DNA of 64,000 bases from Mycolicibacterium porcinum (GTDB lineage Bacteria; Actinomycetota; Actinomycetes; Mycobacteriales; Mycobacteriaceae), in contig MVIG01000024.1 in assembly GCA_002086835.1 (NCBI GenBank), positions 1 to 64,000 on the forward strand, in the 5' to 3' direction. This document shows, piece by piece, positions 1 through 64,000 of the stretch (its first letter is position 1; every line of letters begins with the position of its first letter). The notes under the pieces were generated by a model, which saw only the letters and a list, made by a program, of their open reading frames with translations, did not search any database and was not told the origin of the DNA. A program made the position numbers and the translations under genes.

Positions 1-91
1 GCGCGGCGGCGCGGGGGGTCGGTCACCCTCGCCCCCCCACGACGACGGACGGAGTGCGATGGCGACGATCGATGACATCTCCGACGGCAGC

Positions 92-1303
92 CTAGGTGAC
101 AGCGCCGGCGGTCTTGAGTTCGATGATGCGATCCCAGTCCAGACCCAGTTCACCCAGGATGTCGTCGGTCTGTTCGGCGAATCCCGGTGCCGGCCCGGTG
201 CTCGGTGCGGTGACGTCGAATTGCACCGGGTTGGCCACCAACTCGAGTTCACCGGCCTGCACCAGGTACTCGTTGGCCCGGATCTGGGCATCCTGTGCCG
301 CCTGCAGGGTGTCCTGCACCGGCGCCCACGGACCGGCCAGCGTGGTGAATCGCTCGCTCCACTCTGGCAAAGTCCGCTTTTTCATCGCCTCGGTGAGGAT
401 CTCGACCGCGTCGGGCGTGTTCTGGGCGAACGATTCGGCGGTCGCGAACCTCGGGTCGTCGATGTACTGCTCGAGGTCCATGTGCCGGCAGACGTCGGCC
501 CAGAACTTGGTCGGCTGCATCATCACGAACGAGATGTAGCGATCGTCCGCTGTCCCGTAGAGACCCACGAGCGGGTTGATCGGCGAGCCGTGCACGCCGG
601 GCGGCGGGGTCACCATCAGTTGGTTCAGATGCTGGGTCAATGCCACGGTGTGGCCCATCGACCACAGGCCGCTGCCCAACAGCGATACGTCCACGATCGA
701 CGGCTCACCGGTGCGCTCACGCTTGAACAGGGCCGCCGCGATTCCGCCGGCCAGGTTGGTCCCCGAGATGGTGTCACCGTAGGCGGGGCCCGGCGGCGCG
801 ATCATTCCCTCCATGCCGGCCGGCGTGATCGTCGCCGCGGTGCCGGCCCGGCACCAGAAGGCGGTCATGTCGTAGCCGCCCTTGACCGACTCCTCGCCGC
901 GCGGGCCGAGGGCGCTGCCGCGGGCGTAGATGATCTTCGGGTTCACCGCGCGGATGTCGTCGACGTCGATGCCGAACTTCTGCCGGTGTCCGGGCAGGAA
1001 GCTGGTCAGGAAGACGTCGGCCTTCTTCGCCAGCTCGAGCAGGACCTCGCGGCCTTCAGGCACCGACATGTCCAGCCCAATGCTGCGCTTGCCGCGGTTG
1101 GCATGCTCGATGTTCGGGTTGGGATCGCCGTCGACGCGCAGCGGCCCGGTCTGGCGCAGCCCACGCTGCGGGTCACCGGTGACGGCGTGCTCGACCTTGA
1201 TGACGTCGGCACCCCACTCCCCCAGCACGGCTCCCGCCGAGGGGACGAATCCGTACATCGCGACCTCGAGAACCCGGATGCCTTGCAGTGGCCCGCCGGT
1301 CAT
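92..1303 (-). CDS. CaiB/BaiF family CoA-transferase
   Basis: This 403-residue protein is a type III (formyl-CoA-transferase-like) enzyme expected to move CoA between carboxylic acids in the cytosol, activating an acid made by the preceding oxidation steps. The N-terminal GIRVLEVA and GADVIKVEH segments are typical of the family. The likely catalytic Asp is D177 in the P-x-Y-G-D-T motif. Length is normal. The ATG overlaps the stop of the upstream aldehyde dehydrogenase by 4 nt, so the two are translationally coupled, which fits aldehyde to acid to acyl-CoA. The substrate is not deducible, and a racemase role (AMACR-like) is the main alternative. Confidence 0.88.
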   Translation of the reverse strand: MTGGPLQGIRVLEVAMYGFVPSAGAVLGEWGADVIKVEHAVTGDPQRGLRQTGPLRVDGDPNPNIEHANRGKRSIGLDMSVPEGREVLLELAKKADVFLTSFLPGHRQKFGIDVDDIRAVNPKIIYARGSALGPRGEESVKGGYDMTAFWCRAGTAATITPAGMEGMIAPPGPAYGDTISGTNLAGGIAAALFKRERTGEPSIVDVSLLGSGLWSMGHTVALTQHLNQLMVTPPPGVHGSPINPLVGLYGTADDRYISFVMMQPTKFWADVCRHMDLEQYIDDPRFATAESFAQNTPDAVEILTEAMKKRTLPEWSERFTTLAGPWAPVQDTLQAAQDAQIRANEYLVQAGELELVANPVQFDVTAPSTGPAPGFAEQTDDILGELGLDWDRIIELKTAGAVT

Positions 1304-2775
1304 GAGACGACCCGCGCAAACGTCTTGGCCTCCATGAACTCTTCGAGTCCGGCGGTGCCCATCTCCCGGCCGATACCCGACTGCTTGTACCCGCCGAACG
1401 GACTGTCGGGACTGAAGTAGTTGCCGCCGTTGATGGAGAAGGTGCCGGTCCGGATCCGGCGGGCCATGGCCAGCGCACGGTCCTCGCTGCCGAACACCGC
1501 GCCCGACAGCCCGTAGATCGAGTTGTTGGCGATGCGCACCGCGTCGTCGTCATCGTCATAGGCGATGACGGCCAGTACCGGTCCGAACACTTCCTCCTGG
1601 GCGATCTCGCTGTCGGGATCGACATCGGACAGCAGGGTCGGTGTGTAGAAGAAGCCGGGGTCGACCTTCTCGCCACCGGTGACCAGCGTGGCGCCGGCCT
1701 CGACGGCACGCTTGACCATGCCGTCGACCTTGTCGCGCTGCTTCTCGCTGATCAGCGGTCCCATGTAGGTCTTGGGATCGGTCGGGTCGCCAAACCGCAC
1801 GTGACTGAAGTTCGTCTTGATCAACTCGACGATCTCGTCCTTGTGCTTGGCCGGCACCAGCAGCCGCGAGGTCAGCGCGCAGCCCTGACCGGCGTGGGTG
1901 ACCATGCTGAAAGCCGAGAACACTGCCGCGGTGTTGAAGTCGGCGTCGTCGAGCACGATCGCTGCGGACTTGCCGCCGAGTTCCAGAAACACCTTCTTCA
2001 AGGTCTCACTGGCGGCGGCCATGATGCGCCGGCCAGTGGGGGTCGAGCCGGTGAAGGTGACCATGTCGACGTCGGGACTTGTGGTGAGCACCGCGCCCAC
2101 CTCGGGGTCGGCGCCCGACAGGACGTTGACGACGCCGGGCGGGATGTCGGTGTGGTTGGCGATCAGTTCGCCGAGCGCCAGTGTGATCAACGGGGTGTCC
2201 GGAGCGGACTTGAGCACGACCGTGCATCCAGCGGCCAGCGCGGGCGCGAGCTTGGCCAGGGCCAGCTGGTTCGGATAGTTGTAGGCGATGATCGCGGCCA
2301 CCACTCCGGCCGCTTCCTTCTCTACCCATCGGTGGTGCTGCATGCCGCGGCTCTCGATGTTCCCGAGATCCTCGGTCAGCGGGTAGGTCTTGAGCAGATC
2401 CGCGTAGTACCGCACGATGTCGATCGGACCGTCCAGCTGCGCGCCGGCGCACAGGGCCGCGGTGGCCCCCACCTCGGTGGTGGTCAGTGCGGCCAGTTCG
2501 TCGCGATGCTCGAGCAGAGCCCGGTGTAGCTGCTCCAGGCAATGGATCCGCAGTTCTGTATTGGTGGACCAGTCGGTGTTGTCGAACGCGTCCCGAGCCG
2601 CGGCCACGGCGGCCTGGGCGTCGGCGACGGTGGCGTCCGGCGCGTAGCCGAACACCTCACCGGTAGCTGGATTGACGGAAGGAAACGTCCGCGGCGTCTC
2701 GCGCAGCTCTCCGCCGATCAACAACTTCCGGTCAGCCCGCTGTTCTTGCGCGATGGTCGGCGCTTCCTGCTGCAT
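1300..2775 (-). CDS. NAD(P)-dependent aldehyde dehydrogenase
   Basis: This 491-residue member of the aldehyde dehydrogenase superfamily oxidises an aldehyde to a carboxylic acid. The general base Glu265 lies in the FLELGGKSA motif and the nucleophile Cys299 in HAGQGC. The FTGST cofactor loop is also present. I chose the second of two adjacent ATGs because the AGGAGG Shine-Dalgarno abuts the first one (2778). It is the first gene of a leftward pair with the CoA-transferase and diverges from the SDR at 3042. A second aldehyde dehydrogenase of the same type lies at 11215-12699. The physiological aldehyde is unknown. Confidence 0.93.
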   Translation of the reverse strand: MQQEAPTIAQEQRADRKLLIGGELRETPRTFPSVNPATGEVFGYAPDATVADAQAAVAAARDAFDNTDWSTNTELRIHCLEQLHRALLEHRDELAALTTTEVGATAALCAGAQLDGPIDIVRYYADLLKTYPLTEDLGNIESRGMQHHRWVEKEAAGVVAAIIAYNYPNQLALAKLAPALAAGCTVVLKSAPDTPLITLALGELIANHTDIPPGVVNVLSGADPEVGAVLTTSPDVDMVTFTGSTPTGRRIMAAASETLKKVFLELGGKSAAIVLDDADFNTAAVFSAFSMVTHAGQGCALTSRLLVPAKHKDEIVELIKTNFSHVRFGDPTDPKTYMGPLISEKQRDKVDGMVKRAVEAGATLVTGGEKVDPGFFYTPTLLSDVDPDSEIAQEEVFGPVLAVIAYDDDDDAVRIANNSIYGLSGAVFGSEDRALAMARRIRTGTFSINGGNYFSPDSPFGGYKQSGIGREMGTAGLEEFMEAKTFARVVS

Positions 2776-2815
2776 CATCCTCCTCAGGCGATTCCCTACT
2801 GTGATGGAAACTGCA

Positions 2816-2854
2816 TTCTCATCACCGGCGAATCATACATTCGCTCGATGAGAA
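2816..2854. promoter_or_regulatory. nested inverted repeat in divergent promoter region
   Basis: Outer arms TTCTCATC (2816-2823) and GATGAGAA (2847-2854) enclose inner arms GCGAAT (2828-2833) and ATTCGC (2839-2844). It lies 41 nt upstream of the aldehyde dehydrogenase start. The left part also holds an ATTCTC half-site (2815-2820) of the GAGAAYnnnRTTCTC motif seen elsewhere in the window. A regulator site is the likely role, but this is inference. Confidence 0.4.
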
Positions 2855-2960
2855 CTCAAGTGAAAGCTAGATCAGCTAGTCATGCCCGGTTCGCTGCACA
2901 TCGGCCGTCCATGCAGGCGGTATGCAGGTTGCGCCCAGATCTTGCGGCGGGAGCCGCTCC

Positions 2961-2975
2961 GAGAGTACGGTTCTC
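2961..2975. promoter_or_regulatory. GAGAAYnnnRTTCTC-type operator upstream of the SDR operon
   Basis: The site reads GAGAGT-ACG-GTTCTC, which matches 11 of the 12 fixed positions of the motif. It ends 66 nt before the SDR start at 3042, a position compatible with repression of the SDR, SDR, ferredoxin, P450 operon. The perfect copy at 63417 lies in front of a TetR gene. Confidence 0.5.
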
Positions 2976-3041
2976 ATAATCGGAAGGATGATTCTTGAGC
3001 CTTGAGAAAGTCCGGCTGCGCCCGGCGACCGGAGAACTGTC

Positions 3042-3743
3042 ATGAAGAATGCCGTCGTCACCGGAGGAGGTTCGGGCATCGGAGCGGCCATCGCTGCCCG
3101 GTTGCGCGCCGACGGCCTCAATGTCGCGATACTCGACCTGCAGCCCACGGATGACGAATTCGCCCACGTCGCCGACGTGACGGACCGGGCCGCCGTCGAC
3201 ACCGCGCTCAACGCGGTTCGCGCCCAACTCGGCCCGATCTCGGTGCTGGTCAACGCCGCCGGTCTGGACTGCTTCAAGCGCTTCACCGACGTCTCGTTCG
3301 AGAAGTGGCAGCAGATCATCGACGTCAACCTCAACGGCGTATTCCATTGCATCCAGGCGGCATTGCCCGACATGCTGGAGGCCGGCTGGGGGCGCATCGT
3401 CAATATCTCGTCGTCGAGCACACATTCGGGCCAGCCCTTCATGTCGCCCTACGTCGCGGCGAAGTCCGCGGTGAATGGCCTGACGAAGAGCCTGGCGCTG
3501 GAACTCGGCCCCAGCGGCATCACCGTCAACGCGGTCCCGCCAGGCTTCATCGACACCCCAATGCTGCGCAAGGCCGAAGGCAAGGGCTTCCTCGGCGACA
3601 CCGACAGGCAGATCGAGCAGACCCCGGTGCGGCGGATGGGCAAGCCGGAGGACATCGCCGCCGCCTGCGCCTTCTTCGTCTCCGAAGAGGCGAGCTACAT
3701 CACCGGCCAGATTCTCGGTGTCAACGGCGGCCGGAATACCTGA
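3042..3743 (+). CDS. short-chain dehydrogenase/reductase
   Basis: This classical SDR of 233 residues is a cytosolic NAD(P)-dependent alcohol/ketone oxidoreductase. TGGGSGIG (7-14) binds the cofactor, and NAAG (71-74) and the Ser about 124, Tyr137, Lys141 catalytic set are all present. The C-terminus keeps the usual ASYITGQ-x-NGG segment. It leads a rightward operon with the mycofactocin-type SDR, a ferredoxin and a P450. It may process the P450 product or a beta-hydroxyacyl-CoA. The substrate is unknown. Confidence 0.9.
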   Translation: MKNAVVTGGGSGIGAAIAARLRADGLNVAILDLQPTDDEFAHVADVTDRAAVDTALNAVRAQLGPISVLVNAAGLDCFKRFTDVSFEKWQQIIDVNLNGVFHCIQAALPDMLEAGWGRIVNISSSSTHSGQPFMSPYVAAKSAVNGLTKSLALELGPSGITVNAVPPGFIDTPMLRKAEGKGFLGDTDRQIEQTPVRRMGKPEDIAAACAFFVSEEASYITGQILGVNGGRNT

Positions 3744-3785
3744 CGCGCAGGCGCACCCGAAACATCATTGAACGAAAGGACAATC

Positions 3786-4661
3786 GTGGGAAACAGCGGA
3801 GACGGCCGGGTTGCCGGAAAAGTCGCATTCATCACCGGCGCCGCACGCGGTCAGGGCCGCAGCCACGCGATCCGGCTGGCCGAAGAGGGCGCCGACATCA
3901 TCGCCGTCGACATCTGTAAGAACTACGACACCGTCGGCTACCCGATGGCCACGGCAGAGGATCTCGAAGAGACCAAGAACTACGTCGAGAAGACCGGCCG
4001 CCGCATCGTCACCGCCCAGGCCGATGTCCGCAACGAGGCCGAGTTGCGGGCCGCACTGGAGTCCGGGCTCGCGGAGTTCGGCAAGCTCGACATCGTGGTG
4101 GCCCAGGCCGGTATCGCGGCGATGAAGGGCCAGCCCGCGATGCAAGCCTGGACCGACGGCATCAACACCAACTTCGTCGGCACCATCAACGCCATCCAGG
4201 TCGCGCTGCCGCACCTCAAGGAGGGCGCATCGATCATCGCGACCGCATCGGCCGCCGCGCTGATGGACGCGCACAGCAAGCCCAACCCTGGCGCCGATCC
4301 GGGCGGCATGGGCTACATGATCTCCAAGCGGCTCATCTCCGAATACGTGCATGCGCTGGCCACCGAACTGGCCGTGCGCGGCATCCGCGCCAACGTGATC
4401 CACCCCACCAACTGCAACACCAACATGCTGCAGAGCGAGCCGATGTACCGCTCGTTCCGGCCGGACCTGGAGAACCCGACCCGTGCCGACGCCGAGCCGG
4501 TGTTCGGTGTGCAGCAGGCCATGAAGGTCAACTTCATCGAGCCCGAGGACATCAGCAACGCGGTGCTGTGGCTGGCCTCCGACGAGGCCCGTTACGTCAC
4601 CGGAATGCAGCTGCGGGTCGACGCCGGCGGCTACCTCAAGTGGTACGACTACCACGTCTGA
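3786..4661 (+). CDS. mycofactocin-coupled SDR (carveol-dehydrogenase type)
   Basis: This 291-residue SDR belongs to the class that holds NAD tightly and passes electrons to mycofactocin. Family marks are TGAARGQGRSHA (17-28), the insertion after VDIC (about 41-60), Tyr177/Lys181, and the RANVIHPTNCNTNM segment. The family oxidises secondary or allylic alcohols, with carveol the named example. I chose GTG at 3786 because AAAGGA ends 5 nt before it; an in-frame TTG at 3768 has no such site. The ferredoxin and P450 downstream suggest it oxidises the alcohol the P450 makes. Its closest relative in the window is 7733-8611. Confidence 0.9.
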   Translation: MGNSGDGRVAGKVAFITGAARGQGRSHAIRLAEEGADIIAVDICKNYDTVGYPMATAEDLEETKNYVEKTGRRIVTAQADVRNEAELRAALESGLAEFGKLDIVVAQAGIAAMKGQPAMQAWTDGINTNFVGTINAIQVALPHLKEGASIIATASAAALMDAHSKPNPGADPGGMGYMISKRLISEYVHALATELAVRGIRANVIHPTNCNTNMLQSEPMYRSFRPDLENPTRADAEPVFGVQQAMKVNFIEPEDISNAVLWLASDEARYVTGMQLRVDAGGYLKWYDYHV

Positions 4662-4694
4662 TCCACACTGAGTGATTCGAAAGGAGTTGTCGTA

Positions 4695-4889
4695 GTGAAG
4701 GTTTCGGTCGATGCCAGCCGTTGCCAGGGACACACCCTGTGCTCGATGATCGCGCCCGACTCGTTCGTTCTCGACGACGTCGATGGTCACGCGTCACCGG
4801 TTTCGGACGTGGTACCCGCGGATCAGGAGGACACGGTCCGCGAGGCCGCGCACTCCTGCCCCGAGCAAGCCATCGTCATCGAAGATTGA
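4695..4889 (+). CDS. small ferredoxin partner of a P450
   Basis: This 64-residue ferredoxin of the mycobacterial P450-associated type probably carries a [3Fe-4S] cluster. The ligand pattern is C-Q-G-H-T-L-C near the N-terminus and a late C-P. The variable position that replaces the fourth Cys is His here. It starts at GTG behind GAAAGGAG and lies 30 nt upstream of the P450 it most likely feeds. It acts in the cytosol as a one-electron carrier from a ferredoxin reductase that is not next to it. Confidence 0.9.
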   Translation: MKVSVDASRCQGHTLCSMIAPDSFVLDDVDGHASPVSDVVPADQEDTVREAAHSCPEQAIVIED

Positions 4890-4919
4890 CGCAGACCGAA
4901 TACCAAGGGAGACAACGCC

Positions 4920-6284
4920 GTGAGTATCGACCGTGATGTCGTTACCGACGACGACCGCAAGAAGAACAAGTACCACTTCGACCGGCACACACCGGAGTAC
5001 CGGCTGCAGTTCGAGAAGATCACCGAGGAGATGCAGTCCCGGTGCCCGATGGCCTGGACCGACGCCTACAACGGGCACTGGGTGGCCGCCGACAGCAAGC
5101 ATGTCTTCGAGCTGGCCCGCTGCCCCGTCGTCTCGAATCATCACGACATCAGCGGGGAGACGCCTTACCAGGGCATCACCATCCCCAAGGCCAGCCGCGC
5201 CACCGTCGTTCGCGGCGGCATCCTGGAGATGGACGAACCAGAGCACAGCGCCTACCGCGGCGCCCTGAATCCGTATCTGTCGCCGGCCGCGATCAAGCGG
5301 TGGGTGCCCTTCGTCGACGAGATCACCCGGGCCGCGCTCGACGAGCACATCGAGTCGGGCGAGATCGACTTCGTCGAGCATCTGGCCAACGTGGTGCCCG
5401 CGGTGTTCACCCTGGCCATGATGGGCATCGAGCTCAAGAAGTGGAATGTGTACAGCGAGCCCACCCACGCCTCGGTGTACACCCCCGAACACTCCCCCGA
5501 TCGCGAGAAGATCAACGAGCAGCATCGCGAGATGGGCATCGACATCATCAACAACATGATGGAGATCCGGGAAACCCCGCGGCCCGGGCTGGTCAACGCG
5601 ATGCTGCAGTTGCGCATCGACGGTGAACCGGCACCGGACATGGAGATCCTCGGGAATCTGGGTCTGGTGATCGGCGGCGGGTTCGACACCACGACCGCCC
5701 TCACCGCCCATGCTCTGGAATGGCTGGGCGAGCACCCCGATGAACGCACCCGACTGAGCAACGAACGCGCCACCCTGCTCGACCCGGCCACCGAGGAGTT
5801 CCTGCGCTTCTTCACGCCCGCACCCGGGGACGGACGCACGTTCTCCGAGGACGTCGAGGTCGAGGGTCAGCAGTTCAAGCAGTACGAGCGACTGTGGCTG
5901 TCCTGGGCGATGGCCAACCGCGACCCGTCGGTGTTCGAGAAGCCAAACGAGATCATCCTGGACCGGAAGGGCAACCGGCACTTCAGCTTCGGGATCGGGG
6001 TACACCGGTGCGTTGGGTCGAACGTGGCCCGGACGGTGTTCAAGTCGATGCTCACGGCGGTGCTCGACCGGATGCCGGACTACGTGTGCGACCCCGAGGG
6101 CACCGTGCACTACGACACGATCGGCGTCATCCAGGGCATGCGGAACCTTCCGGCCCGGTTCACCCCGGGCAAGAAACAGGGCCCCGGCCTGGACGAAACC
6201 CTGGAGAAGTTGCAGCGCATCTGCAATGAGCAGGAGCTGGCCCGGCCGATCACCGAGCGCAAGGAAGCCGCCGTCATCGACTGA
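4920..6284 (+). CDS. cytochrome P450
   Basis: This 454-residue bacterial class I P450 is a monooxygenase. The heme thiolate is Cys364 in FSFGIGVHRCVG. The I-helix reads GGGFDTTT with the Asp-Thr pair needed for O2 activation, and the ExxR motif is EFLR. It has about 40 extra C-terminal residues rich in charge compared with the other P450s here. It is last in an operon with its ferredoxin and two SDRs, so hydroxylation followed by alcohol oxidation is the natural reading. The substrate is not deducible. Confidence 0.94.
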   Translation: MSIDRDVVTDDDRKKNKYHFDRHTPEYRLQFEKITEEMQSRCPMAWTDAYNGHWVAADSKHVFELARCPVVSNHHDISGETPYQGITIPKASRATVVRGGILEMDEPEHSAYRGALNPYLSPAAIKRWVPFVDEITRAALDEHIESGEIDFVEHLANVVPAVFTLAMMGIELKKWNVYSEPTHASVYTPEHSPDREKINEQHREMGIDIINNMMEIRETPRPGLVNAMLQLRIDGEPAPDMEILGNLGLVIGGGFDTTTALTAHALEWLGEHPDERTRLSNERATLLDPATEEFLRFFTPAPGDGRTFSEDVEVEGQQFKQYERLWLSWAMANRDPSVFEKPNEIILDRKGNRHFSFGIGVHRCVGSNVARTVFKSMLTAVLDRMPDYVCDPEGTVHYDTIGVIQGMRNLPARFTPGKKQGPGLDETLEKLQRICNEQELARPITERKEAAVID

Positions 6285-6402
6285 GGCCGGTTTCGCAAGG
6301 ACGCCTTGTACTTCTGCCGCCTGTTAACCTCGAATGAGGTCGGGTCCGGCAAACGTGCAAGGCGTCGCCTTTTCGGGCGACCAACATGGGGGTTTCCAAC
6401 AC

Positions 6403-6741
6403 GTGATCAAGTCTTCTCTCAAATACATCGCTGCCGCCATCGGCGGGCTGGCGCTGTCGGTTCCGCTGTCGGCGGGGTTGGCGTCGGCCCAACCCGATTT
6501 CAGCGGCGTCGTCAACACGACATGTACCTACGAGCAGGTGATGGCGGCGCTGAACGCACAGCGTCCCGACCTGGCTCAGCAGTTCAACGCCTCCCCGTTC
6601 GCGCAGGGCGCGTTGCGCAACTTCCTGGCCTCCGGGCCTGCCGAGCGTCAGCAGACGGTGGCCCAGCTGCAGGCCAGCCCGGCCGCTCAGGAGTACTTCG
6701 GGCCCATCAACTCGATCGCAGGCAGCTGCAATAGGTACTGA
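6403..6741 (+). CDS. secreted hemophore-related protein
   Basis: This 112-residue exported protein has a clear Sec signal peptide: IKSSLKY, then a hydrophobic run, then AGLASA with probable cleavage before QPDF. The mature part of about 80 residues is helical, ends in Y, and has just two Cys (in TTCTY and GSCNRY) suited to a disulfide. This layout matches the mycobacterial heme-binding (MHB) family of haemophores. I chose GTG at 6403 since the signal peptide begins there; longer in-frame starts only add a non-hydrophobic leader. Heme binding itself is inferred. It seems to be a single gene. Confidence 0.72.
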   Translation: MIKSSLKYIAAAIGGLALSVPLSAGLASAQPDFSGVVNTTCTYEQVMAALNAQRPDLAQQFNASPFAQGALRNFLASGPAERQQTVAQLQASPAAQEYFGPINSIAGSCNRY

Positions 6742-6751
6742 TCTCCGCATC

Positions 6752-6796
6752 GTCACGCCGGAGTGGCCAGGAACTCGGCCGCCACTCCGGCGTGAC
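6752..6796. terminator. strong hairpin between convergent genes
   Basis: A perfect 16-bp stem, GTCACGCCGGAGTGGC paired with its complement at 6781-6796, encloses a 13-nt loop. It lies between the stop of the hemophore-like gene and the stop of the AveC-like gene on the other strand. It therefore probably ends transcription from both sides, although no U-tract follows. Confidence 0.65.
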
Positions 6797-6810
6797 AAGC
6801 GCGGGGCCGG

Positions 6811-7590
6811 CTACTTCGGCTGATTCGGCACCCCCGGGAACAACTGCTCGGTCGGTCCGACGGTCACCCATCCGCCCAGTTTGGTGACCAGATGCGGCGC
6901 GAAGACCGCACCGTAGACCGCGTGGCCGACCACGATGACCGCGATCACCGACACCCCCGCTGACTGCAGCCGGGTCTTGGAGATCTTGTCGGCCCATATC
7001 TCGATGACGTTGCGCCCCTCGGAGTCGGTGCGGCCCAGCAGGTAGGTGAACACCATCATCTGGATGCCCATCGCGATGGCGTCATAGATCGGGTACTGGT
7101 GTTTGGTCCCCTCCCACAGGCCGAGACCCTCGATGACGTAGCCGTAGTAGAACAGGCCGAGCCGCGCCCCGATGATCGCGTTGAAGAACAGCGCCCAGCA
7201 GAACCCGACGGCGAACCCCACCAGCAATAGCGTCTGGGGCCGGCGCCAATTCCACTTTCCGCTCGCCCGGCGCCCCAATGCCGCACCGATGATGGCCGGC
7301 AGCACGAAGTACCCCATGTAGCCGACGGGGACGGCCGACGGCAGCCCGCCCCAGGTCATGTCGAGCGGCCACCACGCCGGCATGCGCGGCAGCGCGGGCG
7401 GAAACTGCGCATACATCGCCCAGTCGTAGGGCGCCTCGATCCAGGAGAACGAGAGCGCCGAGATGCAGAGCAGCAGCAACGGGTGCAGGCGCCCGCGCCG
7501 GCAGCTCAGGTAGATCCCGACCGCCAGGAAGCCCAGTCCGGTGAGATAGGCGAACGTGACACCGGCTTTGATCAGCAGGTCGACGCTCAC
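6811..7590 (-). CDS. AveC-like integral membrane protein (short form)
   Basis: This 259-residue protein has about seven hydrophobic segments, with short loops such as SWIEAPYDWAMY and a conserved-looking FYYGYVIEGLGLWEGTKHQYP region. It resembles the AveC-like family, named after the avermectin spirocyclase/dehydratase, and shares layout with the longer relative at 13575-14705. No catalytic residues are established for the mycobacterial members. Its start overlaps the stop of the 38-residue membrane microprotein by 4 nt. It follows a mycofactocin SDR and P450s, so a membrane step acting on a lipophilic intermediate is possible, but this is inference. Confidence 0.65.
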   Translation of the reverse strand: MSVDLLIKAGVTFAYLTGLGFLAVGIYLSCRRGRLHPLLLLCISALSFSWIEAPYDWAMYAQFPPALPRMPAWWPLDMTWGGLPSAVPVGYMGYFVLPAIIGAALGRRASGKWNWRRPQTLLLVGFAVGFCWALFFNAIIGARLGLFYYGYVIEGLGLWEGTKHQYPIYDAIAMGIQMMVFTYLLGRTDSEGRNVIEIWADKISKTRLQSAGVSVIAVIVVGHAVYGAVFAPHLVTKLGGWVTVGPTEQLFPGVPNQPK

Positions 7591-7703
7591 TTCTCGGTCT
7601 CCGGGGCTGGTGCGCGACGCGCTTCAGGATCGAAATGGAACACCAGACCGACGATCAGAATGATCAGGGCGAACAGGCTGACGAGCATGATGAGGGCGCC
7701 CAC
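7587..7703 (-). CDS. single-pass membrane microprotein (38 aa)
   Basis: The frame encodes GALIMLVSLFALIILIVGLV, one transmembrane helix, then a short charged tail ending in PETEK. GTG at 7703 lies 5 nt after a perfect AGGAGG. The stop overlaps the start of the AveC-like gene as ATGA. The coupling and conserved-looking composition argue for a real gene that helps insert, stabilise or partner the AveC-like protein. I know no assigned function for it. Confidence 0.7.
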   Translation of the reverse strand: MGALIMLVSLFALIILIVGLVFHFDPEARRAPAPETEK

Positions 7704-7732
7704 TACCACCTCCTTGTGATGTCGTGTCCGGG

Positions 7733-8611
7733 CTAGCGGCCCGGCCCGTTGGGCCACTTGAGCAGTGAGCCCGCGTCCACGCGGATCTGCTGTCCGGTGA
7801 TGTACCGGCTGTCGTCGCTGGCGAGGAACACACCGAGGTTCGCCATGTCCTCGGGTTCGATGTACGGAATCGGCATGGCTTGGAAGATGGTGAACAGCGG
7901 CTCGGCATCCGCGCGCGTGGCCTTCTTGCCCTGCTCGGTGAGATCGGGCCGGAACATGGAGTACATGCCGTCGTTCTGCAGCAGATGCGTGTTGCAGTTG
8001 GTGGGGTGAATCGCGTTGACCCTGATCATCTTCGGGGCCAGGTGCAGGCTCATCTCCTCGACGTACTCGATGACGACCCGCTTGCTCCACCCGTAGCCCG
8101 CCCCGCCCGGACCCATGTTGGGGTTGTCGGTGGTACCCCGGATCATGCCGGCGGTCGAGCCGGTGACGATGATCGACGATCCGTCGGGAAGGTGCGGGAC
8201 AGTGACCGCGACGGTGTTCATCACGCCGACGAGGTCGACGTCGGAGGCGTCGACGAACTGCATCGGGTCCGGCTTGCCCATCGCCATCGGCAGGATGCCG
8301 GCGTTGGCAACCACGATGTCGATCTTGCCGAGGTCGGCGATTCCGGCCTCGACCGCGTCGCGCAGTTCGTGGCGCTCGCGGACGTCGGCCACGCGAGCGA
8401 CGACGCGCCGGCCGAGTGCTTTGATCGCCCTTTCGGTTTCGGCGAGGTCGTCGGGAGTGGCCAACGGATAGGGATTGGACGGAATGTCGCGGCAGATGTC
8501 GACCGCGATGATGTCGGCGCCTTCGCGGGCCATCGCGATCGCATGTGCCCGACCTTGCCCGCGGGCGGCTCCGGTGATGAAAGCGACCTTGCCGTCGAGC
8601 TTTCCGGTCAT
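7733..8611 (-). CDS. mycofactocin-coupled SDR
   Basis: This 292-residue dehydrogenase is of the same type as the one at 3786. It has TGAARGQGRAHA (13-24), the VDIC-RDIPSNPYPLATPDD insertion typical of tightly NAD-binding mycofactocin-dependent SDRs, Ser about 152, Tyr173/Lys177, and RVNAIHPTNCNTHLLQ. I chose ATG at 8611; the open frame extends upstream into the P450 gene but lacks SDR character there. It lies between a P450 and the AveC-like pair in one leftward operon, so it likely oxidises a P450-derived alcohol. No mycofactocin biosynthesis genes are in the window. Confidence 0.9.
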   Translation of the reverse strand: MTGKLDGKVAFITGAARGQGRAHAIAMAREGADIIAVDICRDIPSNPYPLATPDDLAETERAIKALGRRVVARVADVRERHELRDAVEAGIADLGKIDIVVANAGILPMAMGKPDPMQFVDASDVDLVGVMNTVAVTVPHLPDGSSIIVTGSTAGMIRGTTDNPNMGPGGAGYGWSKRVVIEYVEEMSLHLAPKMIRVNAIHPTNCNTHLLQNDGMYSMFRPDLTEQGKKATRADAEPLFTIFQAMPIPYIEPEDMANLGVFLASDDSRYITGQQIRVDAGSLLKWPNGPGR

Positions 8612-8636
8612 GTGTGCTCCTACCTGTGCTGGCCGG

Positions 8637-9905
8637 TCAGGCGGCCGGTTTGAATTCGATGTGCAATTCGCTGAGCCCGCGCATGATGAACGTCGGCTCA
8701 TAGGTGTAGCGACGGTCCTCGGCGGGGCCGTGATGCTCGGTGGAGATCGTGATGTCGGACATCCGGTCCAGGATGCGGTTCAACGAGATTCGGCCTTCCG
8801 CGCGTGCCAGTGGCGCGCCCGGGCAGGAGTGCACACCCCGGATGAACGCGATCTGTTCGCGCACATTCGTCCGATCGGGCCGGAAGGTATTGGGATCGGC
8901 GAACTTCCGTTCGTCACGGTTGCAGGCGCCCGGCAACACCATGACGGTGGTGCCGGCAGGCACTTCGGTGTCACCGATGCTCGTGGTCTTGCTGGCCATC
9001 CGAAAGTGCGACTTGACCGGGCTCTCCATCCGCAATGTCTCTTCGAGGAACGACGGGATCTTGGACCGGTCGTCCCGGAGCATCGTCTCGAATCCCGGGT
9101 TGTCCGCGATGAATCGGACGGCTGAGCTAACCAGCTTGGTGGTGGTCTCCGTGCCTGCCGCGAACAGGAACGTCGACAGGTTCATGACGTCCTCGATGTC
9201 GGGGGTCGATCCGTCTTCGTATTTGGCCTGGGCCAGGCCGGTCAGCACGTCGTCACGCGGTGCGCGTCTGCGGTCCTCGATGTACGCGTAGAACTTGTCG
9301 TTGAGCCACTGCAGAGGGTTGTGCGTCGTCGGTGCCTCCTTGCCGAGCTCGCCGACGGTCTCCAGCGCGAACGCCGCCTTGAATTCCTCGTGGTCCTCAC
9401 CCGGGACACCCAGTAGATCGGCGATCACCAGAAGCGAGAACGGTTTGGCGTAATCGGCCAGGAACTCCGCCGATCCGCGGTCGACAAAGGTGTCGAGTTG
9501 CTGATCAGCCAGCCGCCACATGAAGTCCTCGTTCTCCTTGAGGCGTTTGGGCGTGATCAGCTTGTTCATCAGCCCGCGGGTTCGGGTGTGCAGCGGAGGA
9601 TCCTGCGACGTGATGTGCTCGCCCATCGGTACCGCGAGCCGATGCTCCTCGATCAGCTCCGAGACGTCGTCGCTCTCCCCCGGCCCGAACGGCAGGCCGG
9701 AGAACGGCCCCGCCACCGAAACGCACGACGAGAACGCCGGGTCCCTGTAGACGGCCAGCGCCTCGTCATAGCCGGTGACCGCCAGCACGTTGAACGGCGT
9801 CGCATGGGAAACAGGACACTTCGACCGCAGGTGATCGAAGTAGGGATACGGGTCGGGCACCAGGGCCGGGTCGGTGAAGAAATCCACTGTCTCGAAGTCG
9901 GTCAC
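8637..9905 (-). CDS. cytochrome P450
   Basis: This 422-residue P450 has its heme Cys361 in AFIRGVHSCPGAPLARAE, its I-helix as AAGTETTT and its ExxR as EETLR. It starts at GTG behind AAAGGAA; upstream in-frame codons belong to a repeat-bearing intergenic stretch. It is clearly related to the P450 at 38830-40110: both share ITPKRLKENED, PAGTTVMVL/NAGTTVMVL and the same C-terminal layout. It is part of the leftward run from 15822 to 6811 and has no ferredoxin immediately beside it. Confidence 0.94.
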   Translation of the reverse strand: MTDFETVDFFTDPALVPDPYPYFDHLRSKCPVSHATPFNVLAVTGYDEALAVYRDPAFSSCVSVAGPFSGLPFGPGESDDVSELIEEHRLAVPMGEHITSQDPPLHTRTRGLMNKLITPKRLKENEDFMWRLADQQLDTFVDRGSAEFLADYAKPFSLLVIADLLGVPGEDHEEFKAAFALETVGELGKEAPTTHNPLQWLNDKFYAYIEDRRRAPRDDVLTGLAQAKYEDGSTPDIEDVMNLSTFLFAAGTETTTKLVSSAVRFIADNPGFETMLRDDRSKIPSFLEETLRMESPVKSHFRMASKTTSIGDTEVPAGTTVMVLPGACNRDERKFADPNTFRPDRTNVREQIAFIRGVHSCPGAPLARAEGRISLNRILDRMSDITISTEHHGPAEDRRYTYEPTFIMRGLSELHIEFKPAA

Positions 9906-9925
9906 ATCAGGTTCCTTTCTTCTCC

Positions 9926-9985
9926 GCGAGCAGACACATGACTGCCCAAAATCACGCGATTGGGTGCAGTCATGTGTCTGCTCGC
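9926..9985. repeat. long perfect inverted repeat between two P450 genes
   Basis: Arms of 20 bp (GCGAGCAGACACATGACTGC at 9926-9945, and its exact complement at 9966-9985) flank a 20-nt centre that can pair a further 4 bp. It lies in the 88-nt gap between two same-strand P450 genes. It may act as an attenuator or terminator, or may be a mobile intergenic palindrome. Two other long palindromes of different sequence occur at 46098 and 60850. Confidence 0.7.
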
Positions 9986-9993
9986 CAGAGTTG

Positions 9994-11202
9994 TCATCCG
10001 AACAGCACCGGTAGCGATGTCGGCGAACGGAAGACCTGGCCACGGATGTGCGGATCGTCTCCGTCCGGGTCAAGCCGCAGGTTGGGCAACCGGTCCAGCA
10101 GAAGGTTGATGGCAGTGCGCATCTCGAGGCGCGCGAGGTGCATTCCCAGGCACACGTGCACCCCGTGGCCCCAGCCGAGACTCCCCTTGGAGGTGCGGAA
10201 GATGTCGAACTGGTCCGGGTTCTCCCACCGGTCTTCCTGCCGATTCGCCGAACCGAGCATCGGCATCACCGAGCAGCCTTCCGGAATGTGTATCCCACCG
10301 AGCTCGGTGTCACAGGTCGTGGTGCGGGTGATCGTCAGCAGTGGCGGATTCCAGCGCACCGCCTCCTCGATCGCGTGCGGCAGCAGCGACCGGTCGGCGC
10401 GGACCGCATCCAATTGCGTTGTGTCCGAGAGCAATCCGAACAGCAGGTTGCCCAGCGACCGGTAGGTGGTCTCCACCCCCGCGGGCAACAACAGTCGGAG
10501 GAACGAGAAGATCTCTTCGTCGGTGAGCTTCTCGCCGTCGATCTCGGCCTCCGCGAGCAGGCTGATCATGTCTTCCTTGGGCTCGGCGCGACGAGCCTGC
10601 AGGATCGGAGCGAAGTACTCGCACAGCGCCGCCGACGCCGCCAGCCCACGCTCCGGGTTCATGATCCAGCTCAGCAGGGAGATGGACCACCGCTGGAACT
10701 GCGGATAGTCCTCCTCGGGCAGTCCCAACAGCCCGGCGATGATCCGGCTCGGGTAGTCGAAGGTGAATTCCTTGACCAGGTCGACCTTGCCCTTGGCTGC
10801 GAAACCGTCGATAAGCTCGTTGGCGACGCGACCGACCAGCTCGTCTTCCCAACGCGCCAAGGCCTTTTGCGAGAACGCCTTCGACACCAGCGAACGCAGC
10901 CGGCCGTGCACGGGTTCGTCCATGCCCAGCATCACCCGCTCGCCGAGCACCGGGCCGAACGCCGCGATGACACCCGACGACGAGAATGTCACGTTGTCGC
11001 GCAGCATCTGCTGGGCGTCCTCGTAGCGGTACACGATGAAGACCGGCTTGCCTTCCTCCCCCGGCATCGCGGACATGTCGATCCGCTGGATCGGTTCCTC
11101 GCGCCGAAGCCTTGCGAGTTCCGGGAACGGGTCCCGGACGTCACCGGAGACGGCGTCGTCGAACGAGCCGAAGTCCTCGAGGTCGTCAAAAAGCTGTTCC
11201 AC
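9994..11202 (-). CDS. cytochrome P450
   Basis: This 402-residue P450 has heme Cys351 in LGWGHGVHVCLG, I-helix PAGVETTYR and ExxR EEAVR. It is only distantly similar to the neighbour at 8637, so it is not a recent duplicate. It lies 12 nt downstream of an aldehyde dehydrogenase gene, with which it is probably cotranscribed. Together with the SDR upstream, the order suggests iterative oxidation of one carbon from C-H to acid. No ferredoxin is adjacent. Confidence 0.93.
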   Translation of the reverse strand: MEQLFDDLEDFGSFDDAVSGDVRDPFPELARLRREEPIQRIDMSAMPGEEGKPVFIVYRYEDAQQMLRDNVTFSSSGVIAAFGPVLGERVMLGMDEPVHGRLRSLVSKAFSQKALARWEDELVGRVANELIDGFAAKGKVDLVKEFTFDYPSRIIAGLLGLPEEDYPQFQRWSISLLSWIMNPERGLAASAALCEYFAPILQARRAEPKEDMISLLAEAEIDGEKLTDEEIFSFLRLLLPAGVETTYRSLGNLLFGLLSDTTQLDAVRADRSLLPHAIEEAVRWNPPLLTITRTTTCDTELGGIHIPEGCSVMPMLGSANRQEDRWENPDQFDIFRTSKGSLGWGHGVHVCLGMHLARLEMRTAINLLLDRLPNLRLDPDGDDPHIRGQVFRSPTSLPVLFG

Positions 11203-11214
11203 AGACGTTCTCCT

Positions 11215-12699
11215 CTACTGCGCCGGGTAGGCGACTGATTTCACTTCGGTGTACTGGCTGAAGCCCACGACCCCGTTCTGGCGCCCGACGCCGCTGTTCT
11301 TGTAGCCACCGAACGGGGTGTCGGCGCCGTAGCCCACAGTGCCGTTGAGCCCGATGAACCCGGCGCGCAGCCGGCGTGCGACGGCAAGCGACCGCTCCAG
11401 CGAGCCGGACATGACGTTGCCGGCAAGTCCGTACGGGCTGTCGTTGGCGATCCGGACGGCGTCCGCTTCGTCCTCGTAGGGTATGACGACGAGAACCGGC
11501 CCGAAGATCTCCTCCTGGGCGATCGTCATCGAGTTGTCGACATCGGTGAAAAGGGTTGGGTTGACCCAAAATCCCTTGTCGAAATGATCAGGCGCTTCGG
11601 TGCTGCCGACGAGCATGGTGGCGCCTTCGTCGACGCCCTTCCTGATATAGCCCAGGATGCGGGCCTGCTGTTTGGCCGAGATCACCGGACCGCAGAGCGT
11701 TCCGGGATCCTGTGGATCACCGGGGACGATGTTCTCGTAGATGGCCTTCAAGATCGCGACGCCCTCGTCGTAGCGGGAGCGGGGCAACAGCATTCGGGTG
11801 GGAGCGGCGCAGCCCTGCCCCGCGTGCAGCAACGGGCCGATACCGATCAGGCATGCAGTGTTGAAATCGGCATCTTCCAAGACGATGGTGGCGGACTTAC
11901 CGCCCAGCTCGAGAAACAGCCGCTTCATGGTCGCGGCACCTTTTTCCATGATCCGCTTGCCCACGGCCGTGGAGCCGGTGAACGAGATCATGTCGACCTT
12001 CGGCGACAGCGTCAGTTCTTCGCCGACGAGATGGTCCGACGCCGTCACCACATTCACCACACCCGCTGGAATATCGGTGTGCTCGGCGATGAGCCGGCCG
12101 AGCCGCGTGGCGTTGAACGGTGTGTCGGGCGCGGGCTTGAGCACCACGGTGTTGCCGGCCGCCAGCGCCTGCCCCAGCTTGTTGATGGCCACCTCGAACG
12201 GGAAGTTCCACGGCACGATGGCACCGACCACTCCGACCGGCTCGTGCCACACCTTTCGGGTGGTGTTCACACCGGTGACGGATACCACCGTGTCACCGAG
12301 ATCGGTTTCCCACGGGAACGTTTCGATCAGCCGAGCCGGGTATCTGAGGCCGTCGGCGAGCGGGGCGTCGAGTTGCGGTCCGTGCGTCACCGCACGCGGG
12401 GCACCGACCTCACAGATCAGCTCCTCGCGCAGCTCCTCCACCTCGCGTTCGATGGCCTCGTGCAGTTGTTCGAGGCACCTCTTGCGGAGTTGACGATCGG
12501 TGGACCAGTCGGTCTCGTCGAATGACCGGCGGGCCGCGTCGATGGCCCGGTTCATGTCCGCCTTCGAGGCGTCCGAGACCTCCCCCAGCACGTCTTCATT
12601 CGCCGGGTTGACGTTGGTGAACGTGCCGGCCTCACCGTCGACGAGCTTGCCGTCGATCAGCATTCTCGATTCGAAGTGCACTGTCGAACGCTCAGCCAT
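11215..12699 (-). CDS. NAD(P)-dependent aldehyde dehydrogenase
   Basis: This 494-residue enzyme has general base Glu264 (FLELGGKSA), nucleophile Cys297 (HAGQGCAAP) and the PWNFPFE and FTGST segments of the family. Its start overlaps the end of the upstream SDR by 8 nt (ATGGCTGA), which indicates coupling. In the operon it follows an AveC-like protein and an SDR and precedes two P450s, so it probably converts a pathway aldehyde to the acid. Its substrate is unknown. Confidence 0.93.
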   Translation of the reverse strand: MAERSTVHFESRMLIDGKLVDGEAGTFTNVNPANEDVLGEVSDASKADMNRAIDAARRSFDETDWSTDRQLRKRCLEQLHEAIEREVEELREELICEVGAPRAVTHGPQLDAPLADGLRYPARLIETFPWETDLGDTVVSVTGVNTTRKVWHEPVGVVGAIVPWNFPFEVAINKLGQALAAGNTVVLKPAPDTPFNATRLGRLIAEHTDIPAGVVNVVTASDHLVGEELTLSPKVDMISFTGSTAVGKRIMEKGAATMKRLFLELGGKSATIVLEDADFNTACLIGIGPLLHAGQGCAAPTRMLLPRSRYDEGVAILKAIYENIVPGDPQDPGTLCGPVISAKQQARILGYIRKGVDEGATMLVGSTEAPDHFDKGFWVNPTLFTDVDNSMTIAQEEIFGPVLVVIPYEDEADAVRIANDSPYGLAGNVMSGSLERSLAVARRLRAGFIGLNGTVGYGADTPFGGYKNSGVGRQNGVVGFSQYTEVKSVAYPAQ

Positions 12700-13582
12700 G
12701 GCCCGGGTTCTCCCCTCGTAGTGCGCCGAACCGGGGAATGCCCATCATCAACCGGGTCATCTGGTGCAAGCCCGCTGCGGGAAGGAATCGGTTGGCGATC
12801 AACAACATTCGTGCGTCCGGTCCGACAGCGGTCTTCACGAACGGTTTCCGGCTGTCCAGGGCCTTGGCCAGGCCCACGGCGAACTTTTCGGGTGGCCGGG
12901 CCGCGCGCTTCATCATGGCCCGACCCCGCTTGTCCATCGTGCGGTGGTGGCGAGCGTACGGCCCATCCAGGTCGCGCACGTCTGTCGTGCCGGCGTCGGT
13001 GATGATCTCCGTGTCGTAGGTCCCAGTGACCAGAATCGTGACACCGATCCCGAACGGTGAGATCTCCCCCGCCATCGATTCGCCCCACCTTTCCAGCGCA
13101 CCTTTGACCGCCGAATACGGTGCGGTTGCCGGCATTCCACGGACGCCCGCAGCACTCGAGATCAGCACGATGCGGCCGGTCCCGGCCGCTCGCATCGACG
13201 GCAGCAGCGCCTTGGTGAGCGTCACCGGGCCGAAGACATTGGTCGCGAACATCCGCTCCCACAGGTCCGGCGGCGTCTCCTCGACCATCCCCGCCGCCGA
13301 GATCCCGGCGTTGTGCACCACTGCATATGGCGCGCCGACGGTTTCGGTGACGTCCTTGGCCGCCGCGGCGATCGATGCGGCGTCGGTGAGATCGAGCTGG
13401 ATACCGATGAGCCGGTCGTCGTCCTCGGCGGCTCCCGTCGCTGCCCGCAGCAGTGCCATTCCCCGATCTGGCGAACGCATCGCGGCCACCACGCGCCACC
13501 CCTCGCGATACAGGCGCGTGGCCGATGCGAAGCCGAGCCCACGGGACGCACCCGTGATGAGGACTGTCCGCGGCTCAGCCAT
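12692..13582 (-). CDS. short-chain dehydrogenase/reductase
   Basis: This classical SDR of 296 residues has TGASRGLG near residue 12, NAG, and the Ser-Tyr-Lys set in ISSAAG and PYSAVKGALE. The region after the catalytic Lys (VTILVTGTYDTEI and a long C-terminal tail of about 90 residues) resembles retinol/steroid-type SDRs rather than FabG. ATG at 13582 was chosen; it overlaps the AveC-like stop by 8 nt. It lies between the AveC-like protein and the aldehyde dehydrogenase in the leftward operon. Confidence 0.88.
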   Translation of the reverse strand: MAEPRTVLITGASRGLGFASATRLYREGWRVVAAMRSPDRGMALLRAATGAAEDDDRLIGIQLDLTDAASIAAAAKDVTETVGAPYAVVHNAGISAAGMVEETPPDLWERMFATNVFGPVTLTKALLPSMRAAGTGRIVLISSAAGVRGMPATAPYSAVKGALERWGESMAGEISPFGIGVTILVTGTYDTEIITDAGTTDVRDLDGPYARHHRTMDKRGRAMMKRAARPPEKFAVGLAKALDSRKPFVKTAVGPDARMLLIANRFLPAAGLHQMTRLMMGIPRFGALRGENPGHG

Positions 13583-14705
13583 TCTGGTTACCCGTCGCGC
13601 AACGGTTGCTCTTCGAGCCCAACTCGACGTCGGGGTTGCGGACCGGACCCTGCTGCCAGGTGGACCACTTGCCGACCGAATACGGTCCCTCGGCTCCGTT
13701 CGCCCGGTAATAGCCTTGCGGGTCATAGATCTTCGCCTCGGGATACGGCCACGGGCAGGCGACCGAGGTGGCCAGCCCGCTGGCCTTGATCGCCCAGAAC
13801 CAGCCGCCGTAGGCGAAGTACGACACGTTGATGATCGCGAACATCACCAGGAACGTGCCGAGCACGGGCTTCGACGGGAAGAGCCTCGCCTTCGCGGCGA
13901 GCTTCTCCGCCACCGATTTTCCCGTGTCGTCCCGGTACACCAGAATCGCTGCCGGAACCATCACGAAGGTCACCGACAGCGACTCCCAGATCAGCGGGAA
14001 CTGAAAGGTGCTGCCGGGGAACAACGTTCCGAACGGGATCGCCTGCGAGTAGATGTACAGTCCGGTGCGCACCAGGCTGACCTCGAGGATGGCGTCGAAG
14101 ATGAAGCCGATGACCAGCACCAGGGCGCCCAGGCTGATCAGTGGGTGCCGGGTGACGAACGCCTCTGGACCGTGTTTGGCCTGCAACTTGCGCAGAATCC
14201 AGATCCCCGGGAAGTACGGCCCGAAGTAGAACAGTACGTAGCCGAAGACGATGAAAGGTTCCACCGTCGGCGACATCATGATCAGGTACCAGTTCTCGGG
14301 CCAGTGCAACAGCATCGGGTTGTAGACCGCGTAGGGCGACCAGTTCATGATCGGGTCCTGCCAGACGATCAGCGTCGTGCACAGCACCATGAGCAGCACG
14401 GGGCTACCGGGGTTCTTGCGCCAGCCGACGATGAACATGACGGTGAACACCACGACGATGATCACGGCGCCCACCTGCGGAATGATCTGCCAGTGATCGA
14501 ACGCGGTCAGGAAGCCGACGGGACGTGGCCGCCCCTCGACGTTCGGGTTCGCCACCCGTGGGTCGACATCAGTGCGGCCGACCGCGACGAACAGGCCGAG
14601 AAAGCCGAGCCAGGCGAGCAGTGCGATCACCCGGCCCCAATTCGGGCTCTTACGCATCGGCCGCTGCACCCGTGTCTCGGGCGGTAGCGATTCCTGTGTG
14701 GTCAT
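13575..14705 (-). CDS. AveC-like (spirocyclase family) membrane protein
   Basis: This 376-residue polytopic protein has about eight hydrophobic helices. Between them lies the conserved-looking loop VWQDPIMNWSPYAVYNPMLLHWPENW, and near the end PWPYPEAKIYDPQG, both marks of the AveC-like family annotated in actinobacteria. In avermectin biosynthesis AveC has dehydratase and spirocyclase activity; whether mycobacterial homologs are enzymes is not known to me. ATG at 14705 lies 1 nt after the stop of the substrate-binding-fold gene. A shorter relative is at 6811, so the cluster carries two. Confidence 0.78.
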   Translation of the reverse strand: MTTQESLPPETRVQRPMRKSPNWGRVIALLAWLGFLGLFVAVGRTDVDPRVANPNVEGRPRPVGFLTAFDHWQIIPQVGAVIIVVVFTVMFIVGWRKNPGSPVLLMVLCTTLIVWQDPIMNWSPYAVYNPMLLHWPENWYLIMMSPTVEPFIVFGYVLFYFGPYFPGIWILRKLQAKHGPEAFVTRHPLISLGALVLVIGFIFDAILEVSLVRTGLYIYSQAIPFGTLFPGSTFQFPLIWESLSVTFVMVPAAILVYRDDTGKSVAEKLAAKARLFPSKPVLGTFLVMFAIINVSYFAYGGWFWAIKASGLATSVACPWPYPEAKIYDPQGYYRANGAEGPYSVGKWSTWQQGPVRNPDVELGSKSNRCATGNQNG

Positions 14706-14706
14706 G

Positions 14707-15822
14707 TCACTCCTGCCCGAAGCGATCGACCAGGCGTGAATTGATGCCGTCCGCATCGAGCGTCCGGGCGACCAGGTAGCCCGATCCCATCCATGCCCGC
14801 CGCGTCCACTTCCCGAGAGACACCCGGGTTCCGGGCGCACCGGAAGCGGCCGGCATCATCTTCACGCGCTCGAGCGCCTCCTTGACCCCGCGCGGACTCA
14901 GCGGATGGGCATCGGTGAAGGCACGCACCAGCGTCGCGGCGACGTCGTGGTTGACCACCGTGACGCAGTACTCGGGACGACTCCCGTTGTACCGCTTGGC
15001 ATATCTATCCAGCCAGTCCTGTCCGACCGGGTTCCCCTCGTCGTACTGGTCGACTCCGATCCAGCCGAGGAAGGCATTCCACATGATCGGGTTCACCCAG
15101 GCGTTCTGGAACGCGGTGGTGGTGAAGCGCGGCGGATCCCAGTCGACCGCCTCAAGCGCCGGATTGATGAAGACGATCCCGAAACCGAACCCGAGATGGA
15201 CGATCGCCTCGGCCTTCGCCTCGTGCAGCGTGCTCACCGCGGCGTTGATGTCCTGAGCGGTCTGCGCGATGGCAGCTTCGGCGACGATCCGAATGCCCTT
15301 GCGGGCACATGCGGTTCGCAGATTCTTCAGATAGCTGTCGCCGATGAGGTTCTGCTCGACGAGTACGCCTATGTCGGTCAGGCCACGCTTCGCGACGAGA
15401 TCTGCCAGAAAGATCGGTTCGTCCGTCATCGATCCCTGCGGGAAGGCGAACGTCCACTCGCCGAGCCAGTCGTCGGTTCCCGTGACGCTGATCGCCGGCA
15501 CCTTGAAGCGGTCTTCGATGGCTTCCCGCAACGGCACGCAGTTGTCGGTGATGTTCGGTCCGAACACCACGAGGCAACCCTCGTCGACGAGCTCGCCGTA
15601 GGCGTCGATCACGGCCTTCACCGAGCCCTTCGGCAGCCCTTCCACCTCGCGGTAGATCATCTGCACCGGCCGATCCATCAGCCCCTGCTCGACGGCCTCC
15701 TCGAACACCAGGTCAAAGGTCCGGGTGAAGGAGTCCTTCAGTTCTTCCGGGAACCCGGGCGGCAACGTGAAGTCCATCAGGTAGCCGACCTTGATGGGCT
15801 CAGCAGTGCTCTCGTACGACAT
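14707..15822 (-). CDS. periplasmic-binding-fold protein lacking a signal peptide
   Basis: This 371-residue protein has the type I periplasmic-binding (branched-chain amino acid receptor-like) fold: IKVGYLMDF at the start, LVVFGPNITDNC, then two lobes with TDIGVLVEQN and FTTTAFQN. It starts MSYESTAEPIKVG, with no hydrophobic signal and no lipobox, and no permease or ATPase gene of an ABC transporter lies nearby. It may therefore be a cytosolic binding protein or sensor for a pathway compound rather than an importer component. It is the first gene of the leftward operon and has an operator 45 nt upstream. Confidence 0.75.
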   Translation of the reverse strand: MSYESTAEPIKVGYLMDFTLPPGFPEELKDSFTRTFDLVFEEAVEQGLMDRPVQMIYREVEGLPKGSVKAVIDAYGELVDEGCLVVFGPNITDNCVPLREAIEDRFKVPAISVTGTDDWLGEWTFAFPQGSMTDEPIFLADLVAKRGLTDIGVLVEQNLIGDSYLKNLRTACARKGIRIVAEAAIAQTAQDINAAVSTLHEAKAEAIVHLGFGFGIVFINPALEAVDWDPPRFTTTAFQNAWVNPIMWNAFLGWIGVDQYDEGNPVGQDWLDRYAKRYNGSRPEYCVTVVNHDVAATLVRAFTDAHPLSPRGVKEALERVKMMPAASGAPGTRVSLGKWTRRAWMGSGYLVARTLDADGINSRLVDRFGQE

Positions 15823-15866
15823 CTTGCCTCCGTGATGCGGCGCCCATCGCGGTGAACACCGGTGGC

Positions 15867-15882
15867 GACCTAATATTTGTTC
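15867..15882. promoter_or_regulatory. AAATATTT-type operator (copy 1)
   Basis: The site reads GACCTAATATTTGTTC and matches the palindrome GAnCAAATATTTGnTC at all but one fixed position. It lies 45 nt upstream of the leftward operon that begins with the binding-fold gene. The same motif recurs at 16813, 18605 and 19698; the last is the tandem TetR gene's own promoter. Confidence 0.6.
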
Positions 15883-15909
15883 TGAACGTAACGGGGCTGC
15901 GGCACCACG

Positions 15910-16758
15910 TCAATCGCCGGCTGCCGATTCGCCCAGGTAGACATCGATCAGCTCGTGCAGGCCGCGGCTCACCGCAACGTCATCGGTCAGCGGCCCCGCG
16001 ATCGCCACCCTGGCTGCCACAGCGACGGGTAGCCCTTCGGCGATCAGTCGCCCAGCCGCGATCAGCACACGGGTCGACGCGACTTCACGCAGGCCGCCGG
16101 TCTCCAGCCGCCGGATGGCCTGCCCGAACCGCACCAACTCGGCAGCGGTGCGCCGATCCACCCCGGCCTCGTGGGCGATGATGCCCTCCTCGACATCGGG
16201 GGCCGGAAAACCGAACTCGATGGCCACCATTCGCTGGCGGGTCGAGTCCTTGAGGTCTTTCAGGACACTTTGGTAACCCGGGTTGTACGACATCACCAAG
16301 CCGAAACCCGGCGCCGCGTCGAGCGTGATGCCCAGACGTTCTATCGGCAGCTGGCGGCGGTAGTCGGCGAGGGGGTGCAAGACCACCGTGGTGTCCTGGC
16401 GGGCCTCGACCACCTCGTCCAGATAACAGATTGCGCCCTCGCGCACCGCGCGGGTCAGCGGACCATCCACCCAGACGGTTTCGTCACCCCGCAACAGGTA
16501 TCGACCGACGAGGTCGGCAGTGGTGAGGTCGTCGTGGCAGGCGACGGTGATCAGTGGCCGGCCGAGGTCGTGAGCCATCGCCTCGACGAAGCGCGTCTTG
16601 CCGCATCCGGTCGGCCCCTTCAGGACGAGCGAAAGACCTTGGCGATATGCGGCCTTGAACACGGTCTCTTCGTTGCCGACCGGCTTGTAGTAAGGACGCT
16701 CACTCAAGACCTGCGAACTGGCACCGTTCTGGCGAGCGAGCCCGGACTCGTTGACCAT
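15910..16758 (-). CDS. MoxR/CbbQ-NorQ type AAA+ ATPase
   Basis: This 282-residue AAA+ protein has Walker A GPTGCGKT (48-55), Walker B CYLDEV (111-116), and the sensor-like SYNPGYQ segment typical of the CbbQ/NorQ/MoxR branch. These ATPases work with a VWA-domain partner to remodel or load cofactors into metalloenzymes. That partner is the next gene upstream (16891). I chose ATG at 16758 because GAAAGG ends 7 nt before it. What enzyme this pair serves here is unknown; P450s or the membrane proteins of the operon are candidates only by position. Confidence 0.88.
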   Translation of the reverse strand: MVNESGLARQNGASSQVLSERPYYKPVGNEETVFKAAYRQGLSLVLKGPTGCGKTRFVEAMAHDLGRPLITVACHDDLTTADLVGRYLLRGDETVWVDGPLTRAVREGAICYLDEVVEARQDTTVVLHPLADYRRQLPIERLGITLDAAPGFGLVMSYNPGYQSVLKDLKDSTRQRMVAIEFGFPAPDVEEGIIAHEAGVDRRTAAELVRFGQAIRRLETGGLREVASTRVLIAAGRLIAEGLPVAVAARVAIAGPLTDDVAVSRGLHELIDVYLGESAAGD

Positions 16759-16812
16759 CAACACACCTTTCGTCGTAACCGCAACGCTGCGGCACCCGGC
16801 GAGCCTAACGCG

Positions 16813-16828
16813 GAACAGATGTTTGTTT
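16813..16828. promoter_or_regulatory. AAATATTT-type operator (copy 2)
   Basis: GAACAGATGTTTGTTT, 55 nt upstream of the MoxR start, matches most of the palindrome GAnCAAATATTTGnTC. It suggests the ATPase has its own promoter under the same regulator although the VWA gene lies just upstream on the same strand. Confidence 0.5.
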
Positions 16829-16890
16829 CAACCATTCACCATTGCGGTCCGGCCCCACCGATGGCTCCAATGGGATTCTGGGACTTGGCA

Positions 16891-18576
16891 TCACGACACC
16901 CGGCGCCGAACCTCGCCGGAGCGGATCGCCGAGCGAAACATCGGCCCGATGACACCGGCGAGCTGATCGGGACTGGAGATGGTGGCGTGGGCGGTACTGC
17001 CGAAAACCCGGCGCAGCGACTCCACATCGGTGCTGGCGCCGATGGTCAGGCACACGGCGCCGGTGCCGCGGCTCCGCGCCTCGGCCAGGGCGCGGCGGGC
17101 ATCCGCCGCGCCGTAGGCCCGCTCATAGCCGTGGTCGTAGGCCAGCCCGTCGGACAGCACCACCAGCAATCGCCGCGAGGTGCCACCACTCTCCTCCAAC
17201 ACCGCAGAGCCGTGCCTGATCGCCGCTCCGAGTCGCGAATACGAGCCGGGCTCTAGGCTGTTCAGTCGTCGGATCACCTGTGCATCCAGATGGTCGTTGA
17301 ACCGCTTGACCGGAACCATGGTCACAGCCGACCGGCCCTGAGAGTAGTAGGCGTACAACGACACCCGGTCGCCGAGATCGTGCAACGCCACCATCAGATG
17401 GGCCACCGCCGTGCGCTGCTGTTGGTGCACGGTACGACCGACTGTGCCCGGCTCCGCCGTCGAGCCGGAGACATCCAGCAACAGCAGCACCGACAAGTCC
17501 CGCCGGCGCCGCAGGCTGTCCAGGTACACGGACTCGTCGGGCACCGATCCGGCCCGGACTTCGACCCGGGCCTCCAGCGCGGCGTCGATATCGATGTCGT
17601 CGCCCTGCGGTTCGCGGTGGCGCCGGTGCAGCCCCATCCCGAGGCGTGCCAGCGGACGCCGCACGCTGATCGCATCCTCGATCTGCTGGGTGGCGTGCGC
17701 CTTGATCTGCGGATCAGCCTCGCGAACAGTGCACCAGTCGAGCCGGTAGACCTTGCGTTCGGCGTTCCATTCCGGGTACTTCACGCCTTCGGTCTTGATG
17801 TCGACGACTTCCGCCGACGGCGTGGTGGCCAACGACGAGACGGCGTGCACGCCACGTTTCGTCGAGTTGGTTCGGTGTGTCGGTGAGTCGGCACCGGGCG
17901 GTCCCCCGCCGTTGCCACCGGTCTTGCGCGCCGAGGACAACAGCTTCTTGAGCCATTTGCCGACGGCCCCGCCGCCGCCGACCGGGCTGGAGAACAGATC
18001 GGGGTCATCGGAATCGTCGACGTCGCTTTCGTCGAGTTCCTCGAGCTCCTGGTTGCCCTGCCGCCGCGGAATATGGCCGACTGAGCTTTCATCCGTCGGC
18101 TTGGCGGCCGCGCATGCCGCCAGGACGTTCTTGGCGCGAATCACACCGAACGCCGTCGGCGGGTCGCTCGGCGCGTCCCGCCCACGGGCGAGCTCCAGAG
18201 ATGCGGCCGGCGAGTCAGTCTGCTCACCGATGCTCCGGTCGGCCAGGGCACCAAGGGAGTTCGGCAACAGGGCGTGGTTGGCCAGCAACGCGCGGTGGCC
18301 TTCGATCGCCAGGTAACGCCTGGCCAGCCGACGATGGCGGACCAAGGCTCCGACCACCTCGGGGGCAAGGCTGCCCGCAGCGATCAGCGACGCCTGCACC
18401 GCCACCGATTCGAGCCGTGAGCGCGCGGGCGCGGCCGGGTCGACGAACACCGTGTCGCCATCGGTCCACGGTCCGCCACCCGCAGCGGCGGCGGCCACCG
18501 CGACAGGGCGGGCTGCCAGCGCCGAGGCCAACATGCCCAACCCGGAGAACCAGTCGTCGCCACCGCCGTCAGACAC
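16891..18576 (-). CDS. VWA-domain protein, partner of the MoxR ATPase
   Basis: This large protein of about 561 residues has a C-terminal von Willebrand A domain with MIDAS motif DVSGS and a downstream LSDG. Ahead of it lie an acidic linker (ELEELDESDVDDSDDPD) and a Gly/Ser-rich stretch. It resembles CbbO/NorD proteins, which bind the AAA+ partner and the target enzyme. The start is uncertain: GTG at 18576 follows a GGGGG tract and leaves the operator at 18605 free, while the open frame reaches 18672. Expected to be cytosolic and to form a complex with the ATPase encoded at 15910. Confidence 0.82.
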   Translation of the reverse strand: MSDGGGDDWFSGLGMLASALAARPVAVAAAAAGGGPWTDGDTVFVDPAAPARSRLESVAVQASLIAAGSLAPEVVGALVRHRRLARRYLAIEGHRALLANHALLPNSLGALADRSIGEQTDSPAASLELARGRDAPSDPPTAFGVIRAKNVLAACAAAKPTDESSVGHIPRRQGNQELEELDESDVDDSDDPDLFSSPVGGGGAVGKWLKKLLSSARKTGGNGGGPPGADSPTHRTNSTKRGVHAVSSLATTPSAEVVDIKTEGVKYPEWNAERKVYRLDWCTVREADPQIKAHATQQIEDAISVRRPLARLGMGLHRRHREPQGDDIDIDAALEARVEVRAGSVPDESVYLDSLRRRRDLSVLLLLDVSGSTAEPGTVGRTVHQQQRTAVAHLMVALHDLGDRVSLYAYYSQGRSAVTMVPVKRFNDHLDAQVIRRLNSLEPGSYSRLGAAIRHGSAVLEESGGTSRRLLVVLSDGLAYDHGYERAYGAADARRALAEARSRGTGAVCLTIGASTDVESLRRVFGSTAHATISSPDQLAGVIGPMFRSAIRSGEVRRRVS

Positions 18577-18602
18577 CCGTACCCCCGCACCGCCCACTCG
18601 CG

Positions 18603-18631
18603 TTGACCAAATATCTGTTCCACCGTAGAGT
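18603..18631 (+). promoter_or_regulatory. predicted sigma-70-type promoter for the SDR at 18690
   Basis: TTGACC (18603-18608) and TAGAGT (18626-18631) are separated by exactly 17 nt. The operator GACCAAATATCTGTTC lies inside the spacer, so a bound repressor would block polymerase. Confidence 0.5.
18605..18620. promoter_or_regulatory. AAATATTT-type operator (copy 3)
   Basis: GACCAAATATCTGTTC lies between the divergent VWA gene and SDR gene and matches GAnCAAATATTTGnTC with one mismatch. One site here can control both directions. Confidence 0.6.
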
Positions 18632-18689
18632 TCGCTTCCACTGGAAGTCAATGAACGAACCGGAAACGTCAACTGGTAAGGGCGGCAAA

Positions 18690-19619
18690 GTGATCGAGTT
18701 CAACGACCAGGTCGCTGTCGTGACCGGCGCCGGGCGCGGGCTCGGGCGGATGTACGCGCTCGAACTGGCGCGGCGGGGAGCGGCGGTCGTGGTGAACGAC
18801 CTCGGCGGCACGATGGCGGGCCGCGGTTCGGACGTCGCGGTCGCCGATCAGGTGGTCGAGGAGATCACGGCGGCCGGCGGCACCGCGGTGGCCTCCTACG
18901 ATTCGGTCGACAGCCCAGAGGGCGGCGAGGCGATCGTGCGCGCGGCCGTCGAACAGTTCGGCCGGCTCGACGCGGTGATCAGCAATGCCGGCATCTTCAC
19001 CAGCATCCCGTTCGACGAGCTGACGGCCGAGGACTGGCGACGCATGTTGAGCGTCCACCTCGACGGCGGCTTCTATCTTTCCCAGCCCGCCTACCGGGTG
19101 ATGAAGCGCCAGGGTTACGGCCGGTTCGTCTTCATCGCATCGTCGGCCGGAATGTTCGGCCAACACCTGGAGGCACATTACGCAGCGGCCAAGGCCGGGC
19201 TCATCGGACTGACCAACGTGATCGCACTCGAGGGAGCCCCGCACGGGATTCTGGCCAACACCGTCCTCCCCTTCGGCGTCTCACGCATGGTCACCGAGAC
19301 CCTCGGTGACCCGAAAGTCCTTGAGGACAACGGCTTCTTCAAGGCTATCCGTCCGGAGCTCGTCGCACCGTTGGTGGTGTACCTGGCCAGCCGCGACTGC
19401 GAGTTCAGCCACCAGAACTTCTCAGCCTGCGCGGGTCGATTCGCCCGCGTGTTCATCGGCTTGAGCGAGGGTTGGATGGCACCTGCGGACAGCACCCCCA
19501 GCGCAGACGACATCGCCGCCCACCTCTCGGAAATCACTGCGACAGAGCCGTTCACGATTCCCGGTTCGATCTACGACGAAGTGTTCGGGGTGACCGAACG
19601 GCTCGGCGTCACCACGTGA
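18690..19619 (+). CDS. short-chain dehydrogenase, multifunctional-enzyme-2 type
   Basis: This 309-residue SDR has TGAGRGLGRMYALELARRGAAVVVNDLGG, the cofactor region seen in the hydroxyacyl-CoA dehydrogenase domain of peroxisomal multifunctional enzyme type 2. It also has SNAG and the Ser-Tyr-Lys set (ASSAG, HYAAAKAGL). The C-terminal third (FARVFIGLSEGW) is also of that type, which suggests a 3-hydroxyacyl-CoA dehydrogenase. GTG at 18690 was preferred because relatives start close to IEFNDQVAVVTG; ATG at 18651 is the alternative. It diverges from the VWA gene and precedes the tandem TetR gene. Confidence 0.85.
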   Translation: MIEFNDQVAVVTGAGRGLGRMYALELARRGAAVVVNDLGGTMAGRGSDVAVADQVVEEITAAGGTAVASYDSVDSPEGGEAIVRAAVEQFGRLDAVISNAGIFTSIPFDELTAEDWRRMLSVHLDGGFYLSQPAYRVMKRQGYGRFVFIASSAGMFGQHLEAHYAAAKAGLIGLTNVIALEGAPHGILANTVLPFGVSRMVTETLGDPKVLEDNGFFKAIRPELVAPLVVYLASRDCEFSHQNFSACAGRFARVFIGLSEGWMAPADSTPSADDIAAHLSEITATEPFTIPGSIYDEVFGVTERLGVTT

Positions 19620-19697
19620 GCCCGGCCGTGCGGCGATCTACCAGCGCATACGACCGTCCGGGATTCCCGGCGCACCAGCGCTGTTCTGGTAGCCTCT

Positions 19698-19713
19698 AAC
19701 CAAATATTGGGTC
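19698..19713. promoter_or_regulatory. AAATATTT-type operator (copy 4), regulator's own promoter
   Basis: AACCAAATATTGGGTC ends 15 nt before the ATG of the tandem TetR gene and matches GAnCAAATATTTGnTC with two mismatches. A second, overlapping inverted repeat TTGGGT-CAGAT-ACCCAA spans 19707-19723. Autoregulation is likely. Confidence 0.55.
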
Positions 19714-19728
19714 AGATACCCAAATCGC

Positions 19729-21081
19729 ATGACGGGAGCCAGCAATCATCGTGGAGCCGCTGTGGTCCGTCCCCAGGTAACGCCTGGGGAGCGCAAGACG
19801 CTCAAGCGCACCCCAGGTCGCGCAGCTGATGTCGGTGCCGCAGCCGAGGACCGTACGCGTCGCACCGAGATCCTCGAGACTGCCGCGTCGCTGATCGCCA
19901 CGTCGGGCCTCCGTACCTCCCTCCAAGAGATCGCGGATTCGGCCGGCATCCTGCCCGGCAGTCTGTACCACCATTTCGAATCCAAGGAAGCGATCCTGGT
20001 GGAACTGCTCGAGCGGTACCACGAGGATCTCAACCGTATCGCCGAACACGCCCAGAGCCGATTGGACGGTTCCGACCCGGCGTCGCCGTTCGACCGCATC
20101 GCCGCACTCGGCTCAGATATCGCGCGGTGCGCCGTCGCGCACCGCGCGGCACTGCAGATGTCCTTCTACGAGAGCCCGAGCTCCAACCCCGACCTCGTCG
20201 CCCTGGCGCAGCGCCGGCCGACGGCCACGCTCGATGCCATGCAGCAGACCCTGCGGGCCGCCCGCTGGGCAGGCTACCTACGTCAGGACATCGACCTGGC
20301 GGTCCTGGCCGACCGGATCTGCCAGACGATGCTGCAGGTCGGGCTCGACGTGATGCGCCACAACGCCGCACCGGACAAGCTCGCCACCCTGCTGTGCCGG
20401 ATTCTGCTGGAAGGCTTGTCCACCGGCCACCCGACCGACGCAGAACTCGACAAGTCCGTCCCGTTCGCAGCGGCCGATGCCGTGGTGCGCAGCTGGATCG
20501 AGGAAGCCCAGTCCGAGGCCGACGACAAGACCGCTCACATCCGGGCCGTGGCGCGGGCAGAGTTCGGCCGCCGCGGCTATGAGAGCACGACCGTGCGGGA
20601 CATCGCCTCCGCGGCCGGCATGGGTACCGGAACCGTGTACCGGCTCATCGGGTCGAAGGACGAACTGCTCGCAGCGATCATGCAGTCTTTCGGCGAGAAG
20701 ATCGCGGTGGGCTGGACAGAGGTTCTGGGGTCTCAGGGCACGACGATCGAGAAACTCGATGCGCTCAGCTGGATCCACACCAACGCGCTCGACCAGTTCG
20801 GAGATGAGTTCCGCATCCAGCTGGCCTGGATGCGTCAGTCACCCCCGGACACACCCAACCCCGGATGGTTGTTTACCAAGCGCGTCAAGCAGGTGAAATC
20901 GCTTCTCGCCGATGGGATCAAGGCCGGTGAAGTCAGCATCGACAGCCCGTCGAACGAAATGCTGGCCCGGTCGGTGATCTGCGTCGGCTGGATACCGGAG
21001 AACATCCTGCGAGAGTTGGGCACGCGCGCATCACAGATTCACGTTCGTGACACCAGCCTGCGCGGTGTGGTCGCACGCTAG
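19729..21081 (+). CDS. tandem TetR-family regulator (two TetR units in one chain)
   Basis: This 450-residue protein carries two complete TetR modules. The first helix-turn-helix is near 46-92 (RRTEILETAASLIATSGLRTSLQEIADSAGILPGSLYHHF). The second is near 270-315, running from TAHIRAVARAEFGRRGYEST to GTVYRLIGSKDELL. Each is followed by its own helical ligand-type domain. The architecture resembles Mce3R-type regulators of mycobacterial lipid genes; direct orthology is not claimed. ATG at 19729 has no Shine-Dalgarno; GTG at 19762 behind GGAG is an alternative. It is the best candidate to bind the four AAATATTT palindromes of the module, one of which is in its promoter. Confidence 0.88.
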   Translation: MTGASNHRGAAVVRPQVTPGERKTLKRTPGRAADVGAAAEDRTRRTEILETAASLIATSGLRTSLQEIADSAGILPGSLYHHFESKEAILVELLERYHEDLNRIAEHAQSRLDGSDPASPFDRIAALGSDIARCAVAHRAALQMSFYESPSSNPDLVALAQRRPTATLDAMQQTLRAARWAGYLRQDIDLAVLADRICQTMLQVGLDVMRHNAAPDKLATLLCRILLEGLSTGHPTDAELDKSVPFAAADAVVRSWIEEAQSEADDKTAHIRAVARAEFGRRGYESTTVRDIASAAGMGTGTVYRLIGSKDELLAAIMQSFGEKIAVGWTEVLGSQGTTIEKLDALSWIHTNALDQFGDEFRIQLAWMRQSPPDTPNPGWLFTKRVKQVKSLLADGIKAGEVSIDSPSNEMLARSVICVGWIPENILRELGTRASQIHVRDTSLRGVVAR

Positions 21082-22151
21082 TCGAAAACGTATCGCGGCA
21101 AGGTATTCGGCATATCGAGCGAGCTCAGCAAGCCGGCCGGAGCAGCGACGACATAGGGTATCGCGTTGACCACCCGCATCGCGGTGGCGGCCATCGCGGC
21201 CTGCCCGGCACCGTAGCCTGCGGCCTCCCCCAAATTCATCGCGCAGTGGATGTCGGGATCGCCCTCGATATCCACCCGGTAGGTGGCATCGAATTCTGAC
21301 GCCGGCCATTCGGGTGCGACGTCGCGCGACATCCGGATGATGTGTTCGATGACGATGGCCTCGCGTCCGTTCACCACGCCGGCCGCCCGGGTGCAGACGG
21401 CACCACAGGTCCCCGCGGCGATCGTGCCGAACGCGACCTCGATGTCACGCTCGGTGATCCGCCGGTCCAGCGAGCCCCGAATCTCGGAAACCTCGGCTCC
21501 GAGTGCATCGGCCATCAGGTGAATCGGTGCCTTCCAAGCCATCTCGACGAAGCCGGGAGTTTTGAGCATCGGCTCGAATTCCAGCTCACGGCCGAACCCC
21601 ATACCGTCCATCATCACGTCGGCCACCGGATAGTGGTCGTTGAGGGACACCTCGGTAACCGTCAGACGGTCGATCCTCTTGGACAGTGTCGCCAGCACGA
21701 GCGCCAGCTGATCTGAACCGAATCCGGGAAAGACGCCCGACGCGTAGAACGAGCAGTTGCCCGCTTTCGCAGCCGCCTCCAATTGGTCGCGCCACTCGGC
21801 GGCGTAGTAGGCGGGCGGGTAGACGAGGCCCGTCGATGTCGTCGACACCACGTTGATCCCGGCGCTCAGTAGACGCAGGTAGTCCGGCACTGCACCGGCG
21901 TCACGGTCTGGACCGCTCGCCGCGTACACCACGCAGTCGGGGGCCGACTCGATCAGGACGTCCGCGTCGTTGGTGGCCGCCACGCCGAGCGGGCCGCGCC
22001 CGGCCAGCACACCCGCGTCCTGCCCCACCTTCGCCTCCGAATGCACCCAGACGCCGGCCAGTTCGAGATCCGGACGCCGCGCAACGGCGTCGATCGCCAT
22101 CGATCCGACGCCGCCGGTCGACCAGACGACTGTTCGCAAAGGTCTTGGCAC
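21078..22151 (-). CDS. NAD(P)H-dependent amine-dehydrogenase-like oxidoreductase
   Basis: This 357-residue protein has an N-terminal Rossmann motif VVWSTGGVGSMAIDAVARR and the dihydrodipicolinate-reductase-like layout of the 2,4-diaminopentanoate dehydrogenase-related family, common in mycobacteria. The reaction of these relatives is mostly unknown. GTG at 22151 follows AGGAG by 6 nt; the open frame upstream overlaps the previous gene and lacks family character. It converges on the tandem TetR gene, overlapping it by 4 nt. It is probably cotranscribed with the remnant flavin-oxidoreductase gene at 22162. Confidence 0.78.
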   Translation of the reverse strand: MPRPLRTVVWSTGGVGSMAIDAVARRPDLELAGVWVHSEAKVGQDAGVLAGRGPLGVAATNDADVLIESAPDCVVYAASGPDRDAGAVPDYLRLLSAGINVVSTTSTGLVYPPAYYAAEWRDQLEAAAKAGNCSFYASGVFPGFGSDQLALVLATLSKRIDRLTVTEVSLNDHYPVADVMMDGMGFGRELEFEPMLKTPGFVEMAWKAPIHLMADALGAEVSEIRGSLDRRITERDIEVAFGTIAAGTCGAVCTRAAGVVNGREAIVIEHIIRMSRDVAPEWPASEFDATYRVDIEGDPDIHCAMNLGEAAGYGAGQAAMAATAMRVVNAIPYVVAAPAGLLSSLDMPNTLPRYVFD

Positions 22152-22161
22152 CACGCGCTCC

Positions 22162-22557
22162 TCACTGTTTTCGGTCACGTTCGGACGCTGCGACCGCCCG
22201 CTCGAGATACGGCCAGGCGACCTCTGGAGGCAGCCCGCCACACAGCGGGAGCAGCGGCAGCGGCCTGCCACCGCGGGCATAGCCCGCGGCCTCATCGATA
22301 CTCAGGATCTGATACGCACCGCCGTCCCGCCGCAGTGCTGACACGGTGTCGGCATGCGAGATGCTGGCGACGGTGTCGTCTCCGTGCCGGTAGGACGCCG
22401 GCGCGGCGAGGTGCCCGTCGGCGGTGCCGTGGTGCTCGGACAGCACGGTCAGTACGGCACCGCGCGTCTCGGCCCATGCGCACATGTCGATGGCGGCGCC
22501 GTAGAGGTCGGTGGTCGGGGTGTGCGGTGCACGCATGTCGAATCGCAGCGTGAACAT
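22162..22557 (-). pseudogene. internally deleted luciferase-like (F420/FMN) oxidoreductase
   Basis: The 131-residue frame joins the N-terminus of a luciferase-like monooxygenase (MFTLRFDMRAP, then AIDMCAWAETRG and VLSEHHGTADGHLAAP) directly to its C-terminal end (DTVASISHADTVSAL, GRPLPLLPLCGGLPPEVAWPYLE). The whole TIM-barrel middle, about 200 residues in normal members, is missing while the frame stays open. An in-frame deletion is the simplest explanation, so the product is unlikely to be an active oxidoreductase. Expression as a small protein cannot be excluded. The start could also be GTG at 22560. Confidence 0.65.
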
Positions 22558-22569
22558 CACGCCGACCCT

Positions 22570-22585
22570 AACCTAAGTTTTGTTC
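22570..22585. promoter_or_regulatory. degenerate AAATATTT-type site
   Basis: AACCTAAGTTTTGTTC lies 13 nt before the start of the remnant oxidoreductase gene. It agrees with GAnCAAATATTTGnTC at 10 of 14 fixed positions, so it is a weak candidate fifth member of the set. Confidence 0.3.
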
Positions 22586-22632
22586 CGCGTCACCCACCCT
22601 TGTGCGAGCAGAAGGGAACTCGCGGGCGAAAC

Positions 22633-23808
22633 TCAGCGTCGCGGCAGCCCCAGCACCTGGGTGGCGATGATGTTGCGCTGGATCTCGGAAGTCCCGCCGG
22701 CGATCGTGCCGCCGAAGCTTCTGGCGTAGCGCTCGAACCAGCTCGCGAAGTAGTGGTCGAGGTTCATGTGCTCGTACGGGCCCGAGGTGGTCGGGTGGAT
22801 CAGTCCGTCGGGGCCGGCCGCGGTCAGTGCGTTCTCGAACGCGTTGCGCTCCGCTTCGGATCCGAACAGCTTGAGCACCGACACCGACGCGGTGTCCGCC
22901 TCGCCGCGTGACGCCTTGGCCAGCGCCGCAGATCCCATGGCGCGCAAGGCCTGGTAGTCCATGATCGTGGTGGCGTACTGGTCGCGCTCCAACTCGGTCT
23001 TGGGCTGGAAGTCGGCGAGCATGTTGTCGATCCGGTCGGCGAAGCCGAGCCACATCATGGTGCGTTCGTGGCCGAGCGACCCGTTGGCCACTCCCCAACC
23101 ACCGTTGAGTGGACCGACCAGGTTCTCGGCGGGGACCCGGGCGTCGGTGAAGAAGACCTCGTTGAAGTCGAGGTTCTCCTCACCCGTCATGTCGGCGAAC
23201 GGCCGGCACACCACACCGGGTGTGTCGGTCGGGATGATGAGAACGCTGATTCCCTTGTGCTTCGGCGCATCCGGGTCGGTGCGCACGAAGGTCAGCAGGA
23301 AGTCGGCGTCATGGGCTCCCGAGGTCCACACCTTCTGCCCGTTGACCACGAAGTGGTCGCCGTCGAGCACCGCGCGAGTGCGCAGCGACGCGAGGTCCGA
23401 GCCGGCACTCGGCTCGCTCATTCCGAGCGAGGCGGTCTTCTCGCCCCGCAACACCGGCACCGCCCAGCGATGCTTCTGCTCGTCGGAGCCGAAGGTGAGC
23501 AGTGATGCGGCAATGATGTTGACGCCCTGCGGATTGAAGCTGTGGTAGATCCGGCGCCGGCAGAGTTCGTCCAGGTGGACGAAGGTCTGCACCACGGTGG
23601 CGTTGCGTCCACCGAACTCGGGCGGCTGGGCCGGCAGCAGCCAACCGTTGTCGAACAGCAGGCGCTGCCAGTCGCGGGCCCACTGCGGCATGTGCGAAAC
23701 CGATCGAGGCCGCTCCAGCGTCTGCGCCTCCGACGGCAGGTTGGCATCGAGGAACGCGGAGAACTCGGCGCGGAACTCCTCGACGTCGGAATCGTATGTG
23801 AGCTGCAT
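22633..23808 (-). CDS. acyl-CoA dehydrogenase, larger subunit of a pair
   Basis: This 391-residue FAD enzyme of the acyl-CoA dehydrogenase family introduces a trans-2 double bond into an acyl-CoA. The SLGMSEPSAGSDLASLRT and WTSGAHDADF segments form the flavin and substrate sites, and FGGTIAGGTSEIQRNI is the C-terminal signature. Gly replaces the Glu that is the base in medium-chain enzymes, as in actinobacterial paired dehydrogenases. Its ATG abuts the stop of the shorter partner (23809-24813) with no gap, so an alpha2beta2 enzyme like those of steroid side-chain degradation is likely. Confidence 0.9.
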   Translation of the reverse strand: MQLTYDSDVEEFRAEFSAFLDANLPSEAQTLERPRSVSHMPQWARDWQRLLFDNGWLLPAQPPEFGGRNATVVQTFVHLDELCRRRIYHSFNPQGVNIIAASLLTFGSDEQKHRWAVPVLRGEKTASLGMSEPSAGSDLASLRTRAVLDGDHFVVNGQKVWTSGAHDADFLLTFVRTDPDAPKHKGISVLIIPTDTPGVVCRPFADMTGEENLDFNEVFFTDARVPAENLVGPLNGGWGVANGSLGHERTMMWLGFADRIDNMLADFQPKTELERDQYATTIMDYQALRAMGSAALAKASRGEADTASVSVLKLFGSEAERNAFENALTAAGPDGLIHPTTSGPYEHMNLDHYFASWFERYARSFGGTIAGGTSEIQRNIIATQVLGLPRR

Positions 23809-24813
23809 TTACAGTCCTCTGTAGGTGGTGCGGTATTCGGCGGCGATCAGCGCGCGGTGCTCGGCGGCGCCGCCCAGCAGCAGCTCGCCGGCCTTGGCCC
23901 GTTTGAGGGCGAACTGCACGTCGTTCTCCCAGGTGAATCCCATGGCTCCGAACAACTGCAGCCCGTGGCGGAACACCACCGCCTGACACTCCCCGGCCGC
24001 GGCCTTCGCCATCGCCGATGCCAGCCGCCGGCGCGGGTCGTCGGCGGCGATGGTCAGCGCGGCGAAATAGGAAAGGGCCCGGGCCCTTTCGATGGCGACG
24101 TGCATGTCGACGGCCTTGTGCTGCACGGCCTGGAACGACCCGATCGCCACACCGAACTGCTGGCGCTGTTTGACGTGTTCGAGCGCCAGATCGAGAACCC
24201 GTTGGCAGGCGCCGACCATTGTGACCGCCATTCCGGTCAGGGCCAGGTGACGCGCCTTCTCGGTATCGATGTGAACACGGTCCGCGTCATCGACCTGGAT
24301 GTCGTCGAACGTCACCTCGGCGACGTGCAACACCGGATCGAACACCGCGCTGCGCTTGACGGAAACCTGGCCCGCGTCGACCAGGAACACGCCGCCGTCG
24401 GTCACCACCGCCAGGTTCTGCGCGCGGTCGCCGTCCAGGACGTGCTGGGCGGTTCCGCTCAGCACCCAGCCGGTGGCATCGCGATTGGCGGTCACGCCGT
24501 TGTACACCGCGGCGCCGGCCTTGGCCGGGTCGAAGCGATCTCCCGCCAGCGGTGCGTACTGCGTCATGGTCGCCAGATAGGGCGTCAGGTCGGTGGCGCG
24601 GCCGAGTTCCTCGAGCACGATGGCCAGTTCCACCGCATTCTCCGTGTCGGTGAGCTCCGTCCAGCCCTGGTCGACGTAGCTCTGCCACAACGGTGTCGGA
24701 TCGACACCCTGTTCGGCCACTTCGCGGACCAGCGTGGCCGGGCACTGCTTGGTCACCGCGTCGCGCACGGTTTCCTGCCATAGCCGCTGATCGGCATCGA
24801 ATTCGAGTAGCAA
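23809..24813 (-). CDS. acyl-CoA dehydrogenase, partner subunit
   Basis: This 334-residue acyl-CoA dehydrogenase-like protein is divergent in its N-terminal and middle domains, but the C-terminal helices are clear (VGACQRVLDLALEHVKQRQQFGVAIGSFQAVQHKAVDM, LQLFGAMGFTWENDVQ). The EPxxGSD flavin motif of the usual middle domain is lacking, which is typical for the second subunit of heteromeric enzymes. The start is TTG, 6 nt after AGGAGG. It leads the two-gene operon and has a perfect GAGAAT/ATTCTC operator 35 nt upstream. Confidence 0.87.
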   Translation of the reverse strand: MLLEFDADQRLWQETVRDAVTKQCPATLVREVAEQGVDPTPLWQSYVDQGWTELTDTENAVELAIVLEELGRATDLTPYLATMTQYAPLAGDRFDPAKAGAAVYNGVTANRDATGWVLSGTAQHVLDGDRAQNLAVVTDGGVFLVDAGQVSVKRSAVFDPVLHVAEVTFDDIQVDDADRVHIDTEKARHLALTGMAVTMVGACQRVLDLALEHVKQRQQFGVAIGSFQAVQHKAVDMHVAIERARALSYFAALTIAADDPRRRLASAMAKAAAGECQAVVFRHGLQLFGAMGFTWENDVQFALKRAKAGELLLGGAAEHRALIAAEYRTTYRGL

Positions 24814-24847
24814 CCGCCGCCTCCTGCCGCACTGTCACGTTCGAAAG

Positions 24848-24862
24848 GAGAATAGCATTCTC
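24848..24862. promoter_or_regulatory. perfect GAGAATnnnATTCTC operator
   Basis: GAGAAT-AGC-ATTCTC is an exact 6-3-6 palindrome 35 nt upstream of the acyl-CoA dehydrogenase pair. It equals the site in front of the TetR gene at 63489 at all fixed positions. Confidence 0.65.
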
Positions 24863-24970
24863 ATTCTGTGGTGCGACCTTCTCCTCCAGCAAGTACCGGT
24901 TCTCCGGAGCCATCCGCTGTGCGGGTGACCAGCACCAGCGCTTACCTGCGACAAAGCACCATTGCAATCT

Positions 24971-24985
24971 GAGAACTATGTTCTT
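24971..24985. promoter_or_regulatory. GAGAAYnnnRTTCTC-type operator for the amidohydrolase operon
   Basis: GAGAAC-TAT-GTTCTT contains the perfect inverted repeat AGAAC-TAT-GTTCT. It lies 106 nt before the TTG start of the amidohydrolase and faces rightward. With the site at 24848 it gives each side of this divergent region its own copy. Confidence 0.5.
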
Positions 24986-25091
24986 GCCATAGAAGAATAT
25001 GGATCTAGACTGGCTGTAAGATCCGGCGCAGCAGTCACGCCGTCGTCAGCGCGTGCACAGCTCGTTCCCGGACGGACATCGGAGGACAGCC

Positions 25092-26228
25092 TTGGCTTTG
25101 AAAGACCCGGCACAACCCGGCAGTGCGGGAATGCCTGTCAGCACACCGCTTGTCGATGCGAGCGTGCACGTCTTCTTCGGTTCGAACAAGGATTTGCGGC
25201 AGAACTTCCTGAAGGAACCGTTCGCCAGTCGCGGCTTCCCCGATTACGAGATGAACTGGTATGGCGCCCCTGGCGGCGAGTACGCCAAGGGCACAAAGGG
25301 ACCCGACCGTCAGTACCCCGGTTCCGATCCCGACATCGCGGCGCAGCACCTGTTCGCCGAGCGCGGCGTCGACATTGCGATCCTGCACCCCATGACCCGC
25401 GGCATCATGCCCGATCGCCACCTCGGCACCGCGCTGGCCGCCGCTCACAACGCGATGATGGTGACGCGGTGGCTCGAACACGAGGAGCACGGCGAGCGGT
25501 TCCGCGGCACCATCCGGGTCAATCCGGACGACATCGTCGGCGCCTTGCGCGAGATCGACAAGTACAAGGACCATCCGCGCGTGGTGCAGATCGGCATCCC
25601 GATGCAGTCCCGCGAACTCTATGGCAAGCCGCAGTTCTGGCCGTTGTGGGACGCCGCCGCCGAGGCCGGCCTGCCGGTGGCCGTGCACATCGAGGGCGGG
25701 GCGGGCATCCAATTCGCGCCCACCCCGTCGGGCAAGACCCGGACGTATGAGCAGTACCTGGGGTTCATGGCGCTGAATTACATCTATCACCTGATGAACA
25801 TGATCGCCGAGGGTGTGTTCGAGCGGACTCCCGAGCTGAAGTTCGTCTGGGCCGACGGCGCCGCGGACATGTTGACCCCGTTCATGTGGCGGATGGACTG
25901 CTTCGGCCGTCCGCACCTGGAGCAGACGCCGTGGGCACCCAAGATGCCTAGCGACTACTTGCCGGGCCACGTCTACTTCGTCCAGGGCGCCCTCGACGGG
26001 CCCGGCGACACCGACTTCGCCGGCGAGTGGCTGAGCTTCACCGGCAAGGAAGACATGGTGATGTTCGGCTCCAGCTATCCGCACTGGCAACTGAACGAAC
26101 CGGAGATCCCGAGCTCGTTCAGCACCGAACAGCGCGACAAGCTGTTGTGGCGCAACGCCGCCAAGCTGTACGGCCTGGAGAGCGAATTCGCAACTGCCGG
26201 TTCATCGTCCGCAGTAGCGGCGCAGTAG
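25092..26228 (+). CDS. amidohydrolase family 2 metal-dependent hydrolase/decarboxylase
   Basis: This 378-residue protein has the TIM-barrel fold of the ACMSD/gamma-resorcylate-decarboxylase group (amidohydrolase 2). VDASVHVFF stands where the family has D-x-H-x-H, and VAVHIEGG and FGSSYPHWQ carry further expected ligand positions. Members hydrolyse or decarboxylate ring-derived acids. TTG at 25092 lies 5 nt behind a perfect GGAGGA; the alternative ATG is further in. It is the first of a rightward operon: two amidohydrolases, a Rieske ferredoxin and an alpha/beta hydrolase. Confidence 0.85.
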   Translation: MALKDPAQPGSAGMPVSTPLVDASVHVFFGSNKDLRQNFLKEPFASRGFPDYEMNWYGAPGGEYAKGTKGPDRQYPGSDPDIAAQHLFAERGVDIAILHPMTRGIMPDRHLGTALAAAHNAMMVTRWLEHEEHGERFRGTIRVNPDDIVGALREIDKYKDHPRVVQIGIPMQSRELYGKPQFWPLWDAAAEAGLPVAVHIEGGAGIQFAPTPSGKTRTYEQYLGFMALNYIYHLMNMIAEGVFERTPELKFVWADGAADMLTPFMWRMDCFGRPHLEQTPWAPKMPSDYLPGHVYFVQGALDGPGDTDFAGEWLSFTGKEDMVMFGSSYPHWQLNEPEIPSSFSTEQRDKLLWRNAAKLYGLESEFATAGSSSAVAAQ

Positions 26229-26247
26229 GTATCTGAGGGAGGCCTTC

Positions 26248-27390
26248 ATGACCATCACCACCAACCCACGGGTACCGGCCGCTGAGCGCATCGCGGTGCG
26301 CTGCGTCGACTCCGACGTCCATCCGATGCCGCGGCGCGGCGAGCTGATCGAGTACATCCCGGAGCCTTGGCGCAGCAAGTACTTTCTGAGCCACAAGGTC
26401 GGCGAGCAGATCTACTATGACGCGCCCGACTATGCGCATGCGTATGCCATGCGCGTGGACGCGTTCCCGCCGGACGGCGAGTTCGCCTGCAGCGACCCCG
26501 ATATGGCGCTGCGCCAGCTCGTCATGGAAGCCGGCTCTGACATCGCCATTCTCGAACCGACCCACTCGGAACACAGGCTGGGCGAAGCTACCGCAGCCTA
26601 TTGCACGGCCACCAATCTGTGGCTGGCCAACCACTGGCTGGACAGCCACAACAACTGGCACGAGCGATGGCGGGGTTCGGTCTGCGTGGCGATCGAGGAG
26701 CCGCAACTGGCGGTGGCCGAGATCGAGCAATGGGCCGAACACCCTTACATGGCACAGGTTCTGATCAAGGCCGAGCCGCGGCCGTCGTGGGGTGACCCGA
26801 AGTACGACCCGATCTGGGCCGCCGCCACCAAGCACGACATCACCGTGAGCTGTCACCTGTCCCGCGGAGAGTACGAGACCCTCCCGACGCCTCCGGTGGG
26901 GCTGCCGAGCTACAACCACGATTTCATGGTCAGCTACTCGCTGTTGGCGGCCAACCAGGTGATGAGCCTGATCTTCGACGGGGTCTTCGACCGGTTCCCG
27001 GCACTGCGCATCGTGTTCGTCGAGCACGCCTTCACCTGGATCCTGCCGCTGATGTGGCGCATGGACACCATCTACGAAGCGCGCAAGAGCTGGATGGACA
27101 TCAAGCGCAAGCCGAGCGAATACGTCAAAGACCACATCAAGTTCACCACCCAGCCGCTGGACTACCCCGAGGACAAGACCGAACTGTCCCGGGCCTTCGA
27201 GTGGATGGAATGCGAGAAGATCCTGCTGTATTCCAGCGACTATCCGCACTGGACGTTCGACGATCCGCGCTGGCTCGTCAAGCACCTGCCCGAGCACGCC
27301 CGCGAGGCGATCATGTTCCGCAATGGCCTCGAGACCTACAAGCTGCCCGAGACCGTGCCGGTGCTCGAGGGCCAGGTGCGGGTGTTCTGA
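26248..27390 (+). CDS. amidohydrolase family 2 metal-dependent hydrolase
   Basis: This 380-residue paralog of the preceding gene product has DSDVHPMP near the N-terminus as metal site, SCHLSRGE, FVEHAFTWILPLMWRMD, and YSSDYPHWTFDDP with the late Asp ligand. The two proteins are only moderately similar, so they may form a heteromer or act on successive intermediates. ATG follows GGGAGG. The stop overlaps the start of the Rieske ferredoxin gene by 1 nt. Confidence 0.87.
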   Translation: MTITTNPRVPAAERIAVRCVDSDVHPMPRRGELIEYIPEPWRSKYFLSHKVGEQIYYDAPDYAHAYAMRVDAFPPDGEFACSDPDMALRQLVMEAGSDIAILEPTHSEHRLGEATAAYCTATNLWLANHWLDSHNNWHERWRGSVCVAIEEPQLAVAEIEQWAEHPYMAQVLIKAEPRPSWGDPKYDPIWAAATKHDITVSCHLSRGEYETLPTPPVGLPSYNHDFMVSYSLLAANQVMSLIFDGVFDRFPALRIVFVEHAFTWILPLMWRMDTIYEARKSWMDIKRKPSEYVKDHIKFTTQPLDYPEDKTELSRAFEWMECEKILLYSSDYPHWTFDDPRWLVKHLPEHAREAIMFRNGLETYKLPETVPVLEGQVRVF

Positions 27391-27782
27391 TGACGGAACC
27401 GGACAAGCGCCCCCGGCTCGCTCAGGGACGCGAGCATGTCGTCGCCACTGTGGACGAAATCCCGCCCGGTACACACAAACTGGTGCCGATCGGACGCCAT
27501 GGCGTCGGTGTGTACAACGTCAACGGAACGTTCTATGCGATCGCCAACTACTGCCCGCACGAGGGCGGTCCGCTGTGCTCGGGACGTGCCCGGGGTCGCA
27601 CCGTGGTCGACGACGATGTGCCCGGCGACGCGGTGATGGTGCGCGACAAGGAGTTCATCTACTGCCCCTGGCACCAGTGGGGTTTCGAGCTGGCAACCGG
27701 CACCACTGCGGTGAAGCCGGAATGGAGTATCCGTACCTACCCGGTCCGCGTGGTTGGAGAAGATGTGTTGGTGATGGCATGA
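27390..27782 (+). CDS. Rieske-type ferredoxin
   Basis: This 130-residue single-domain Rieske protein has the [2Fe-2S] ligands C55-P-H57 (NYCPHEGG) and C92-P-W-H95 (YCPWHQWGF). An insertion of about 20 residues between the two loops (GRARGRTVVDDDVPGD) is longer than in BphF-type ferredoxins. It is an electron carrier, or a small Rieske subunit. It overlaps the amidohydrolase upstream by 1 nt and the hydrolase downstream by 4 nt. No oxygenase alpha subunit is in this operon; the nearest is at 55525. Confidence 0.88.
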   Translation: MTEPDKRPRLAQGREHVVATVDEIPPGTHKLVPIGRHGVGVYNVNGTFYAIANYCPHEGGPLCSGRARGRTVVDDDVPGDAVMVRDKEFIYCPWHQWGFELATGTTAVKPEWSIRTYPVRVVGEDVLVMA

Positions 27783-28687
27783 CCGTGACGTTGGGCACCC
27801 CCGAACTCAAGCCGGGCGAGAAGACCATGGAGATCAACGGCGGCAACGTCGTGTACGAAATCCTGGGCGACAAGGGTGATTTCATCGCCCTCACGCCGGG
27901 CGGCCGATTCAGCAAGGACATTCCGGGCCTGCGACCGCTGGCCGAGGCCCTGGTCGAGGGTGGCTACCGGGTGCTGCTGTGGGACCGGCCCAATTGCGGT
28001 AGGTCCGACGTTCAGTTCTATGGCCAGAGCGAATCACATATGCGCGCCGAGACGCTCTACCGGTTGATCACCGCCCTCGAAATCGGACCGTGCTTCATCC
28101 TCGGCGGCTCCGGTGGGGCGCGGGATTCGATGCTGACCACCATGCTCTACCCGGAGATCGTGCGAAAGCTGGTGGTGTGGAACATCGTCGGCGGGGTGTA
28201 CGGGTCGTTCGTGCTCGGCGGCCACTATGTCACGCCGAGCATCCTGGCTGTCCGCGGGCTCGGTATCGAGGGGTTGTTGAACGTGCCGGAATGGCACGAG
28301 CGGATCGCGGAGAACCCCGCGAACCGGCAGCGTCTGCTCGATCTCGACGCCGACGAGTTCCTCAAGGTCATGCTGCGCTGGCTCAACGCGTTCGTGTCGA
28401 AACCCGGTCAGACGATCCCAGGCGTGCCCGACGAGATGTTCGACAACATCACCGTGCCAACCCTGATCATCCGCGGCGGCGAGAACGACTGGGATCATCC
28501 CAAGCGCACCTCGCTGGAGGTGAGTTGTCTGATCAAGGGCTCCAAGCTGATCGATCCCCCTTGGCCCGAGGATGCCTGGGAGCGCGCCGGCGAGAAGTTC
28601 GCCCAGAGCGGCGGAAAGACGTTCTGCCTGTTCGACACCTGGGTACAGGCCGCGCCCGCGATCATCGACTTCCTGAGATCGGCGTGA
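27779..28687 (+). CDS. alpha/beta hydrolase
   Basis: This 302-residue alpha/beta-hydrolase has its nucleophile in GGSGGARDS and the strand-turn LLWDRPNCGRSDV before it, as in meta-cleavage-product and epoxide-type hydrolases. The first strand is unusually short (GDKGDFIALTPGGRF), with no HG oxyanion motif, so activity may be atypical. It is the last gene of the amidohydrolase operon and overlaps the Rieske gene by 4 nt. C-C bond hydrolysis of a ring-cleavage product is one possibility, not shown. Confidence 0.8.
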   Translation: MTVTLGTPELKPGEKTMEINGGNVVYEILGDKGDFIALTPGGRFSKDIPGLRPLAEALVEGGYRVLLWDRPNCGRSDVQFYGQSESHMRAETLYRLITALEIGPCFILGGSGGARDSMLTTMLYPEIVRKLVVWNIVGGVYGSFVLGGHYVTPSILAVRGLGIEGLLNVPEWHERIAENPANRQRLLDLDADEFLKVMLRWLNAFVSKPGQTIPGVPDEMFDNITVPTLIIRGGENDWDHPKRTSLEVSCLIKGSKLIDPPWPEDAWERAGEKFAQSGGKTFCLFDTWVQAAPAIIDFLRSA

Positions 28688-28707
28688 CCACCGTACGGCC
28701 GGCGCGC

Positions 28708-29181
28708 TCACACCGTCCGGATGTGCACCTCGCAGTTCAGCGACGCTTCCAGGGCGGTGTGGATGCGGCTTTCCGGGATGCGTGTCAGGTCCGCCTTCTG
28801 CAGGGTCACCGTCACCACATCCCAGCCATCCACGTCGACGGATCGAACGATGTCACCCGACACACCGAACCCGGCCAGCACACCGTGGGCGTCCTCATCG
28901 GTGCCGCGGCTGACGAAGGTGACCACGCCGGCCGTAGGGGTGGTACCGAAAGCCTTGGCGCACAGTTCCATCGCGATGGCCTGCAGCTCTGGTGCGTCGT
29001 CGCCGGCGATCAGCACCTCGACCTCGCGGCGATGCGCGGGCAGTCCGGCGAGCTGGTTGTCCAGCACCTCGGCGCCACGCTCGGCCAGCAACCCACGAAG
29101 CGTTGCCATGCCGTCGGATAGCTGCTGCTCCCCGAGCTCACCAGCCGGGTCGACTCCGACGCGCACCACCGCAGTTCTCAT
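28708..29181 (-). CDS. conserved hypothetical protein (157 aa)
   Basis: I do not recognise a named family. The protein begins MRTAVVRVGVDPAGELGEQQL and contains TAGVVTFVSRGTDEDAHGVLAGFGVSGD and a C-terminal HTALEASLNCEVHIRTV. It is a soluble alpha/beta protein with no signal or membrane segment. It diverges from the NuoF-like gene with 33 nt between starts and converges on the hydrolase operon. Codon usage looks like that of its neighbours, so it is probably a real gene. Confidence 0.6.
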   Translation of the reverse strand: MRTAVVRVGVDPAGELGEQQLSDGMATLRGLLAERGAEVLDNQLAGLPAHRREVEVLIAGDDAPELQAIAMELCAKAFGTTPTAGVVTFVSRGTDEDAHGVLAGFGVSGDIVRSVDVDGWDVVTVTLQKADLTRIPESRIHTALEASLNCEVHIRTV

Positions 29182-29214
29182 GCCGGTAAGCCTAGCCGGG
29201 GACGGGATGTGACC

Positions 29215-30504
29215 ATGACAGCCGAACTGACGGTCGCGGCATGGCCGGGAATCACGCCGCGCCTGCTGCGCGACGGGCCGGAGGCCCTCGACACCTACCG
29301 GCAAGCCGGCGGCTATGCGCCCCTTGCCGATCCGGACCATCTCTTGACCGAGGTCGACGCCAGCGGATTGCTCGGCCGGGGCGGCGCGGCGTTCCCGATG
29401 GCGGTGAAGCTGCGCACGGTGCGCGACAACGGCAGAGAAGCCGCAGGCACCGTGGTGATCGCCAACGGCGAAGAGGGAGAGCCGGCCTCGATCAAGGACC
29501 GCTGGTTGCTCCGCAATCGCCCGCATGCGGTGCTGGACGGTCTGCGGCTGGCCGCCGAGATCGTCGGGGCCGACCGCGCCGTGGTGTACGTGTCGGATCC
29601 CCTTGCCGCCGAGCGCGTCGGGCACGCGATCGCCGAATTGTCCGGCGATACGGACGGCGTGGCGGTTGAATTGCTCACCGTCACTCCGGGTTACGTCGCG
29701 GGTGAGGAGACCGCCGCGGTACACGTGGTCAACGGTGGACCGGCGAAACCCACCGACAAGCCGCCGCGCCCGTTCGAAGAGGGGGTGGCCGGGAAACCGA
29801 CGCTGATCAGCAATGTCGAGACGCTGGCCCACCTGGCCTACCTCCACCAGCACAGCGCACAAGCGTTCCGGGAACTGGGCACCGACTCCTCCCCCGGCAC
29901 CTTCCTCGCCACGATCACCGGGGCCGGACGCGTGCCCGCGCTGTACGAACTGCCGCACGGGATCGCGTTCGCCGATCTGCTCACCCTGCACGGGGTATCC
30001 TCCGACAGCGTCCGCGGGGCGCTGATGGGCGGTTACTTCGCCGGACTGGTCAACCGCGACATCGTCGGGGCCACACTGGATCACGAGTCCGTTCGGGCGC
30101 TGGGCAGCGGCCTGGGGTGCGGTGCGATCGGCATCCTCACCGACGACTGCCCGGTGGCGGTCGCGGCGTCGGTATTGGCCTATTTCGACCGCGAGAACGC
30201 CGGCCAGTGCGGGTCCTGCTTCAACGGGACAGCCGCGATGGCGGCGGTGGCCGTCGGGCTGCGTGACGGCAACGCCTGCCAGGAGGATCTGGACCGGCTC
30301 AAGCGCTGGTCGGTGGTACTGCGCGGCCGCGGTGCCTGCGCCACCCTCGACGGCGCGGCCAACGTGGCGGCGAGCCTACTGGCCCAATTCCCCGATCTGG
30401 TGCAGCGCCACCTCGAAAATGGCTGTCAGAACTGCCGTTCCGGCGCATTCGCCGCGGCACGGCCGTACGAAGTGGAGCCCCTGGAGGCGGTGGTGACGGT
30501 ATGA
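29215..30504 (+). CDS. NuoF-like NADH-binding flavoprotein
   Basis: This 429-residue protein is similar to the 51-kDa FMN/NADH subunit of complex I (NuoF/HoxF). GLLGRGGAAFP (51-61) is the FMN/NADH glycine-rich loop and IANGEEGEP the following acidic loop. The C-terminal iron-sulfur region reads AGQCGSCFNG with later Cys in GRGACATL and GCQNCRSG; the third Cys of the usual CxxCxxC is Gly. No NuoE, NuoG or other complex I gene is near. It overlaps the ferredoxin gene by 4 nt, so an NADH:ferredoxin reductase for the P450s is a good guess. Confidence 0.8.
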   Translation: MTAELTVAAWPGITPRLLRDGPEALDTYRQAGGYAPLADPDHLLTEVDASGLLGRGGAAFPMAVKLRTVRDNGREAAGTVVIANGEEGEPASIKDRWLLRNRPHAVLDGLRLAAEIVGADRAVVYVSDPLAAERVGHAIAELSGDTDGVAVELLTVTPGYVAGEETAAVHVVNGGPAKPTDKPPRPFEEGVAGKPTLISNVETLAHLAYLHQHSAQAFRELGTDSSPGTFLATITGAGRVPALYELPHGIAFADLLTLHGVSSDSVRGALMGGYFAGLVNRDIVGATLDHESVRALGSGLGCGAIGILTDDCPVAVAASVLAYFDRENAGQCGSCFNGTAAMAAVAVGLRDGNACQEDLDRLKRWSVVLRGRGACATLDGAANVAASLLAQFPDLVQRHLENGCQNCRSGAFAAARPYEVEPLEAVVTV

Positions 30505-30722
30505 AGATCAAGCTCGATCGCACGTTGTGCGATGGCTTCGGATTGTGCGCCAAACACGCACCGGAGTACTTCCCGCTCGATGACTGGGGCTACGCCTCGC
30601 TGCAGGGCGACGGCAACATCCCCGAGGCCGACGAGGACGCGGTCCGGCGCGCCCTGCTGGACTGCCCCGTGCACGCGATCATCGAGCTCAAGGAGGCGCA
30701 CACCCATCAGGGGGCCGGGTGA
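30501..30722 (+). CDS. small ferredoxin coupled to the NuoF-like protein
   Basis: This 73-residue P450-type ferredoxin has the first ligand set C-D-G-F-G-L-C and a late DCP. The variable fourth position is Phe here, unlike the His or Asn of the other ferredoxins in the window. The start overlaps the stop of the NuoF-like gene (ATGA). No P450 follows directly, which suggests its job is to receive electrons from the NuoF-like protein and hand them on. Confidence 0.88.
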   Translation: MKIKLDRTLCDGFGLCAKHAPEYFPLDDWGYASLQGDGNIPEADEDAVRRALLDCPVHAIIELKEAHTHQGAG

Positions 30723-30766
30723 GGCCGGCATTGACCCTTAGGGCTGGATCACCGATCCCGGACACT

Positions 30767-30781
30767 GGTAACGTGATTCTC
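30767..30781. promoter_or_regulatory. weak GAGAAYnnnRTTCTC-type site
   Basis: GGTAAC-GTG-ATTCTC has one intact half-site, 34 nt before the TTG start of the DUF35/Ltp fusion gene. With only the right half conserved this is a tentative assignment. Confidence 0.3.
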
Positions 30782-30815
30782 CACACAGAATAATTTGCTT
30801 ACCACCGGAGTCGAG

Positions 30816-32471
30816 TTGTCACAGATACCGGGACGTCCGCTCCCGACGGTCACCACGCTCAACGAGTACTTCTGGACCGCGGGCGCCGACGGGGTGCTGC
30901 GAATCCAGGAGTGTCGGGACTGCAGCGCCCTCATCCATCCGCCGCAGCCGATCTGCCGGTACTGCCGCAGCCACAACATGGGTGTGCGCGACGTGTCCGG
31001 GCGTGCATCGCTGGCCGGGTTCACGGTCAACCACCGGTTCGGGTTCCCCGACTTGCCACCGCCGTACGTGGTCGCCGAGGTCGCCATCGCCGAGGATCCC
31101 CGGGTCCGGCTGACGACCAACATCGTGGACTGCGATTTCGACGACCTCAAACTCGGGATGCCGGTCGAGGTCGACTTCCAGCACATCGAGGACGTCTGGC
31201 TGCCGGTGTTCAAGCCCTCCGCCGACACCACGGCAACCCCGCCGGTCGCCGAACCGGTCGCCCCCCAGGAGGTTGCCAAGTACGTCCGGCCGATGCTCAC
31301 CAAGCAGAAGTTCGAGGACCACTCGGCCATCACCGGTATCGGGATGTCCAAGATCGGCCGTCGGCAGATGGTGCCGCCGCTGGCACTCACCATCGATGCG
31401 GCCGAAAAGGCAGTCGCCGACGCCGGTTTGACGTTCGACGACATCGACGGCCTGTCCACCTACCCCGGGCTGGCCATCGCAGGCATGGGCGAGGGCGGTG
31501 TCAGTGCCCTGGAGGGTGCGCTCGGGCTCCGGCCGACCTGGATCAACGGCGGCATGGACACGTTCGGCCCCGGCGGCTCGGTGATCGCGGCGATGATGGC
31601 CGTGGCCACCGGCATGGCGCGACACGTGCTGTGCTTCCGCACGCTGTGGGAAGCGACGTTCGGCCAGCTGGTCAAGGAGGGCAAGATGTCCCCTCCGATG
31701 GGCGGCCGCAGCGACAACTGGCAGCACCCGTTCGGGTCCACCTCGGCGGCACACACGTTGGCGCAGAACGCCGGCCGTCACTTCGATCGGTACGGCACCA
31801 CGCGGGAGACCCTCGGCTGGATCGCCCTCAACCAGCGCGCCAACGCCGCGCTGAACCCGACCGCCATCTACCGCGATCCGCTGACCATGGACGACTACCT
31901 GTCGGCCCGCATGATCACCACCCCGTTCGGCCTCTACGACTGCGATGTGCCGTGCGACGGCGCGGTGGCCGTCATCGTCTCGGCGGTCGACGCCGCGCGC
32001 GACCTGCCCAAGCCGCCGATCCTGTTCGAGGCTGTCGGCACCCAGATCATCGAACGGCTCGACTGGGACCAGACCACACTGACCCACGAACCTCAGGTGC
32101 TCGGCCAGAGCGCACACATGTGGTCGCGAACCTCGCTGCGCCCCAGCGACGTCGACGTCGCCGAGCTGTATGACGGGTTCAGCTTCAACTGCCTGTCGTG
32201 GCTTGAGGGTCTCGGCTTCTGCGGCATCGGAGAAGCCAAGGACTTCCTCGACGGCGGCCACAACATCGCCCGCGACGGCATCATCCCGCTCAACACCCAC
32301 GGCGGGCAGCTCTCGCACGGTCGCACCCATGGGATGGGTCTGATCCACGAGGCCGTCACACAGTTGCGCGGCGAGGCCGGCGAGCGCCAGGTCAAGGACG
32401 CCCGCGTCGCGGTGGCCAGCAGCGGCGGCCTGACCCCGAGCGGCGTGTTACTGATGCGCAGGGACGACTGA
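30816..32471 (+). CDS. DUF35 (OB-fold)/lipid-transfer thiolase-like fusion
   Basis: This 551-residue protein joins two parts. Residues 1-140 form a DUF35 domain with a zinc ribbon (Cys33, Cys36, Cys47, Cys50) and an OB fold. A Pro/Ala linker leads to a thiolase-like SCP2/Ltp domain from about 168 (AITGIGMSKIG to GGLTPSGVLLM). In steroid side-chain breakdown, separate DUF35 and Ltp proteins form a retro-aldolase complex, so this fusion is probably an aldolase acting on a hydroxyacyl-CoA. TTG at 30816 follows GGAG by 5 nt. It starts a rightward operon. Confidence 0.85.
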   Translation: MSQIPGRPLPTVTTLNEYFWTAGADGVLRIQECRDCSALIHPPQPICRYCRSHNMGVRDVSGRASLAGFTVNHRFGFPDLPPPYVVAEVAIAEDPRVRLTTNIVDCDFDDLKLGMPVEVDFQHIEDVWLPVFKPSADTTATPPVAEPVAPQEVAKYVRPMLTKQKFEDHSAITGIGMSKIGRRQMVPPLALTIDAAEKAVADAGLTFDDIDGLSTYPGLAIAGMGEGGVSALEGALGLRPTWINGGMDTFGPGGSVIAAMMAVATGMARHVLCFRTLWEATFGQLVKEGKMSPPMGGRSDNWQHPFGSTSAAHTLAQNAGRHFDRYGTTRETLGWIALNQRANAALNPTAIYRDPLTMDDYLSARMITTPFGLYDCDVPCDGAVAVIVSAVDAARDLPKPPILFEAVGTQIIERLDWDQTTLTHEPQVLGQSAHMWSRTSLRPSDVDVAELYDGFSFNCLSWLEGLGFCGIGEAKDFLDGGHNIARDGIIPLNTHGGQLSHGRTHGMGLIHEAVTQLRGEAGERQVKDARVAVASSGGLTPSGVLLMRRDD

Positions 32472-32487
32472 AGCATGCACGTATCCC

Positions 32488-33360
32488 ATGAGTAGGACAG
32501 CCCCACACCCCAGGGTGGTGATGGTCGACGGCGTACCGATGTCGGCTCTGGTCGCCGAGGCTGCCGACCCACGCGCAGTCGTCGTCGCGCTGCACGGCGG
32601 AGCCACCACGTCGGCGTACTTCGACTGCCCCGGCCACCCGGAGCTCTCGCTGCTGCGCATCGCGGTCGACCAGGGGTACACCGTGGTCGCGCTGGACCGT
32701 CCCGGCTACGGAGCGTCGGCGGCCTACCCGGATGCCATGGCGCGCCCGGAACAGCGGGTCGCCTTGGCGGTCGGCGCAATCCAGCGCATCGCCGGCACGG
32801 CCGGCCTTTTCGTCGTCGGCCATTCGCTGGGCTGCGAGCTGGCATTGCACCTCGCCGTCCAGCGGCCCGAGGTGCTCGGCGTGTCGCTGGCCGGAACCGG
32901 CCGCCGGTATCACCCGAGCGCACAGCAGCTGCTGAAGGACGCCTCCCCGGCGAATCGGCCGCGCGGTCTGCGTGAGCTGTTGTGGGAGCCGGCCCGGCTC
33001 TACCCCACCGATGTGATCGGCGCCGGACTGTCCGCGGGCGGCACCGCATACGAGGGCGACGTCGTCAAAAGCTGGTCAAGGCAGGACTTTCCGGCGCTGG
33101 CCGGGCAGACGAAAGTGCCGGTGCAGTTTCTCGCGGGCGAGTACGAGAACGTCTGGGAATCCGATCCCGAGGCGTTGGCCGCTATCGGTGCGATGTTCAC
33201 CGCCTCGCCCCGGGTCCAGACCGGTGAGCTCGCCGACAGCGGGCACAACCTCAGCGTGGGGTTGACCGCCGAGATCTATCACCGCAAGGTGCTGTCATTC
33301 GTCGACGAATGCGTGGCAAGCGGCACCCCGAAAACCGAAGTGGAAGTGGAGGCAGGTTGA
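32488..33360 (+). CDS. alpha/beta hydrolase
   Basis: This 290-residue alpha/beta hydrolase has oxyanion strand VVVALHGGATTSAYFD, ALDRPGYGAS, nucleophile elbow GHSLGCELA and a late GHNLS with the catalytic His. It is an ordinary esterase/thioesterase-like enzyme, and the substrate cannot be told. It lies 16 nt after the DUF35/Ltp gene, and its stop overlaps the next start by 1 nt, so they form one operon. A CoA-thioesterase or lactonase role would fit the context. Confidence 0.85.
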   Translation: MSRTAPHPRVVMVDGVPMSALVAEAADPRAVVVALHGGATTSAYFDCPGHPELSLLRIAVDQGYTVVALDRPGYGASAAYPDAMARPEQRVALAVGAIQRIAGTAGLFVVGHSLGCELALHLAVQRPEVLGVSLAGTGRRYHPSAQQLLKDASPANRPRGLRELLWEPARLYPTDVIGAGLSAGGTAYEGDVVKSWSRQDFPALAGQTKVPVQFLAGEYENVWESDPEALAAIGAMFTASPRVQTGELADSGHNLSVGLTAEIYHRKVLSFVDECVASGTPKTEVEVEAG

Positions 33361-34178
33361 TGCGAGTCGGATTCATCGGACTGGGCAGCCAGGGGGCGCC
33401 GATGGCGCGACGAATCGTCGAGGGTGGCTTCGAGACCACGCTGTGGGCTCGCCGCCCGGCGTCACTGGAACCCTTCGCCGACACCGGGGCCAAAACCGCG
33501 GGCTCCCCCGCCGAGCTGGCGGCGGCCAGCGACCTGGTCTGCCTGTGTGTGGTCGGCGACGACGACGTTCGCCAGGTGCTCGATGGCGAGACCGGCGTGC
33601 TGGCCGGACTGGCGCCCGGCGGCGTCATCGCCATCCACTCCACGGTGCACCCGGACACCTGTCGCGAGATCGCGGAAAAGGCTGCTGCCCAGGGTGTTTC
33701 GGTCGTCGATGCGCCGGTGAGCGGCGGTCAGCCCGCCGCCTCGGCCGGTACCCTGCTGGTGATGGTCGGCGGCGACGAGGAGATTGTCGAGCGGGTGCGG
33801 CCCGTGTTCGCCACCTATGCCGACCCGATCGTGCACCTGGGCGGAGTCGGCGCGGGCCAGGTCGCGAAGATCCTGAACAACCTGCTGTTCAGCGCCAACC
33901 TGGGGGCCGCCATGAGTGCGCTGGAACTCGGTGAGGCGCTGGGTGTTCCGCGTCAGGCGTTGTGCGAGGTGATCACGCGCGGTTCGGCCACCAGCAAGGC
34001 ACTCAACAGCATCGCTATGTTCGGCGGGACACTGGACAACCTGGCGCCGATAGCCGGTGCGCTGCTGCAGAAGGACTGCCGGCACGCCGCCAGCCTGGCC
34101 GATGACGCCTCGGCTCCCCAGGGAGCAGTGTTTGATGCCGCCGACAATGCCCTCGCCATCATGAATCATCCCCGCTGA
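33360..34178 (+). CDS. beta-hydroxyacid dehydrogenase family oxidoreductase
   Basis: This 272-residue NAD(P)-dependent enzyme is of the 3-hydroxyisobutyrate dehydrogenase family. MRVGFIGLGSQGAPMA is the N-terminal cofactor loop, VDAPVSGGQPAA the substrate-binding loop, and GAGQVAKILNN carries the catalytic Lys. It oxidises a beta-hydroxy acid, or reduces the matching semialdehyde. It overlaps both neighbours by 1 nt and is followed by a paralog. Confidence 0.88.
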   Translation: MRVGFIGLGSQGAPMARRIVEGGFETTLWARRPASLEPFADTGAKTAGSPAELAAASDLVCLCVVGDDDVRQVLDGETGVLAGLAPGGVIAIHSTVHPDTCREIAEKAAAQGVSVVDAPVSGGQPAASAGTLLVMVGGDEEIVERVRPVFATYADPIVHLGGVGAGQVAKILNNLLFSANLGAAMSALELGEALGVPRQALCEVITRGSATSKALNSIAMFGGTLDNLAPIAGALLQKDCRHAASLADDASAPQGAVFDAADNALAIMNHPR

Positions 34179-34966
34179 TGCGCATCGGTTTCCTCGGGGC
34201 CGGCCGGATGGGTGCGCCGATGGTGCGCCGCCTGGCCGATGCCGGACACCAGGTGCGAGTCCTCGGCCGCGACGACGAAAAGCGCGCTGCGGTAGCCGAG
34301 CTCGGGGCCACACCGGTGAGTTCACCACGCGAGGCCGTCGAGGGTGTCGACGTGGCGATCGTCTGCGTGTTCACCGACGGGCAGGTGCGCGAGCTCTGCC
34401 CGGATCTGCTCGACGCGTTGCCCGAAGGCTCGATTCTGGTGCTGCACACCACCGGCAGCCCCCGCACCGCCGAGGCCCTCGCCGAGCGCGGGGCCGCGCG
34501 CGGTATCGCTGTCATCGACGCCCCGGTCAGCGGCGGACCGCACGACATCGCAGCCGGGACCATCACGGTGTTCGCGGGTGGCCCGGACGACGCGGTGGCC
34601 CGTGCCCACGAGGCGCTGGCCGCCTACGCCGATCCGGTGCTGCACGTCGGCCCGGTCGGCGCCGGACAACGGGTGAAGCTGGTCAACAACGCGCTGTTCG
34701 CCGCGCAGATCGGCGTGGTCGCCGAGGGCGTACGCCTGGGCGACCGGCTGGGTATCGACGAGGCGACGCTGCTCAGCGCGCTCACCCATGGCAGCGCGGC
34801 GAGCCGCGCACTGGGCGGTATCGCCGCCACCGGGTCTGCCGACGCCTTCATCGCGCGGGTCGGCGAATTCATCGGCAAAGACGTGGCCGTGGTTCGCCGC
34901 ACCGCGTCTGAGCTGGACAGCGACCTCGGCCGACTCGAGGGACTGCTCGACGTCGCGGTCAACTGA
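34178..34966 (+). CDS. beta-hydroxyacid dehydrogenase family oxidoreductase (paralog)
   Basis: This 262-residue second member of the family has MRIGFLGAGRMGAPMV, IDAPVSGGPHD and GAGQRVKLVNN with the catalytic Lys. It is clearly divergent from the upstream copy, so the pair may form a heteromer or use different substrates. It is the last gene of the operon that begins with the DUF35/Ltp fusion. Confidence 0.88.
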   Translation: MRIGFLGAGRMGAPMVRRLADAGHQVRVLGRDDEKRAAVAELGATPVSSPREAVEGVDVAIVCVFTDGQVRELCPDLLDALPEGSILVLHTTGSPRTAEALAERGAARGIAVIDAPVSGGPHDIAAGTITVFAGGPDDAVARAHEALAAYADPVLHVGPVGAGQRVKLVNNALFAAQIGVVAEGVRLGDRLGIDEATLLSALTHGSAASRALGGIAATGSADAFIARVGEFIGKDVAVVRRTASELDSDLGRLEGLLDVAVN

Positions 34967-35031
34967 CCCAAACGGACACCACGACCTGATCAGCACCCAT
35001 TTTGCGCTTTTCAAACACTCTCAACAGGATT

Positions 35032-35048
35032 ACTGTTAGCGTTACAGT
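35032..35048. promoter_or_regulatory. imperfect palindrome upstream of a P450 gene
   Basis: ACTGT-TAGCGTT-ACAGT lies 68 nt upstream of the P450 start. The sequence TTACAGTT within it recurs, in reverse, as AACTGTAA at 44790-44797 in front of the P450 at 44892. This may be a shared regulator site. Confidence 0.35.
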
Positions 35049-35115
35049 TCAACAGTTTCCCGTAACGTGTCACGACACTTCCGGCCCAGCCCGCCGCGAA
35101 GGAGGAGCCAGCCAA

Positions 35116-36318
35116 ATGACCAAGGCCCAGGTGATCTTCGATCCGTTCTCCGAGGAGTTCTTCAACAACCCATTCGACATGTACCGCCGGATGCGCCAGG
35201 ACGCACCGCTGTACTACAACGAGGACTCCGACTTCTATGCCCTGACCCGGCACGAGGACGTCGCCGCGGCGTTGAAGGATCACGAGGCGTTCTCCTCGTC
35301 GCGTGGCTGCGACCTGGCCATGGTGCAGAGCGACGAGCCACCGCAGAAATCGATCATCTTCATGGACCCGCCCGATCACCGGCACATGCGCAGCCTGCTG
35401 AACAAGGCGTTCACCCCGCGCATGATCCAGTCCCAGCGCGACACCGTCGTCGAGCAGATCGATCACTTCCTCGGGAAGATCGACTCCGACGAATTCGATG
35501 TGGTGCAGGATTTCTCGGGCCCGTTCCCGGTCGAGGTCATCACGCGGATGGCCGGCGTCGACCCCGAGTACCGCCAGCAGGTCCGGCACTGGATCGACAC
35601 CAGCCTCTCGCGTGAACCGGGGCAGGTCGGCTACTCCGAGGCCGGCATGCAGGCCAACATCGACACCGGCATCTACTACTACGGGCTGGTGCAGAAGCGC
35701 CGGGAAGACCCGCAGGACGACATGATCAGCCGTCTGATCGCCGCGGAGATCCCCGGAGAGGACGGCCAGATGCGCCGTCTCGACGACATCGAGATCACCG
35801 GATTCGCCACCCTTCTCGGCGGGGCGGGCGCCGAAACCGTCACCAAACTCGTAGGCACCGCGATGGTGCTCTTCGCCCGTAACCCCGAGCAGTGGCAGAA
35901 GCTGCTCGACGACCGCGAGAAGATTCCGGCCGCGGTCGAAGAGCTGCTGCGCTACGAAGGCCCGGTGCAGTACAACGTCCGCTACACGCTCAAGGACGCC
36001 CACGTGCCGAGCGGCACCATTCCGGCGGGCAAGGCGGTGTTCCTGATCAGCGCCGCGGCCAACCGCGATCCCGACGCGTTCACCGATGCCGACACCTTCG
36101 ACATCGAACGTGACCGCACGGAGGCGCAGAACCTGGGCCTGGGTTACGGCATCCACAGCTGTCTGGGAGCCGCGCTGGCCCGCATGGAGAGCGCCATCGC
36201 CTTGGAGAAGCTGCTCGACTTCATGCCCCGCTACGAAGTGAAATGGGATCAGCTGCAACGGGTTCACATGCAGAACGTGGCGGGGTATTCGCACGTGCCG
36301 GTAAGGGTGTTGAGGTGA
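35116..36318 (+). CDS. cytochrome P450
   Basis: This 400-residue P450 has heme Cys349 in LGLGYGIHSCLG, I-helix LGGAGAETVTK with Val after the conserved Thr, and ExxR EELLR. ATG at 35116 follows AAGGAGGAG. It overlaps its ferredoxin gene by 1 nt, which makes the redox pair certain by position. N-terminal and substrate-recognition segments (YNEDSDFYALTRHEDVAAAL) resemble the P450 at 44892 (YNEQHDFYALSRYDDVNKAV), so the two are paralogs. Confidence 0.95.
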   Translation: MTKAQVIFDPFSEEFFNNPFDMYRRMRQDAPLYYNEDSDFYALTRHEDVAAALKDHEAFSSSRGCDLAMVQSDEPPQKSIIFMDPPDHRHMRSLLNKAFTPRMIQSQRDTVVEQIDHFLGKIDSDEFDVVQDFSGPFPVEVITRMAGVDPEYRQQVRHWIDTSLSREPGQVGYSEAGMQANIDTGIYYYGLVQKRREDPQDDMISRLIAAEIPGEDGQMRRLDDIEITGFATLLGGAGAETVTKLVGTAMVLFARNPEQWQKLLDDREKIPAAVEELLRYEGPVQYNVRYTLKDAHVPSGTIPAGKAVFLISAAANRDPDAFTDADTFDIERDRTEAQNLGLGYGIHSCLGAALARMESAIALEKLLDFMPRYEVKWDQLQRVHMQNVAGYSHVPVRVLR

Positions 36319-36518
36319 TGGCGAAAAAGGTCCACGTCGATTTCGAGATCTGTGAGAGCAACGCGGTCTGCATGGGGATCATCCCCGAGGTGTTCGACCT
36401 CGACGATCAGGACTACCTGCACATCCTGCAGGAAGACGTGACGCCGGAGAACGAGGCGCTGATTCGCGAAGCCGTGCGTCAATGCCCACGACAGGCCATC
36501 TCGATCAAGGACGAGTAG
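36318..36518 (+). CDS. small ferredoxin partner of the P450 at 35116
   Basis: This 66-residue P450-type ferredoxin has C-E-S-N-A-V-C and a late QCP. The variable cluster position is Asn. The ATG overlaps the P450 stop (TGATG). It carries electrons to that P450 in the cytosol. Confidence 0.92.
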   Translation: MAKKVHVDFEICESNAVCMGIIPEVFDLDDQDYLHILQEDVTPENEALIREAVRQCPRQAISIKDE

Positions 36519-36525
36519 CCCGCGC

Positions 36526-37293
36526 ATGCGGTTCGTCTTCGTGCACGGTGGTTTTCATGCCGGCTGGTGTTGGGAACGCACCATCGCCGAATTGCAGGGC
36601 CTGGGTCATGACAGTGTCGCCGTAGACCTGCCCGGGCACGGCGCCCGGGTTGCCGAGGAGTCGACACTGGCCAACCGGCGGGCCGCGATCGTCGACGTGA
36701 TGCGGCCCGGGGATGTCCTGGTGGGACACTCCGGCGGCGGATTCGACGCCACCCTCGCCGCCGACGCAGCACCGGACCTGGTGGGCCACATCGTGTATCT
36801 GGCCGCCGCACTGCCCCGGGAGGGCCGGACGTACCCCGAGGCCATGGCCATGCGGTCAGCCGACGATGAGTTGGGTGGCGAATTCGACGGGGATGTCGGC
36901 GAGATGCTGGGCTATCTGCATTTCGACGAGGAAGGTGCCATGCACTTCGCCGACTTCGATGGAGCCTGGCGGTACTTCTACCACGACTGCGACGAGGCCA
37001 CGGCGCGTTGGGCTTTCGACCGGCTAGGCCCCGAGCGGTTCGGCGACACCACGGTGACACCGGTGTCGGTGCCGCAGTTCTGGGCGGCCGATCTGCCTCG
37101 CAGTTTCATCCGCTGCACCCAGGACCGGTCGATGCCGCAGTGGCTGGCCGACACCGTCACCCAGCGTCTCGGCGTCGAGCAGCTGACCATCGACACGTCG
37201 CACTCACCGTTCCTGAGCCGTCCGCGCGAGCTGGCCGAGTTGCTGGTACACGCCACGACGACCACGCCGATCGCAGCGCTGACGCCGGCCTGA
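36526..37293 (+). CDS. alpha/beta hydrolase (esterase-like)
   Basis: This 255-residue alpha/beta hydrolase is of the salicylate-esterase/hydroxynitrile-lyase-like group: FVFVHGGFHAGWCWE at the N-terminus, AVDLPGHG, nucleophile elbow GHSGGGF, and DTSHSPFLSRP with the catalytic His. It lies 7 nt after the ferredoxin gene and forms one operon with it and the P450. Hydrolysis of a lactone or ester made from the P450 product is possible. Confidence 0.85.
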   Translation: MRFVFVHGGFHAGWCWERTIAELQGLGHDSVAVDLPGHGARVAEESTLANRRAAIVDVMRPGDVLVGHSGGGFDATLAADAAPDLVGHIVYLAAALPREGRTYPEAMAMRSADDELGGEFDGDVGEMLGYLHFDEEGAMHFADFDGAWRYFYHDCDEATARWAFDRLGPERFGDTTVTPVSVPQFWAADLPRSFIRCTQDRSMPQWLADTVTQRLGVEQLTIDTSHSPFLSRPRELAELLVHATTTTPIAALTPA

Positions 37294-37359
37294 CTCCGTT
37301 TCGCTGCGCCGTTTTCGACGCCCGGGTCGCTTCGGGCGAGGTGGTTTCAAGCGACGGAG
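37294..37359. terminator. inverted repeats between convergent genes
   Basis: GTCGCTT (37326-37332) pairs exactly with AAGCGAC (37349-37355), and an outer, bulged pair CTCCGTTTCGCT (37294-37305) with AGCGACGGAG (37350-37359) overlaps it. They follow the stop of the hydrolase and precede the end of the opposing oxidoreductase gene. A bidirectional terminator is plausible. Confidence 0.4.
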
Positions 37360-37391
37360 CACGACCCAGACGTCGAAGTCGGTGTCGCAGG

Positions 37392-38309
37392 CTAGGCAGC
37401 GATGACCGTCTCACCGAATTTCTCGATGGCCTCCAGCGCGTGAGCCAGGCTGTCCCCGGGAAGGGTGACGTGCAGCCAGGTCACCCCCAACGCGGCGAGC
37501 TTGTCGACCCCAGCCAGGTACGCGCCGGCGTTGAAATCGTCGCCACCGGGGTTGCCGCCCTCAAAGTTGTTGAACACGATGTCGATTCCGCCGGGATCTC
37601 GACCAGCCGCGCTGAGGCGCGCCCGCAGATCCTCGATGCCGGCAGCCAGGGCGTCCACTGAATCCATCGCCGCCGTTCCCGCGGTCTTGGCCAGACCGGC
37701 AGGCGCGGCGAACGGGCACCAGCCGTCGCCGTGCTTGGCCACCCGCGCCCGTGCGGCCGACGTGTTGCCGCCGATCCAGATCGGCGGATGTGGGCTCGCC
37801 GCAGGCCGGGGGTGCGCGGTGATACCGCGGGCGCTGAAGTTCGTGCCCTCGAAGGAGTAATCATCGGTGGTCCAGATACCGCGGATCACCTCAAGCGCCT
37901 CGTCGAACAGCGCGGCACGCTCGTCGTAGGACACCCCCAGAGCGGCGAATTCCCGCTTGAGATAACCGACTCCGACGGCCAGCGTGAACCGGCCGGCCGA
38001 CAGCAGGTCGAGGCTGGCGCCGGATTTCGCCACCACGAAGGGATTCCGGTACGGCAGCACCACGATATTGGGCACCAGCCGCAGCGTCGTGGTGTGCGCG
38101 GCAGCAAAAGCCATGGCCACGAAGGGGTCCAGCGCATCGTGACCGCCGGCATCGAGCCAGCGCTGGGACGGGGCGGGATGATCGGTGAAACCGAAGCCGT
38201 CGAATCCCGCCGCCTCGGCCGCAGCGGCTATCGCGGCAACCCCGCTGCCACTCACCAGATCCGGGTGGTAGGGGTGGGTGTGCATCGGGTAGGTGATGCT
38301 GTACCGCAC
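37392..38309 (-). CDS. luciferase-like, probably F420-dependent oxidoreductase
   Basis: This 305-residue TIM-barrel flavin/F420 oxidoreductase has YSITYPMHTHPYHPD at the start, AAEAAGFDGFGFTDHP, LGVSYDERAALFDEAL, and PPIWIGGNTSAARARVAKHGDGW, which is typical of actinobacterial F420-dependent members. Hydride transfer to or from a pathway ketone, alcohol or alkene is expected. GTG at 38309 leaves a 14-nt gap to the DUF1330 gene; the longer frame would overlap it. Last gene of the leftward P450 operon. Confidence 0.85.
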   Translation of the reverse strand: MRYSITYPMHTHPYHPDLVSGSGVAAIAAAAEAAGFDGFGFTDHPAPSQRWLDAGGHDALDPFVAMAFAAAHTTTLRLVPNIVVLPYRNPFVVAKSGASLDLLSAGRFTLAVGVGYLKREFAALGVSYDERAALFDEALEVIRGIWTTDDYSFEGTNFSARGITAHPRPAASPHPPIWIGGNTSAARARVAKHGDGWCPFAAPAGLAKTAGTAAMDSVDALAAGIEDLRARLSAAGRDPGGIDIVFNNFEGGNPGGDDFNAGAYLAGVDKLAALGVTWLHVTLPGDSLAHALEAIEKFGETVIAA

Positions 38310-38323
38310 TGCGGCCGGCCCGG

Positions 38324-38620
38324 TCAGGAGGGAAAGCCGGAGAGGATCACGCCGTTGCACTCCGCGGCGCCTTGGCGAACCTTGGCGGCCGCCTGATAGG
38401 CGTCGGAGTAGTACCACTCCCGCGCGGCGTCGACGGACTCGAACTCCAGCACCACGGTCTGGGTGCCGTGCCAGGCGCCTTCGATCACCTCGGGCTTCTG
38501 ATCGACGGCCACGATGGTGGCCCCGCCCATCGCCTTGGATGCCAGCTTCGCGTACTCGCCCATGCCGGCCGGATCCTTGATGTCCTCGGTGATGATGACG
38601 TAGCCCTTGGCAGATGCCAT
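38324..38620 (-). CDS. DUF1330 family protein
   Basis: This 98-residue ferredoxin-fold (dimeric alpha/beta-barrel) protein is of the DUF1330 family: KGYVIITEDIKDPAGMGEYAKLA, VLEFESVDAAREWYYSDAYQAA. The family has no firm function; related folds serve as small monooxygenases or isomerases. It sits between the ferredoxin and the F420-type oxidoreductase in the same operon. Confidence 0.85.
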   Translation of the reverse strand: MASAKGYVIITEDIKDPAGMGEYAKLASKAMGGATIVAVDQKPEVIEGAWHGTQTVVLEFESVDAAREWYYSDAYQAAAKVRQGAAECNGVILSGFPS

Positions 38621-38635
38621 TACGAAACTCTTTCT

Positions 38636-38830
38636 CTAGTCGTTGATTTCACTGATCGCCCGTTCCGGGCAGTTGTCTATGGCCTCGCGCGCCGCGTCCT
38701 CGAGCCCGGCGGGAACGTCTTCCGGGTCTGCCACCGCCCAGCCGTCATCCGACATCTCGAAGACCTCGGGGCACAACGTCAGGCACATGCCGTGTCCGGC
38801 ACACCGGTCCTCGTCAACCCTGACCCGCAT
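38636..38830 (-). CDS. small ferredoxin partner of the P450 at 38830
   Basis: This 64-residue ferredoxin has C-A-G-H-G-M-C and NCP; the variable position is His, as in the one at 4695. It contains an additional Cys, in LTLCPEV. The ATG overlaps the P450 stop by 1 nt. Confidence 0.92.
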   Translation of the reverse strand: MRVRVDEDRCAGHGMCLTLCPEVFEMSDDGWAVADPEDVPAGLEDAAREAIDNCPERAISEIND

Positions 38831-40110
38831 CAGCTGTCGAACTCCAGATGCAGCTCGGTCAGCCCACGGAGGATGAAGGTGGGGATGTAGTTGTAGCGAC
38901 GATCGCCGTCCGACCCGTGTTGGGCCTCGGAGATCCGGATGTCGTTGGTCCGGTCCAGCAATCGCTCGATGCCGACCCGGGTTTCGGCACGCGCCAACGG
39001 GGCCCCCGGGCAGCTGTGGATACCGCGGCCGAAAGCCAGGTGCTGACGGGCGTTCTTGCGTGCCGGGTCGAAGGTGTCCGGGTCCTCGAAGCGCCGCGGA
39101 TCGCGGTTGGCCGCCCCGTTGAGCACCATCACCGTCGTGCCGGCGTTCAACTCGGTCTCGCCGATGGTCACCGGGCAGCGCGACAACCGGAAATCGCCCT
39201 TGACCGGGCTCTCGATCCGCAACGCCTCCTCGATGAAGTTCGGGATGAGGCTGCGGTCGGCCCGTAGCCGCTGCTGGATCTCGGGTTGTTCGCCAAGGAC
39301 CTTCAAGGCGGTGCTGAGCAGACGCACCGTGGTCTCCTGCCCGGCCGAGAAGACGTTGGTCGCCACCCGCGCCACATCGCCGACATCGGGGATGCTGCCG
39401 TCGGGGAACGTAGCCTCGGCCAGGCCGGTCAGTACGTCGTCGCGCGGATTGGCCCGACGATCCGACACATAGTCGGCGAACTGGCCGTAGAGGAACTCAA
39501 GCGGGCTGTGGGACAGCGACTCCTTGCTCGTGCTACCGATGCCACCGCCCGAATTCTGCTTGATGCCGTTGACGAAAGCTTCGCGATCCTCGTCCGGGAT
39601 ACCCAGCAGGTCGGCGATCACCAGCAGCGTGAACGGACCGGCGAAGCCCTTGATGAACTCGCCCCTGCCGGGCGCGAGATAGCTGTCGAGGACTTCGTCG
39701 GCCAACTGCCACATCGCGTCCTCGTTCTCCTTGAGTCGCTTGGGCGTGATCAACCGCATCAACAGCGAGCGATGGTCGGTGTGGGTGGGCGGGTCAAGGG
39801 TCGGCAGCTGATCGCTGAACGGCAGTTCGTCGCGGTGCTTGTCGATCAGCGCGGTCACCTCCTCGGCACTGCGCCCCTCCAGCGGCACCGGAAATCCCGG
39901 GAACGGCCCGGTGACCGACAGGCAGGACGAGAAGGTTTCCTCATCGTTGTAGACCTGCACGGCCTCGTCCCAGCCGGTCACCATCGTGACGTTGTAGTGG
40001 TCTTCACGCGTGACCGGGCACTTGTTCCGCAGCGCCTCGAAAAATGGGTACGGGTCGTCGACCAATCGTTCATCGCGGAAAAAATCGATACCGGTTGGGT
40101 CGATCGCCAT
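38830..40110 (-). CDS. cytochrome P450
   Basis: This 426-residue P450 has heme Cys367 in LAFGRGIHSCPGAPLARAE, I-helix SAGQETTV and ExxR EEALR. It is a paralog of the P450 at 8637-9905, sharing ITPKRLKENED, LLVIADLLGIP and NAGTTVMVL. It leads a leftward operon with ferredoxin, DUF1330 protein and F420-type oxidoreductase. Two GAGAAY-type operators lie 29 and 118 nt upstream. Confidence 0.95.
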   Translation of the reverse strand: MAIDPTGIDFFRDERLVDDPYPFFEALRNKCPVTREDHYNVTMVTGWDEAVQVYNDEETFSSCLSVTGPFPGFPVPLEGRSAEEVTALIDKHRDELPFSDQLPTLDPPTHTDHRSLLMRLITPKRLKENEDAMWQLADEVLDSYLAPGRGEFIKGFAGPFTLLVIADLLGIPDEDREAFVNGIKQNSGGGIGSTSKESLSHSPLEFLYGQFADYVSDRRANPRDDVLTGLAEATFPDGSIPDVGDVARVATNVFSAGQETTVRLLSTALKVLGEQPEIQQRLRADRSLIPNFIEEALRIESPVKGDFRLSRCPVTIGETELNAGTTVMVLNGAANRDPRRFEDPDTFDPARKNARQHLAFGRGIHSCPGAPLARAETRVGIERLLDRTNDIRISEAQHGSDGDRRYNYIPTFILRGLTELHLEFDS

Positions 40111-40138
40111 CAGCTACTCCCGTTCCAGCCGCACATAT

Positions 40139-40153
40139 GAGAATGCGGCTCTC
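40139..40153. promoter_or_regulatory. GAGAAYnnnRTTCTC-type operator, P450 promoter
   Basis: GAGAAT-GCG-GCTCTC has a perfect left half and one mismatch on the right (R at the first right-hand position is satisfied). Flanking T and A extend it as in the perfect site at 63417. It lies 29 nt before the P450 start. Confidence 0.5.
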
Positions 40154-40227
40154 ATCTATGAACAATAGATTTCCACAGCCCCGGTGGCCCGTCAACGCCG
40201 GACCCTCACCTATCAGCAGCAAGCAGC

Positions 40228-40242
40228 AAGAATAGGATTCTC
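40228..40242. promoter_or_regulatory. GAGAAYnnnRTTCTC-type operator, second copy
   Basis: AAGAAT-AGG-ATTCTC matches 11 of 12 fixed positions and lies 118 nt upstream of the P450 start. Two sites about 89 nt apart could allow cooperative binding. Confidence 0.5.
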
Positions 40243-40377
40243 TTCCTCGACTGCCCGGCCGGACCGTCACCTTCCCCTGCCGGTCGACCAGATGCACCGA
40301 CTCCCAGGCCCAGGAATTCCGCAACCGGCCACCGGCGGCCGGCGACCACCGACCTGGAGCGCCGCGCGCTCTGGGAG

Positions 40378-40400
40378 ATAGTTAGACAAACGTCAACTAT
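40378..40400. promoter_or_regulatory. inverted repeat, probable operator of the TetR at 40436
   Basis: ATAGTTAGAC and GTCAACTAT are complementary over 9 bp with a single bulged base, separated by AAAC. The repeat ends 35 nt before the TetR start, as expected for autoregulation. It is unrelated to the GAGAAY motif. Confidence 0.45.
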
Positions 40401-40435
40401 TTCCAACCGGCCAATCCGTTGTTAAAGTGCCGAAT

Positions 40436-41092
40436 ATGCCCAAAGAAACCGCGACAGATGCTGCTGACAGCAGTCAACGTCGTGCGTCATTCCAGCGGGC
40501 CCGATCGCACCGGACCAAGCGTGATCTGGTCCAGGCCGCGATGGCGCTGTGGCGCACGAACGGCTACGCGAAGACCACGGTCGCCGACATCTGCCGCGCC
40601 GCGGGAGTGTCCCGCGCTCTCTTCTACTTCTATTTCCCGGCCAAGGAAGACGTGCTGTTCGAGGTGGGTCTGACGTCCACCCGACTGGCACAGAAGCGCG
40701 TGAAATCGCTGCTGGTGGGCGATTACGACATGATGGCCGTGATCACCGAGGCGCTGCGCAGCCTGGAGCGGTCGATGGCGCGCAACCCGCCTGACCTGAT
40801 CATCGAGACGATCCTGGAGGGGTACCGGCACGAGCACCGGATCCTGGCCGGCGACGTCGAGCCGGATACCCAGGACGCCGACATGTTCGGCGAGTTGTTC
40901 CGCCGGGCCCAGGCCGACGGCAAGCTCGGTTCCCACGTCGACGTGGAACACCTGTCCCGGCTGGCGCAGGTCCTGGTCAGCGAGGGCGTCCGGCACTGGG
41001 CCGGCGGCAGTTTCGGCAACCGCTCGTTCACCGACCTCGTGGCACGCGATATCGGCGCGATGATCAGCGGCTTCAACAACATCGACAACTAG
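40436..41092 (+). CDS. TetR-family regulator
   Basis: This 218-residue protein has a canonical N-terminal helix-turn-helix (KRDLVQAAMALWRTNGYAKTTVADICRAAGVSRALFYFYFPAKEDVLFEV) and a helical C-terminal ligand domain. It is cotranscribed with the acyl-CoA dehydrogenase 16 nt downstream, so it probably controls the TetR, dehydrogenase, kinase-fold and quinone oxidoreductase operon. ATG at 40436 is preferred over GTG at 40427; neither has a clear ribosome-binding site, so a leaderless or near-leaderless mRNA is possible. Confidence 0.9.
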   Translation: MPKETATDAADSSQRRASFQRARSHRTKRDLVQAAMALWRTNGYAKTTVADICRAAGVSRALFYFYFPAKEDVLFEVGLTSTRLAQKRVKSLLVGDYDMMAVITEALRSLERSMARNPPDLIIETILEGYRHEHRILAGDVEPDTQDADMFGELFRRAQADGKLGSHVDVEHLSRLAQVLVSEGVRHWAGGSFGNRSFTDLVARDIGAMISGFNNIDN

Positions 41093-41108
41093 ATTCGGAG
41101 GACCCCCG

Positions 41109-42410
41109 ATGGCGTGGGATTTCGAGACCGACCCCCAGTATCAGGAATTGCTGGACTGGGCCGACGAATTCGTGACCGAACAGGTCGAGCCGCTCGATCT
41201 GGCCTTTCCGCACCTGCAGTTCACCCAACTGGAGGGCAAGCGCCGCGAAGCGATCGACCCACTCAAGGCACAGGTGCGCGAAAAGGGCTTGTGGGCCACG
41301 CATCTCGGTCCGGACCTCGGTGGTCAAGGCTACGGACAGCTCAAGCTGGCCCTGCTCAACGAGATCCTCGGGCGCTCGCAGTGGGCTCCGATCGTGTTCG
41401 GCTGTCAGGCCCCGGACACCGGAAACGCCGAGATCATCGCGCACTACGGCACCGAGGAGCAGAAGAAGCGGTACCTGCATCCGCTGCTCGATGGTGAGCT
41501 GTTCTCCTGTTATTCGATGACCGAACCGCATGCCGGTGCGGACCCGACGCTGTTCACCACCAGTGCGGTGCGCGACGGGGACGACTGGGTGATAAACGGC
41601 TGGAAGTTCTTCTCCTCCAACGCCGCAACCGCGTCGTTCCTGATCGTCATGGTGGTGACCAATCCCGAGGTCAGCGCCTACCAGGGCATGTCGATGTTCC
41701 TGGTGCCCACCGACACTCCCGGCGTCAAGATCGTCCGCAACGTGGGGCTGTACGGCGAGGCGGACAACCAAGGCAGCCATGCGTTGATCCACTACGACAA
41801 CGTCCGGGTACCGGCCGAGGCCCTGCTGGGCGGCGAGGGACAGGCCTTCGTGATCGCCCAGACCCGGTTGGGCGGCGGCCGGATTCACCACGCGATGCGC
41901 ACCATCGGCCTGGCCCAGAAGGCACTGGACATGATGTGCGAACGCGCGCTGAGCCGGGAGACCCAGGGCAGCCGCCTGTCCGACAAGCAGTTCGTCCAGG
42001 GTTACATCGCCGATTCCTATGCCCAGCTGCTGCAGTTCCGGCTGATGGTTCTCTACACCGCGTGGGAGATCGACAAGTACAACGACTACAAGAAGGTCCG
42101 CAAGGACATCGCCGCGGTCAAGGTCGCGATGCCCACCGTCCTGCACGACATCGCCTGGCGCGCAATGCAGGTCCACGGCGCACTGGGCGTCACCAACGAG
42201 ATGCCGTTCTTGGGCATGGTCACCGGTGCCGCGGTCATGGGCCTGGCCGACGGGCCTACGGAGGTGCACAAGACCACTGTCGCCCGGCAGGTGTTGCGCG
42301 ACTACCAGCCGACCACCGACACCTGGCCCACCGAGTGGATTCCGCGCAAGCGCGAGGCCGCGAAGGCGAAGTTCGCCGAGTACCTCGAAGCCGAGGTGGG
42401 AAACCTGTGA
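41109..42410 (+). CDS. acyl-CoA dehydrogenase, ACAD10/11-like
   Basis: This 433-residue acyl-CoA dehydrogenase has CYSMTEPHAGADPTLFTT and INGWKFFSSNA as flavin/substrate segments, LGGGRIHHAMRTIGLAQKALDMM, and the end HGALGVTNEMPFLGMVTG...GLADGPTEVHKTTVARQVL. The DGPTEVH end and the neighbouring APH-fold protein are the marks of the ACAD10/ACAD11 branch, in which a kinase domain and a dehydrogenase domain act together on 4-hydroxyacyl-CoAs. ATG follows GGAGGA. It overlaps the next gene by 4 nt. Confidence 0.9.
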   Translation: MAWDFETDPQYQELLDWADEFVTEQVEPLDLAFPHLQFTQLEGKRREAIDPLKAQVREKGLWATHLGPDLGGQGYGQLKLALLNEILGRSQWAPIVFGCQAPDTGNAEIIAHYGTEEQKKRYLHPLLDGELFSCYSMTEPHAGADPTLFTTSAVRDGDDWVINGWKFFSSNAATASFLIVMVVTNPEVSAYQGMSMFLVPTDTPGVKIVRNVGLYGEADNQGSHALIHYDNVRVPAEALLGGEGQAFVIAQTRLGGGRIHHAMRTIGLAQKALDMMCERALSRETQGSRLSDKQFVQGYIADSYAQLLQFRLMVLYTAWEIDKYNDYKKVRKDIAAVKVAMPTVLHDIAWRAMQVHGALGVTNEMPFLGMVTGAAVMGLADGPTEVHKTTVARQVLRDYQPTTDTWPTEWIPRKREAAKAKFAEYLEAEVGNL

Positions 42411-43432
42411 GCGAGATAGATACTGCGCGCCTGGCCGATTGGATGGACAACGCCGGGCTGCCCGGCAAAGGTGAGCCGCTTGAGGCCCGTTTCCTGTCCG
42501 GCGGCACCCAGAACGTCATCTACGCGATCCGCCGTGGCGAGCACACCTGCGTGCTGCGGATGCCGCCGGCGGGCGCTCCACCGGATCGGGACAAAGGCAT
42601 TCTGCGGGAATGGCGCATCATCGAGGCACTCGACGGCACGGATGTGCCGCACACGGCTGCGGTCGGTGTGTGCGGCGATCCGGCGGTGCTGGGCCGGCCG
42701 TTCTATCTGATGGGCTTCGTCGACGGCTGGTCGCCGATGGATACCCACGGACGCTGGCCCGAGCCGTTCGACACCGACCTGAGCGCCCGTCCCGGGTTGA
42801 GTTATCAACTGGCCGAAGGTATTGCGCTGCTGTCCAAGGTCGACTGGCAGGCGAAGGGACTGGGTGACCTCGGTCGGCCGGACGGCTTCCACGAACGCCA
42901 GGTGTCCCGCTGGATCGGCTTCCTCGACCGCATCAAGAACCGTGACCTGCCCGGGCTCGACGTGGCCACGGAATGGCTTCGGGCCCACAAGCCGCTCGAC
43001 TTCATCCCCGGCCTGATGCACGGGGACTACCAATTCGCCAACGTCATGTACCGCCACGGCGCCCCCGCCACGATGGCCGCCATCGTGGACTGGGAGATGG
43101 GCACCGTCGGCGACCCGAAACTGGACCTGGCCTGGATGGTGCAGAGCTGGCCGGCCGACACCGAGCACCCGGAGCCGTCCGAGATGGGCTATGTCGACAT
43201 GCGCGGGATGCCTTCGCGTGACGACGTCGTCGCCCACTACGCGAAGATCTCCGGACGGCAGATCGACGACCTGGACTACTACCTGGTGCTGGCGAAGTGG
43301 AAGCTGGCGATCGTCTTGGAACAGGGCTTTCAGCGAGCGGGCGACGACGAGAAACTGCTGGCCTTCGGACCGGTGGTCACCGAGCTGATGCGATCCGCCG
43401 CCGAACTCGCCGAATCCACCGACTACCGGTGA
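42407..43432 (+). CDS. APH-fold phosphotransferase, kinase half of an ACAD10/11-like pair
   Basis: This 341-residue aminoglycoside-phosphotransferase/choline-kinase fold protein has its catalytic loop as HGDYQFANVMY (205-215; Asp207, Asn212), metal site VDWEMG with Asp228, and an N-lobe with VLRMPP as ATP-binding Lys/Arg region. In animals the same domain is fused to an acyl-CoA dehydrogenase in ACAD10/11, and phosphorylates 4-hydroxyacyl-CoA. The GTG start overlaps the dehydrogenase stop (GTGA), so the split pair is translationally coupled. Confidence 0.88.
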   Translation: MSEIDTARLADWMDNAGLPGKGEPLEARFLSGGTQNVIYAIRRGEHTCVLRMPPAGAPPDRDKGILREWRIIEALDGTDVPHTAAVGVCGDPAVLGRPFYLMGFVDGWSPMDTHGRWPEPFDTDLSARPGLSYQLAEGIALLSKVDWQAKGLGDLGRPDGFHERQVSRWIGFLDRIKNRDLPGLDVATEWLRAHKPLDFIPGLMHGDYQFANVMYRHGAPATMAAIVDWEMGTVGDPKLDLAWMVQSWPADTEHPEPSEMGYVDMRGMPSRDDVVAHYAKISGRQIDDLDYYLVLAKWKLAIVLEQGFQRAGDDEKLLAFGPVVTELMRSAAELAESTDYR

Positions 43433-44430
43433 AGGCCGCCGTCTGCCCCGAGTACGGGCCTCCGGATGTCGTTCGCCTCGAAGACGTCCCCGCTCCCCCA
43501 CTGGATTCCGGGCAGGTACGGGTCCAGGTCGGCGCTGCCGCGGTGAACTTCCCCGATGTGTTGCTGGTCGCCGGCAAGTACCAGATCCATGTTCCGGTGC
43601 CGTTCATCCCCGGTAGTGAGTTCGCCGGCGAGGTCACCGAAGTTGCCGCGGGCACTGAGGGTTTCGCTGTCGGCGACCGGGTGACCGGCACCGGGCTGTT
43701 CGGCGCGTTCGCCGAGCAGGTGTGTGTCCCGACGGCGGGGTTGGCCCCGATTCCCGACGGTGTCGACGACGGCACCGCGGCCGCCTTCGGGGTAGCTCAC
43801 CGCACCGCGTACCACACGTTGCGCTCGGTGGCCCGGATCCAACCGGGTGACGACGTGATCGTGCTGGGAGCCGGCGGCGGCGTGGGCCTGGCGGCCGTGC
43901 AGCTCGCAACGACACTCGGCGCGCGGGTCACGGCGGTCGCCTCGTCGGACGAAAAGCTCTCCATTGCAGCGCAATACGGGGCGGTCTCGCTCGTCAATCA
44001 CACGCGTGGAGACTTGCGCGCCGAATTGCGGGAGGTGCTACCCGACGGCGCGCATGCCGTGCTCGACCCCGTCGGCGGCGATCTGTCCGAGCCGGCGTTA
44101 CGGTCGCTGGGTCGCGGCGGCCGATTCGTCACGATCGGCTACGCCTCCGGTGTCATCCCCCGCATCCCACTGAACCTGGTGCTGGTCAAGGGAATTCACA
44201 TCTTAGGTTTTCAGTTCCAGGACATCACCCCGGACGAGTTCACCCGCAACGAGGCCGAACTGCGGGATCTGCTGGCCACCGGTGCGGTTCGGCCACACAT
44301 CGGTGCGGTCTATCCGTTGAGCGAGGCCACCGCGGCACTACGCGAGGTGGCCTCGGGGAAAGCCGTCGGCAAGGTCGTGATCGACCTCAGGACTCCTTCG
44401 GCGGATAGAAGTACTCCCGCCACGCCGTGA
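43429..44430 (+). CDS. NADPH:quinone oxidoreductase-type MDR enzyme
   Basis: This 333-residue zinc-independent medium-chain dehydrogenase/reductase of the quinone oxidoreductase type has VNFPDVLLVAGKYQ, PFIPGSEFAGEV, and the NADPH motif VLGAGGGVGLAAVQLA. It reduces enones or quinones, or saturates enoyl groups. It overlaps the kinase-fold gene by 4 nt. Its 3-prime end overlaps the opposing epoxide-hydrolase-like gene by 44 nt. Confidence 0.9.
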   Translation: MKAAVCPEYGPPDVVRLEDVPAPPLDSGQVRVQVGAAAVNFPDVLLVAGKYQIHVPVPFIPGSEFAGEVTEVAAGTEGFAVGDRVTGTGLFGAFAEQVCVPTAGLAPIPDGVDDGTAAAFGVAHRTAYHTLRSVARIQPGDDVIVLGAGGGVGLAAVQLATTLGARVTAVASSDEKLSIAAQYGAVSLVNHTRGDLRAELREVLPDGAHAVLDPVGGDLSEPALRSLGRGGRFVTIGYASGVIPRIPLNLVLVKGIHILGFQFQDITPDEFTRNEAELRDLLATGAVRPHIGAVYPLSEATAALREVASGKAVGKVVIDLRTPSADRSTPATP

Positions 44431-44743
44431 TCTTCTCGTCCTTCACCTCATACGCCCCCATCACGGGCCAGCTCATCTGCTTACCGTTCACAATCCAGTG
44501 ATCGCGCCGCTCCATCAACACGACGTCTCCGTCGACGGCGAGATACAGGATCTCCAGGTCGACGCATTTCCCGCCGGCGAAGAACACCTTCATCATCTCG
44601 TGGATCGCGTCACGCCCGGCGAGCTTCGGCCACTCGGGCCCGATGTCGAAAGTGGCGTCGTCGGCGAAATGACACATGACTTCGTCGATGTCGTTGCTTC
44701 CCCATGCGGCGATCTCGGCGCGCACGATCTGCTCAGCAGTCAT
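44387..44743 (-). CDS. limonene-epoxide-hydrolase-like (SnoaL fold) protein
   Basis: This 118-residue protein of the limonene-1,2-epoxide hydrolase/SnoaL fold has VLMERRDHWIVNGKQMSWPVMGAYEVKDEKITAWREYF, which aligns with the catalytic half of that hydrolase: Arg-x-Asp in ERRDHW, and Glu in WREYF where the classical enzyme has Asp. It may hydrolyse an epoxide with a shifted acid pair, or be a non-hydrolytic relative. ATG at 44743 follows AGGG by 6 nt. It diverges from the P450 at 44892. Confidence 0.75.
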   Translation of the reverse strand: MTAEQIVRAEIAAWGSNDIDEVMCHFADDATFDIGPEWPKLAGRDAIHEMMKVFFAGGKCVDLEILYLAVDGDVVLMERRDHWIVNGKQMSWPVMGAYEVKDEKITAWREYFYPPKES

Positions 44744-44891
44744 CACATTCCCTCGGTCCGTAACGGCACTTATTTACACTTTAGCTATCAACTGTAATGA
44801 TGGTGCGATCCTGCTATGCAAGTGCTCAGGAGAACCGGGCCCCGCTGAACCCAGCCCGCTTCAGCACTCCCGCTACCCCGATGGAGGCCTT

Positions 44892-46079
44892 ATGACAGTG
44901 CCCACCGCACCAGCCGAACCGGATCTGTACTACGACCCGTACAGCGTCGAGCTCAACATGGATCCCTATTCGGTGTTCGCCCGGATCAGGGAAGCGGCCC
45001 CGCTCTACTACAACGAACAGCACGACTTCTACGCGCTGAGCCGCTACGACGACGTGAACAAGGCCGTCATCGACCATGACACGTTCATCTCCGGACGCGG
45101 AGCACTGCTCGAGATCATCAAGTCCGGCATGGAAATACCGCCGGGAACGCTGATCTTCGAGGATCCGCCGATCCACAACATCCACCGCAACCTGCTGTCG
45201 CGGGTGTTCACCCCGCGCAAGGTGCTGGCGCTGGAGCCGCAGATCCGCGAGTTCACCGCACGCTGCCTGGATCCGCTGGTCGGATCGGACCGCTTCGACT
45301 TCGTCAACGACCTCGGGGAGCAGATGCCGATGCGCGTCATCGGCATGCTGCTGGGTATCCCCGAGGACCGGCAGCGCGCCATCACCGACCACGGCGAGGA
45401 GACCCTGCAAGGGCAGACGGTCGACGCGCTGGCCACGGGTGAGGTGTTCGCGGAGTTCATCGACTGGCGCACCCAGCACCCGTCCGATGACATCATGACC
45501 GATCTGCTCAACGCCGAGTTCACCGACGAAACCGGTACGGTGCGCACGCTGCGCCGTGACGAACTGCTGCTGTATCTGACCGTGATCGCGACAGCGGGCT
45601 CCGAGACCACCACGCGGCTGATCGGCTGGGCCGGCAAGACCTTGGCCGACGTACCGGACCAACGCCGCGAGCTGGTGGAAAACCCAGAACTCATTCCGCA
45701 AGCGATCGAGGAGATCCTGCGCTGGGAGCCGCCGGCCCTGCAGATCGCGCGCTATGTCACCCGCGATGTCGAGTACTACGGCCAGACCGTACCCGAGGGG
45801 TCGGCGATGCTGATGCTGGTCGGCGCGGCCAACCGCGACCATCGTCGGTTCGCCCCTGACGGAGACGTCTTCGACATTCACCGGGAACAGAAGTCCCACA
45901 TGACTTTCGGGGCCGGAACCCATTTCTGCATGGGCAACGCGCTGGCCCGGCTGGAAGGTCGTATCGCCCTGGAGGAGATCCTCAAACGCTTCCCGGAGTG
46001 GGAGGTCGACTGGGCCAACGCCAAGCCGTCGGAAACCGCCGCGGTGCGCGGGTGGGCCGCGATGCCCACGTTCGTCTAG
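44892..46079 (+). CDS. cytochrome P450
   Basis: This 395-residue P450 has heme Cys346 in MTFGAGTHFCMG, I-helix ATAGSETTTR and ExxR EEILR. ATG at 44892 follows GGAGG. It is a paralog of the P450 at 35116 but has no ferredoxin gene attached. The epoxide-hydrolase-like gene diverges from it across a 148-nt gap, which would suit epoxidation followed by hydrolysis. Confidence 0.94.
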   Translation: MTVPTAPAEPDLYYDPYSVELNMDPYSVFARIREAAPLYYNEQHDFYALSRYDDVNKAVIDHDTFISGRGALLEIIKSGMEIPPGTLIFEDPPIHNIHRNLLSRVFTPRKVLALEPQIREFTARCLDPLVGSDRFDFVNDLGEQMPMRVIGMLLGIPEDRQRAITDHGEETLQGQTVDALATGEVFAEFIDWRTQHPSDDIMTDLLNAEFTDETGTVRTLRRDELLLYLTVIATAGSETTTRLIGWAGKTLADVPDQRRELVENPELIPQAIEEILRWEPPALQIARYVTRDVEYYGQTVPEGSAMLMLVGAANRDHRRFAPDGDVFDIHREQKSHMTFGAGTHFCMGNALARLEGRIALEEILKRFPEWEVDWANAKPSETAAVRGWAAMPTFV

Positions 46080-46097
46080 TGCCCGTTTGACATCGAG

Positions 46098-46145
46098 ACT
46101 GCGTACAGATCGCGAATTTGGCGATTTTCGCGATCTGTACGCAGT
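46098..46145. repeat. long perfect inverted repeat after a P450 gene
   Basis: Arms of 19 bp (ACTGCGTACAGATCGCGAA at 46098-46116 and its complement at 46127-46145) flank a 10-nt loop. A degenerate third copy of the right arm follows at 46150-46163. It sits between two convergent genes and is probably a terminator or mobile palindrome. Confidence 0.7.
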
Positions 46146-46189
46146 GTCGGCGATCTGTTCGCAGGGTCGACGGATCAGCATGAAGCGGA

Positions 46190-46360
46190 TCAGAAAGGCA
46201 GATCCACAAAGCCGTTGGTGGTATTGACCTGATCGTGGTTATCGACGCTGTAATGCGGCCCCACCGGGGTGACAGGCTCGGCCGAGGCGGGTGCGGCCAA
46301 GCCGAGAACCGCTGCGCTCAGTCCGCCGGCAATCAGGGTGGCGAATCCGATCTTCTTCAT
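46190..46360 (-). CDS. small secreted protein (56 aa)
   Basis: The frame begins MKKIGFATLIAGGLSAAV and continues LGLAAPASA, a textbook Sec signal peptide. It leaves a mature peptide of about 29 residues (EPVTPVGPHYSVDNHDQ and VNTTNGFVDLPF). ATG at 46360 has GAGGG 8 nt upstream. The mature part has no Cys and no recognised domain. Similar tiny exported proteins are common in mycobacteria and mostly unstudied. The start region faces away from the P450, so it has its own promoter. Confidence 0.78.
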   Translation of the reverse strand: MKKIGFATLIAGGLSAAVLGLAAPASAEPVTPVGPHYSVDNHDQVNTTNGFVDLPF

Positions 46361-46527
46361 TGTGGTGCCCTCTTCCGATGAGTTGAAGGTGGCGTCGAGC
46401 GTCGCGCTACGGCTCCACAGGCCGACGATCTGGTGTAGCCATTTCGTCGATCTGAATCATCAAACATCGAGTTCAGAGGGTTAATTCCGGTGGCAGAAAT
46501 TGATCTGCGGTTGGCAGCAACGCTCCC

Positions 46528-47031
46528 TCAGCTGGCGGGAATCAGATCCGCGGGCACCGAGCGGCTGATCATCGTGCCGCAGCGGAATGCCTCGGTGTTG
46601 CCGACCACCTTGGCTTCGGGGTCGTTGACCGCCGCGAGCGCCTGGGCCTTGAAAGCGCGTGCGGCAGCGGATAGTTCGTGACGTACCGGATCAACCCGCA
46701 GGTCTGCCGGACACTCGTCACCCCACAGCGTCACCTCGGTGTGGCCCTGCTCCAGCGCACCCAGCACGCCACGTCGCACCCGCTCGTCGGTGTTGAACAG
46801 ATCGGCGGCCACCGCGACGGTTTGCGGATGGGGGCGGTCCTCCCATGACTCCAATACCGACTCCAGGGCAATGGTCTCGACCCCGAGGATCGCCAGCGGC
46901 CGGACATCCTCGTCGGCACCGATCAGCACCGTGACATCCCAACCCGCCATCACCCGGTCGACCAGCCAGCCGCCGGCGAACCGGACCGCGTCGACCACAC
47001 AGGGGGCGACCACATCAAGCCGATACCGCAT
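46528..47031 (-). CDS. conserved hypothetical protein (167 aa)
   Basis: I do not recognise a family. It begins MRYRLDVVAPCVVDAVRFAGGWLVDRVMAGWDVTVLI, contains LAILGVETIALE and a C-terminal ADLIPAS. The composition suggests a soluble Rossmann-like alpha/beta protein. It lies 14 nt downstream of the TetR gene and is probably cotranscribed with it. Confidence 0.6.
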   Translation of the reverse strand: MRYRLDVVAPCVVDAVRFAGGWLVDRVMAGWDVTVLIGADEDVRPLAILGVETIALESVLESWEDRPHPQTVAVAADLFNTDERVRRGVLGALEQGHTEVTLWGDECPADLRVDPVRHELSAAARAFKAQALAAVNDPEAKVVGNTEAFRCGTMISRSVPADLIPAS

Positions 47032-47045
47032 GTCGTCCTCCAATC

Positions 47046-47711
47046 TCACTGGACGGCCGCCCCGTTGCGGCCACCCGGCTGCTCTGTCCCGCGCTCCAAG
47101 TCCCTGGCCAGCATCTCCGCGTAGCTCGTGAACACGTCCGTCAACGGGAGCGAGGGATCGAGTAGCCATGAGGTCTCCATTCCATTGATGAATGCCAGGA
47201 TTTCCACGGCCTTGGTGGCCGCGTCGAAGTCGGTGCGATAGCGGCCGCTGAGCTGGCCGCGGGTGATGATGTCGGTGACGATGTCGCGCGCCGCCTGCTG
47301 TCGTTTCAGCAAACGATCGTGCAGTGGGGCGTCCGGTTGGATGTTCTCGACCAGCAGCACCGTGAACGTGCCGACCAACTCGGGCGCCCGGACGAACCGC
47401 TCGGCCACCCGCTTGATCTCCTCAGCGAGGTCACCGGAGCGGTCGGCGTGGGTGTCATCGTCGTGATCGCGCGCATCGAGCACCGCGTTGAGCAGCTGCT
47501 CCTTGGACTCGAAATGGTGCAGCAGGCCGGCCGGAGTGACGCCGACCTCCCTGGCGATCTGGGCCAGGGACGTATTGCGCCAACCGTTGCGGGCCAGCAG
47601 CTTCTCGGCCACGGAAAGTATCCGCTGCCTGCGGTCTTCCCCCTTGGCCAGGAGCGTCTCATAGGGTCGTGCGCCCCCAGAAGACACCTCTGCCCCTGCC
47701 ACTGAAGCCAC
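47046..47711 (-). CDS. TetR-family regulator
   Basis: This 221-residue regulator has helix-turn-helix RRQRILSVAEKLLARNGWRNTSLAQIAREVGVTPAGLLHHFESKEQLL and a TetR_C-type ligand domain ending near MARDLERG. GTG at 47711 was chosen since AAGGAG precedes it by 4 nt; the frame opens at 47744, inside the operator. It sits alone between the P450 region and the leftward beta-oxidation operon. Confidence 0.9.
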   Translation of the reverse strand: MASVAGAEVSSGGARPYETLLAKGEDRRQRILSVAEKLLARNGWRNTSLAQIAREVGVTPAGLLHHFESKEQLLNAVLDARDHDDDTHADRSGDLAEEIKRVAERFVRAPELVGTFTVLLVENIQPDAPLHDRLLKRQQAARDIVTDIITRGQLSGRYRTDFDAATKAVEILAFINGMETSWLLDPSLPLTDVFTSYAEMLARDLERGTEQPGGRNGAAVQ

Positions 47712-47726
47712 CGGACTCCTTCGTCG

Positions 47727-47758
47727 AACCAACCTAGTGAACACACAGTAGGTTGGTT
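47727..47758. promoter_or_regulatory. perfect inverted repeat, operator of the TetR at 47711
   Basis: AACCAACCTA (47727-47736) and TAGGTTGGTT (47749-47758) form perfect 10-bp arms around a 12-nt spacer. The repeat ends 15 nt upstream of the start, the position expected for autorepression. Confidence 0.7.
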
Positions 47759-47827
47759 TGACAGCTGTGACAAGCGTCTCAGGGAAACAATTTACCGACG
47801 GTCGTCACAACCGCCGGATATGCCCGG

Positions 47828-48976
47828 TCAGAGCCCCAGCGACTTGGCGATGATCACCTTCATGACCTCGCTGGTGCCGGCGTAGATGCGGGCCACCCGG
47901 GCGTCCGTGTACAGCCGCGCGATGGGGTACTCCATCATGTAGCCGTACCCGCCGAACAGCTGCAGGCAACGATCGATCACCCGCGCCTGCATCTCGGTGC
48001 AGAACAGTTTCACCCTGGCCGCGTCGGCGCCGGACAGCTCGCCGTCGACATGAAGCGCCACCGCCCGATCGAGCATGGCTTGGGCCGCTTCGACCTCCGT
48101 CGAGCACGCCGCGAGTTCGAACTTGGTGTTCTGGAACGATGCCACCGGCTGGCCGAATGCCTTGCGATCTTTGGTGTAGTCGATCGCCGCGGCGATCGCC
48201 GAGCGGGCCTGCGCCACCGACCCCACCGCCACGGTGAGCCGCTCCTGGGCCAGGTTGTGGCCCAGGTAGCTGAACGCCTCGCCCTCCTCCCCCAGCACGT
48301 TGGCCACCGGCACCCGCACGTCGGTGAACGACAGCTCCGCGGTGTCCTGCACCTTGCAACCCATCTTCTCCAGCTCGCGGCCCCGCTCGAAGCCCGCCAT
48401 CCCATCCTCGACCACCAGCAGGGTCAACCCCTTACGCCGGTTCTCCGGGTCGGTGGAGGTCCGCGCCACCACGACCACCAGGTCGGCCTGGATGCCACCG
48501 GTGATGAATGTCTTGGCACCGTTGAGTACGTACTCGTCGCCGTCCCGCACCGCGGTGGTGCGCATGCCGGCCAGGTCCGATCCGGTGCCGGGCTCGGTCA
48601 TCGCCACGGCGGTCAGCAGCGTGCCCGCCGCCAGCCCGGGGAACCAGCGCTGCCGCTGCTCGTCGTTCGCGTAGTGCAGGAAGTACGGCAGGATCACCTC
48701 GAGCTGGGTCCGCACCGTCGACAGCGTGACCAGCGCGCGGGCGGCCTCCTCCTGCAGCACCACGTTGTAGCGATAGTCCGCGATGCCCGCGCCGCCGTAC
48801 TCCTCGGGAATCGCCATCCCGAGCATGCCGAGTTCACCCATCTGCTTGAAGACATCGCGCGGCATCCGGCCGCCCTTTTCCCACTCGGGATAGGCAGGGA
48901 CGACTTCTTTTTCGATGAAGTCGCGCGCAAGCGCGCGGAAAGCCTCGTGGTCCTCGGTGAACAGATTGCGTTGCAC
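47828..48976 (-). CDS. acyl-CoA dehydrogenase
   Basis: This 382-residue, complete acyl-CoA dehydrogenase has AMTEPGTGSDLAGM (flavin), ITGGIQADLVVVVA, RKAFGQPVASFQ, LFGGYGYMMEYPIAR and IYAGTSEVMK. Ala precedes Gly-Thr in place of the medium-chain catalytic Glu, so the base is likely the alternative Glu used by isovaleryl- and long-chain-type enzymes. It is the last gene of the leftward operon that starts at 54732. Confidence 0.92.
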   Translation of the reverse strand: MQRNLFTEDHEAFRALARDFIEKEVVPAYPEWEKGGRMPRDVFKQMGELGMLGMAIPEEYGGAGIADYRYNVVLQEEAARALVTLSTVRTQLEVILPYFLHYANDEQRQRWFPGLAAGTLLTAVAMTEPGTGSDLAGMRTTAVRDGDEYVLNGAKTFITGGIQADLVVVVARTSTDPENRRKGLTLLVVEDGMAGFERGRELEKMGCKVQDTAELSFTDVRVPVANVLGEEGEAFSYLGHNLAQERLTVAVGSVAQARSAIAAAIDYTKDRKAFGQPVASFQNTKFELAACSTEVEAAQAMLDRAVALHVDGELSGADAARVKLFCTEMQARVIDRCLQLFGGYGYMMEYPIARLYTDARVARIYAGTSEVMKVIIAKSLGL

Positions 48977-48991
48977 TACTTCTCCCTAGCG

Positions 48992-50149
48992 TCAGTCGAT
49001 GAGCTCGACCAGCGTGGCGTTGGCGGTGCCGCCGCCCTCACACATGGTCTGCAGGCCGTAACGAATTCCGTTGTCGCGCATGTGGTTGATCATCCGGGTC
49101 ATCAGTACCGCGCCCGACGCGCCGAGCGGGTGACCCAATGCGATGGCGCCGCCGAGCGGGTTCAGCTTCGCCTCGTCCGCACCGGTCTCGGCCAGCCAGG
49201 CCAGGGGCACCGGGGCGAAGGCCTCGTTCACCTCGAACACGCCGACCTCGTCGAGGCGCACGCCGGCCTTGTGCAGCACCTTCTCGGTGGCCGGGATCGG
49301 CCCGGTCAGCATCTGCACCGGGTCGGCTCCCGTCACCGCGCCGGCGCGGTAGCGCGCGATCGGTGAAAGACCCATGGCGACAGCGGCTTCCGCGGTCATC
49401 ACCAGTAGGGCGGCGGCTCCGTCGGAGATCTGTGAGGAGTTGCCTGCATGGATCACCCCGTCCTCGGCGAAGGCAGGCTTGAGACCGGCCAGCTTCTCCA
49501 CCGTGGTACCCCGACGCACCCCCTCGTCGGCGACCACCGGATCGACCTGATCCGCCGGGTCGGGAAACACTGTGATCATCTGGTTCTCGAACGCGCCGCG
49601 ATCCTGGGCGGCCGCGGCCCGCTCATGCGAGGCAACGGAATACTCGTCCAGCTGAGTCCGGCTGAAACCCCACTTCTGCGCGATCATCTCGGCCGAGATG
49701 CCCTGGTTGAACCCGAAGTCCTTATACCGCTGGAACACTTTCGGGCCGTAGGGAGTTCCGGTGGCCCGAGCCGCCCCGAGCGGCACCTTGCTCATCACCT
49801 CTACTCCGCCCGCGACCACTACATCCTGTTGTCCCGACATCACGGCCTGAACCGCGAAATCCAGTGCCTGCTGGCTGGATCCGCAGGCCCGGTTGACCGT
49901 GGTGCCCGGGATGTGTTCGGGCCAGCCGGCGGCCAGCACCGAGTAGCGGCCGATGTTGCTGGACTGATCCCCGACCTGGGAGACGCAGCCCCAGACCACG
50001 TCGTCGATGATGTCGGGGCTGATCCCCGCCCGCTCCACCAGCGCGTTGAGCACCAGTGCGGACAGGTCGGCGGCGTGGAACCCGGACAGGCCGCCGTTGC
50101 GCTTGCCGACCGGGGTGCGGACGGCCTCGACGATGACGGTTTCGCGCAT
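48992..50149 (-). CDS. thiolase (acetyl-CoA acyltransferase)
   Basis: This 385-residue thiolase has nucleophile Cys89 in NRACGSSQQA, the GHPLGASGA His motif and the MCEGGGTANA Cys motif, all intact. It carries out thiolytic cleavage of 3-ketoacyl-CoA. It lies 15 nt upstream of an acyl-CoA dehydrogenase gene and 22 nt downstream of a CoA-transferase gene. Together with SDR and dehydrogenases the operon encodes most of one beta-oxidation round; a dedicated hydratase is missing here. Confidence 0.93.
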   Translation of the reverse strand: MRETVIVEAVRTPVGKRNGGLSGFHAADLSALVLNALVERAGISPDIIDDVVWGCVSQVGDQSSNIGRYSVLAAGWPEHIPGTTVNRACGSSQQALDFAVQAVMSGQQDVVVAGGVEVMSKVPLGAARATGTPYGPKVFQRYKDFGFNQGISAEMIAQKWGFSRTQLDEYSVASHERAAAAQDRGAFENQMITVFPDPADQVDPVVADEGVRRGTTVEKLAGLKPAFAEDGVIHAGNSSQISDGAAALLVMTAEAAVAMGLSPIARYRAGAVTGADPVQMLTGPIPATEKVLHKAGVRLDEVGVFEVNEAFAPVPLAWLAETGADEAKLNPLGGAIALGHPLGASGAVLMTRMINHMRDNGIRYGLQTMCEGGGTANATLVELID

Positions 50150-50171
50150 TGGAATTCTCCGCTTCTGTTGA

Positions 50172-51425
50172 TTAGGACTGCGGGTAGGCCGGGCCGATGG
50201 CGCCCTGCTCGCGTAGGGCGGCGATCTGCTCGACGCTCAGGCCGATCCGGCCGAGGACCGCATCGGTGTGCTCACCGAGACCCGGAACCGCACCCATGCC
50301 CAACTCCATACCGCTGATCACCGGCGGCGGCAACAGGGCCGAGATCTCTCCGCTGGGGGTGTCCACCCGGCGCCACCGGTCCCGCGCCTGCAAGTGCGGA
50401 TGCGAGATGACCTCGCTGGGTCGGTTGTAGCGCGAGTTGCCGATCCCGGCGTCGTCGGCGGTCTGCTGAATGTCATCGAGATCGTGTTCGGCACACCAGG
50501 ATTCGATGGCCTTGTTCAGCTCGTCCCGATGCGCGCAGCGGTCGGAGTTGGTGGCGAAACGCGGGTCGTCGGCGAGATCGGGGCGCTCGATGATCTCGCG
50601 GGCCAGCCGCTGCCATTCCCGGTCGTTGGTGGTCCCCAGCACCACGGTCTGTCCGTCGCGGGTGTCGAACGCGCCGTACGGCGCCACTGCCGGTGAACTC
50701 ATGCCCAGCGGAACCTGGTCGATCCCGGAGTGCTGGGTGTAGGTCAGCTGGTACCCCATGATGTCGGTCATGGTGTCGAACAGACTGACCGCCACCGCGG
50801 GTGCGGCACCGGTGTCGCCGTTGCGTGCCCGGCCGAGCAGCAGCGCCATGATGGACAGTGCCGAATACAGCCCGGTGGTGATATCGGCTACTGCCGCACC
50901 AGGTTTGGCCGGCATCCCGGCGTAGCCGGTCGACGCGCAGGAACCGGACTCGGCCTGCACCAGCAGGTCGTAGGCGCGCTTGTGCGACAGGGGTCCACCT
51001 GGGCCGTATCCGTCGATCTCCAGCGGGATCACCTGGGGATGACGCACCTTGAGATCGTCTGGACCCAGCCCCAGCCGTGCGGTGGCCCCGGGGGCGAGGT
51101 TGGACACGAACGCGTCGGCACCGTCGAGCAACCGGTGCAGCACCGCCATCCCCTCGGGCGACTTCAGATTGAGCGTGACCGACTCCTTGCCCCGGTTGGC
51201 CCAGACGAAATGGGCCGCCTGGCCCAGCACGACGTCGTCGTAGTCGCGGGCGAAGTCGCCGCCCTTCGGGTTCTCGATCTTGATCACTCTGGCGCCGAAG
51301 TCGGCGAGCACCCGGGTGCACATCGGCGCGGACACCGCCTGTTCCATCGCGATGACGGTGATACCGGCCAGCGGCAACGAGGATTCAGCCGCTGTGCTTG
51401 ATGGTCCGCTCGTAAACTCGCTCAC
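50172..51425 (-). CDS. CaiB/BaiF family CoA-transferase
   Basis: This 417-residue type III CoA-transferase or racemase has LAGITVIAMEQAVSAPMCTRVLADFGARVIKIE at the start and the catalytic Asp in GAAVADITTGLYSALS. GTG at 51425 lies 4 nt downstream of the SDR stop and has no clear Shine-Dalgarno, so it depends on coupling. It is a different subgroup from the enzyme at 92-1303. Confidence 0.9.
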   Translation of the reverse strand: MSEFTSGPSSTAAESSLPLAGITVIAMEQAVSAPMCTRVLADFGARVIKIENPKGGDFARDYDDVVLGQAAHFVWANRGKESVTLNLKSPEGMAVLHRLLDGADAFVSNLAPGATARLGLGPDDLKVRHPQVIPLEIDGYGPGGPLSHKRAYDLLVQAESGSCASTGYAGMPAKPGAAVADITTGLYSALSIMALLLGRARNGDTGAAPAVAVSLFDTMTDIMGYQLTYTQHSGIDQVPLGMSSPAVAPYGAFDTRDGQTVVLGTTNDREWQRLAREIIERPDLADDPRFATNSDRCAHRDELNKAIESWCAEHDLDDIQQTADDAGIGNSRYNRPSEVISHPHLQARDRWRRVDTPSGEISALLPPPVISGMELGMGAVPGLGEHTDAVLGRIGLSVEQIAALREQGAIGPAYPQS

Positions 51426-51429
51426 AGGG

Positions 51430-52188
51430 TCACATAACCATGCCGCCATCGACCGGCAGTACCTGCCCGGTGATGTACGACGCGGCGTCAGAGGCCAGGA
51501 AGACGAAGGCGCCCGCGACCTCATCGGCCTCGGCCCACCGCTTGAGCGGGATACGGTTCATCATGTTGGCCGCGAACTTCTCGTTGGTACGGATGGTTTC
51601 CGTCATCGGCGTCGCCGCCAGCGGCGCCAGGGCGTTGACCATGATGTTCTTGCTGGCCAGCTCACGGGCCAGTGACTTGGTGAACCCGATCAGGCCGGCC
51701 TTGGCGGCCGAGTAGTTGACCTGACCGAGGGTGCCGGTGATACCCGCCGAAGAGGTGACGTTGATGACGCGGCCGGTCCCGTCGGTCGGTATGTGCGGCA
51801 GTGCCGCCTGGGTGACGTGGAAAGTGCCCATGACGTGGATGTCGAAGGTGACCCGGAACGTCTCGTCGGTCAGCTTGGGGAACATCGCCGGCGACGTGAC
51901 GCCCGCGTTGTTCACCACGATGTGCAGATCGCCCTGACCGAGCGCCGCGGCCTGTGCCGCTGCGGCCTCCGCCGCGGCCCGGTCACTGACGTCCAGCGCG
52001 GCGCTGTCCGCCTTCCCCCCGGCGGCATTGATCCGCTCGGCGACCCGTGCGGCCGCCTCACCGCTGATGTCGGTCACCAGTACCGACGCACCGGCGGCGG
52101 CCAGCGCCTCGGACACCGCCGCGCCGATCCCGGCGCCGGCCCCCGTCACCAACGCCGAACGTCCGGTCAGGTCGAAATAGGTCCTCAT
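51430..52188 (-). CDS. SDR, 3-ketoacyl/3-hydroxyacyl type
   Basis: This 252-residue SDR has TGAGAGIG (15-22), NNAG, SSAG, NYSAAKAGL and ASYITGQVLPVDGG, as in FabG and hydroxyacyl-CoA dehydrogenases. It sits between an acyl-CoA dehydrogenase and a CoA-transferase, so dehydrogenation of a 3-hydroxyacyl-CoA is the natural role. Confidence 0.92.
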   Translation of the reverse strand: MRTYFDLTGRSALVTGAGAGIGAAVSEALAAAGASVLVTDISGEAAARVAERINAAGGKADSAALDVSDRAAAEAAAAQAAALGQGDLHIVVNNAGVTSPAMFPKLTDETFRVTFDIHVMGTFHVTQAALPHIPTDGTGRVINVTSSAGITGTLGQVNYSAAKAGLIGFTKSLARELASKNIMVNALAPLAATPMTETIRTNEKFAANMMNRIPLKRWAEADEVAGAFVFLASDAASYITGQVLPVDGGMVM

Positions 52189-52203
52189 AGGTCTGGATAT
52201 CTC

Positions 52204-53394
52204 CTAGTAGCTCTTGGGCAGGCCGAGAACGTTCGCGCTGAGGAAGTTCAGGATCATCTCCTGGCTCACCGGTGCGATCTTCATCAGTCGGGACTCCCGG
52301 AAGAACCGGGAGATGTTGTATTCCTCGGAGTAACCCATCCCGCCGTGGGTCTGCAGTGCGCGGTCGGCCGCGCCGAACCCGGCGTCGGCACAAAGGTATT
52401 TGGCCATGTTGGCCTCGCGACCACACGGCTTGCCGTTGTCGTAGAGCCACGTCGCCTTGCGCAGGATCAGTTCGGCGGCATCCAGGCGGGCCAGTGAGTC
52501 GGCGAGCGGAAACTGGATGCCCTGGTTCATGCCGATCGGCCGGTCGAACACCACGCGTTCGTTGGCGTATTTGACCGCGCGGTCCAGCGCCACCCGGCCG
52601 ATGCCGAGGGCCTCGGCGGCGATCAGCATCCGCTCCGGGTTGAGCCCGTGCAGGATGTACTTGAACCCGTTGCCCTCCTCGCCGATCCGGTGCTCGGCAG
52701 GCACTCGCAGGTCGTCGATGAACAACTCGTTGGAGCTCACCGCATTCCGTCCCATCTTGTTGATGGGACGGATCTCGACGTGGTCGCGGTCGAGGTCGGT
52801 CAGGAACAGCGTGAGCCCCTCGGTCGGCTTGCCACCGCGCTTCTCCACGTCCTCACGGGACTCCGTGCGGGTGAGCAGCAGGATCTTCTCGGACTCAAGC
52901 GCCTTGGAGATCCACACCTTGCGGCCGTTGACCACATAACTGTCGCCATCCTTCTTGGCGAAGGTGGTGATGCGCGAGGTGTCCAGGCCTGCGCCCGGTT
53001 CCGTGACGCCGAAGCACACATGCAGGTCGCCGTTGACGATGCGCGGGAGCGTCGCCTGCTTCATCTCCTCGGAGCCGAACACCACCACCGGCTGCATCCC
53101 GAAGATCGACATGTGGATCGCGCTGGCGGCATTCATGGCTCCGCCGGAGCGGGCCACTTCCTCGGCCAGGATGGTGGCCTCGGTGATGCCGAGGCCGTGG
53201 CCCCCGTACTCCTCGGGAATGGTCATCCCGAGCCAGCCCCCGCCTGCGATGGCGTCGTAGAACTCCTGCGGGAACTCGTGGGCCTGGTCCTTGGTCATCC
53301 AATAGTGATCGTCGAACTTGCCCGCCAGCTCCGCCACCGAACTGCGGATCAGCTGCTGGTCCTCGGTCAACTCGAAGTTCATACCGCCCGACAC
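52204..53394 (-). CDS. acyl-CoA dehydrogenase
   Basis: This 396-residue acyl-CoA dehydrogenase has GVTEPGAGLDTSRITT, VNGRKVWISKA, THGGMGYSEEYNISRFF and ends MILNFLSANVLGLPKSY. Where most relatives have EGT or GGT near the C-terminus this one has PVSQE, an unusual active-site edge. GTG at 53394 lies 9 nt after AGGAG; ATG at 53382 is the alternative. Second gene of the leftward operon. Confidence 0.9.
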   Translation of the reverse strand: MSGGMNFELTEDQQLIRSSVAELAGKFDDHYWMTKDQAHEFPQEFYDAIAGGGWLGMTIPEEYGGHGLGITEATILAEEVARSGGAMNAASAIHMSIFGMQPVVVFGSEEMKQATLPRIVNGDLHVCFGVTEPGAGLDTSRITTFAKKDGDSYVVNGRKVWISKALESEKILLLTRTESREDVEKRGGKPTEGLTLFLTDLDRDHVEIRPINKMGRNAVSSNELFIDDLRVPAEHRIGEEGNGFKYILHGLNPERMLIAAEALGIGRVALDRAVKYANERVVFDRPIGMNQGIQFPLADSLARLDAAELILRKATWLYDNGKPCGREANMAKYLCADAGFGAADRALQTHGGMGYSEEYNISRFFRESRLMKIAPVSQEMILNFLSANVLGLPKSY

Positions 53395-53436
53395 GTGTGT
53401 GCTCTCCTATTTTTCTCGGCCGAGATGTCTCGGCGT

Positions 53437-54732
53437 TCAGTCTCGCGCGCCGGCAACGGCTTTGGCGTTCGCCTGGAAGTCGGCGAACGTGGTACCGGTC
53501 TTCTCCTTGTGACTCAGCGCGCGGATCGCCACGTCGTGCCCCTCGGCGGCCTTGCGCAGCGCTCCGACGGTGGCCTGGTCCTTGGGTACGTGTGCGAACG
53601 GCTCGAAGTGGTAGAGCCGCATCGCGTTTTCGTGGGTGATCTTGTTGATCTCGTCGTCAGGGACGTCGTAGGTCTCGAACACGGCGTGCAGTTCTTCGGG
53701 GGCGCCCGGCCACATCGAGTCCGAGTGCGGGTAGTCCATCTCCCAGCAGATGTTGTCGACGCCGATCTCATGCCGGTTCTTCACCCCGACCGGGTCGGAG
53801 ATGAAGCAGGTCATGAAGTGCTCCCGGAAGACCTCGGAGGGCAGCTTGCCGCCGAAGTCCTGATGGGTCCACGTCGAGTGCATGTCGTAGGTGCGGTCCA
53901 CCCGGTCCAGGAAGTACGGAATCCACCCGGTGCCCCCCTCGGACAGCGCGATCTTGAGACCGGGGTACGCCTTGATCGGCGCCGACCACAACAGGTCCGC
54001 CGCGGCCTGGACGATGTTCATCGGCTGCAGCGTGATCATCACGTCCATCGGCGCGTCCGGTGCCGTGATCGCCAACTTGCCCGACGACCCGATGTGCACG
54101 TTCATCACCGTGTCCGTGTCGACCAGGGCCTCCCACAACGGCTTCCAGTACTCCAGGTCGTGGAATGACGGGTAACCCAATGTTGACGGGTTCTCGGTGA
54201 AGGTCAGCGAGTGCACGCCCTTCTTCGATACCCGACGCACTTCGTCGGCGCACAGCTGCGGGTCCCAGATCGCCGGGATGGCCATCGGGATGAACCGCCC
54301 CGGATTCGACCCGCACCACTCGTCGATGTGCCAGTCGTTGTAGGCCTGTACCAATGCCAACGAGAACTCGTCGTCGTCGGTGGCGAACAACCGGGCGGCG
54401 AACCCGGGGAAGGAGGGGAAGTTCATGGTCGCCAGCACACCGCCGGCGTTCATGTCCTTGACCCGTTCGTCCGGGTCGTAACAGCCCTTACGGATCTCAT
54501 CCAGCCCCTGCGGCTCCAGGCCGTACTCCTCCTTGGGGCGGCCGGCCACCGCGTTGAGTGCCACGTTCGGGATCACGGTGTCCCGGAACTGCCAGGTGTC
54601 GCTGCCGTCCGGGTTGTGCACCAGCCGCGGTGCCTCGTCACGGTATTTGGCCGGCAGATGGTTCTTGAACATGTTCGGCGGTTCGATGATGTGGTCGTCG
54701 ACGCTGATCAAGATCATGTCGTCTTTGCGCAC
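53437..54732 (-). CDS. amidohydrolase family 2 metal-dependent hydrolase
   Basis: This 431-residue enzyme is of the same superfamily as those at 25092 and 26248. It has ISVDDHIIEPP as N-terminal metal region, VNVHIGSSG, IALSEGGTGWIPYFLDRVD and CWEMDYPHSDSMWPG with the late Asp. GTG at 54732 follows GGAG by 7 nt and gives the family-typical start; the frame opens at 54759. It is the first gene of the leftward operon, which ties ring or amide hydrolysis to beta-oxidation. Confidence 0.87.
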   Translation of the reverse strand: MRKDDMILISVDDHIIEPPNMFKNHLPAKYRDEAPRLVHNPDGSDTWQFRDTVIPNVALNAVAGRPKEEYGLEPQGLDEIRKGCYDPDERVKDMNAGGVLATMNFPSFPGFAARLFATDDDEFSLALVQAYNDWHIDEWCGSNPGRFIPMAIPAIWDPQLCADEVRRVSKKGVHSLTFTENPSTLGYPSFHDLEYWKPLWEALVDTDTVMNVHIGSSGKLAITAPDAPMDVMITLQPMNIVQAAADLLWSAPIKAYPGLKIALSEGGTGWIPYFLDRVDRTYDMHSTWTHQDFGGKLPSEVFREHFMTCFISDPVGVKNRHEIGVDNICWEMDYPHSDSMWPGAPEELHAVFETYDVPDDEINKITHENAMRLYHFEPFAHVPKDQATVGALRKAAEGHDVAIRALSHKEKTGTTFADFQANAKAVAGARD

Positions 54733-54764
54733 TGTCTCGCTCCGTTCCTCGGCCGTCACATTGG

Positions 54765-54779
54765 TTCTCTATGAGAGAA
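54765..54779. promoter_or_regulatory. perfect palindrome upstream of the amidohydrolase
   Basis: TTCTCT-ATG-AGAGAA is an exact 6-3-6 palindrome 33 nt upstream of the leftward amidohydrolase start. It uses the same half-site letters as GAGAAYnnnRTTCTC but in the opposite order, so it is either a variant or a different regulator's site. Confidence 0.4.
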
Positions 54780-54909
54780 AACTAGCTTCTCCATTCGAGA
54801 GAATCAATGTCTGAGCCCGCTGACATGGAGATTTAGCCAGGTCACCACACAACCTGGCGCGTTCTTGTTGACCATCGCGGCAAAAGATGGAAACCTCTTA
54901 GTCGGAAAT

Positions 54910-54924
54910 GAGAACCCGATTCTC
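54910..54924. promoter_or_regulatory. GAGAAYnnnRTTCTC operator, ring-oxygenase operon
   Basis: GAGAAC-CCG-ATTCTC matches all 12 fixed positions. It lies 45 nt before the first gene of the rightward operon that encodes the Rieske oxygenase. Confidence 0.6.
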
Positions 54925-54968
54925 GCAACCGAGAGTCAGTGATGGGTCATCGAGAGGAGAACCGCCCC

Positions 54969-55499
54969 GTGCGCTTGGCCCCCTTGCCCGCCGAGGAGTG
55001 GGACGACGACGTGCGACGCGCACTGTCGGTGATGCTTCCGGAGGAGCGGCTCAATCCCGAGGGAGCGGGAACCGCGCTGTCGACGCTGGCCCGCCACCCC
55101 GCGCTGACAAAGGCATTCCTGCGGTTCAGCAATCATCTGCTGTTCCGTTCCACGCTGGACCCACAGATGCGTGAGCTCGCCATCCTGCGGATCGCCCACC
55201 GTAAGCAATGCGAGTACGAGTGGACCCACCACGCTTTCATCGGCAAGTCAGAAGGACTCACCGATGAACAGATCGCGAGCAGCACGAGCGGCGAAGGCTC
55301 CAGCGCGCTCGACCAACTGGTGCTCGACTCCGTCGACGAACTCGATGGGCAATCGGAGATCTCGGACGGCACCTGGGCCGCCCTGAGCGAGCACCTCGAC
55401 GAACGCCAGCGCATGGACCTGGTCTTCACAATCGGCGGCTACGGCCTGATGGCCATGGCCTACAACACCTTTGGAATCGCGCCGGAATCCGGCCACTAA
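54969..55499 (+). CDS. carboxymuconolactone-decarboxylase-like protein
   Basis: This 176-residue AhpD/CMD-fold protein has ELAILRIAHRKQCEYEWTHH, the active-site helix of the family, with one Cys (Cys81) and the following His. Without a CxxC pair it is more likely of the decarboxylase/lactone type than an AhpD peroxidase partner. GTG at 54969 lies 9 nt after AGGAG; ATG at 54942 is possible. It leads the Rieske oxygenase operon. Confidence 0.82.
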   Translation: MRLAPLPAEEWDDDVRRALSVMLPEERLNPEGAGTALSTLARHPALTKAFLRFSNHLLFRSTLDPQMRELAILRIAHRKQCEYEWTHHAFIGKSEGLTDEQIASSTSGEGSSALDQLVLDSVDELDGQSEISDGTWAALSEHLDERQRMDLVFTIGGYGLMAMAYNTFGIAPESGH

Positions 55500-55524
55500 C
55501 TCAAGAAGAAAGTAGAGGTAGATG

Positions 55525-56904
55525 ATGGCGTTCTTCCCGAAGCCGGCTGCCGGCAGCTGGACCGAGAACTGGCCCGAACTGGGCACCGGCCCGGTCAACT
55601 ACGAGGATTCGATCGATCCCGAGCACTGGAAACTGGAGCAGCAGGCCATCTTCCGCAAGACCTGGCTGCAGATGGGCCGGGTGGAGCTGATTCCCAAGAA
55701 GGGCCGGTACATCACCCGCGAACTGCCGTCGGTCGGGCCAGGCACCTCGATCATCATCGTCAACGACGGCGAGCAGATCCGCGCCTTCTACAACCTGTGC
55801 CGCCACCGCGGTAACAAGCTGGTGTGGAACGACTACCCGGGCGAAGAGGTCTCCGGCAGCTGCCGGCAGTTCGTCTGCAAGTACCACGCCTGGCGTTACG
55901 ACCTCAAGGGCGATCTGACGTTCATCCAGCAGGAGCAGGAGTTCTTCGACGTCGACAAGGCCGACTACCCGCTCAAGCCGGTGCGCTGCGAAGTGTGGGA
56001 GGGCTTCATCTTCGTCAACTTCGACGACGACGCGGTCTCACTCGAGGAGTACCTGGGCGAATTCGCCGAGGGCCTCAAGGGTTATCCCTTCCACGAGATG
56101 ACCGAGCACTACAGCTACCGCTCGGAGATCAAGGCCAACTGGAAGCTGTTCATCGACGCGTTCGTCGAGTTCTACCACGCGCCGATCCTGCACATGAAGC
56201 AGGCGGAGAAGGAGGAAGCCGAGAAGCTGGCCAAGTTCGGATTCGAGGCGCTGCACTACGACATCAAGGGCGATCACTCGATGATCTCGTCCTGGGGTGG
56301 CATGAGCCCGCCCAAGGATCTGAAGATGGTCAAGCCCATCGAGCGCATCCTGCACAGTGGTCTGTTCGGGCCGTGGGATCGCCCCGACATCAAGGGCATC
56401 CTGCCCGACGAGCTGCCGCCTGCGATCAATCCGGGCCGGCACTCGACGTGGGGCCAGGACTCTTTCGAGTTCTTCCCGAACTTCACCCTGCTCTTCTGGG
56501 CGCCGGGCTGGTACCTCACCTACAACTACTGGCCCACCGGGGTGGACAGCCACATCTTCGAGGCCGACTTGTACTTCGTGCCGCCGAAGAACCTGCGCGA
56601 GCGGCTGTCCCAGGAACTGGCCGCTGTGACGTTCAAGGAGTACGCATTCCAGGACGCCAACACGCTGGAAGCCACCCAGACGCAGATCGGCACCCGCGCC
56701 GTACTCGACTTCCCGCTCTGCGATCAGGAAATCCTGCTGCGCCACCTGCACCACACCGCACACAAGTACGTCGACCGGTACAAAGCGACCAAGGCCGCCG
56801 GGGCGAGCGCAGCGACGGGGAATGATGACGGGAATGGCTCGACCAACGGCAAGCACGCCGCCCAGAGCGAGAAGGCCGCAGAGAAGGATGCCGCAAATGT
56901 CTAA
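55525..56904 (+). CDS. Rieske non-heme iron oxygenase, catalytic alpha subunit
   Basis: This 459-residue aromatic-ring-hydroxylating-type oxygenase has Rieske ligands C92-R-H94 and C118-x2-H121 and mononuclear iron His218 and His223 (FYHAPILH). A low-complexity tail rich in Ala, Lys, Asn and Gly follows from about 420. It adds O2 or removes methyl groups from a ring or quaternary amine. No reductase lies next to it; ferredoxins elsewhere in the window may serve. ATG at 55525 gives better spacing to GAGG than ATG at 55522. It overlaps the small gene downstream by 8 nt. Confidence 0.92.
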   Translation: MAFFPKPAAGSWTENWPELGTGPVNYEDSIDPEHWKLEQQAIFRKTWLQMGRVELIPKKGRYITRELPSVGPGTSIIIVNDGEQIRAFYNLCRHRGNKLVWNDYPGEEVSGSCRQFVCKYHAWRYDLKGDLTFIQQEQEFFDVDKADYPLKPVRCEVWEGFIFVNFDDDAVSLEEYLGEFAEGLKGYPFHEMTEHYSYRSEIKANWKLFIDAFVEFYHAPILHMKQAEKEEAEKLAKFGFEALHYDIKGDHSMISSWGGMSPPKDLKMVKPIERILHSGLFGPWDRPDIKGILPDELPPAINPGRHSTWGQDSFEFFPNFTLLFWAPGWYLTYNYWPTGVDSHIFEADLYFVPPKNLRERLSQELAAVTFKEYAFQDANTLEATQTQIGTRAVLDFPLCDQEILLRHLHHTAHKYVDRYKATKAAGASAATGNDDGNGSTNGKHAAQSEKAAEKDAANV

Positions 56905-57226
56905 GTTGCCTGAAGAATTCGCCGACCTGGAGCGGTTCAGCGACTGGTGCCTGCCCACCGAGGGGGAGCGCTATCAGAAGCGTCTCAACTCGTCGATGGA
57001 AGAGATGCAGGAGCTCTACGACGCCGGTATGGCCCGCCTCGAGGACATCATGGTCTACGTCGATGCCCGCTTCCCGCTGGCGGGCATGCCGGACGACGCC
57101 AAGGCGCTGGTGCATCTGGGCCAGTCGATCGTCCAGGTCAGCTTCCCGGTCGAGGTGTGGAAGCAACCGAGGGTGCTCGACAGCGGTGCTGCCTACATCA
57201 ACCTCATCAAGGAGCCGGTGGTTTAG
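56897..57226 (+). CDS. small protein following the Rieske oxygenase (109 aa)
   Basis: This 109-residue acidic, helical protein starts MSKLPEEFADLERFSDWCLPTEGERY and continues with EMQELYDAGMARLEDIMVYVDARFPLAG. I do not recognise a family. It has no cofactor motif and does not look like the cone-shaped beta subunit of ring hydroxylases, which is larger. The 8-nt overlap suggests an accessory or second subunit of the oxygenase. Confidence 0.7.
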   Translation: MSKLPEEFADLERFSDWCLPTEGERYQKRLNSSMEEMQELYDAGMARLEDIMVYVDARFPLAGMPDDAKALVHLGQSIVQVSFPVEVWKQPRVLDSGAAYINLIKEPVV

Positions 57227-57228
57227 TC

Positions 57229-58458
57229 GTGTTGACCCTCAAGGCTGCGGGTCTTGTCGACGTCGATGCCGGGACGATCATTCGTCCCGGCATTGTCCGT
57301 GTCGATGGAGACCGAATTGTCGGCGTCGGAGAACGCGCGGCAGGCGAGAGCGACGAAATCATCGATCTGGGCGACTCCTACCTCCTGCCCGGCCTGATGG
57401 ACATGGAAGTCAACCTGCTGATGGGCGGCCGGGGCGAGAACCCGGGTCTGTCCCAGGTGCAGGACGATCCCCCGACCCGGGTGCTGCGGGCAGTGGGCAA
57501 TGCGCGCCGCACCCTGCGCGCGGGGTTCACCACCGTCCGCAACCTCGGATTGTTCGTCAAGACCGGCGGATACCTGCTCGACGTCGCCCTGGGTAAGGCC
57601 ATCGATGCCGGCTGGATCGACGGCCCCCGCATCATCCCGGCCGGCCACGCCATCACCCCCACCGGCGGACACCTGGATCCGACCATGTTCGCGGCGTTCA
57701 TGCCGGGCGTGCTGGAGCTGACCATCGAGGAGGGAATCGCCAACGGGGTCGACGAGATCCGCAAGGCGGTGCGCTACCAGATCAAGCACGGCGCCCAGCT
57801 GATCAAGGTCTGCTGCTCGGGCGGCGTCATGTCGCTCACCGGCGAGGCCGGGGCACAACATTATTCGGACGAAGAACTGCGCGTCATCGTCGACGAGGCA
57901 CACCGGCGCGGGCTGCGCGTGGCGGCCCACACCCACGGTGCCGAGGCCGTCAAGCACGCGGTGGACTGCGGTATCGACTGCATCGAACACGGCTTCCTGA
58001 TGGACGACGAAGCGATCCAGATGCTCGTCGACAACGACCGGTTCCTGGTCACCACGCGCCGCCTGGCCCAGGCCATGGACGTGTCGAAGGCACCGAAGGT
58101 GCTGCAGGACAAAGCTGCCGAGATGTTCCCGAAGGCCGAGACGTCGATCAAGGCGGCGTACGAGGCCGGGGTGAAGATCGCGGTCGGCACCGACGCCCCG
58201 GCCATCCCGCACGGCAAGAACGCCGACGAGCTCGTCACGCTGGTCGAATGGGGCATGCCACCGGCAGCGGTACTGCGCTCGGCCACCACCATCGCCGCGG
58301 ATCTGATCAACGTCACCGACCGCGGCCGGCTCGCCGAAGGCCTCCTCGCCGACATCATCGCGGTGCCCGGTAACCCACTTGAGGACATCAGCGTTACACA
58401 GAATGTAGATTTTGTAATGAAAGGCGGTAAGGTCTTCCGCAATGAGCACATCAACTGA
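57229..58458 (+). CDS. amidohydrolase (imidazolonepropionase-like) without the HxH motif
   Basis: This 409-residue amidohydrolase-superfamily barrel has the fold signature LLPGLMDMEVNLLMG, but Glu60 and Asn62 stand where the family has the two His of HxH. Other ligands appear kept: Lys193 (LIKVCCSGGV), His234 and His236 (AAHTHG), His254 (CIEHG) and Asp322 (VGTDAP). The enzyme may be mononuclear or use a different first metal site, as with no change elsewhere it does not look like a decayed gene. GTG at 57229 lacks a well-placed Shine-Dalgarno and lies 2 nt after the previous stop. Confidence 0.85.
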   Translation: MLTLKAAGLVDVDAGTIIRPGIVRVDGDRIVGVGERAAGESDEIIDLGDSYLLPGLMDMEVNLLMGGRGENPGLSQVQDDPPTRVLRAVGNARRTLRAGFTTVRNLGLFVKTGGYLLDVALGKAIDAGWIDGPRIIPAGHAITPTGGHLDPTMFAAFMPGVLELTIEEGIANGVDEIRKAVRYQIKHGAQLIKVCCSGGVMSLTGEAGAQHYSDEELRVIVDEAHRRGLRVAAHTHGAEAVKHAVDCGIDCIEHGFLMDDEAIQMLVDNDRFLVTTRRLAQAMDVSKAPKVLQDKAAEMFPKAETSIKAAYEAGVKIAVGTDAPAIPHGKNADELVTLVEWGMPPAAVLRSATTIAADLINVTDRGRLAEGLLADIIAVPGNPLEDISVTQNVDFVMKGGKVFRNEHIN

Positions 58459-58888
58459 TTCCCCGACGCGGACCGAGGATCTGATCGAGATCCAGCAGGT
58501 GCTCGCCAAATACGCGGTGACCATCACCCAGGGCGACATCGACGGCTTGATCAGTGTTTTCACTCCTGACGGCACGTACAGCGCATTCGGCGAGACCTAC
58601 ACGCTCAATCGCTTCCCGGTACTCGTGGATGCCGCCCCCAAGGGACTGTTCATGACCGGCACCGCCCTCATCGACCTGGTCGAGGGGGCTGATACCGCGT
58701 CAGGCACCCAGCCGCTGTGCTTCATCGAGCACTCCAAGCACGACATGCGGATCGGCTACTACCGCGACACCTACGAGCGCACCGCCGAGGGCTGGCGGCT
58801 GAAAACACGTGCAATGACGTTCATCCGGCGCAGTGGCGACCACGACCACGGCCGGCCCCACGCGATCGGCAGGCCGGAAGCCGGATGA
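58442..58888 (+). CDS. SnoaL-like (NTF2-fold) protein
   Basis: This 148-residue SnoaL-like protein has DLIEIQQVLAKYAVTITQGDIDGLISVFTPDGTYSAFG, the usual first helix pair and strand. Members are cyclases, hydratases or isomerases, or bind small molecules. It overlaps the amidohydrolase by 17 nt and the next acyl-CoA dehydrogenase by 4 nt. A hydratase or isomerase role in the pathway is possible. Confidence 0.82.
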   Translation: MSTSTDSPTRTEDLIEIQQVLAKYAVTITQGDIDGLISVFTPDGTYSAFGETYTLNRFPVLVDAAPKGLFMTGTALIDLVEGADTASGTQPLCFIEHSKHDMRIGYYRDTYERTAEGWRLKTRAMTFIRRSGDHDHGRPHAIGRPEAG

Positions 58889-60030
58889 GCGAGCGAACGG
58901 CAGATCGGAACGCCCTGTTCGATACCGCGACTTTCCGCGCGGCACTACAGGATTGGCTCGCCGAGAATGACCTGACGCCGCCGGACGACCATTCTCTGGA
59001 AGGACACATCCGGCAGTTCGCCCGCGTGCAGAAGGCGCTGTACGCCGGCGGCTGGAGCCGCTACGGCTGGCCCGAGCACGCCGGCGGGCTGGGCGGTCCG
59101 GAGATGCTCCGCGCCATCGTCGGCGAGGAGGTCGTGGGCCGCAGGCTGGCCGAACCCGGCCCGTATTCGATGCTGGAAGTGCTGGCACCGACGATGATCG
59201 ACTATGCGCCAAAGGAACTGGCCGCCGAGATGGTGCCGAAATTGCTGTCCGGCGAAGAGCAGTGGTGCCAAGGGTTCTCCGAGCCCGGCTCGGGCAGTGA
59301 CCTGGCCTCGCTGACCACCCGCGCAGTCCAGCGCGAGGACGGCAAGTGGATCGTCAACGGTCAGAAGGTCTGGACCAGCTTCGCGCAGTACTCGCACCGC
59401 TGCATCCTGCTGACCCGCACCGGTGATGCGGACACTCCCAACCACCAGGCGATCACGGCGTTCTTCGTCGACACCGACTCCCCCGGCATCACCATCCGGC
59501 CACTGCGCACCATGCACGACGTCGACGAGTTCTGCGAGGTGTACTTCGACGACGTCGAGGTCGACGCGAGCCGGATGCTCGGCAAGCCGGGCGACGGCTG
59601 GCAGCTGGCGATGGACCTGCTGCCGTACGAGCGTTCGACGTGTTTCTGGCAGCGCATCGCGTACCTGTACTCACGGTTCGACGCCCTCGTCGAAGCGGTG
59701 AAACGGCAAGGGCAGGTGGTGGATCCAGACCTCGGCGAGGCCTACCTGGCCCTGCACACGCTGCGCTGCCGTTCGGCGGCGACTCAGCACCGGCTGGCCG
59801 AGGGTCAGAAGCTCGGTCCGGACACCTCGATCGACAAAGTGCTGCTGGCGAGTGCCGAACAGCTGCTGTATGACACCGCGCGCAATCTGATGCCCGGCGT
59901 CATCGAGCTCGAGGACTCCGAATGGCGCACCGAGTACCTGTATTCGCGGGCGTCGACCATCTACGGTGGCACGGCCGAAGTGCAGCGCAACATCATCGCG
60001 CGCCGGCTGCTCGATCTCGGGAAGGAGTGA
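58885..60030 (+). CDS. acyl-CoA dehydrogenase, larger subunit of a pair
   Basis: This 381-residue acyl-CoA dehydrogenase has GFSEPGSGSDLASLTT, VNGQKVWTSFAQYSHRC and STIYGGTAEVQRNIIARRLL. Gly replaces the medium-chain catalytic Glu. It lies 3 nt upstream of a shortened partner, the same arrangement as 22633/23809, and is probably the FAD-binding half of a heteromeric enzyme. Confidence 0.9.
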   Translation: MSERTADRNALFDTATFRAALQDWLAENDLTPPDDHSLEGHIRQFARVQKALYAGGWSRYGWPEHAGGLGGPEMLRAIVGEEVVGRRLAEPGPYSMLEVLAPTMIDYAPKELAAEMVPKLLSGEEQWCQGFSEPGSGSDLASLTTRAVQREDGKWIVNGQKVWTSFAQYSHRCILLTRTGDADTPNHQAITAFFVDTDSPGITIRPLRTMHDVDEFCEVYFDDVEVDASRMLGKPGDGWQLAMDLLPYERSTCFWQRIAYLYSRFDALVEAVKRQGQVVDPDLGEAYLALHTLRCRSAATQHRLAEGQKLGPDTSIDKVLLASAEQLLYDTARNLMPGVIELEDSEWRTEYLYSRASTIYGGTAEVQRNIIARRLLDLGKE

Positions 60031-60033
60031 GGC

Positions 60034-60840
60034 GTGACCGATTTGGATACCGAATCGCTGGGCCTGCTCGAAGAAGCGCTCCGCAAGACCATGCTGTCGA
60101 CCTCGGGCGCCAAGCTGGACGCCGCCCTGGCCGAGCTCGGCTGGAGCGAGATGCTCTCCGACATGCCGGAGGTCGCGCTGCCGCTGGTGTTCCGGCTGCT
60201 GGGCGAAACAGGCTCGCACGCGTCGATTCTCAACGACGTGCTGCTCGAGACCATCGGCGGGCTACCCGGCGGCACCCCGCCCATGCCCTATGCCGGCGGC
60301 ACCTGGGTGGTGTGGGAACGCGAGGATCGGTCGGACGGCGCCAACCAGACAATGGGCGGCCTACCCCTGCGGCAGGTGCCCGACGGCCAGCTGCTGCGCA
60401 TCTCGGAGGCACGCCGCGCCCTGGGCTGGTGGCTGGTCGGGTCCGCCCGCGCGATGCTGGCCCTGGCTCGACAGCATGCCCTCGACCGGGTCCAGTTCGG
60501 CAAGCCCATCTCGTCCTTCCAGGCCGTACGGCACCGGCTGGCCGAGACACTGGTGGCCATCGAAGGTGCCGAGGCCACGCTGAGCCTGCCTGGCGCGGAC
60601 AATGTCGACCTCAACTCGCTGCTGGCCAAGGCCGCCGCGGGCAGGGCCGCGCTGACCGCGGCCAAGCATTGCCAACAGGTGCTCGGCGGCATCGGCTTCA
60701 CCGAAGAGCACGAGCTGCACCACCACGTGAAGCGGGTACTCGTCCTCGACGGGCTGTTGGGCAGCTCAAGGGAACTCACCCGCAAGGCCGGCGCCGGTCT
60801 CCGCGCCCGAGGGACCGTCCCCCGCCTGGCCCAGCTGTAG
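60034..60840 (+). CDS. acyl-CoA dehydrogenase, reduced partner subunit
   Basis: This 268-residue protein keeps the C-terminal helical domain of acyl-CoA dehydrogenases (SARAMLALARQHALDRVQFGKPISSFQAVRHRLAETL, QQVLGGIGFTEEHELHHHVKR), but its N-terminal and middle domains are much shortened. It is about 70 residues shorter than the partner at 23809. Being a structural half in an alpha2beta2 enzyme explains it better than decay, because the frame is intact and coupled to 58885. Confidence 0.85.
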   Translation: MTDLDTESLGLLEEALRKTMLSTSGAKLDAALAELGWSEMLSDMPEVALPLVFRLLGETGSHASILNDVLLETIGGLPGGTPPMPYAGGTWVVWEREDRSDGANQTMGGLPLRQVPDGQLLRISEARRALGWWLVGSARAMLALARQHALDRVQFGKPISSFQAVRHRLAETLVAIEGAEATLSLPGADNVDLNSLLAKAAAGRAALTAAKHCQQVLGGIGFTEEHELHHHVKRVLVLDGLLGSSRELTRKAGAGLRARGTVPRLAQL

Positions 60841-60849
60841 GCTTTCCCA

Positions 60850-60980
60850 CCGCGAGCGTGCGGGTCTGCTGCCCGACACGCCGCGGTGGGGCGGCAGTGA
60901 GTGCACGCTCGTACCGATCGAGCGTGCACGAAGTACGGACATTTGTCGGTGTGTCGGCCGGCAGACCCGCACGCTCGCGG
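60850..60980. repeat. nested palindrome between convergent genes
   Basis: Outer arms of 20 bp (CCGCGAGCGTGCGGGTCTGC at 60850-60869 and its complement at 60961-60980) are perfect. Inside are CCGACAC (60873-60879) with GTGTCGG (60951-60957), and a separate hairpin GTGCACGCTCG (60901-60911) with its complement at 60919-60929. Together they could fold into a long branched structure. It lies between stops of convergent genes and may serve as a bidirectional terminator. Confidence 0.7.
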
Positions 60981-60996
60981 AGAACGACGCTCGCCG

Positions 60997-62484
60997 CTAC
61001 GACGAGTCCGCAACAGGTTCGGCGAAGACGGTGGCCGTCGAGCGGCCGCGCAGCACCGTCGAGCCGCGGACCACCCAGTGCTGCCCTTCGTCGGCATCGG
61101 CACAGGCCAGCGCGCTTCCCGAACACAACACGGTCGATTCGCGGTCCTTCGCGTGGTCGGCCAGCCGCGCCGCCTCGTTGACGGCGTCGCCGATCACGGT
61201 GTACTCGTACCGGTTCTCGGCACCGATGTTGCCGGCGAACACCGAGCCGCAGGAAATGCCCACGCCGAACTCCACATCCGGCAGTTGATGCAGCCGTGGC
61301 ACCAGCGCCCGGGCCGTGGCCAGGGCCGAGGAGGCCGGGTTGTCCAGCCGCAGCGGCGCACCGAAGACGGCGAGCACCGCGTCACCCTCGAACTTGTTGA
61401 TCAGGCCGTGATGCCACTCGACGGTGTCCACCACGATCTTGAAGAACCCGTTGAGCAACTGCGCGACTTCCTGGGGTGGGCGCGATGCGCCCAGGGCCGT
61501 GGAGCCGACCAGATCGACATAGAGAACCGCTGCCTCCCGGACGTCACCGGTGACCGCTCCGCCCTGCTGCAGCGCATGGCGGGCCACGTCGACCCCCACG
61601 TAGCGACCGAACAGGTCCCGCAACCGATTCCGCTCGGCGAGGCCGGCCAGCATCCGGTTGAAACCAGACTGGAGCCGGCCGATCTCCGACGACTCGTACA
61701 CCTTGACCGAGACGCCGGACCAGCCCCGTTCGACGGCTTTCATGGCCAGCACGACCTCGCCGACCGGGTCCGACACCGACCGCGCCACCAGCACCATCGA
61801 CCGAAGTCCGAAGACCAGCGAGATGACGGCCACCACCAGCACCGGCGCCTCGACCGGCGCCGTCTCCTGTACGAACCAGCCATTGGAGCGCGCCAGGACG
61901 ATCAAGGCGATACCGGCCAGGGGCAGCCCGCTGAACAGGGTCCAGATGGTGACCAGCCGGGCGAGCACGCCGGGCATCCGCACGATCGTGGACGAGGATG
62001 CGGTCAGCGACGCGGCCACGATCGGTCGCAACATCCGTTGCGTCACCAGGAATCCCATGCAGGCCGCCGCGATTCCGCCGAAGAGAATCGCGCCGCCCAT
62101 CACGTACGCGACGCCTCCCCCGACGTCGAGGTTCAGCAGCGTGTACACGAGCGCGCTCACCGCCCAGGTGGTGAACTGGATGATGGTCTGACGAGGCGCG
62201 ATTCGCATGGCGGCGCGCTGCTGTTGCGGCGTCGGATTCTCCCCCGCGGCAAACCATTTGAACGTCGGATGGACGTTCACCCACCCCACGATCGTGTCGA
62301 CGATCGCCGCCGCGACCATCAGTGCGATCAGCGCGACCAGATTCGCCTGCGTCATCAGCTGACGCGCGTCGCCTACCGTGTTGCGGCTCAGCGCCAGTAC
62401 GACGAGCGTCACGGCGGCCGCCGCGGTGGTCTGCGCGTAGATCTGCCTGGCCGCGTAACTGACGCTGAGCCGGATCGCCCCCAT
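60997..62484 (-). CDS. membrane-bound class III adenylate/guanylate cyclase
   Basis: This 495-residue protein has six predicted transmembrane helices (residues about 15-230), a HAMP linker (ARSVSDPVGEVVLAMKAVERG) and a C-terminal class III cyclase domain. That domain has the metal-binding Asp in LYVDLVGST, a second in NKFEGDAVLAVFG, and YTVIGDAVNEAARL with the transition-state Asn and Arg. The layout matches the mycobacterial HAMP-cyclase group. It makes cAMP or cGMP at the inner membrane face. It converges on the acyl-CoA dehydrogenase pair and follows a crotonase-like gene. Confidence 0.92.
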   Translation of the reverse strand: MGAIRLSVSYAARQIYAQTTAAAAVTLVVLALSRNTVGDARQLMTQANLVALIALMVAAAIVDTIVGWVNVHPTFKWFAAGENPTPQQQRAAMRIAPRQTIIQFTTWAVSALVYTLLNLDVGGGVAYVMGGAILFGGIAAACMGFLVTQRMLRPIVAASLTASSSTIVRMPGVLARLVTIWTLFSGLPLAGIALIVLARSNGWFVQETAPVEAPVLVVAVISLVFGLRSMVLVARSVSDPVGEVVLAMKAVERGWSGVSVKVYESSEIGRLQSGFNRMLAGLAERNRLRDLFGRYVGVDVARHALQQGGAVTGDVREAAVLYVDLVGSTALGASRPPQEVAQLLNGFFKIVVDTVEWHHGLINKFEGDAVLAVFGAPLRLDNPASSALATARALVPRLHQLPDVEFGVGISCGSVFAGNIGAENRYEYTVIGDAVNEAARLADHAKDRESTVLCSGSALACADADEGQHWVVRGSTVLRGRSTATVFAEPVADSS

Positions 62485-62500
62485 CTTCAGAGGCCCGGGC

Positions 62501-63283
62501 CTACTTGATGTTCTGCTTCATTCCGTCGATATCCATCAGTACCGGCCATCCGCTGACGCTAAGCGCATTGCCGTGCCCGGTCTGGTGAATGTCGAACACC
62601 GATTGGATCGCGGCGTAGAAACCCTGTACGTCGAGGGTCTGATTGACGGCCCGCTTGGCCTGGCGGAGCGCGAACGCCGGCATCTGCGCGATCTGCGCGG
62701 CCAGCTCGGCCGTCTGGGCATCGAGTTCGTCGCGCGGCACCACCCGGTTGACCATGCCGGTGCGCTCGGCTTCCTCCGCGGTCAGCGCCCGGCCGGTGAA
62801 CAGGATCTCCTTGGCCTTGCGGGCACCGAGCTCCCAGGTGTGGCCGTGATACTCGACACCGCCGATGCCCATCAGCGCCACCGGGTCGGAGAACAGCGCG
62901 TCGTCGGCGGCCAGAATGAGATCGCACGGCCAGCAGAGCAGCAGGCCGCCGGAGATGCAGCGCCCCTGGACCGCCGCGATCGACGGTTTGGGCACGTTGC
63001 GCCACCTCAGCGTGTACTCGAGATAGCGCCGCGACTCGTGCTCGATGAGGAATTCCAGCGTGATCTTGTCCGGCACCGGCCCACCACCGCGCAGGTCATG
63101 CCCCGCGGAGAAGTGCTTGCCGTTGGCGCGCAGCACGATCACCTTCACCTCGCGGTCGTCGGCAGCCCTGGTCCAGGCGGCGTCGAGCTCATCGAGTAGT
63201 TCCGGGTTCTGGGCATTGGCCGCTTCCGGCCGGTTGAGCGTGATCGTGGCGACCGAATCGGCGACGTCGTAGTCGATGTACAC
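62501..63283 (-). CDS. crotonase-fold protein without hydratase glutamates
   Basis: This 260-residue enoyl-CoA hydratase/isomerase-superfamily protein has the oxyanion segments KHFSAGHDL and GRCISGGLLLCWPCD. The two Glu of true hydratases are replaced: Leu115 in ISGGLLL and Val135 in SDPVALMG. An isomerase, hydrolase or C-C bond activity is therefore more likely than hydration. GTG at 63283 follows GAGGG by 6 nt. It diverges from the TetR gene and has the perfect GAGAAT/ATTCTC site in its promoter region. Confidence 0.87.
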   Translation of the reverse strand: MYIDYDVADSVATITLNRPEAANAQNPELLDELDAAWTRAADDREVKVIVLRANGKHFSAGHDLRGGGPVPDKITLEFLIEHESRRYLEYTLRWRNVPKPSIAAVQGRCISGGLLLCWPCDLILAADDALFSDPVALMGIGGVEYHGHTWELGARKAKEILFTGRALTAEEAERTGMVNRVVPRDELDAQTAELAAQIAQMPAFALRQAKRAVNQTLDVQGFYAAIQSVFDIHQTGHGNALSVSGWPVLMDIDGMKQNIK

Positions 63284-63402
63284 GTGTGTCCCTCTGTTCA
63301 GAGCTGCCCCGTGATGCGGGCCCTCGGAGCCGCGGCAGCGACGCGAAACAACGTCCCGGCGGCGCCAAATTTGATGTGAAACCCTTCTTCTCAAAGGACT
63401 TC

Positions 63403-63433
63403 TATAATTCCCCTCATGAGAATACTATTCTCA
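63403..63433. promoter_or_regulatory. TATAAT box and perfect 17-bp operator of the TetR gene
   Basis: TATAAT at 63403-63408 is followed by TGAGAATACTATTCTCA (63417-63433), an exact 7-3-7 palindrome. Placed just after the -10 box, it would let a bound repressor block transcription. I see no good -35 hexamer. This is the best copy of the motif in the window. Confidence 0.65.
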
Positions 63434-63488
63434 CAGTACGAAAGTTACAATCTCCGACACGTTGGCCGCGAGGGGGTCTGGCACCACA

Positions 63489-64000
63489 ATGGCAAGGCGT
63501 TCTCCGGTACAGTCAGTTCATGTTCTCCCCACTCGACAAGCGTCGGAGCAGCCAGTGACCACCGCTGGCGAAGAACCCGCGTGGAAGCAACGAGCTGTCG
63601 AGCGGTCGATCAAAACCGCCAAGTTGCGCGCCGCCCAGCGGGTGCAACGGTTCCTGGACGCAGCCCAGGCGATCATCATCGAAAAGGGCAGCACCGACTT
63701 CACGGTGCAAGAGGTCGTTGACCGCTCTCGCCAGTCTCTCCGCAGCTTCTACCTGCAGTTCGACGGTAAGCACGAGCTCCTGCTGGCGTTGTTCGAGGAC
63801 GCCCTGAGCCGCTCGGCGGATCAGATCAGGGCTGCCACCTCGACGCAGGGCGAGCCGATCGAGCGTCTCAAGGTGGCCATTCAGCTGCTCTTCGAATCGT
63901 CGCGGCCCGATCCGGCCGCCAAGCGTCCGCTGTTCACCGACTTTGCGCCCCGTTTGCTGGTTTCGCATCCGTCTGAGGTCAAGGTGGCGCATGCGCCGCT
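63489..64000 (+). CDS. TetR-family regulator (cut by window end)
   Basis: At least 170 residues are visible. RVQRFLDAAQAIIIEKGSTDFTVQEVVDRSRQSLRSFYLQFDGKHELLLALFEDAL is a TetR helix-turn-helix, and the ligand domain continues past the window. ATG at 63489 gives the longest form; GTG at 63555, 7 nt behind GGAG, is an alternative that keeps the whole DNA-binding domain. With its own promoter carrying the perfect GAGAAT/ATTCTC palindrome, it is the best candidate for the factor that binds the scattered GAGAAY sites. Confidence 0.85.
   Translation, partial: MARRSPVQSVHVLPTRQASEQPVTTAGEEPAWKQRAVERSIKTAKLRAAQRVQRFLDAAQAIIIEKGSTDFTVQEVVDRSRQSLRSFYLQFDGKHELLLALFEDALSRSADQIRAATSTQGEPIERLKVAIQLLFESSRPDPAAKRPLFTDFAPRLLVSHPSEVKVAHAP

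Follow-up and report, generated by a model that had tools for sequence, protein, structure and literature searches.

A palindromic motif at dispersed catabolic promoters of Mycolicibacterium porcinum is a predicted operator of a TetR-family regulator

We analysed the first 64,000 nucleotides of contig MVIG01000024.1 of Mycolicibacterium porcinum (hereafter, the window). At its left end, an aldehyde dehydrogenase and a CoA-transferase III (92..2775, − strand) lie beside an operon of two SDR genes and a P450 (3042..6284, +). A double TetR protein, P0003, is encoded at 19762-21081. An acyl-CoA dehydrogenase pair (22633..24768, −) is followed by two Amidohydro_2 proteins with two more genes (25164..28687, +), and a CYP150-type P450, a small protein and a luciferase-like oxidoreductase (37392..40110, −) by a TetR protein (P0002), an acyl-CoA dehydrogenase, an APH-type kinase and a zinc ADH (40427..44430, +). 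One larger operon encodes Amidohydro_2, acyl-CoA dehydrogenase, SDR, CoA-transferase III, thiolase and a further acyl-CoA dehydrogenase (47828..54732, −); the other encodes a CMD-domain protein, a Rieske oxygenase alpha subunit, the product of 56897-57226, Amidohydro_1, a SnoaL-like protein and two acyl-CoA dehydrogenase-type proteins (54969..60840, +). At the right end, a crotonase/enoyl-CoA hydratase (62501..63283, −; NF006140, 396 bits against a cut-off of 280) is divergent from a 239-aa TetR-family regulator, P0001 (63489..64000, +), whose gene runs on to 64208 on contig C20.

The sequence-only reading had proposed that copies of one palindrome, GAGAAYNNNRTTCTC, stand in front of separate operons in the window, and a motif scan found every site it listed. 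Exact copies were located in the divergent promoter of the acyl-CoA dehydrogenase pair and the amidohydrolases (24848..24862, which had been called perfect), between the amidohydrolase and CMD/Rieske operons (54910..54924), and in the TetR/crotonase divergent promoter (63418..63432); the perfect 7-3-7 site previously placed at 63417 is another reading of this last one. Copies with one mismatch preceded the SDR-SDR-P450 operon (2961..2975) and the CYP150-type P450 (40139..40153, 29 bp before the gene), and two more began at 24971 and 40228 (40228..40242). Thus, the statement that all fixed positions match held for 54910 but not for 24971, 40139 or 40228. Two-mismatch copies were found at 2806 and, before 30816-32471, at 30767..30781. 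The placement of each site within about 120 nt of a first gene was borne out for most sites, but fails under some choices of start codon (24971, 40228).

These copies exceeded background. The window held 7 copies with at most one mismatch against 0.22 expected from first-order Markov sequence, and 70 with at most three against 49 expected, the maximum of 100 shuffles being 65. By our gene calls all 7 copies with at most one mismatch were intergenic, on a contig with a coding fraction of 93%. Genome-wide there were 11 exact copies, 11/11 of them intergenic, versus none for a reversed-pattern control; the absence of such promoter enrichment over controls had been named in advance as grounds for giving up the proposal. 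Allowing one mismatch gave 55 copies versus 2 for the control. Because 8 of the 9 one-mismatch matches examined outside the island (of ~35) lay inside genes, we regard most of that class as background.

A feature absent from the original proposal is that the motif often occurs as a tandem with a 22-bp step: a degenerate partner stood 22 bp away for 10 of 18 sites, against a mean of 1.13 at other offsets. In the TetR promoter the second copy (63440..63454, 3 mismatches) is a conserved block seen both within and outside the genus. The spacing test also identified a degenerate copy at 24993 beside that at 24971 (24971..25007), a weak pair at 2806 and 2828 (2806..2842) before the aldehyde dehydrogenase operon, and three degenerate copies in 22-bp steps (54755, 54777 and 54799; 54755..54813) at the promoter of 53437-54732.

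Comparison of orthologous promoters, a check that the sequence-only reading had suggested, revealed exact sites in other species of the genus at the 24848, 40139, 54910 and 63418 promoters. The 54910 promoter had an exact site in seven further genomes (G020, G016, G073, G060, G142, G171, G234) and the 24848 promoter in the same set without G171. At the 40139 promoter the site was exact in G016 and G073, with one mismatch in G020 and two in G060 and G142. The one-mismatch site at 24971 was matched in G016 and G073; the same two species, the only ones read at 2961, retained that site with the identical off-consensus G and had a two-mismatch copy in the place of 2806. The 30767 copy had a counterpart in two of five species read (G020, G142; none in G016, G073 or G060), and no counterpart of 40228 was found in the three species compared (G020, G016, G073).

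P0001 contains a single TetR_N domain (Pfam PF00440, 31 bits against a cut-off of 24). AlphaFold modelled it with intermediate confidence (pLDDT 72.8) as an all-helical two-domain fold; among the 50 matches listed, TetR structures reached a TM of up to 0.65 over the query, and neighbours in the PDB search included acyl-CoA-binding FadR proteins, AibR and KstR2. An exact site was present at the TetR's own promoter, 70-71 bp before its start, in 80/80 loci read in the genus, and at its own promoter in 29 of the 30 best-scoring loci outside it. In those 29 sites the flanks were 55% and the spacer 77% conserved; the 100% conservation of the arms is not used as evidence, because only exact matches were aligned and the value follows from that selection.

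The regulator and the motif also tracked one another across genomes. Among 297 genomes of the genus, a TetR ortholog was present in 236 of 237 with at least 5 copies versus 9 of 60 with fewer (p 8.5e-47), and among genomes of other genera picked by copy number alone, in 40/44 motif-rich versus 5/36 motif-poor genomes (p 9e-13), with p-values that ignore relatedness. Related genomes do not supply independent evidence of association, and a linked regulator would likewise follow the motif. The TetR was present in eight other genera. Exceptions occurred in both directions: 4 of the 44 motif-rich genomes of other genera had no TetR, G147 had 9 sites with only a distant TetR homolog (in an assembly of 700 contigs, 93% complete), and 9 genomes of the genus retained the ortholog with at most 4 exact sites. 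Three of 8 such few-site genomes examined (G063, G286, G205) lacked any copy with two or fewer mismatches less than 1.5 kb from the TetR, and in these three the TetR HTH core was nearly unchanged.

We consider it likely, with considerable confidence, that GAGAAYNNNRTTCTC is the operator of the TetR at 63489, a tandem-capable element from which a ligand would release the protein, and that several operons are repressed through it. The earlier proposal that one repressor, probably this TetR, runs a dispersed catabolic regulon was thus supported as a prediction by the co-occurrence, the site at the TetR's own promoter and the poorer showing of its rivals. The strongest of these, though unlikely, is that another regulator of the island (P0002, the double TetR P0003, P0004, an IclR at 7008 on C24 or a LuxR-type protein at 77258 on C20) owns the motif and that the 63489 TetR is a mere target. 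Several regulators adjoin sites and the TetR persists in genomes after site loss, as this idea would have it. P0002, P0003 and P0004 were profiled in a panel of 14 motif-rich genomes drawn from those known to have P0001; they were present in only 5, 7 and 11 of them (absent, by E-value, from 9, 7 and 3), compared with 14/14 for P0001, and were rejected as owners. Moreover, second and third copies of the TetR in genus g23 were preceded by an exact site in 10 of 17 cases and by one with at most one mismatch in 13 of 17; in front of the other 4, no site with up to two mismatches was found.

It is less probable still that the TetR binds the motif as an activator or dual regulator. Some sites do lie far from starts (~240 bp at the KorAB promoter), but many are ~13-90 bp upstream of a start codon, and most TetR proteins act as repressors. 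In all 14 cases from the 55994, thiolase and hydrolase promoters, the predicted operator lay ~13-31 bp ahead of the start codon, a spacing as expected of a putative repressor site.

We give very little credence to the view that the motif serves as a promoter element or forms a structural palindrome instead of being a repressor operator. A TANNNT resembling a −10 box is contained in many copies, including 80/80 TetR promoters of the genus, and its orientation was steady there (80/80), at the 55994 promoter (8/8) and at the FadD promoter at 16753 on C24 (8/8). Against this, TANNNT faced the gene in 0/7 cases at the acyl-CoA dehydrogenase pair promoter, exact sites recurred at orthologous promoters often with different spacer bases, and 51 of 52 genomes lacking the TetR had at most 4 motif copies. 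A −10 box facing the gene within every operator was rejected by a pooled strand test (38 vs 38 of 76). The −10-like TATAAT that stands shortly before the TetR operator here was not general (14 of 80 loci in the genus, 0 of 29 outside).

Ownership by the known steroid regulators KstR or KstR2 is the least credible reading of all and was rejected, since their motifs were absent between genes of the regulon contigs read. On C20, C23, C24 and the C37 stretch, neither the KstR motif TnnAACnnGTTnnA nor the KstR2 motif AAGCAAGnnCTTGCTT occurred between genes; TnnAACnnGTTnnA was found once, inside a gene of C24, and a looser KstR2 core, CAAGnnCTTG, once between genes (C20:75424). In the PDB search with the TetR sequence, 0 of 6 matches were named KstR. 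What speaks for these regulators is an overlap of gene types with steroid catabolism and the half-site AGAAY, which resembles that of the KstR motif TAGAAC-N2-GTTCTA, although the spacer is 3 here and 2 in KstR (PMC1995591).

The KstR system of Mycobacterium remains a useful comparison. According to PMC1995591, it too has an autoregulated TetR and one palindromic operator, with a related half-site and placed near the −10 region, serving many dispersed lipid and steroid catabolic operons. The present system differs in its outer G/C instead of T/A, in the frequent 22-bp tandem, and in a gene set with a CYP150-type P450, a Rieske/CMD operon and KorAB. KstR3 of Mycolicibacterium neoaurum is likewise a mycobacterial, catabolic TetR, but is set apart by its description as controlling the small atf1-chsH4-chsE6 operon that contains it (PMC10398937). 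Mce3R is also a TetR-type repressor tied to lipid catabolism, but is presented as a double TetR with a non-palindromic operator (PMC11667970); P0001 has one TetR_N domain, and the double TetR P0003 was found in 7 of the 14 motif-rich genomes. The layout of P0003 in the window resembles that of Mce3R. MftR (PMC8728441) is a mycobacterial TetR whose targets are induced by long-chain acyl-CoA, but its operator is TN2GGCAN5TGCCN2A and its genes are the mycofactocin cluster. FadR-type TetR proteins, which exert acyl-CoA-responsive control of fatty acid degradation, were among the nearest folds in the 50 matches listed, but are only ~20% identical to P0001.

The predicted regulon reached far outside the window and comprised acyl-CoA dehydrogenase pairs, P450s (one CYP150-type), a Rieske oxygenase, amidohydrolases, CoA ligases, a ring-cleavage set and a 2-oxoacid:ferredoxin oxidoreductase. 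The best solved structure for the CYP150-type P450 was CYP150A6 (503 bits), and relatives of the CYP150A5 and CYP105Q4 families were both present in the island. CYP150A5 and CYP105Q4 themselves are included in the Mycobacterium marinum P450-ferredoxin genes Mmar_4716 to Mmar_4763, where the title of the source frames the ferredoxins as partners in secondary metabolism (PMC6237146); here, in contrast, P450s of this kind belong to a catabolic island. That the island came from a plasmid was rejected: megablast of window positions 40000-64000 gave no plasmid covering 80%, tblastn with the TetR matched no plasmid, and the G020 counterpart of the region lay on a 5.7-Mb contig. A B12 mutase was considered as HCM-like and rejected: it scored highest as 2-hydroxyisobutyryl-CoA mutase, but the residues at the two specificity positions looked methylmalonyl-CoA mutase-like. 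No site with at most one mismatch was seen at its own promoter.

For the proposed repressor, we infer binding, repression, an acyl-CoA ligand and a class of substrate. A TetR dimer would bind a near-perfect copy of GAGAAYNNNRTTCTC, and at many promoters a second dimer would probably occupy the degenerate copy two helical turns (22 bp) off. Ligand-free repressor would then sit over the promoter or start-site region of roughly ten to fifteen transcription units in addition to its own gene. A pathway intermediate, most likely an acyl-CoA thioester, may bind the C-terminal domain and release the repressor, and because of this release the genes for activation, oxygenation, beta-oxidation and ring cleavage would be switched on in concert. 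Probably the pathway acts on a hydrophobic, terpenoid- or steroid-like cyclic compound, which would be fed into a CoA-thioester route.

An open-access literature search found no description of this motif or TetR regulon. Tentatively, and at slightly less than an even chance, the system may be a parallel to the KstR system that has apparently not been described before, spread over the genus and eight or more further genera of the family, with one TetR and a 37-bp tandem operator governing a conserved pathway that acts on a cyclic, isoprenoid-like compound; in one other genus the TetR would have been duplicated and the network extended to up to 18 sites. At least 150 TetR matches were found in this genome alone and, to our knowledge, few mycobacterial TetR operators are known. 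Motif identification is at an early stage according to PMC4482099; the outcome here is one regulator, a precise predicted operator and a target list ready for testing. If the proposal is true, orphan P450s (CYP150, possibly CYP105Q families) would acquire physiological roles and be linked to beta-oxidation, ring cleavage and 2-oxoacid:ferredoxin oxidoreductase. Placing P450s without a known role in a single catabolic island leaves fewer candidate substrates to consider for them. Identification of the ligand could yield a biosensor and, because the regulator occurs in eight other genera, one ligand identified in a non-pathogenic laboratory species would annotate the pathway in hundreds of genomes.

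We located three exact copies of the 15-bp palindrome GAGAAYNNNRTTCTC in the window (24848, 54910 and 63418) and four copies with one mismatch (2961, 24971, 40139 and 40228), versus an average of 0.22 copies with at most one mismatch expected in first-order Markov sequence. All seven were intergenic by the gene calls made in this analysis, and weaker copies at 2806 and 30767 had two mismatches each. The whole genome (6.96 Mb) held 11 exact copies versus none of a reversed-pattern control, and 55 versus 2 when one mismatch was allowed. The site set of the sequence-only reading was thus borne out, both in the window and against the genome-wide control. The 11 exact sites were all intergenic and clustered by contig: five on C20 (81,348 bp, the window being its bases 1–64,000), three on C24, two on C23 and one on C37. 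In the stretches read on these island contigs, 18 of 20 sites with at most one mismatch were intergenic; outside the island, eight of the nine one-mismatch matches examined (of ~35) fell within genes. In another genome, G020, counterparts of the C24, C20, C23 and C37 sites lay in order on a single 5.7-Mb contig. The site just past the TetR gene and the C24:6899 site are separated by ~23 kb in G020 versus 17.1 + 6.9 kb here, and this matching distance suggests that the end of C20 is joined to the start of C24.

Because the genome contains at least 150 TetR_N matches, adjacency alone is weak proof of which regulator owns the motif, and we used presence and absence instead. The ortholog of the TetR at 63489 (P0001; counted at E 7.1e-87 or better) was present in 236 of 237 genomes of the host genus with at least five exact sites, versus 9 of 60 with four or fewer (297 genomes; Fisher p = 8.5e-47, a value that ignores shared ancestry). 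Genome G147 (700 contigs) had nine sites and a distant TetR homolog only. Genomes of other genera were drawn by site count alone, to avoid selection by TetR (44 of the 52 having six sites or more; 36 of the many with 0–2), and were searched at E 1e-25, with per-genome best matches of 3.1e-99 or better. The TetR occurred in 40/44 site-rich versus 5/36 site-poor genomes (p = 9e-13, shared ancestry again ignored); it was missing from site-rich G507, G522, G542 and G562, and present in site-poor G477, G493, G643, G390 and G369. The motif very probably belongs to the 63489 TetR, which would act as a repressor. The earlier proposal of one ligand-responsive repressor, probably this one, over a dispersed catabolic regulon therefore stands, and co-occurrence within and outside the genus extends it.

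Three other TetRs of the island were considered as rival candidate owners. In a panel of 14 site-rich genomes, chosen among those known to have the 63489 TetR and hence all carrying it, P0002 was found in just 5, the double TetR P0003 in 7 and P0004 in 11. The CYP150 promoter site was kept in G016 and G073, although P0002 was found in neither.

Sites at the regulator's own promoter also bear on the 63489 TetR. The nearest named loci of this TetR (97–99% identity) belong to Mycolicibacterium peregrinum, M. houstonense, M. senegalense and related species, which makes the host closely related to them. An exact site lay 70–71 bp upstream of its start codon in all 80 of the best 80 loci (of 377); 65 of these genus loci had one or more further sites (at most one mismatch) 600–1100 bp past the TetR start, at variable spacing. 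Of the 30 best-scoring loci outside the genus, 29 had an exact promoter site and the remaining one, in site-poor G643, a site with one mismatch. Across those 29 the spacer was 77% and the flanks 55% conserved, the 100% arm conservation being a product of selecting exact sites. For three further TetRs read in site-poor genomes, the site was exact in G477 and had two mismatches in G493 and G390. One other genus, g23, had 17 second or third TetR copies, 16 at 56–69% identity to P0001 and one at 73%, all with the QSLR-(S/T)-FY core; an exact site lay upstream of 10, a site with at most one mismatch upstream of 13, and none with two or fewer upstream of 4. In one 7-Mb genome of g23 (G459), three TetR copies occurred together with 18 exact sites, suggesting a regulon expanded by TetR duplication.

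TetR loci were read in eight of the nine genus genomes that retain the TetR with four or fewer exact sites. The promoter site was exact in G290 and G056, had one mismatch in G177 and two in G089 and G026; no site with two or fewer mismatches lay within 1.5 kb of the TetR in G063, G286 and G205. A remnant cluster with genes for thiolase, acyl-CoA dehydrogenase or amidohydrolase adjoined the TetR in G063, G286, G026 and G177. These genomes may represent decayed regulons, and they weaken a strict one-to-one claim for TetR and motif.

A second block at the TetR promoter (63440) is a degenerate operator copy 22 bp away, conserved in and outside the genus. Ten of the 18 intergenic sites of this genome had a partner copy (at most five mismatches) at 22 bp, versus a mean of 1.13 at other offsets; six had one at 21 bp, and the maximum outside 21–22 bp was 4. 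Pairs at 22 bp with at most six mismatches in total numbered 18, of which 17 were intergenic; other spacings gave a mean of 3.2 (maximum 9). When 71 regulon sites of this and seven related genomes were pooled (many are orthologous and hence not independent), 22 bp in either direction was the commonest offset at all three cut-offs. We infer that two dimers would be bound on one helix face.

We read 60 exact sites with their neighbouring genes in seven other genomes; many of them marked orthologs of promoters found here, and the spacer bases often differed. Exact sites recurred in all seven at 54910 (amidohydrolase operon/CMD-Rieske operon), C24 18189 (FadD-FadE-FadE/ferredoxin) and C23 57207 (amidohydrolase and FadD); in six at 24848 (acyl-CoA dehydrogenase pair/amidohydrolases) and 63418 (TetR); in five at C24 12043 (thiolase-MeaB/SDR), directly before the MeaB gene in three; and in two at 40139 (CYP150-type P450), C24 6899 (hydrolase-FAD monooxygenase-LigB set/IclR regulator) and C37 260821 (KorAB 2-oxoacid:ferredoxin oxidoreductase). 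The gene divergent from TetR was a crotonase in G020 and an acyl-CoA dehydrogenase in G060, G142, G016 and G073. Five genomes had an exact site upstream of an APH-type kinase gene ~50% identical to 42407–43432. Some relatives' sites had no counterpart here, and some sites here, such as C23 29729, were not seen among the exact sites read in the seven. No site with at most one mismatch was found at the Mce operon promoter on C23. At C20:77188 (fetched stretch L016), an exact site lay between an alpha/beta hydrolase gene and a regulator with hydrolase and LuxR-type domains.

The P450 at 38830–40110 matched CYP150A6 best (503 bits); that at C23 62663 was much closer to CYP150A6 (716 bits), its nearest site with at most one mismatch (C23 64021) lying beyond the gene's 3' end. 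A third, at C20 73303, matched CYP105Q4 best (670 bits) and, in this genome, lay within a same-strand gene run downstream of exact site 77188. In the available text of PMC6237146, M. marinum CYP150A5 converts beta-ionone to 4-hydroxy-beta-ionone, and its gene shares a P450-ferredoxin stretch with that of CYP105Q4, for which no substrate was found. These P450 relationships, considered alongside the LigB set, the CoA ligases and the acyl-CoA dehydrogenase pairs, suggest a cyclic, perhaps isoprenoid, substrate, as a lead and not a result. Among the matches listed, the folds nearest to the TetR model (pLDDT 72.8) included YvdT, FadR, EthR2, KstR2 and AibR, with FadR and AibR structures containing bound acyl-CoA.

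Other genes of the island were also recorded. A two-subunit B12-dependent acyl-CoA mutase (C24:20641–22646; L022:641–2646), outside the window, scored highest with 2-hydroxyisobutyryl-CoA mutase but carries methylmalonyl-like residues at two presumed specificity positions; a MeaB-type GTPase gene belongs to the operon with the C24 12043 site at its promoter. A 439-aa protein (19762–21081, + strand; in 7/14 motif-rich relatives) has two TetR_N domains, a layout like that of Mce3R. We also noted a fused double CoA-transferase III protein of 805 aa in two stretches (L016:4957–7374; C20:66305–68722), an adenylate/guanylate cyclase catalytic domain protein immediately downstream of the crotonase (60997–62484, − strand), a Nuo51-like FMN/iron-sulfur protein within the catabolic island (29209–30504, + strand) with homologs at the same place in relatives, and a very large ORF of ~3,080 aa by gene call (C23:37873–47121).

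The KstR motif, TnnAACnnGTTnnA, with TAGAAC-N2-GTTCTA at its own promoter (PMC1995591, available text), was rejected as the source of the sites, being absent from intergenic regions on C20, C23, C24 and the stretch of C37 read. Balhana and others gave the motifs of 30 conserved TetR proteins (PMC4482099); these appear as logos, so letters could not be compared, and GAGAA is absent from the accessible text of that paper and of PMC3388012. KstR3 governs a small operon of another kind (PMC10398937, available text). The regulon was not described in the open-access literature searched, a scope with few subscription papers. The system would be a further TetR-controlled catabolic regulon; its operator is often a tandem and its conservation is wide.
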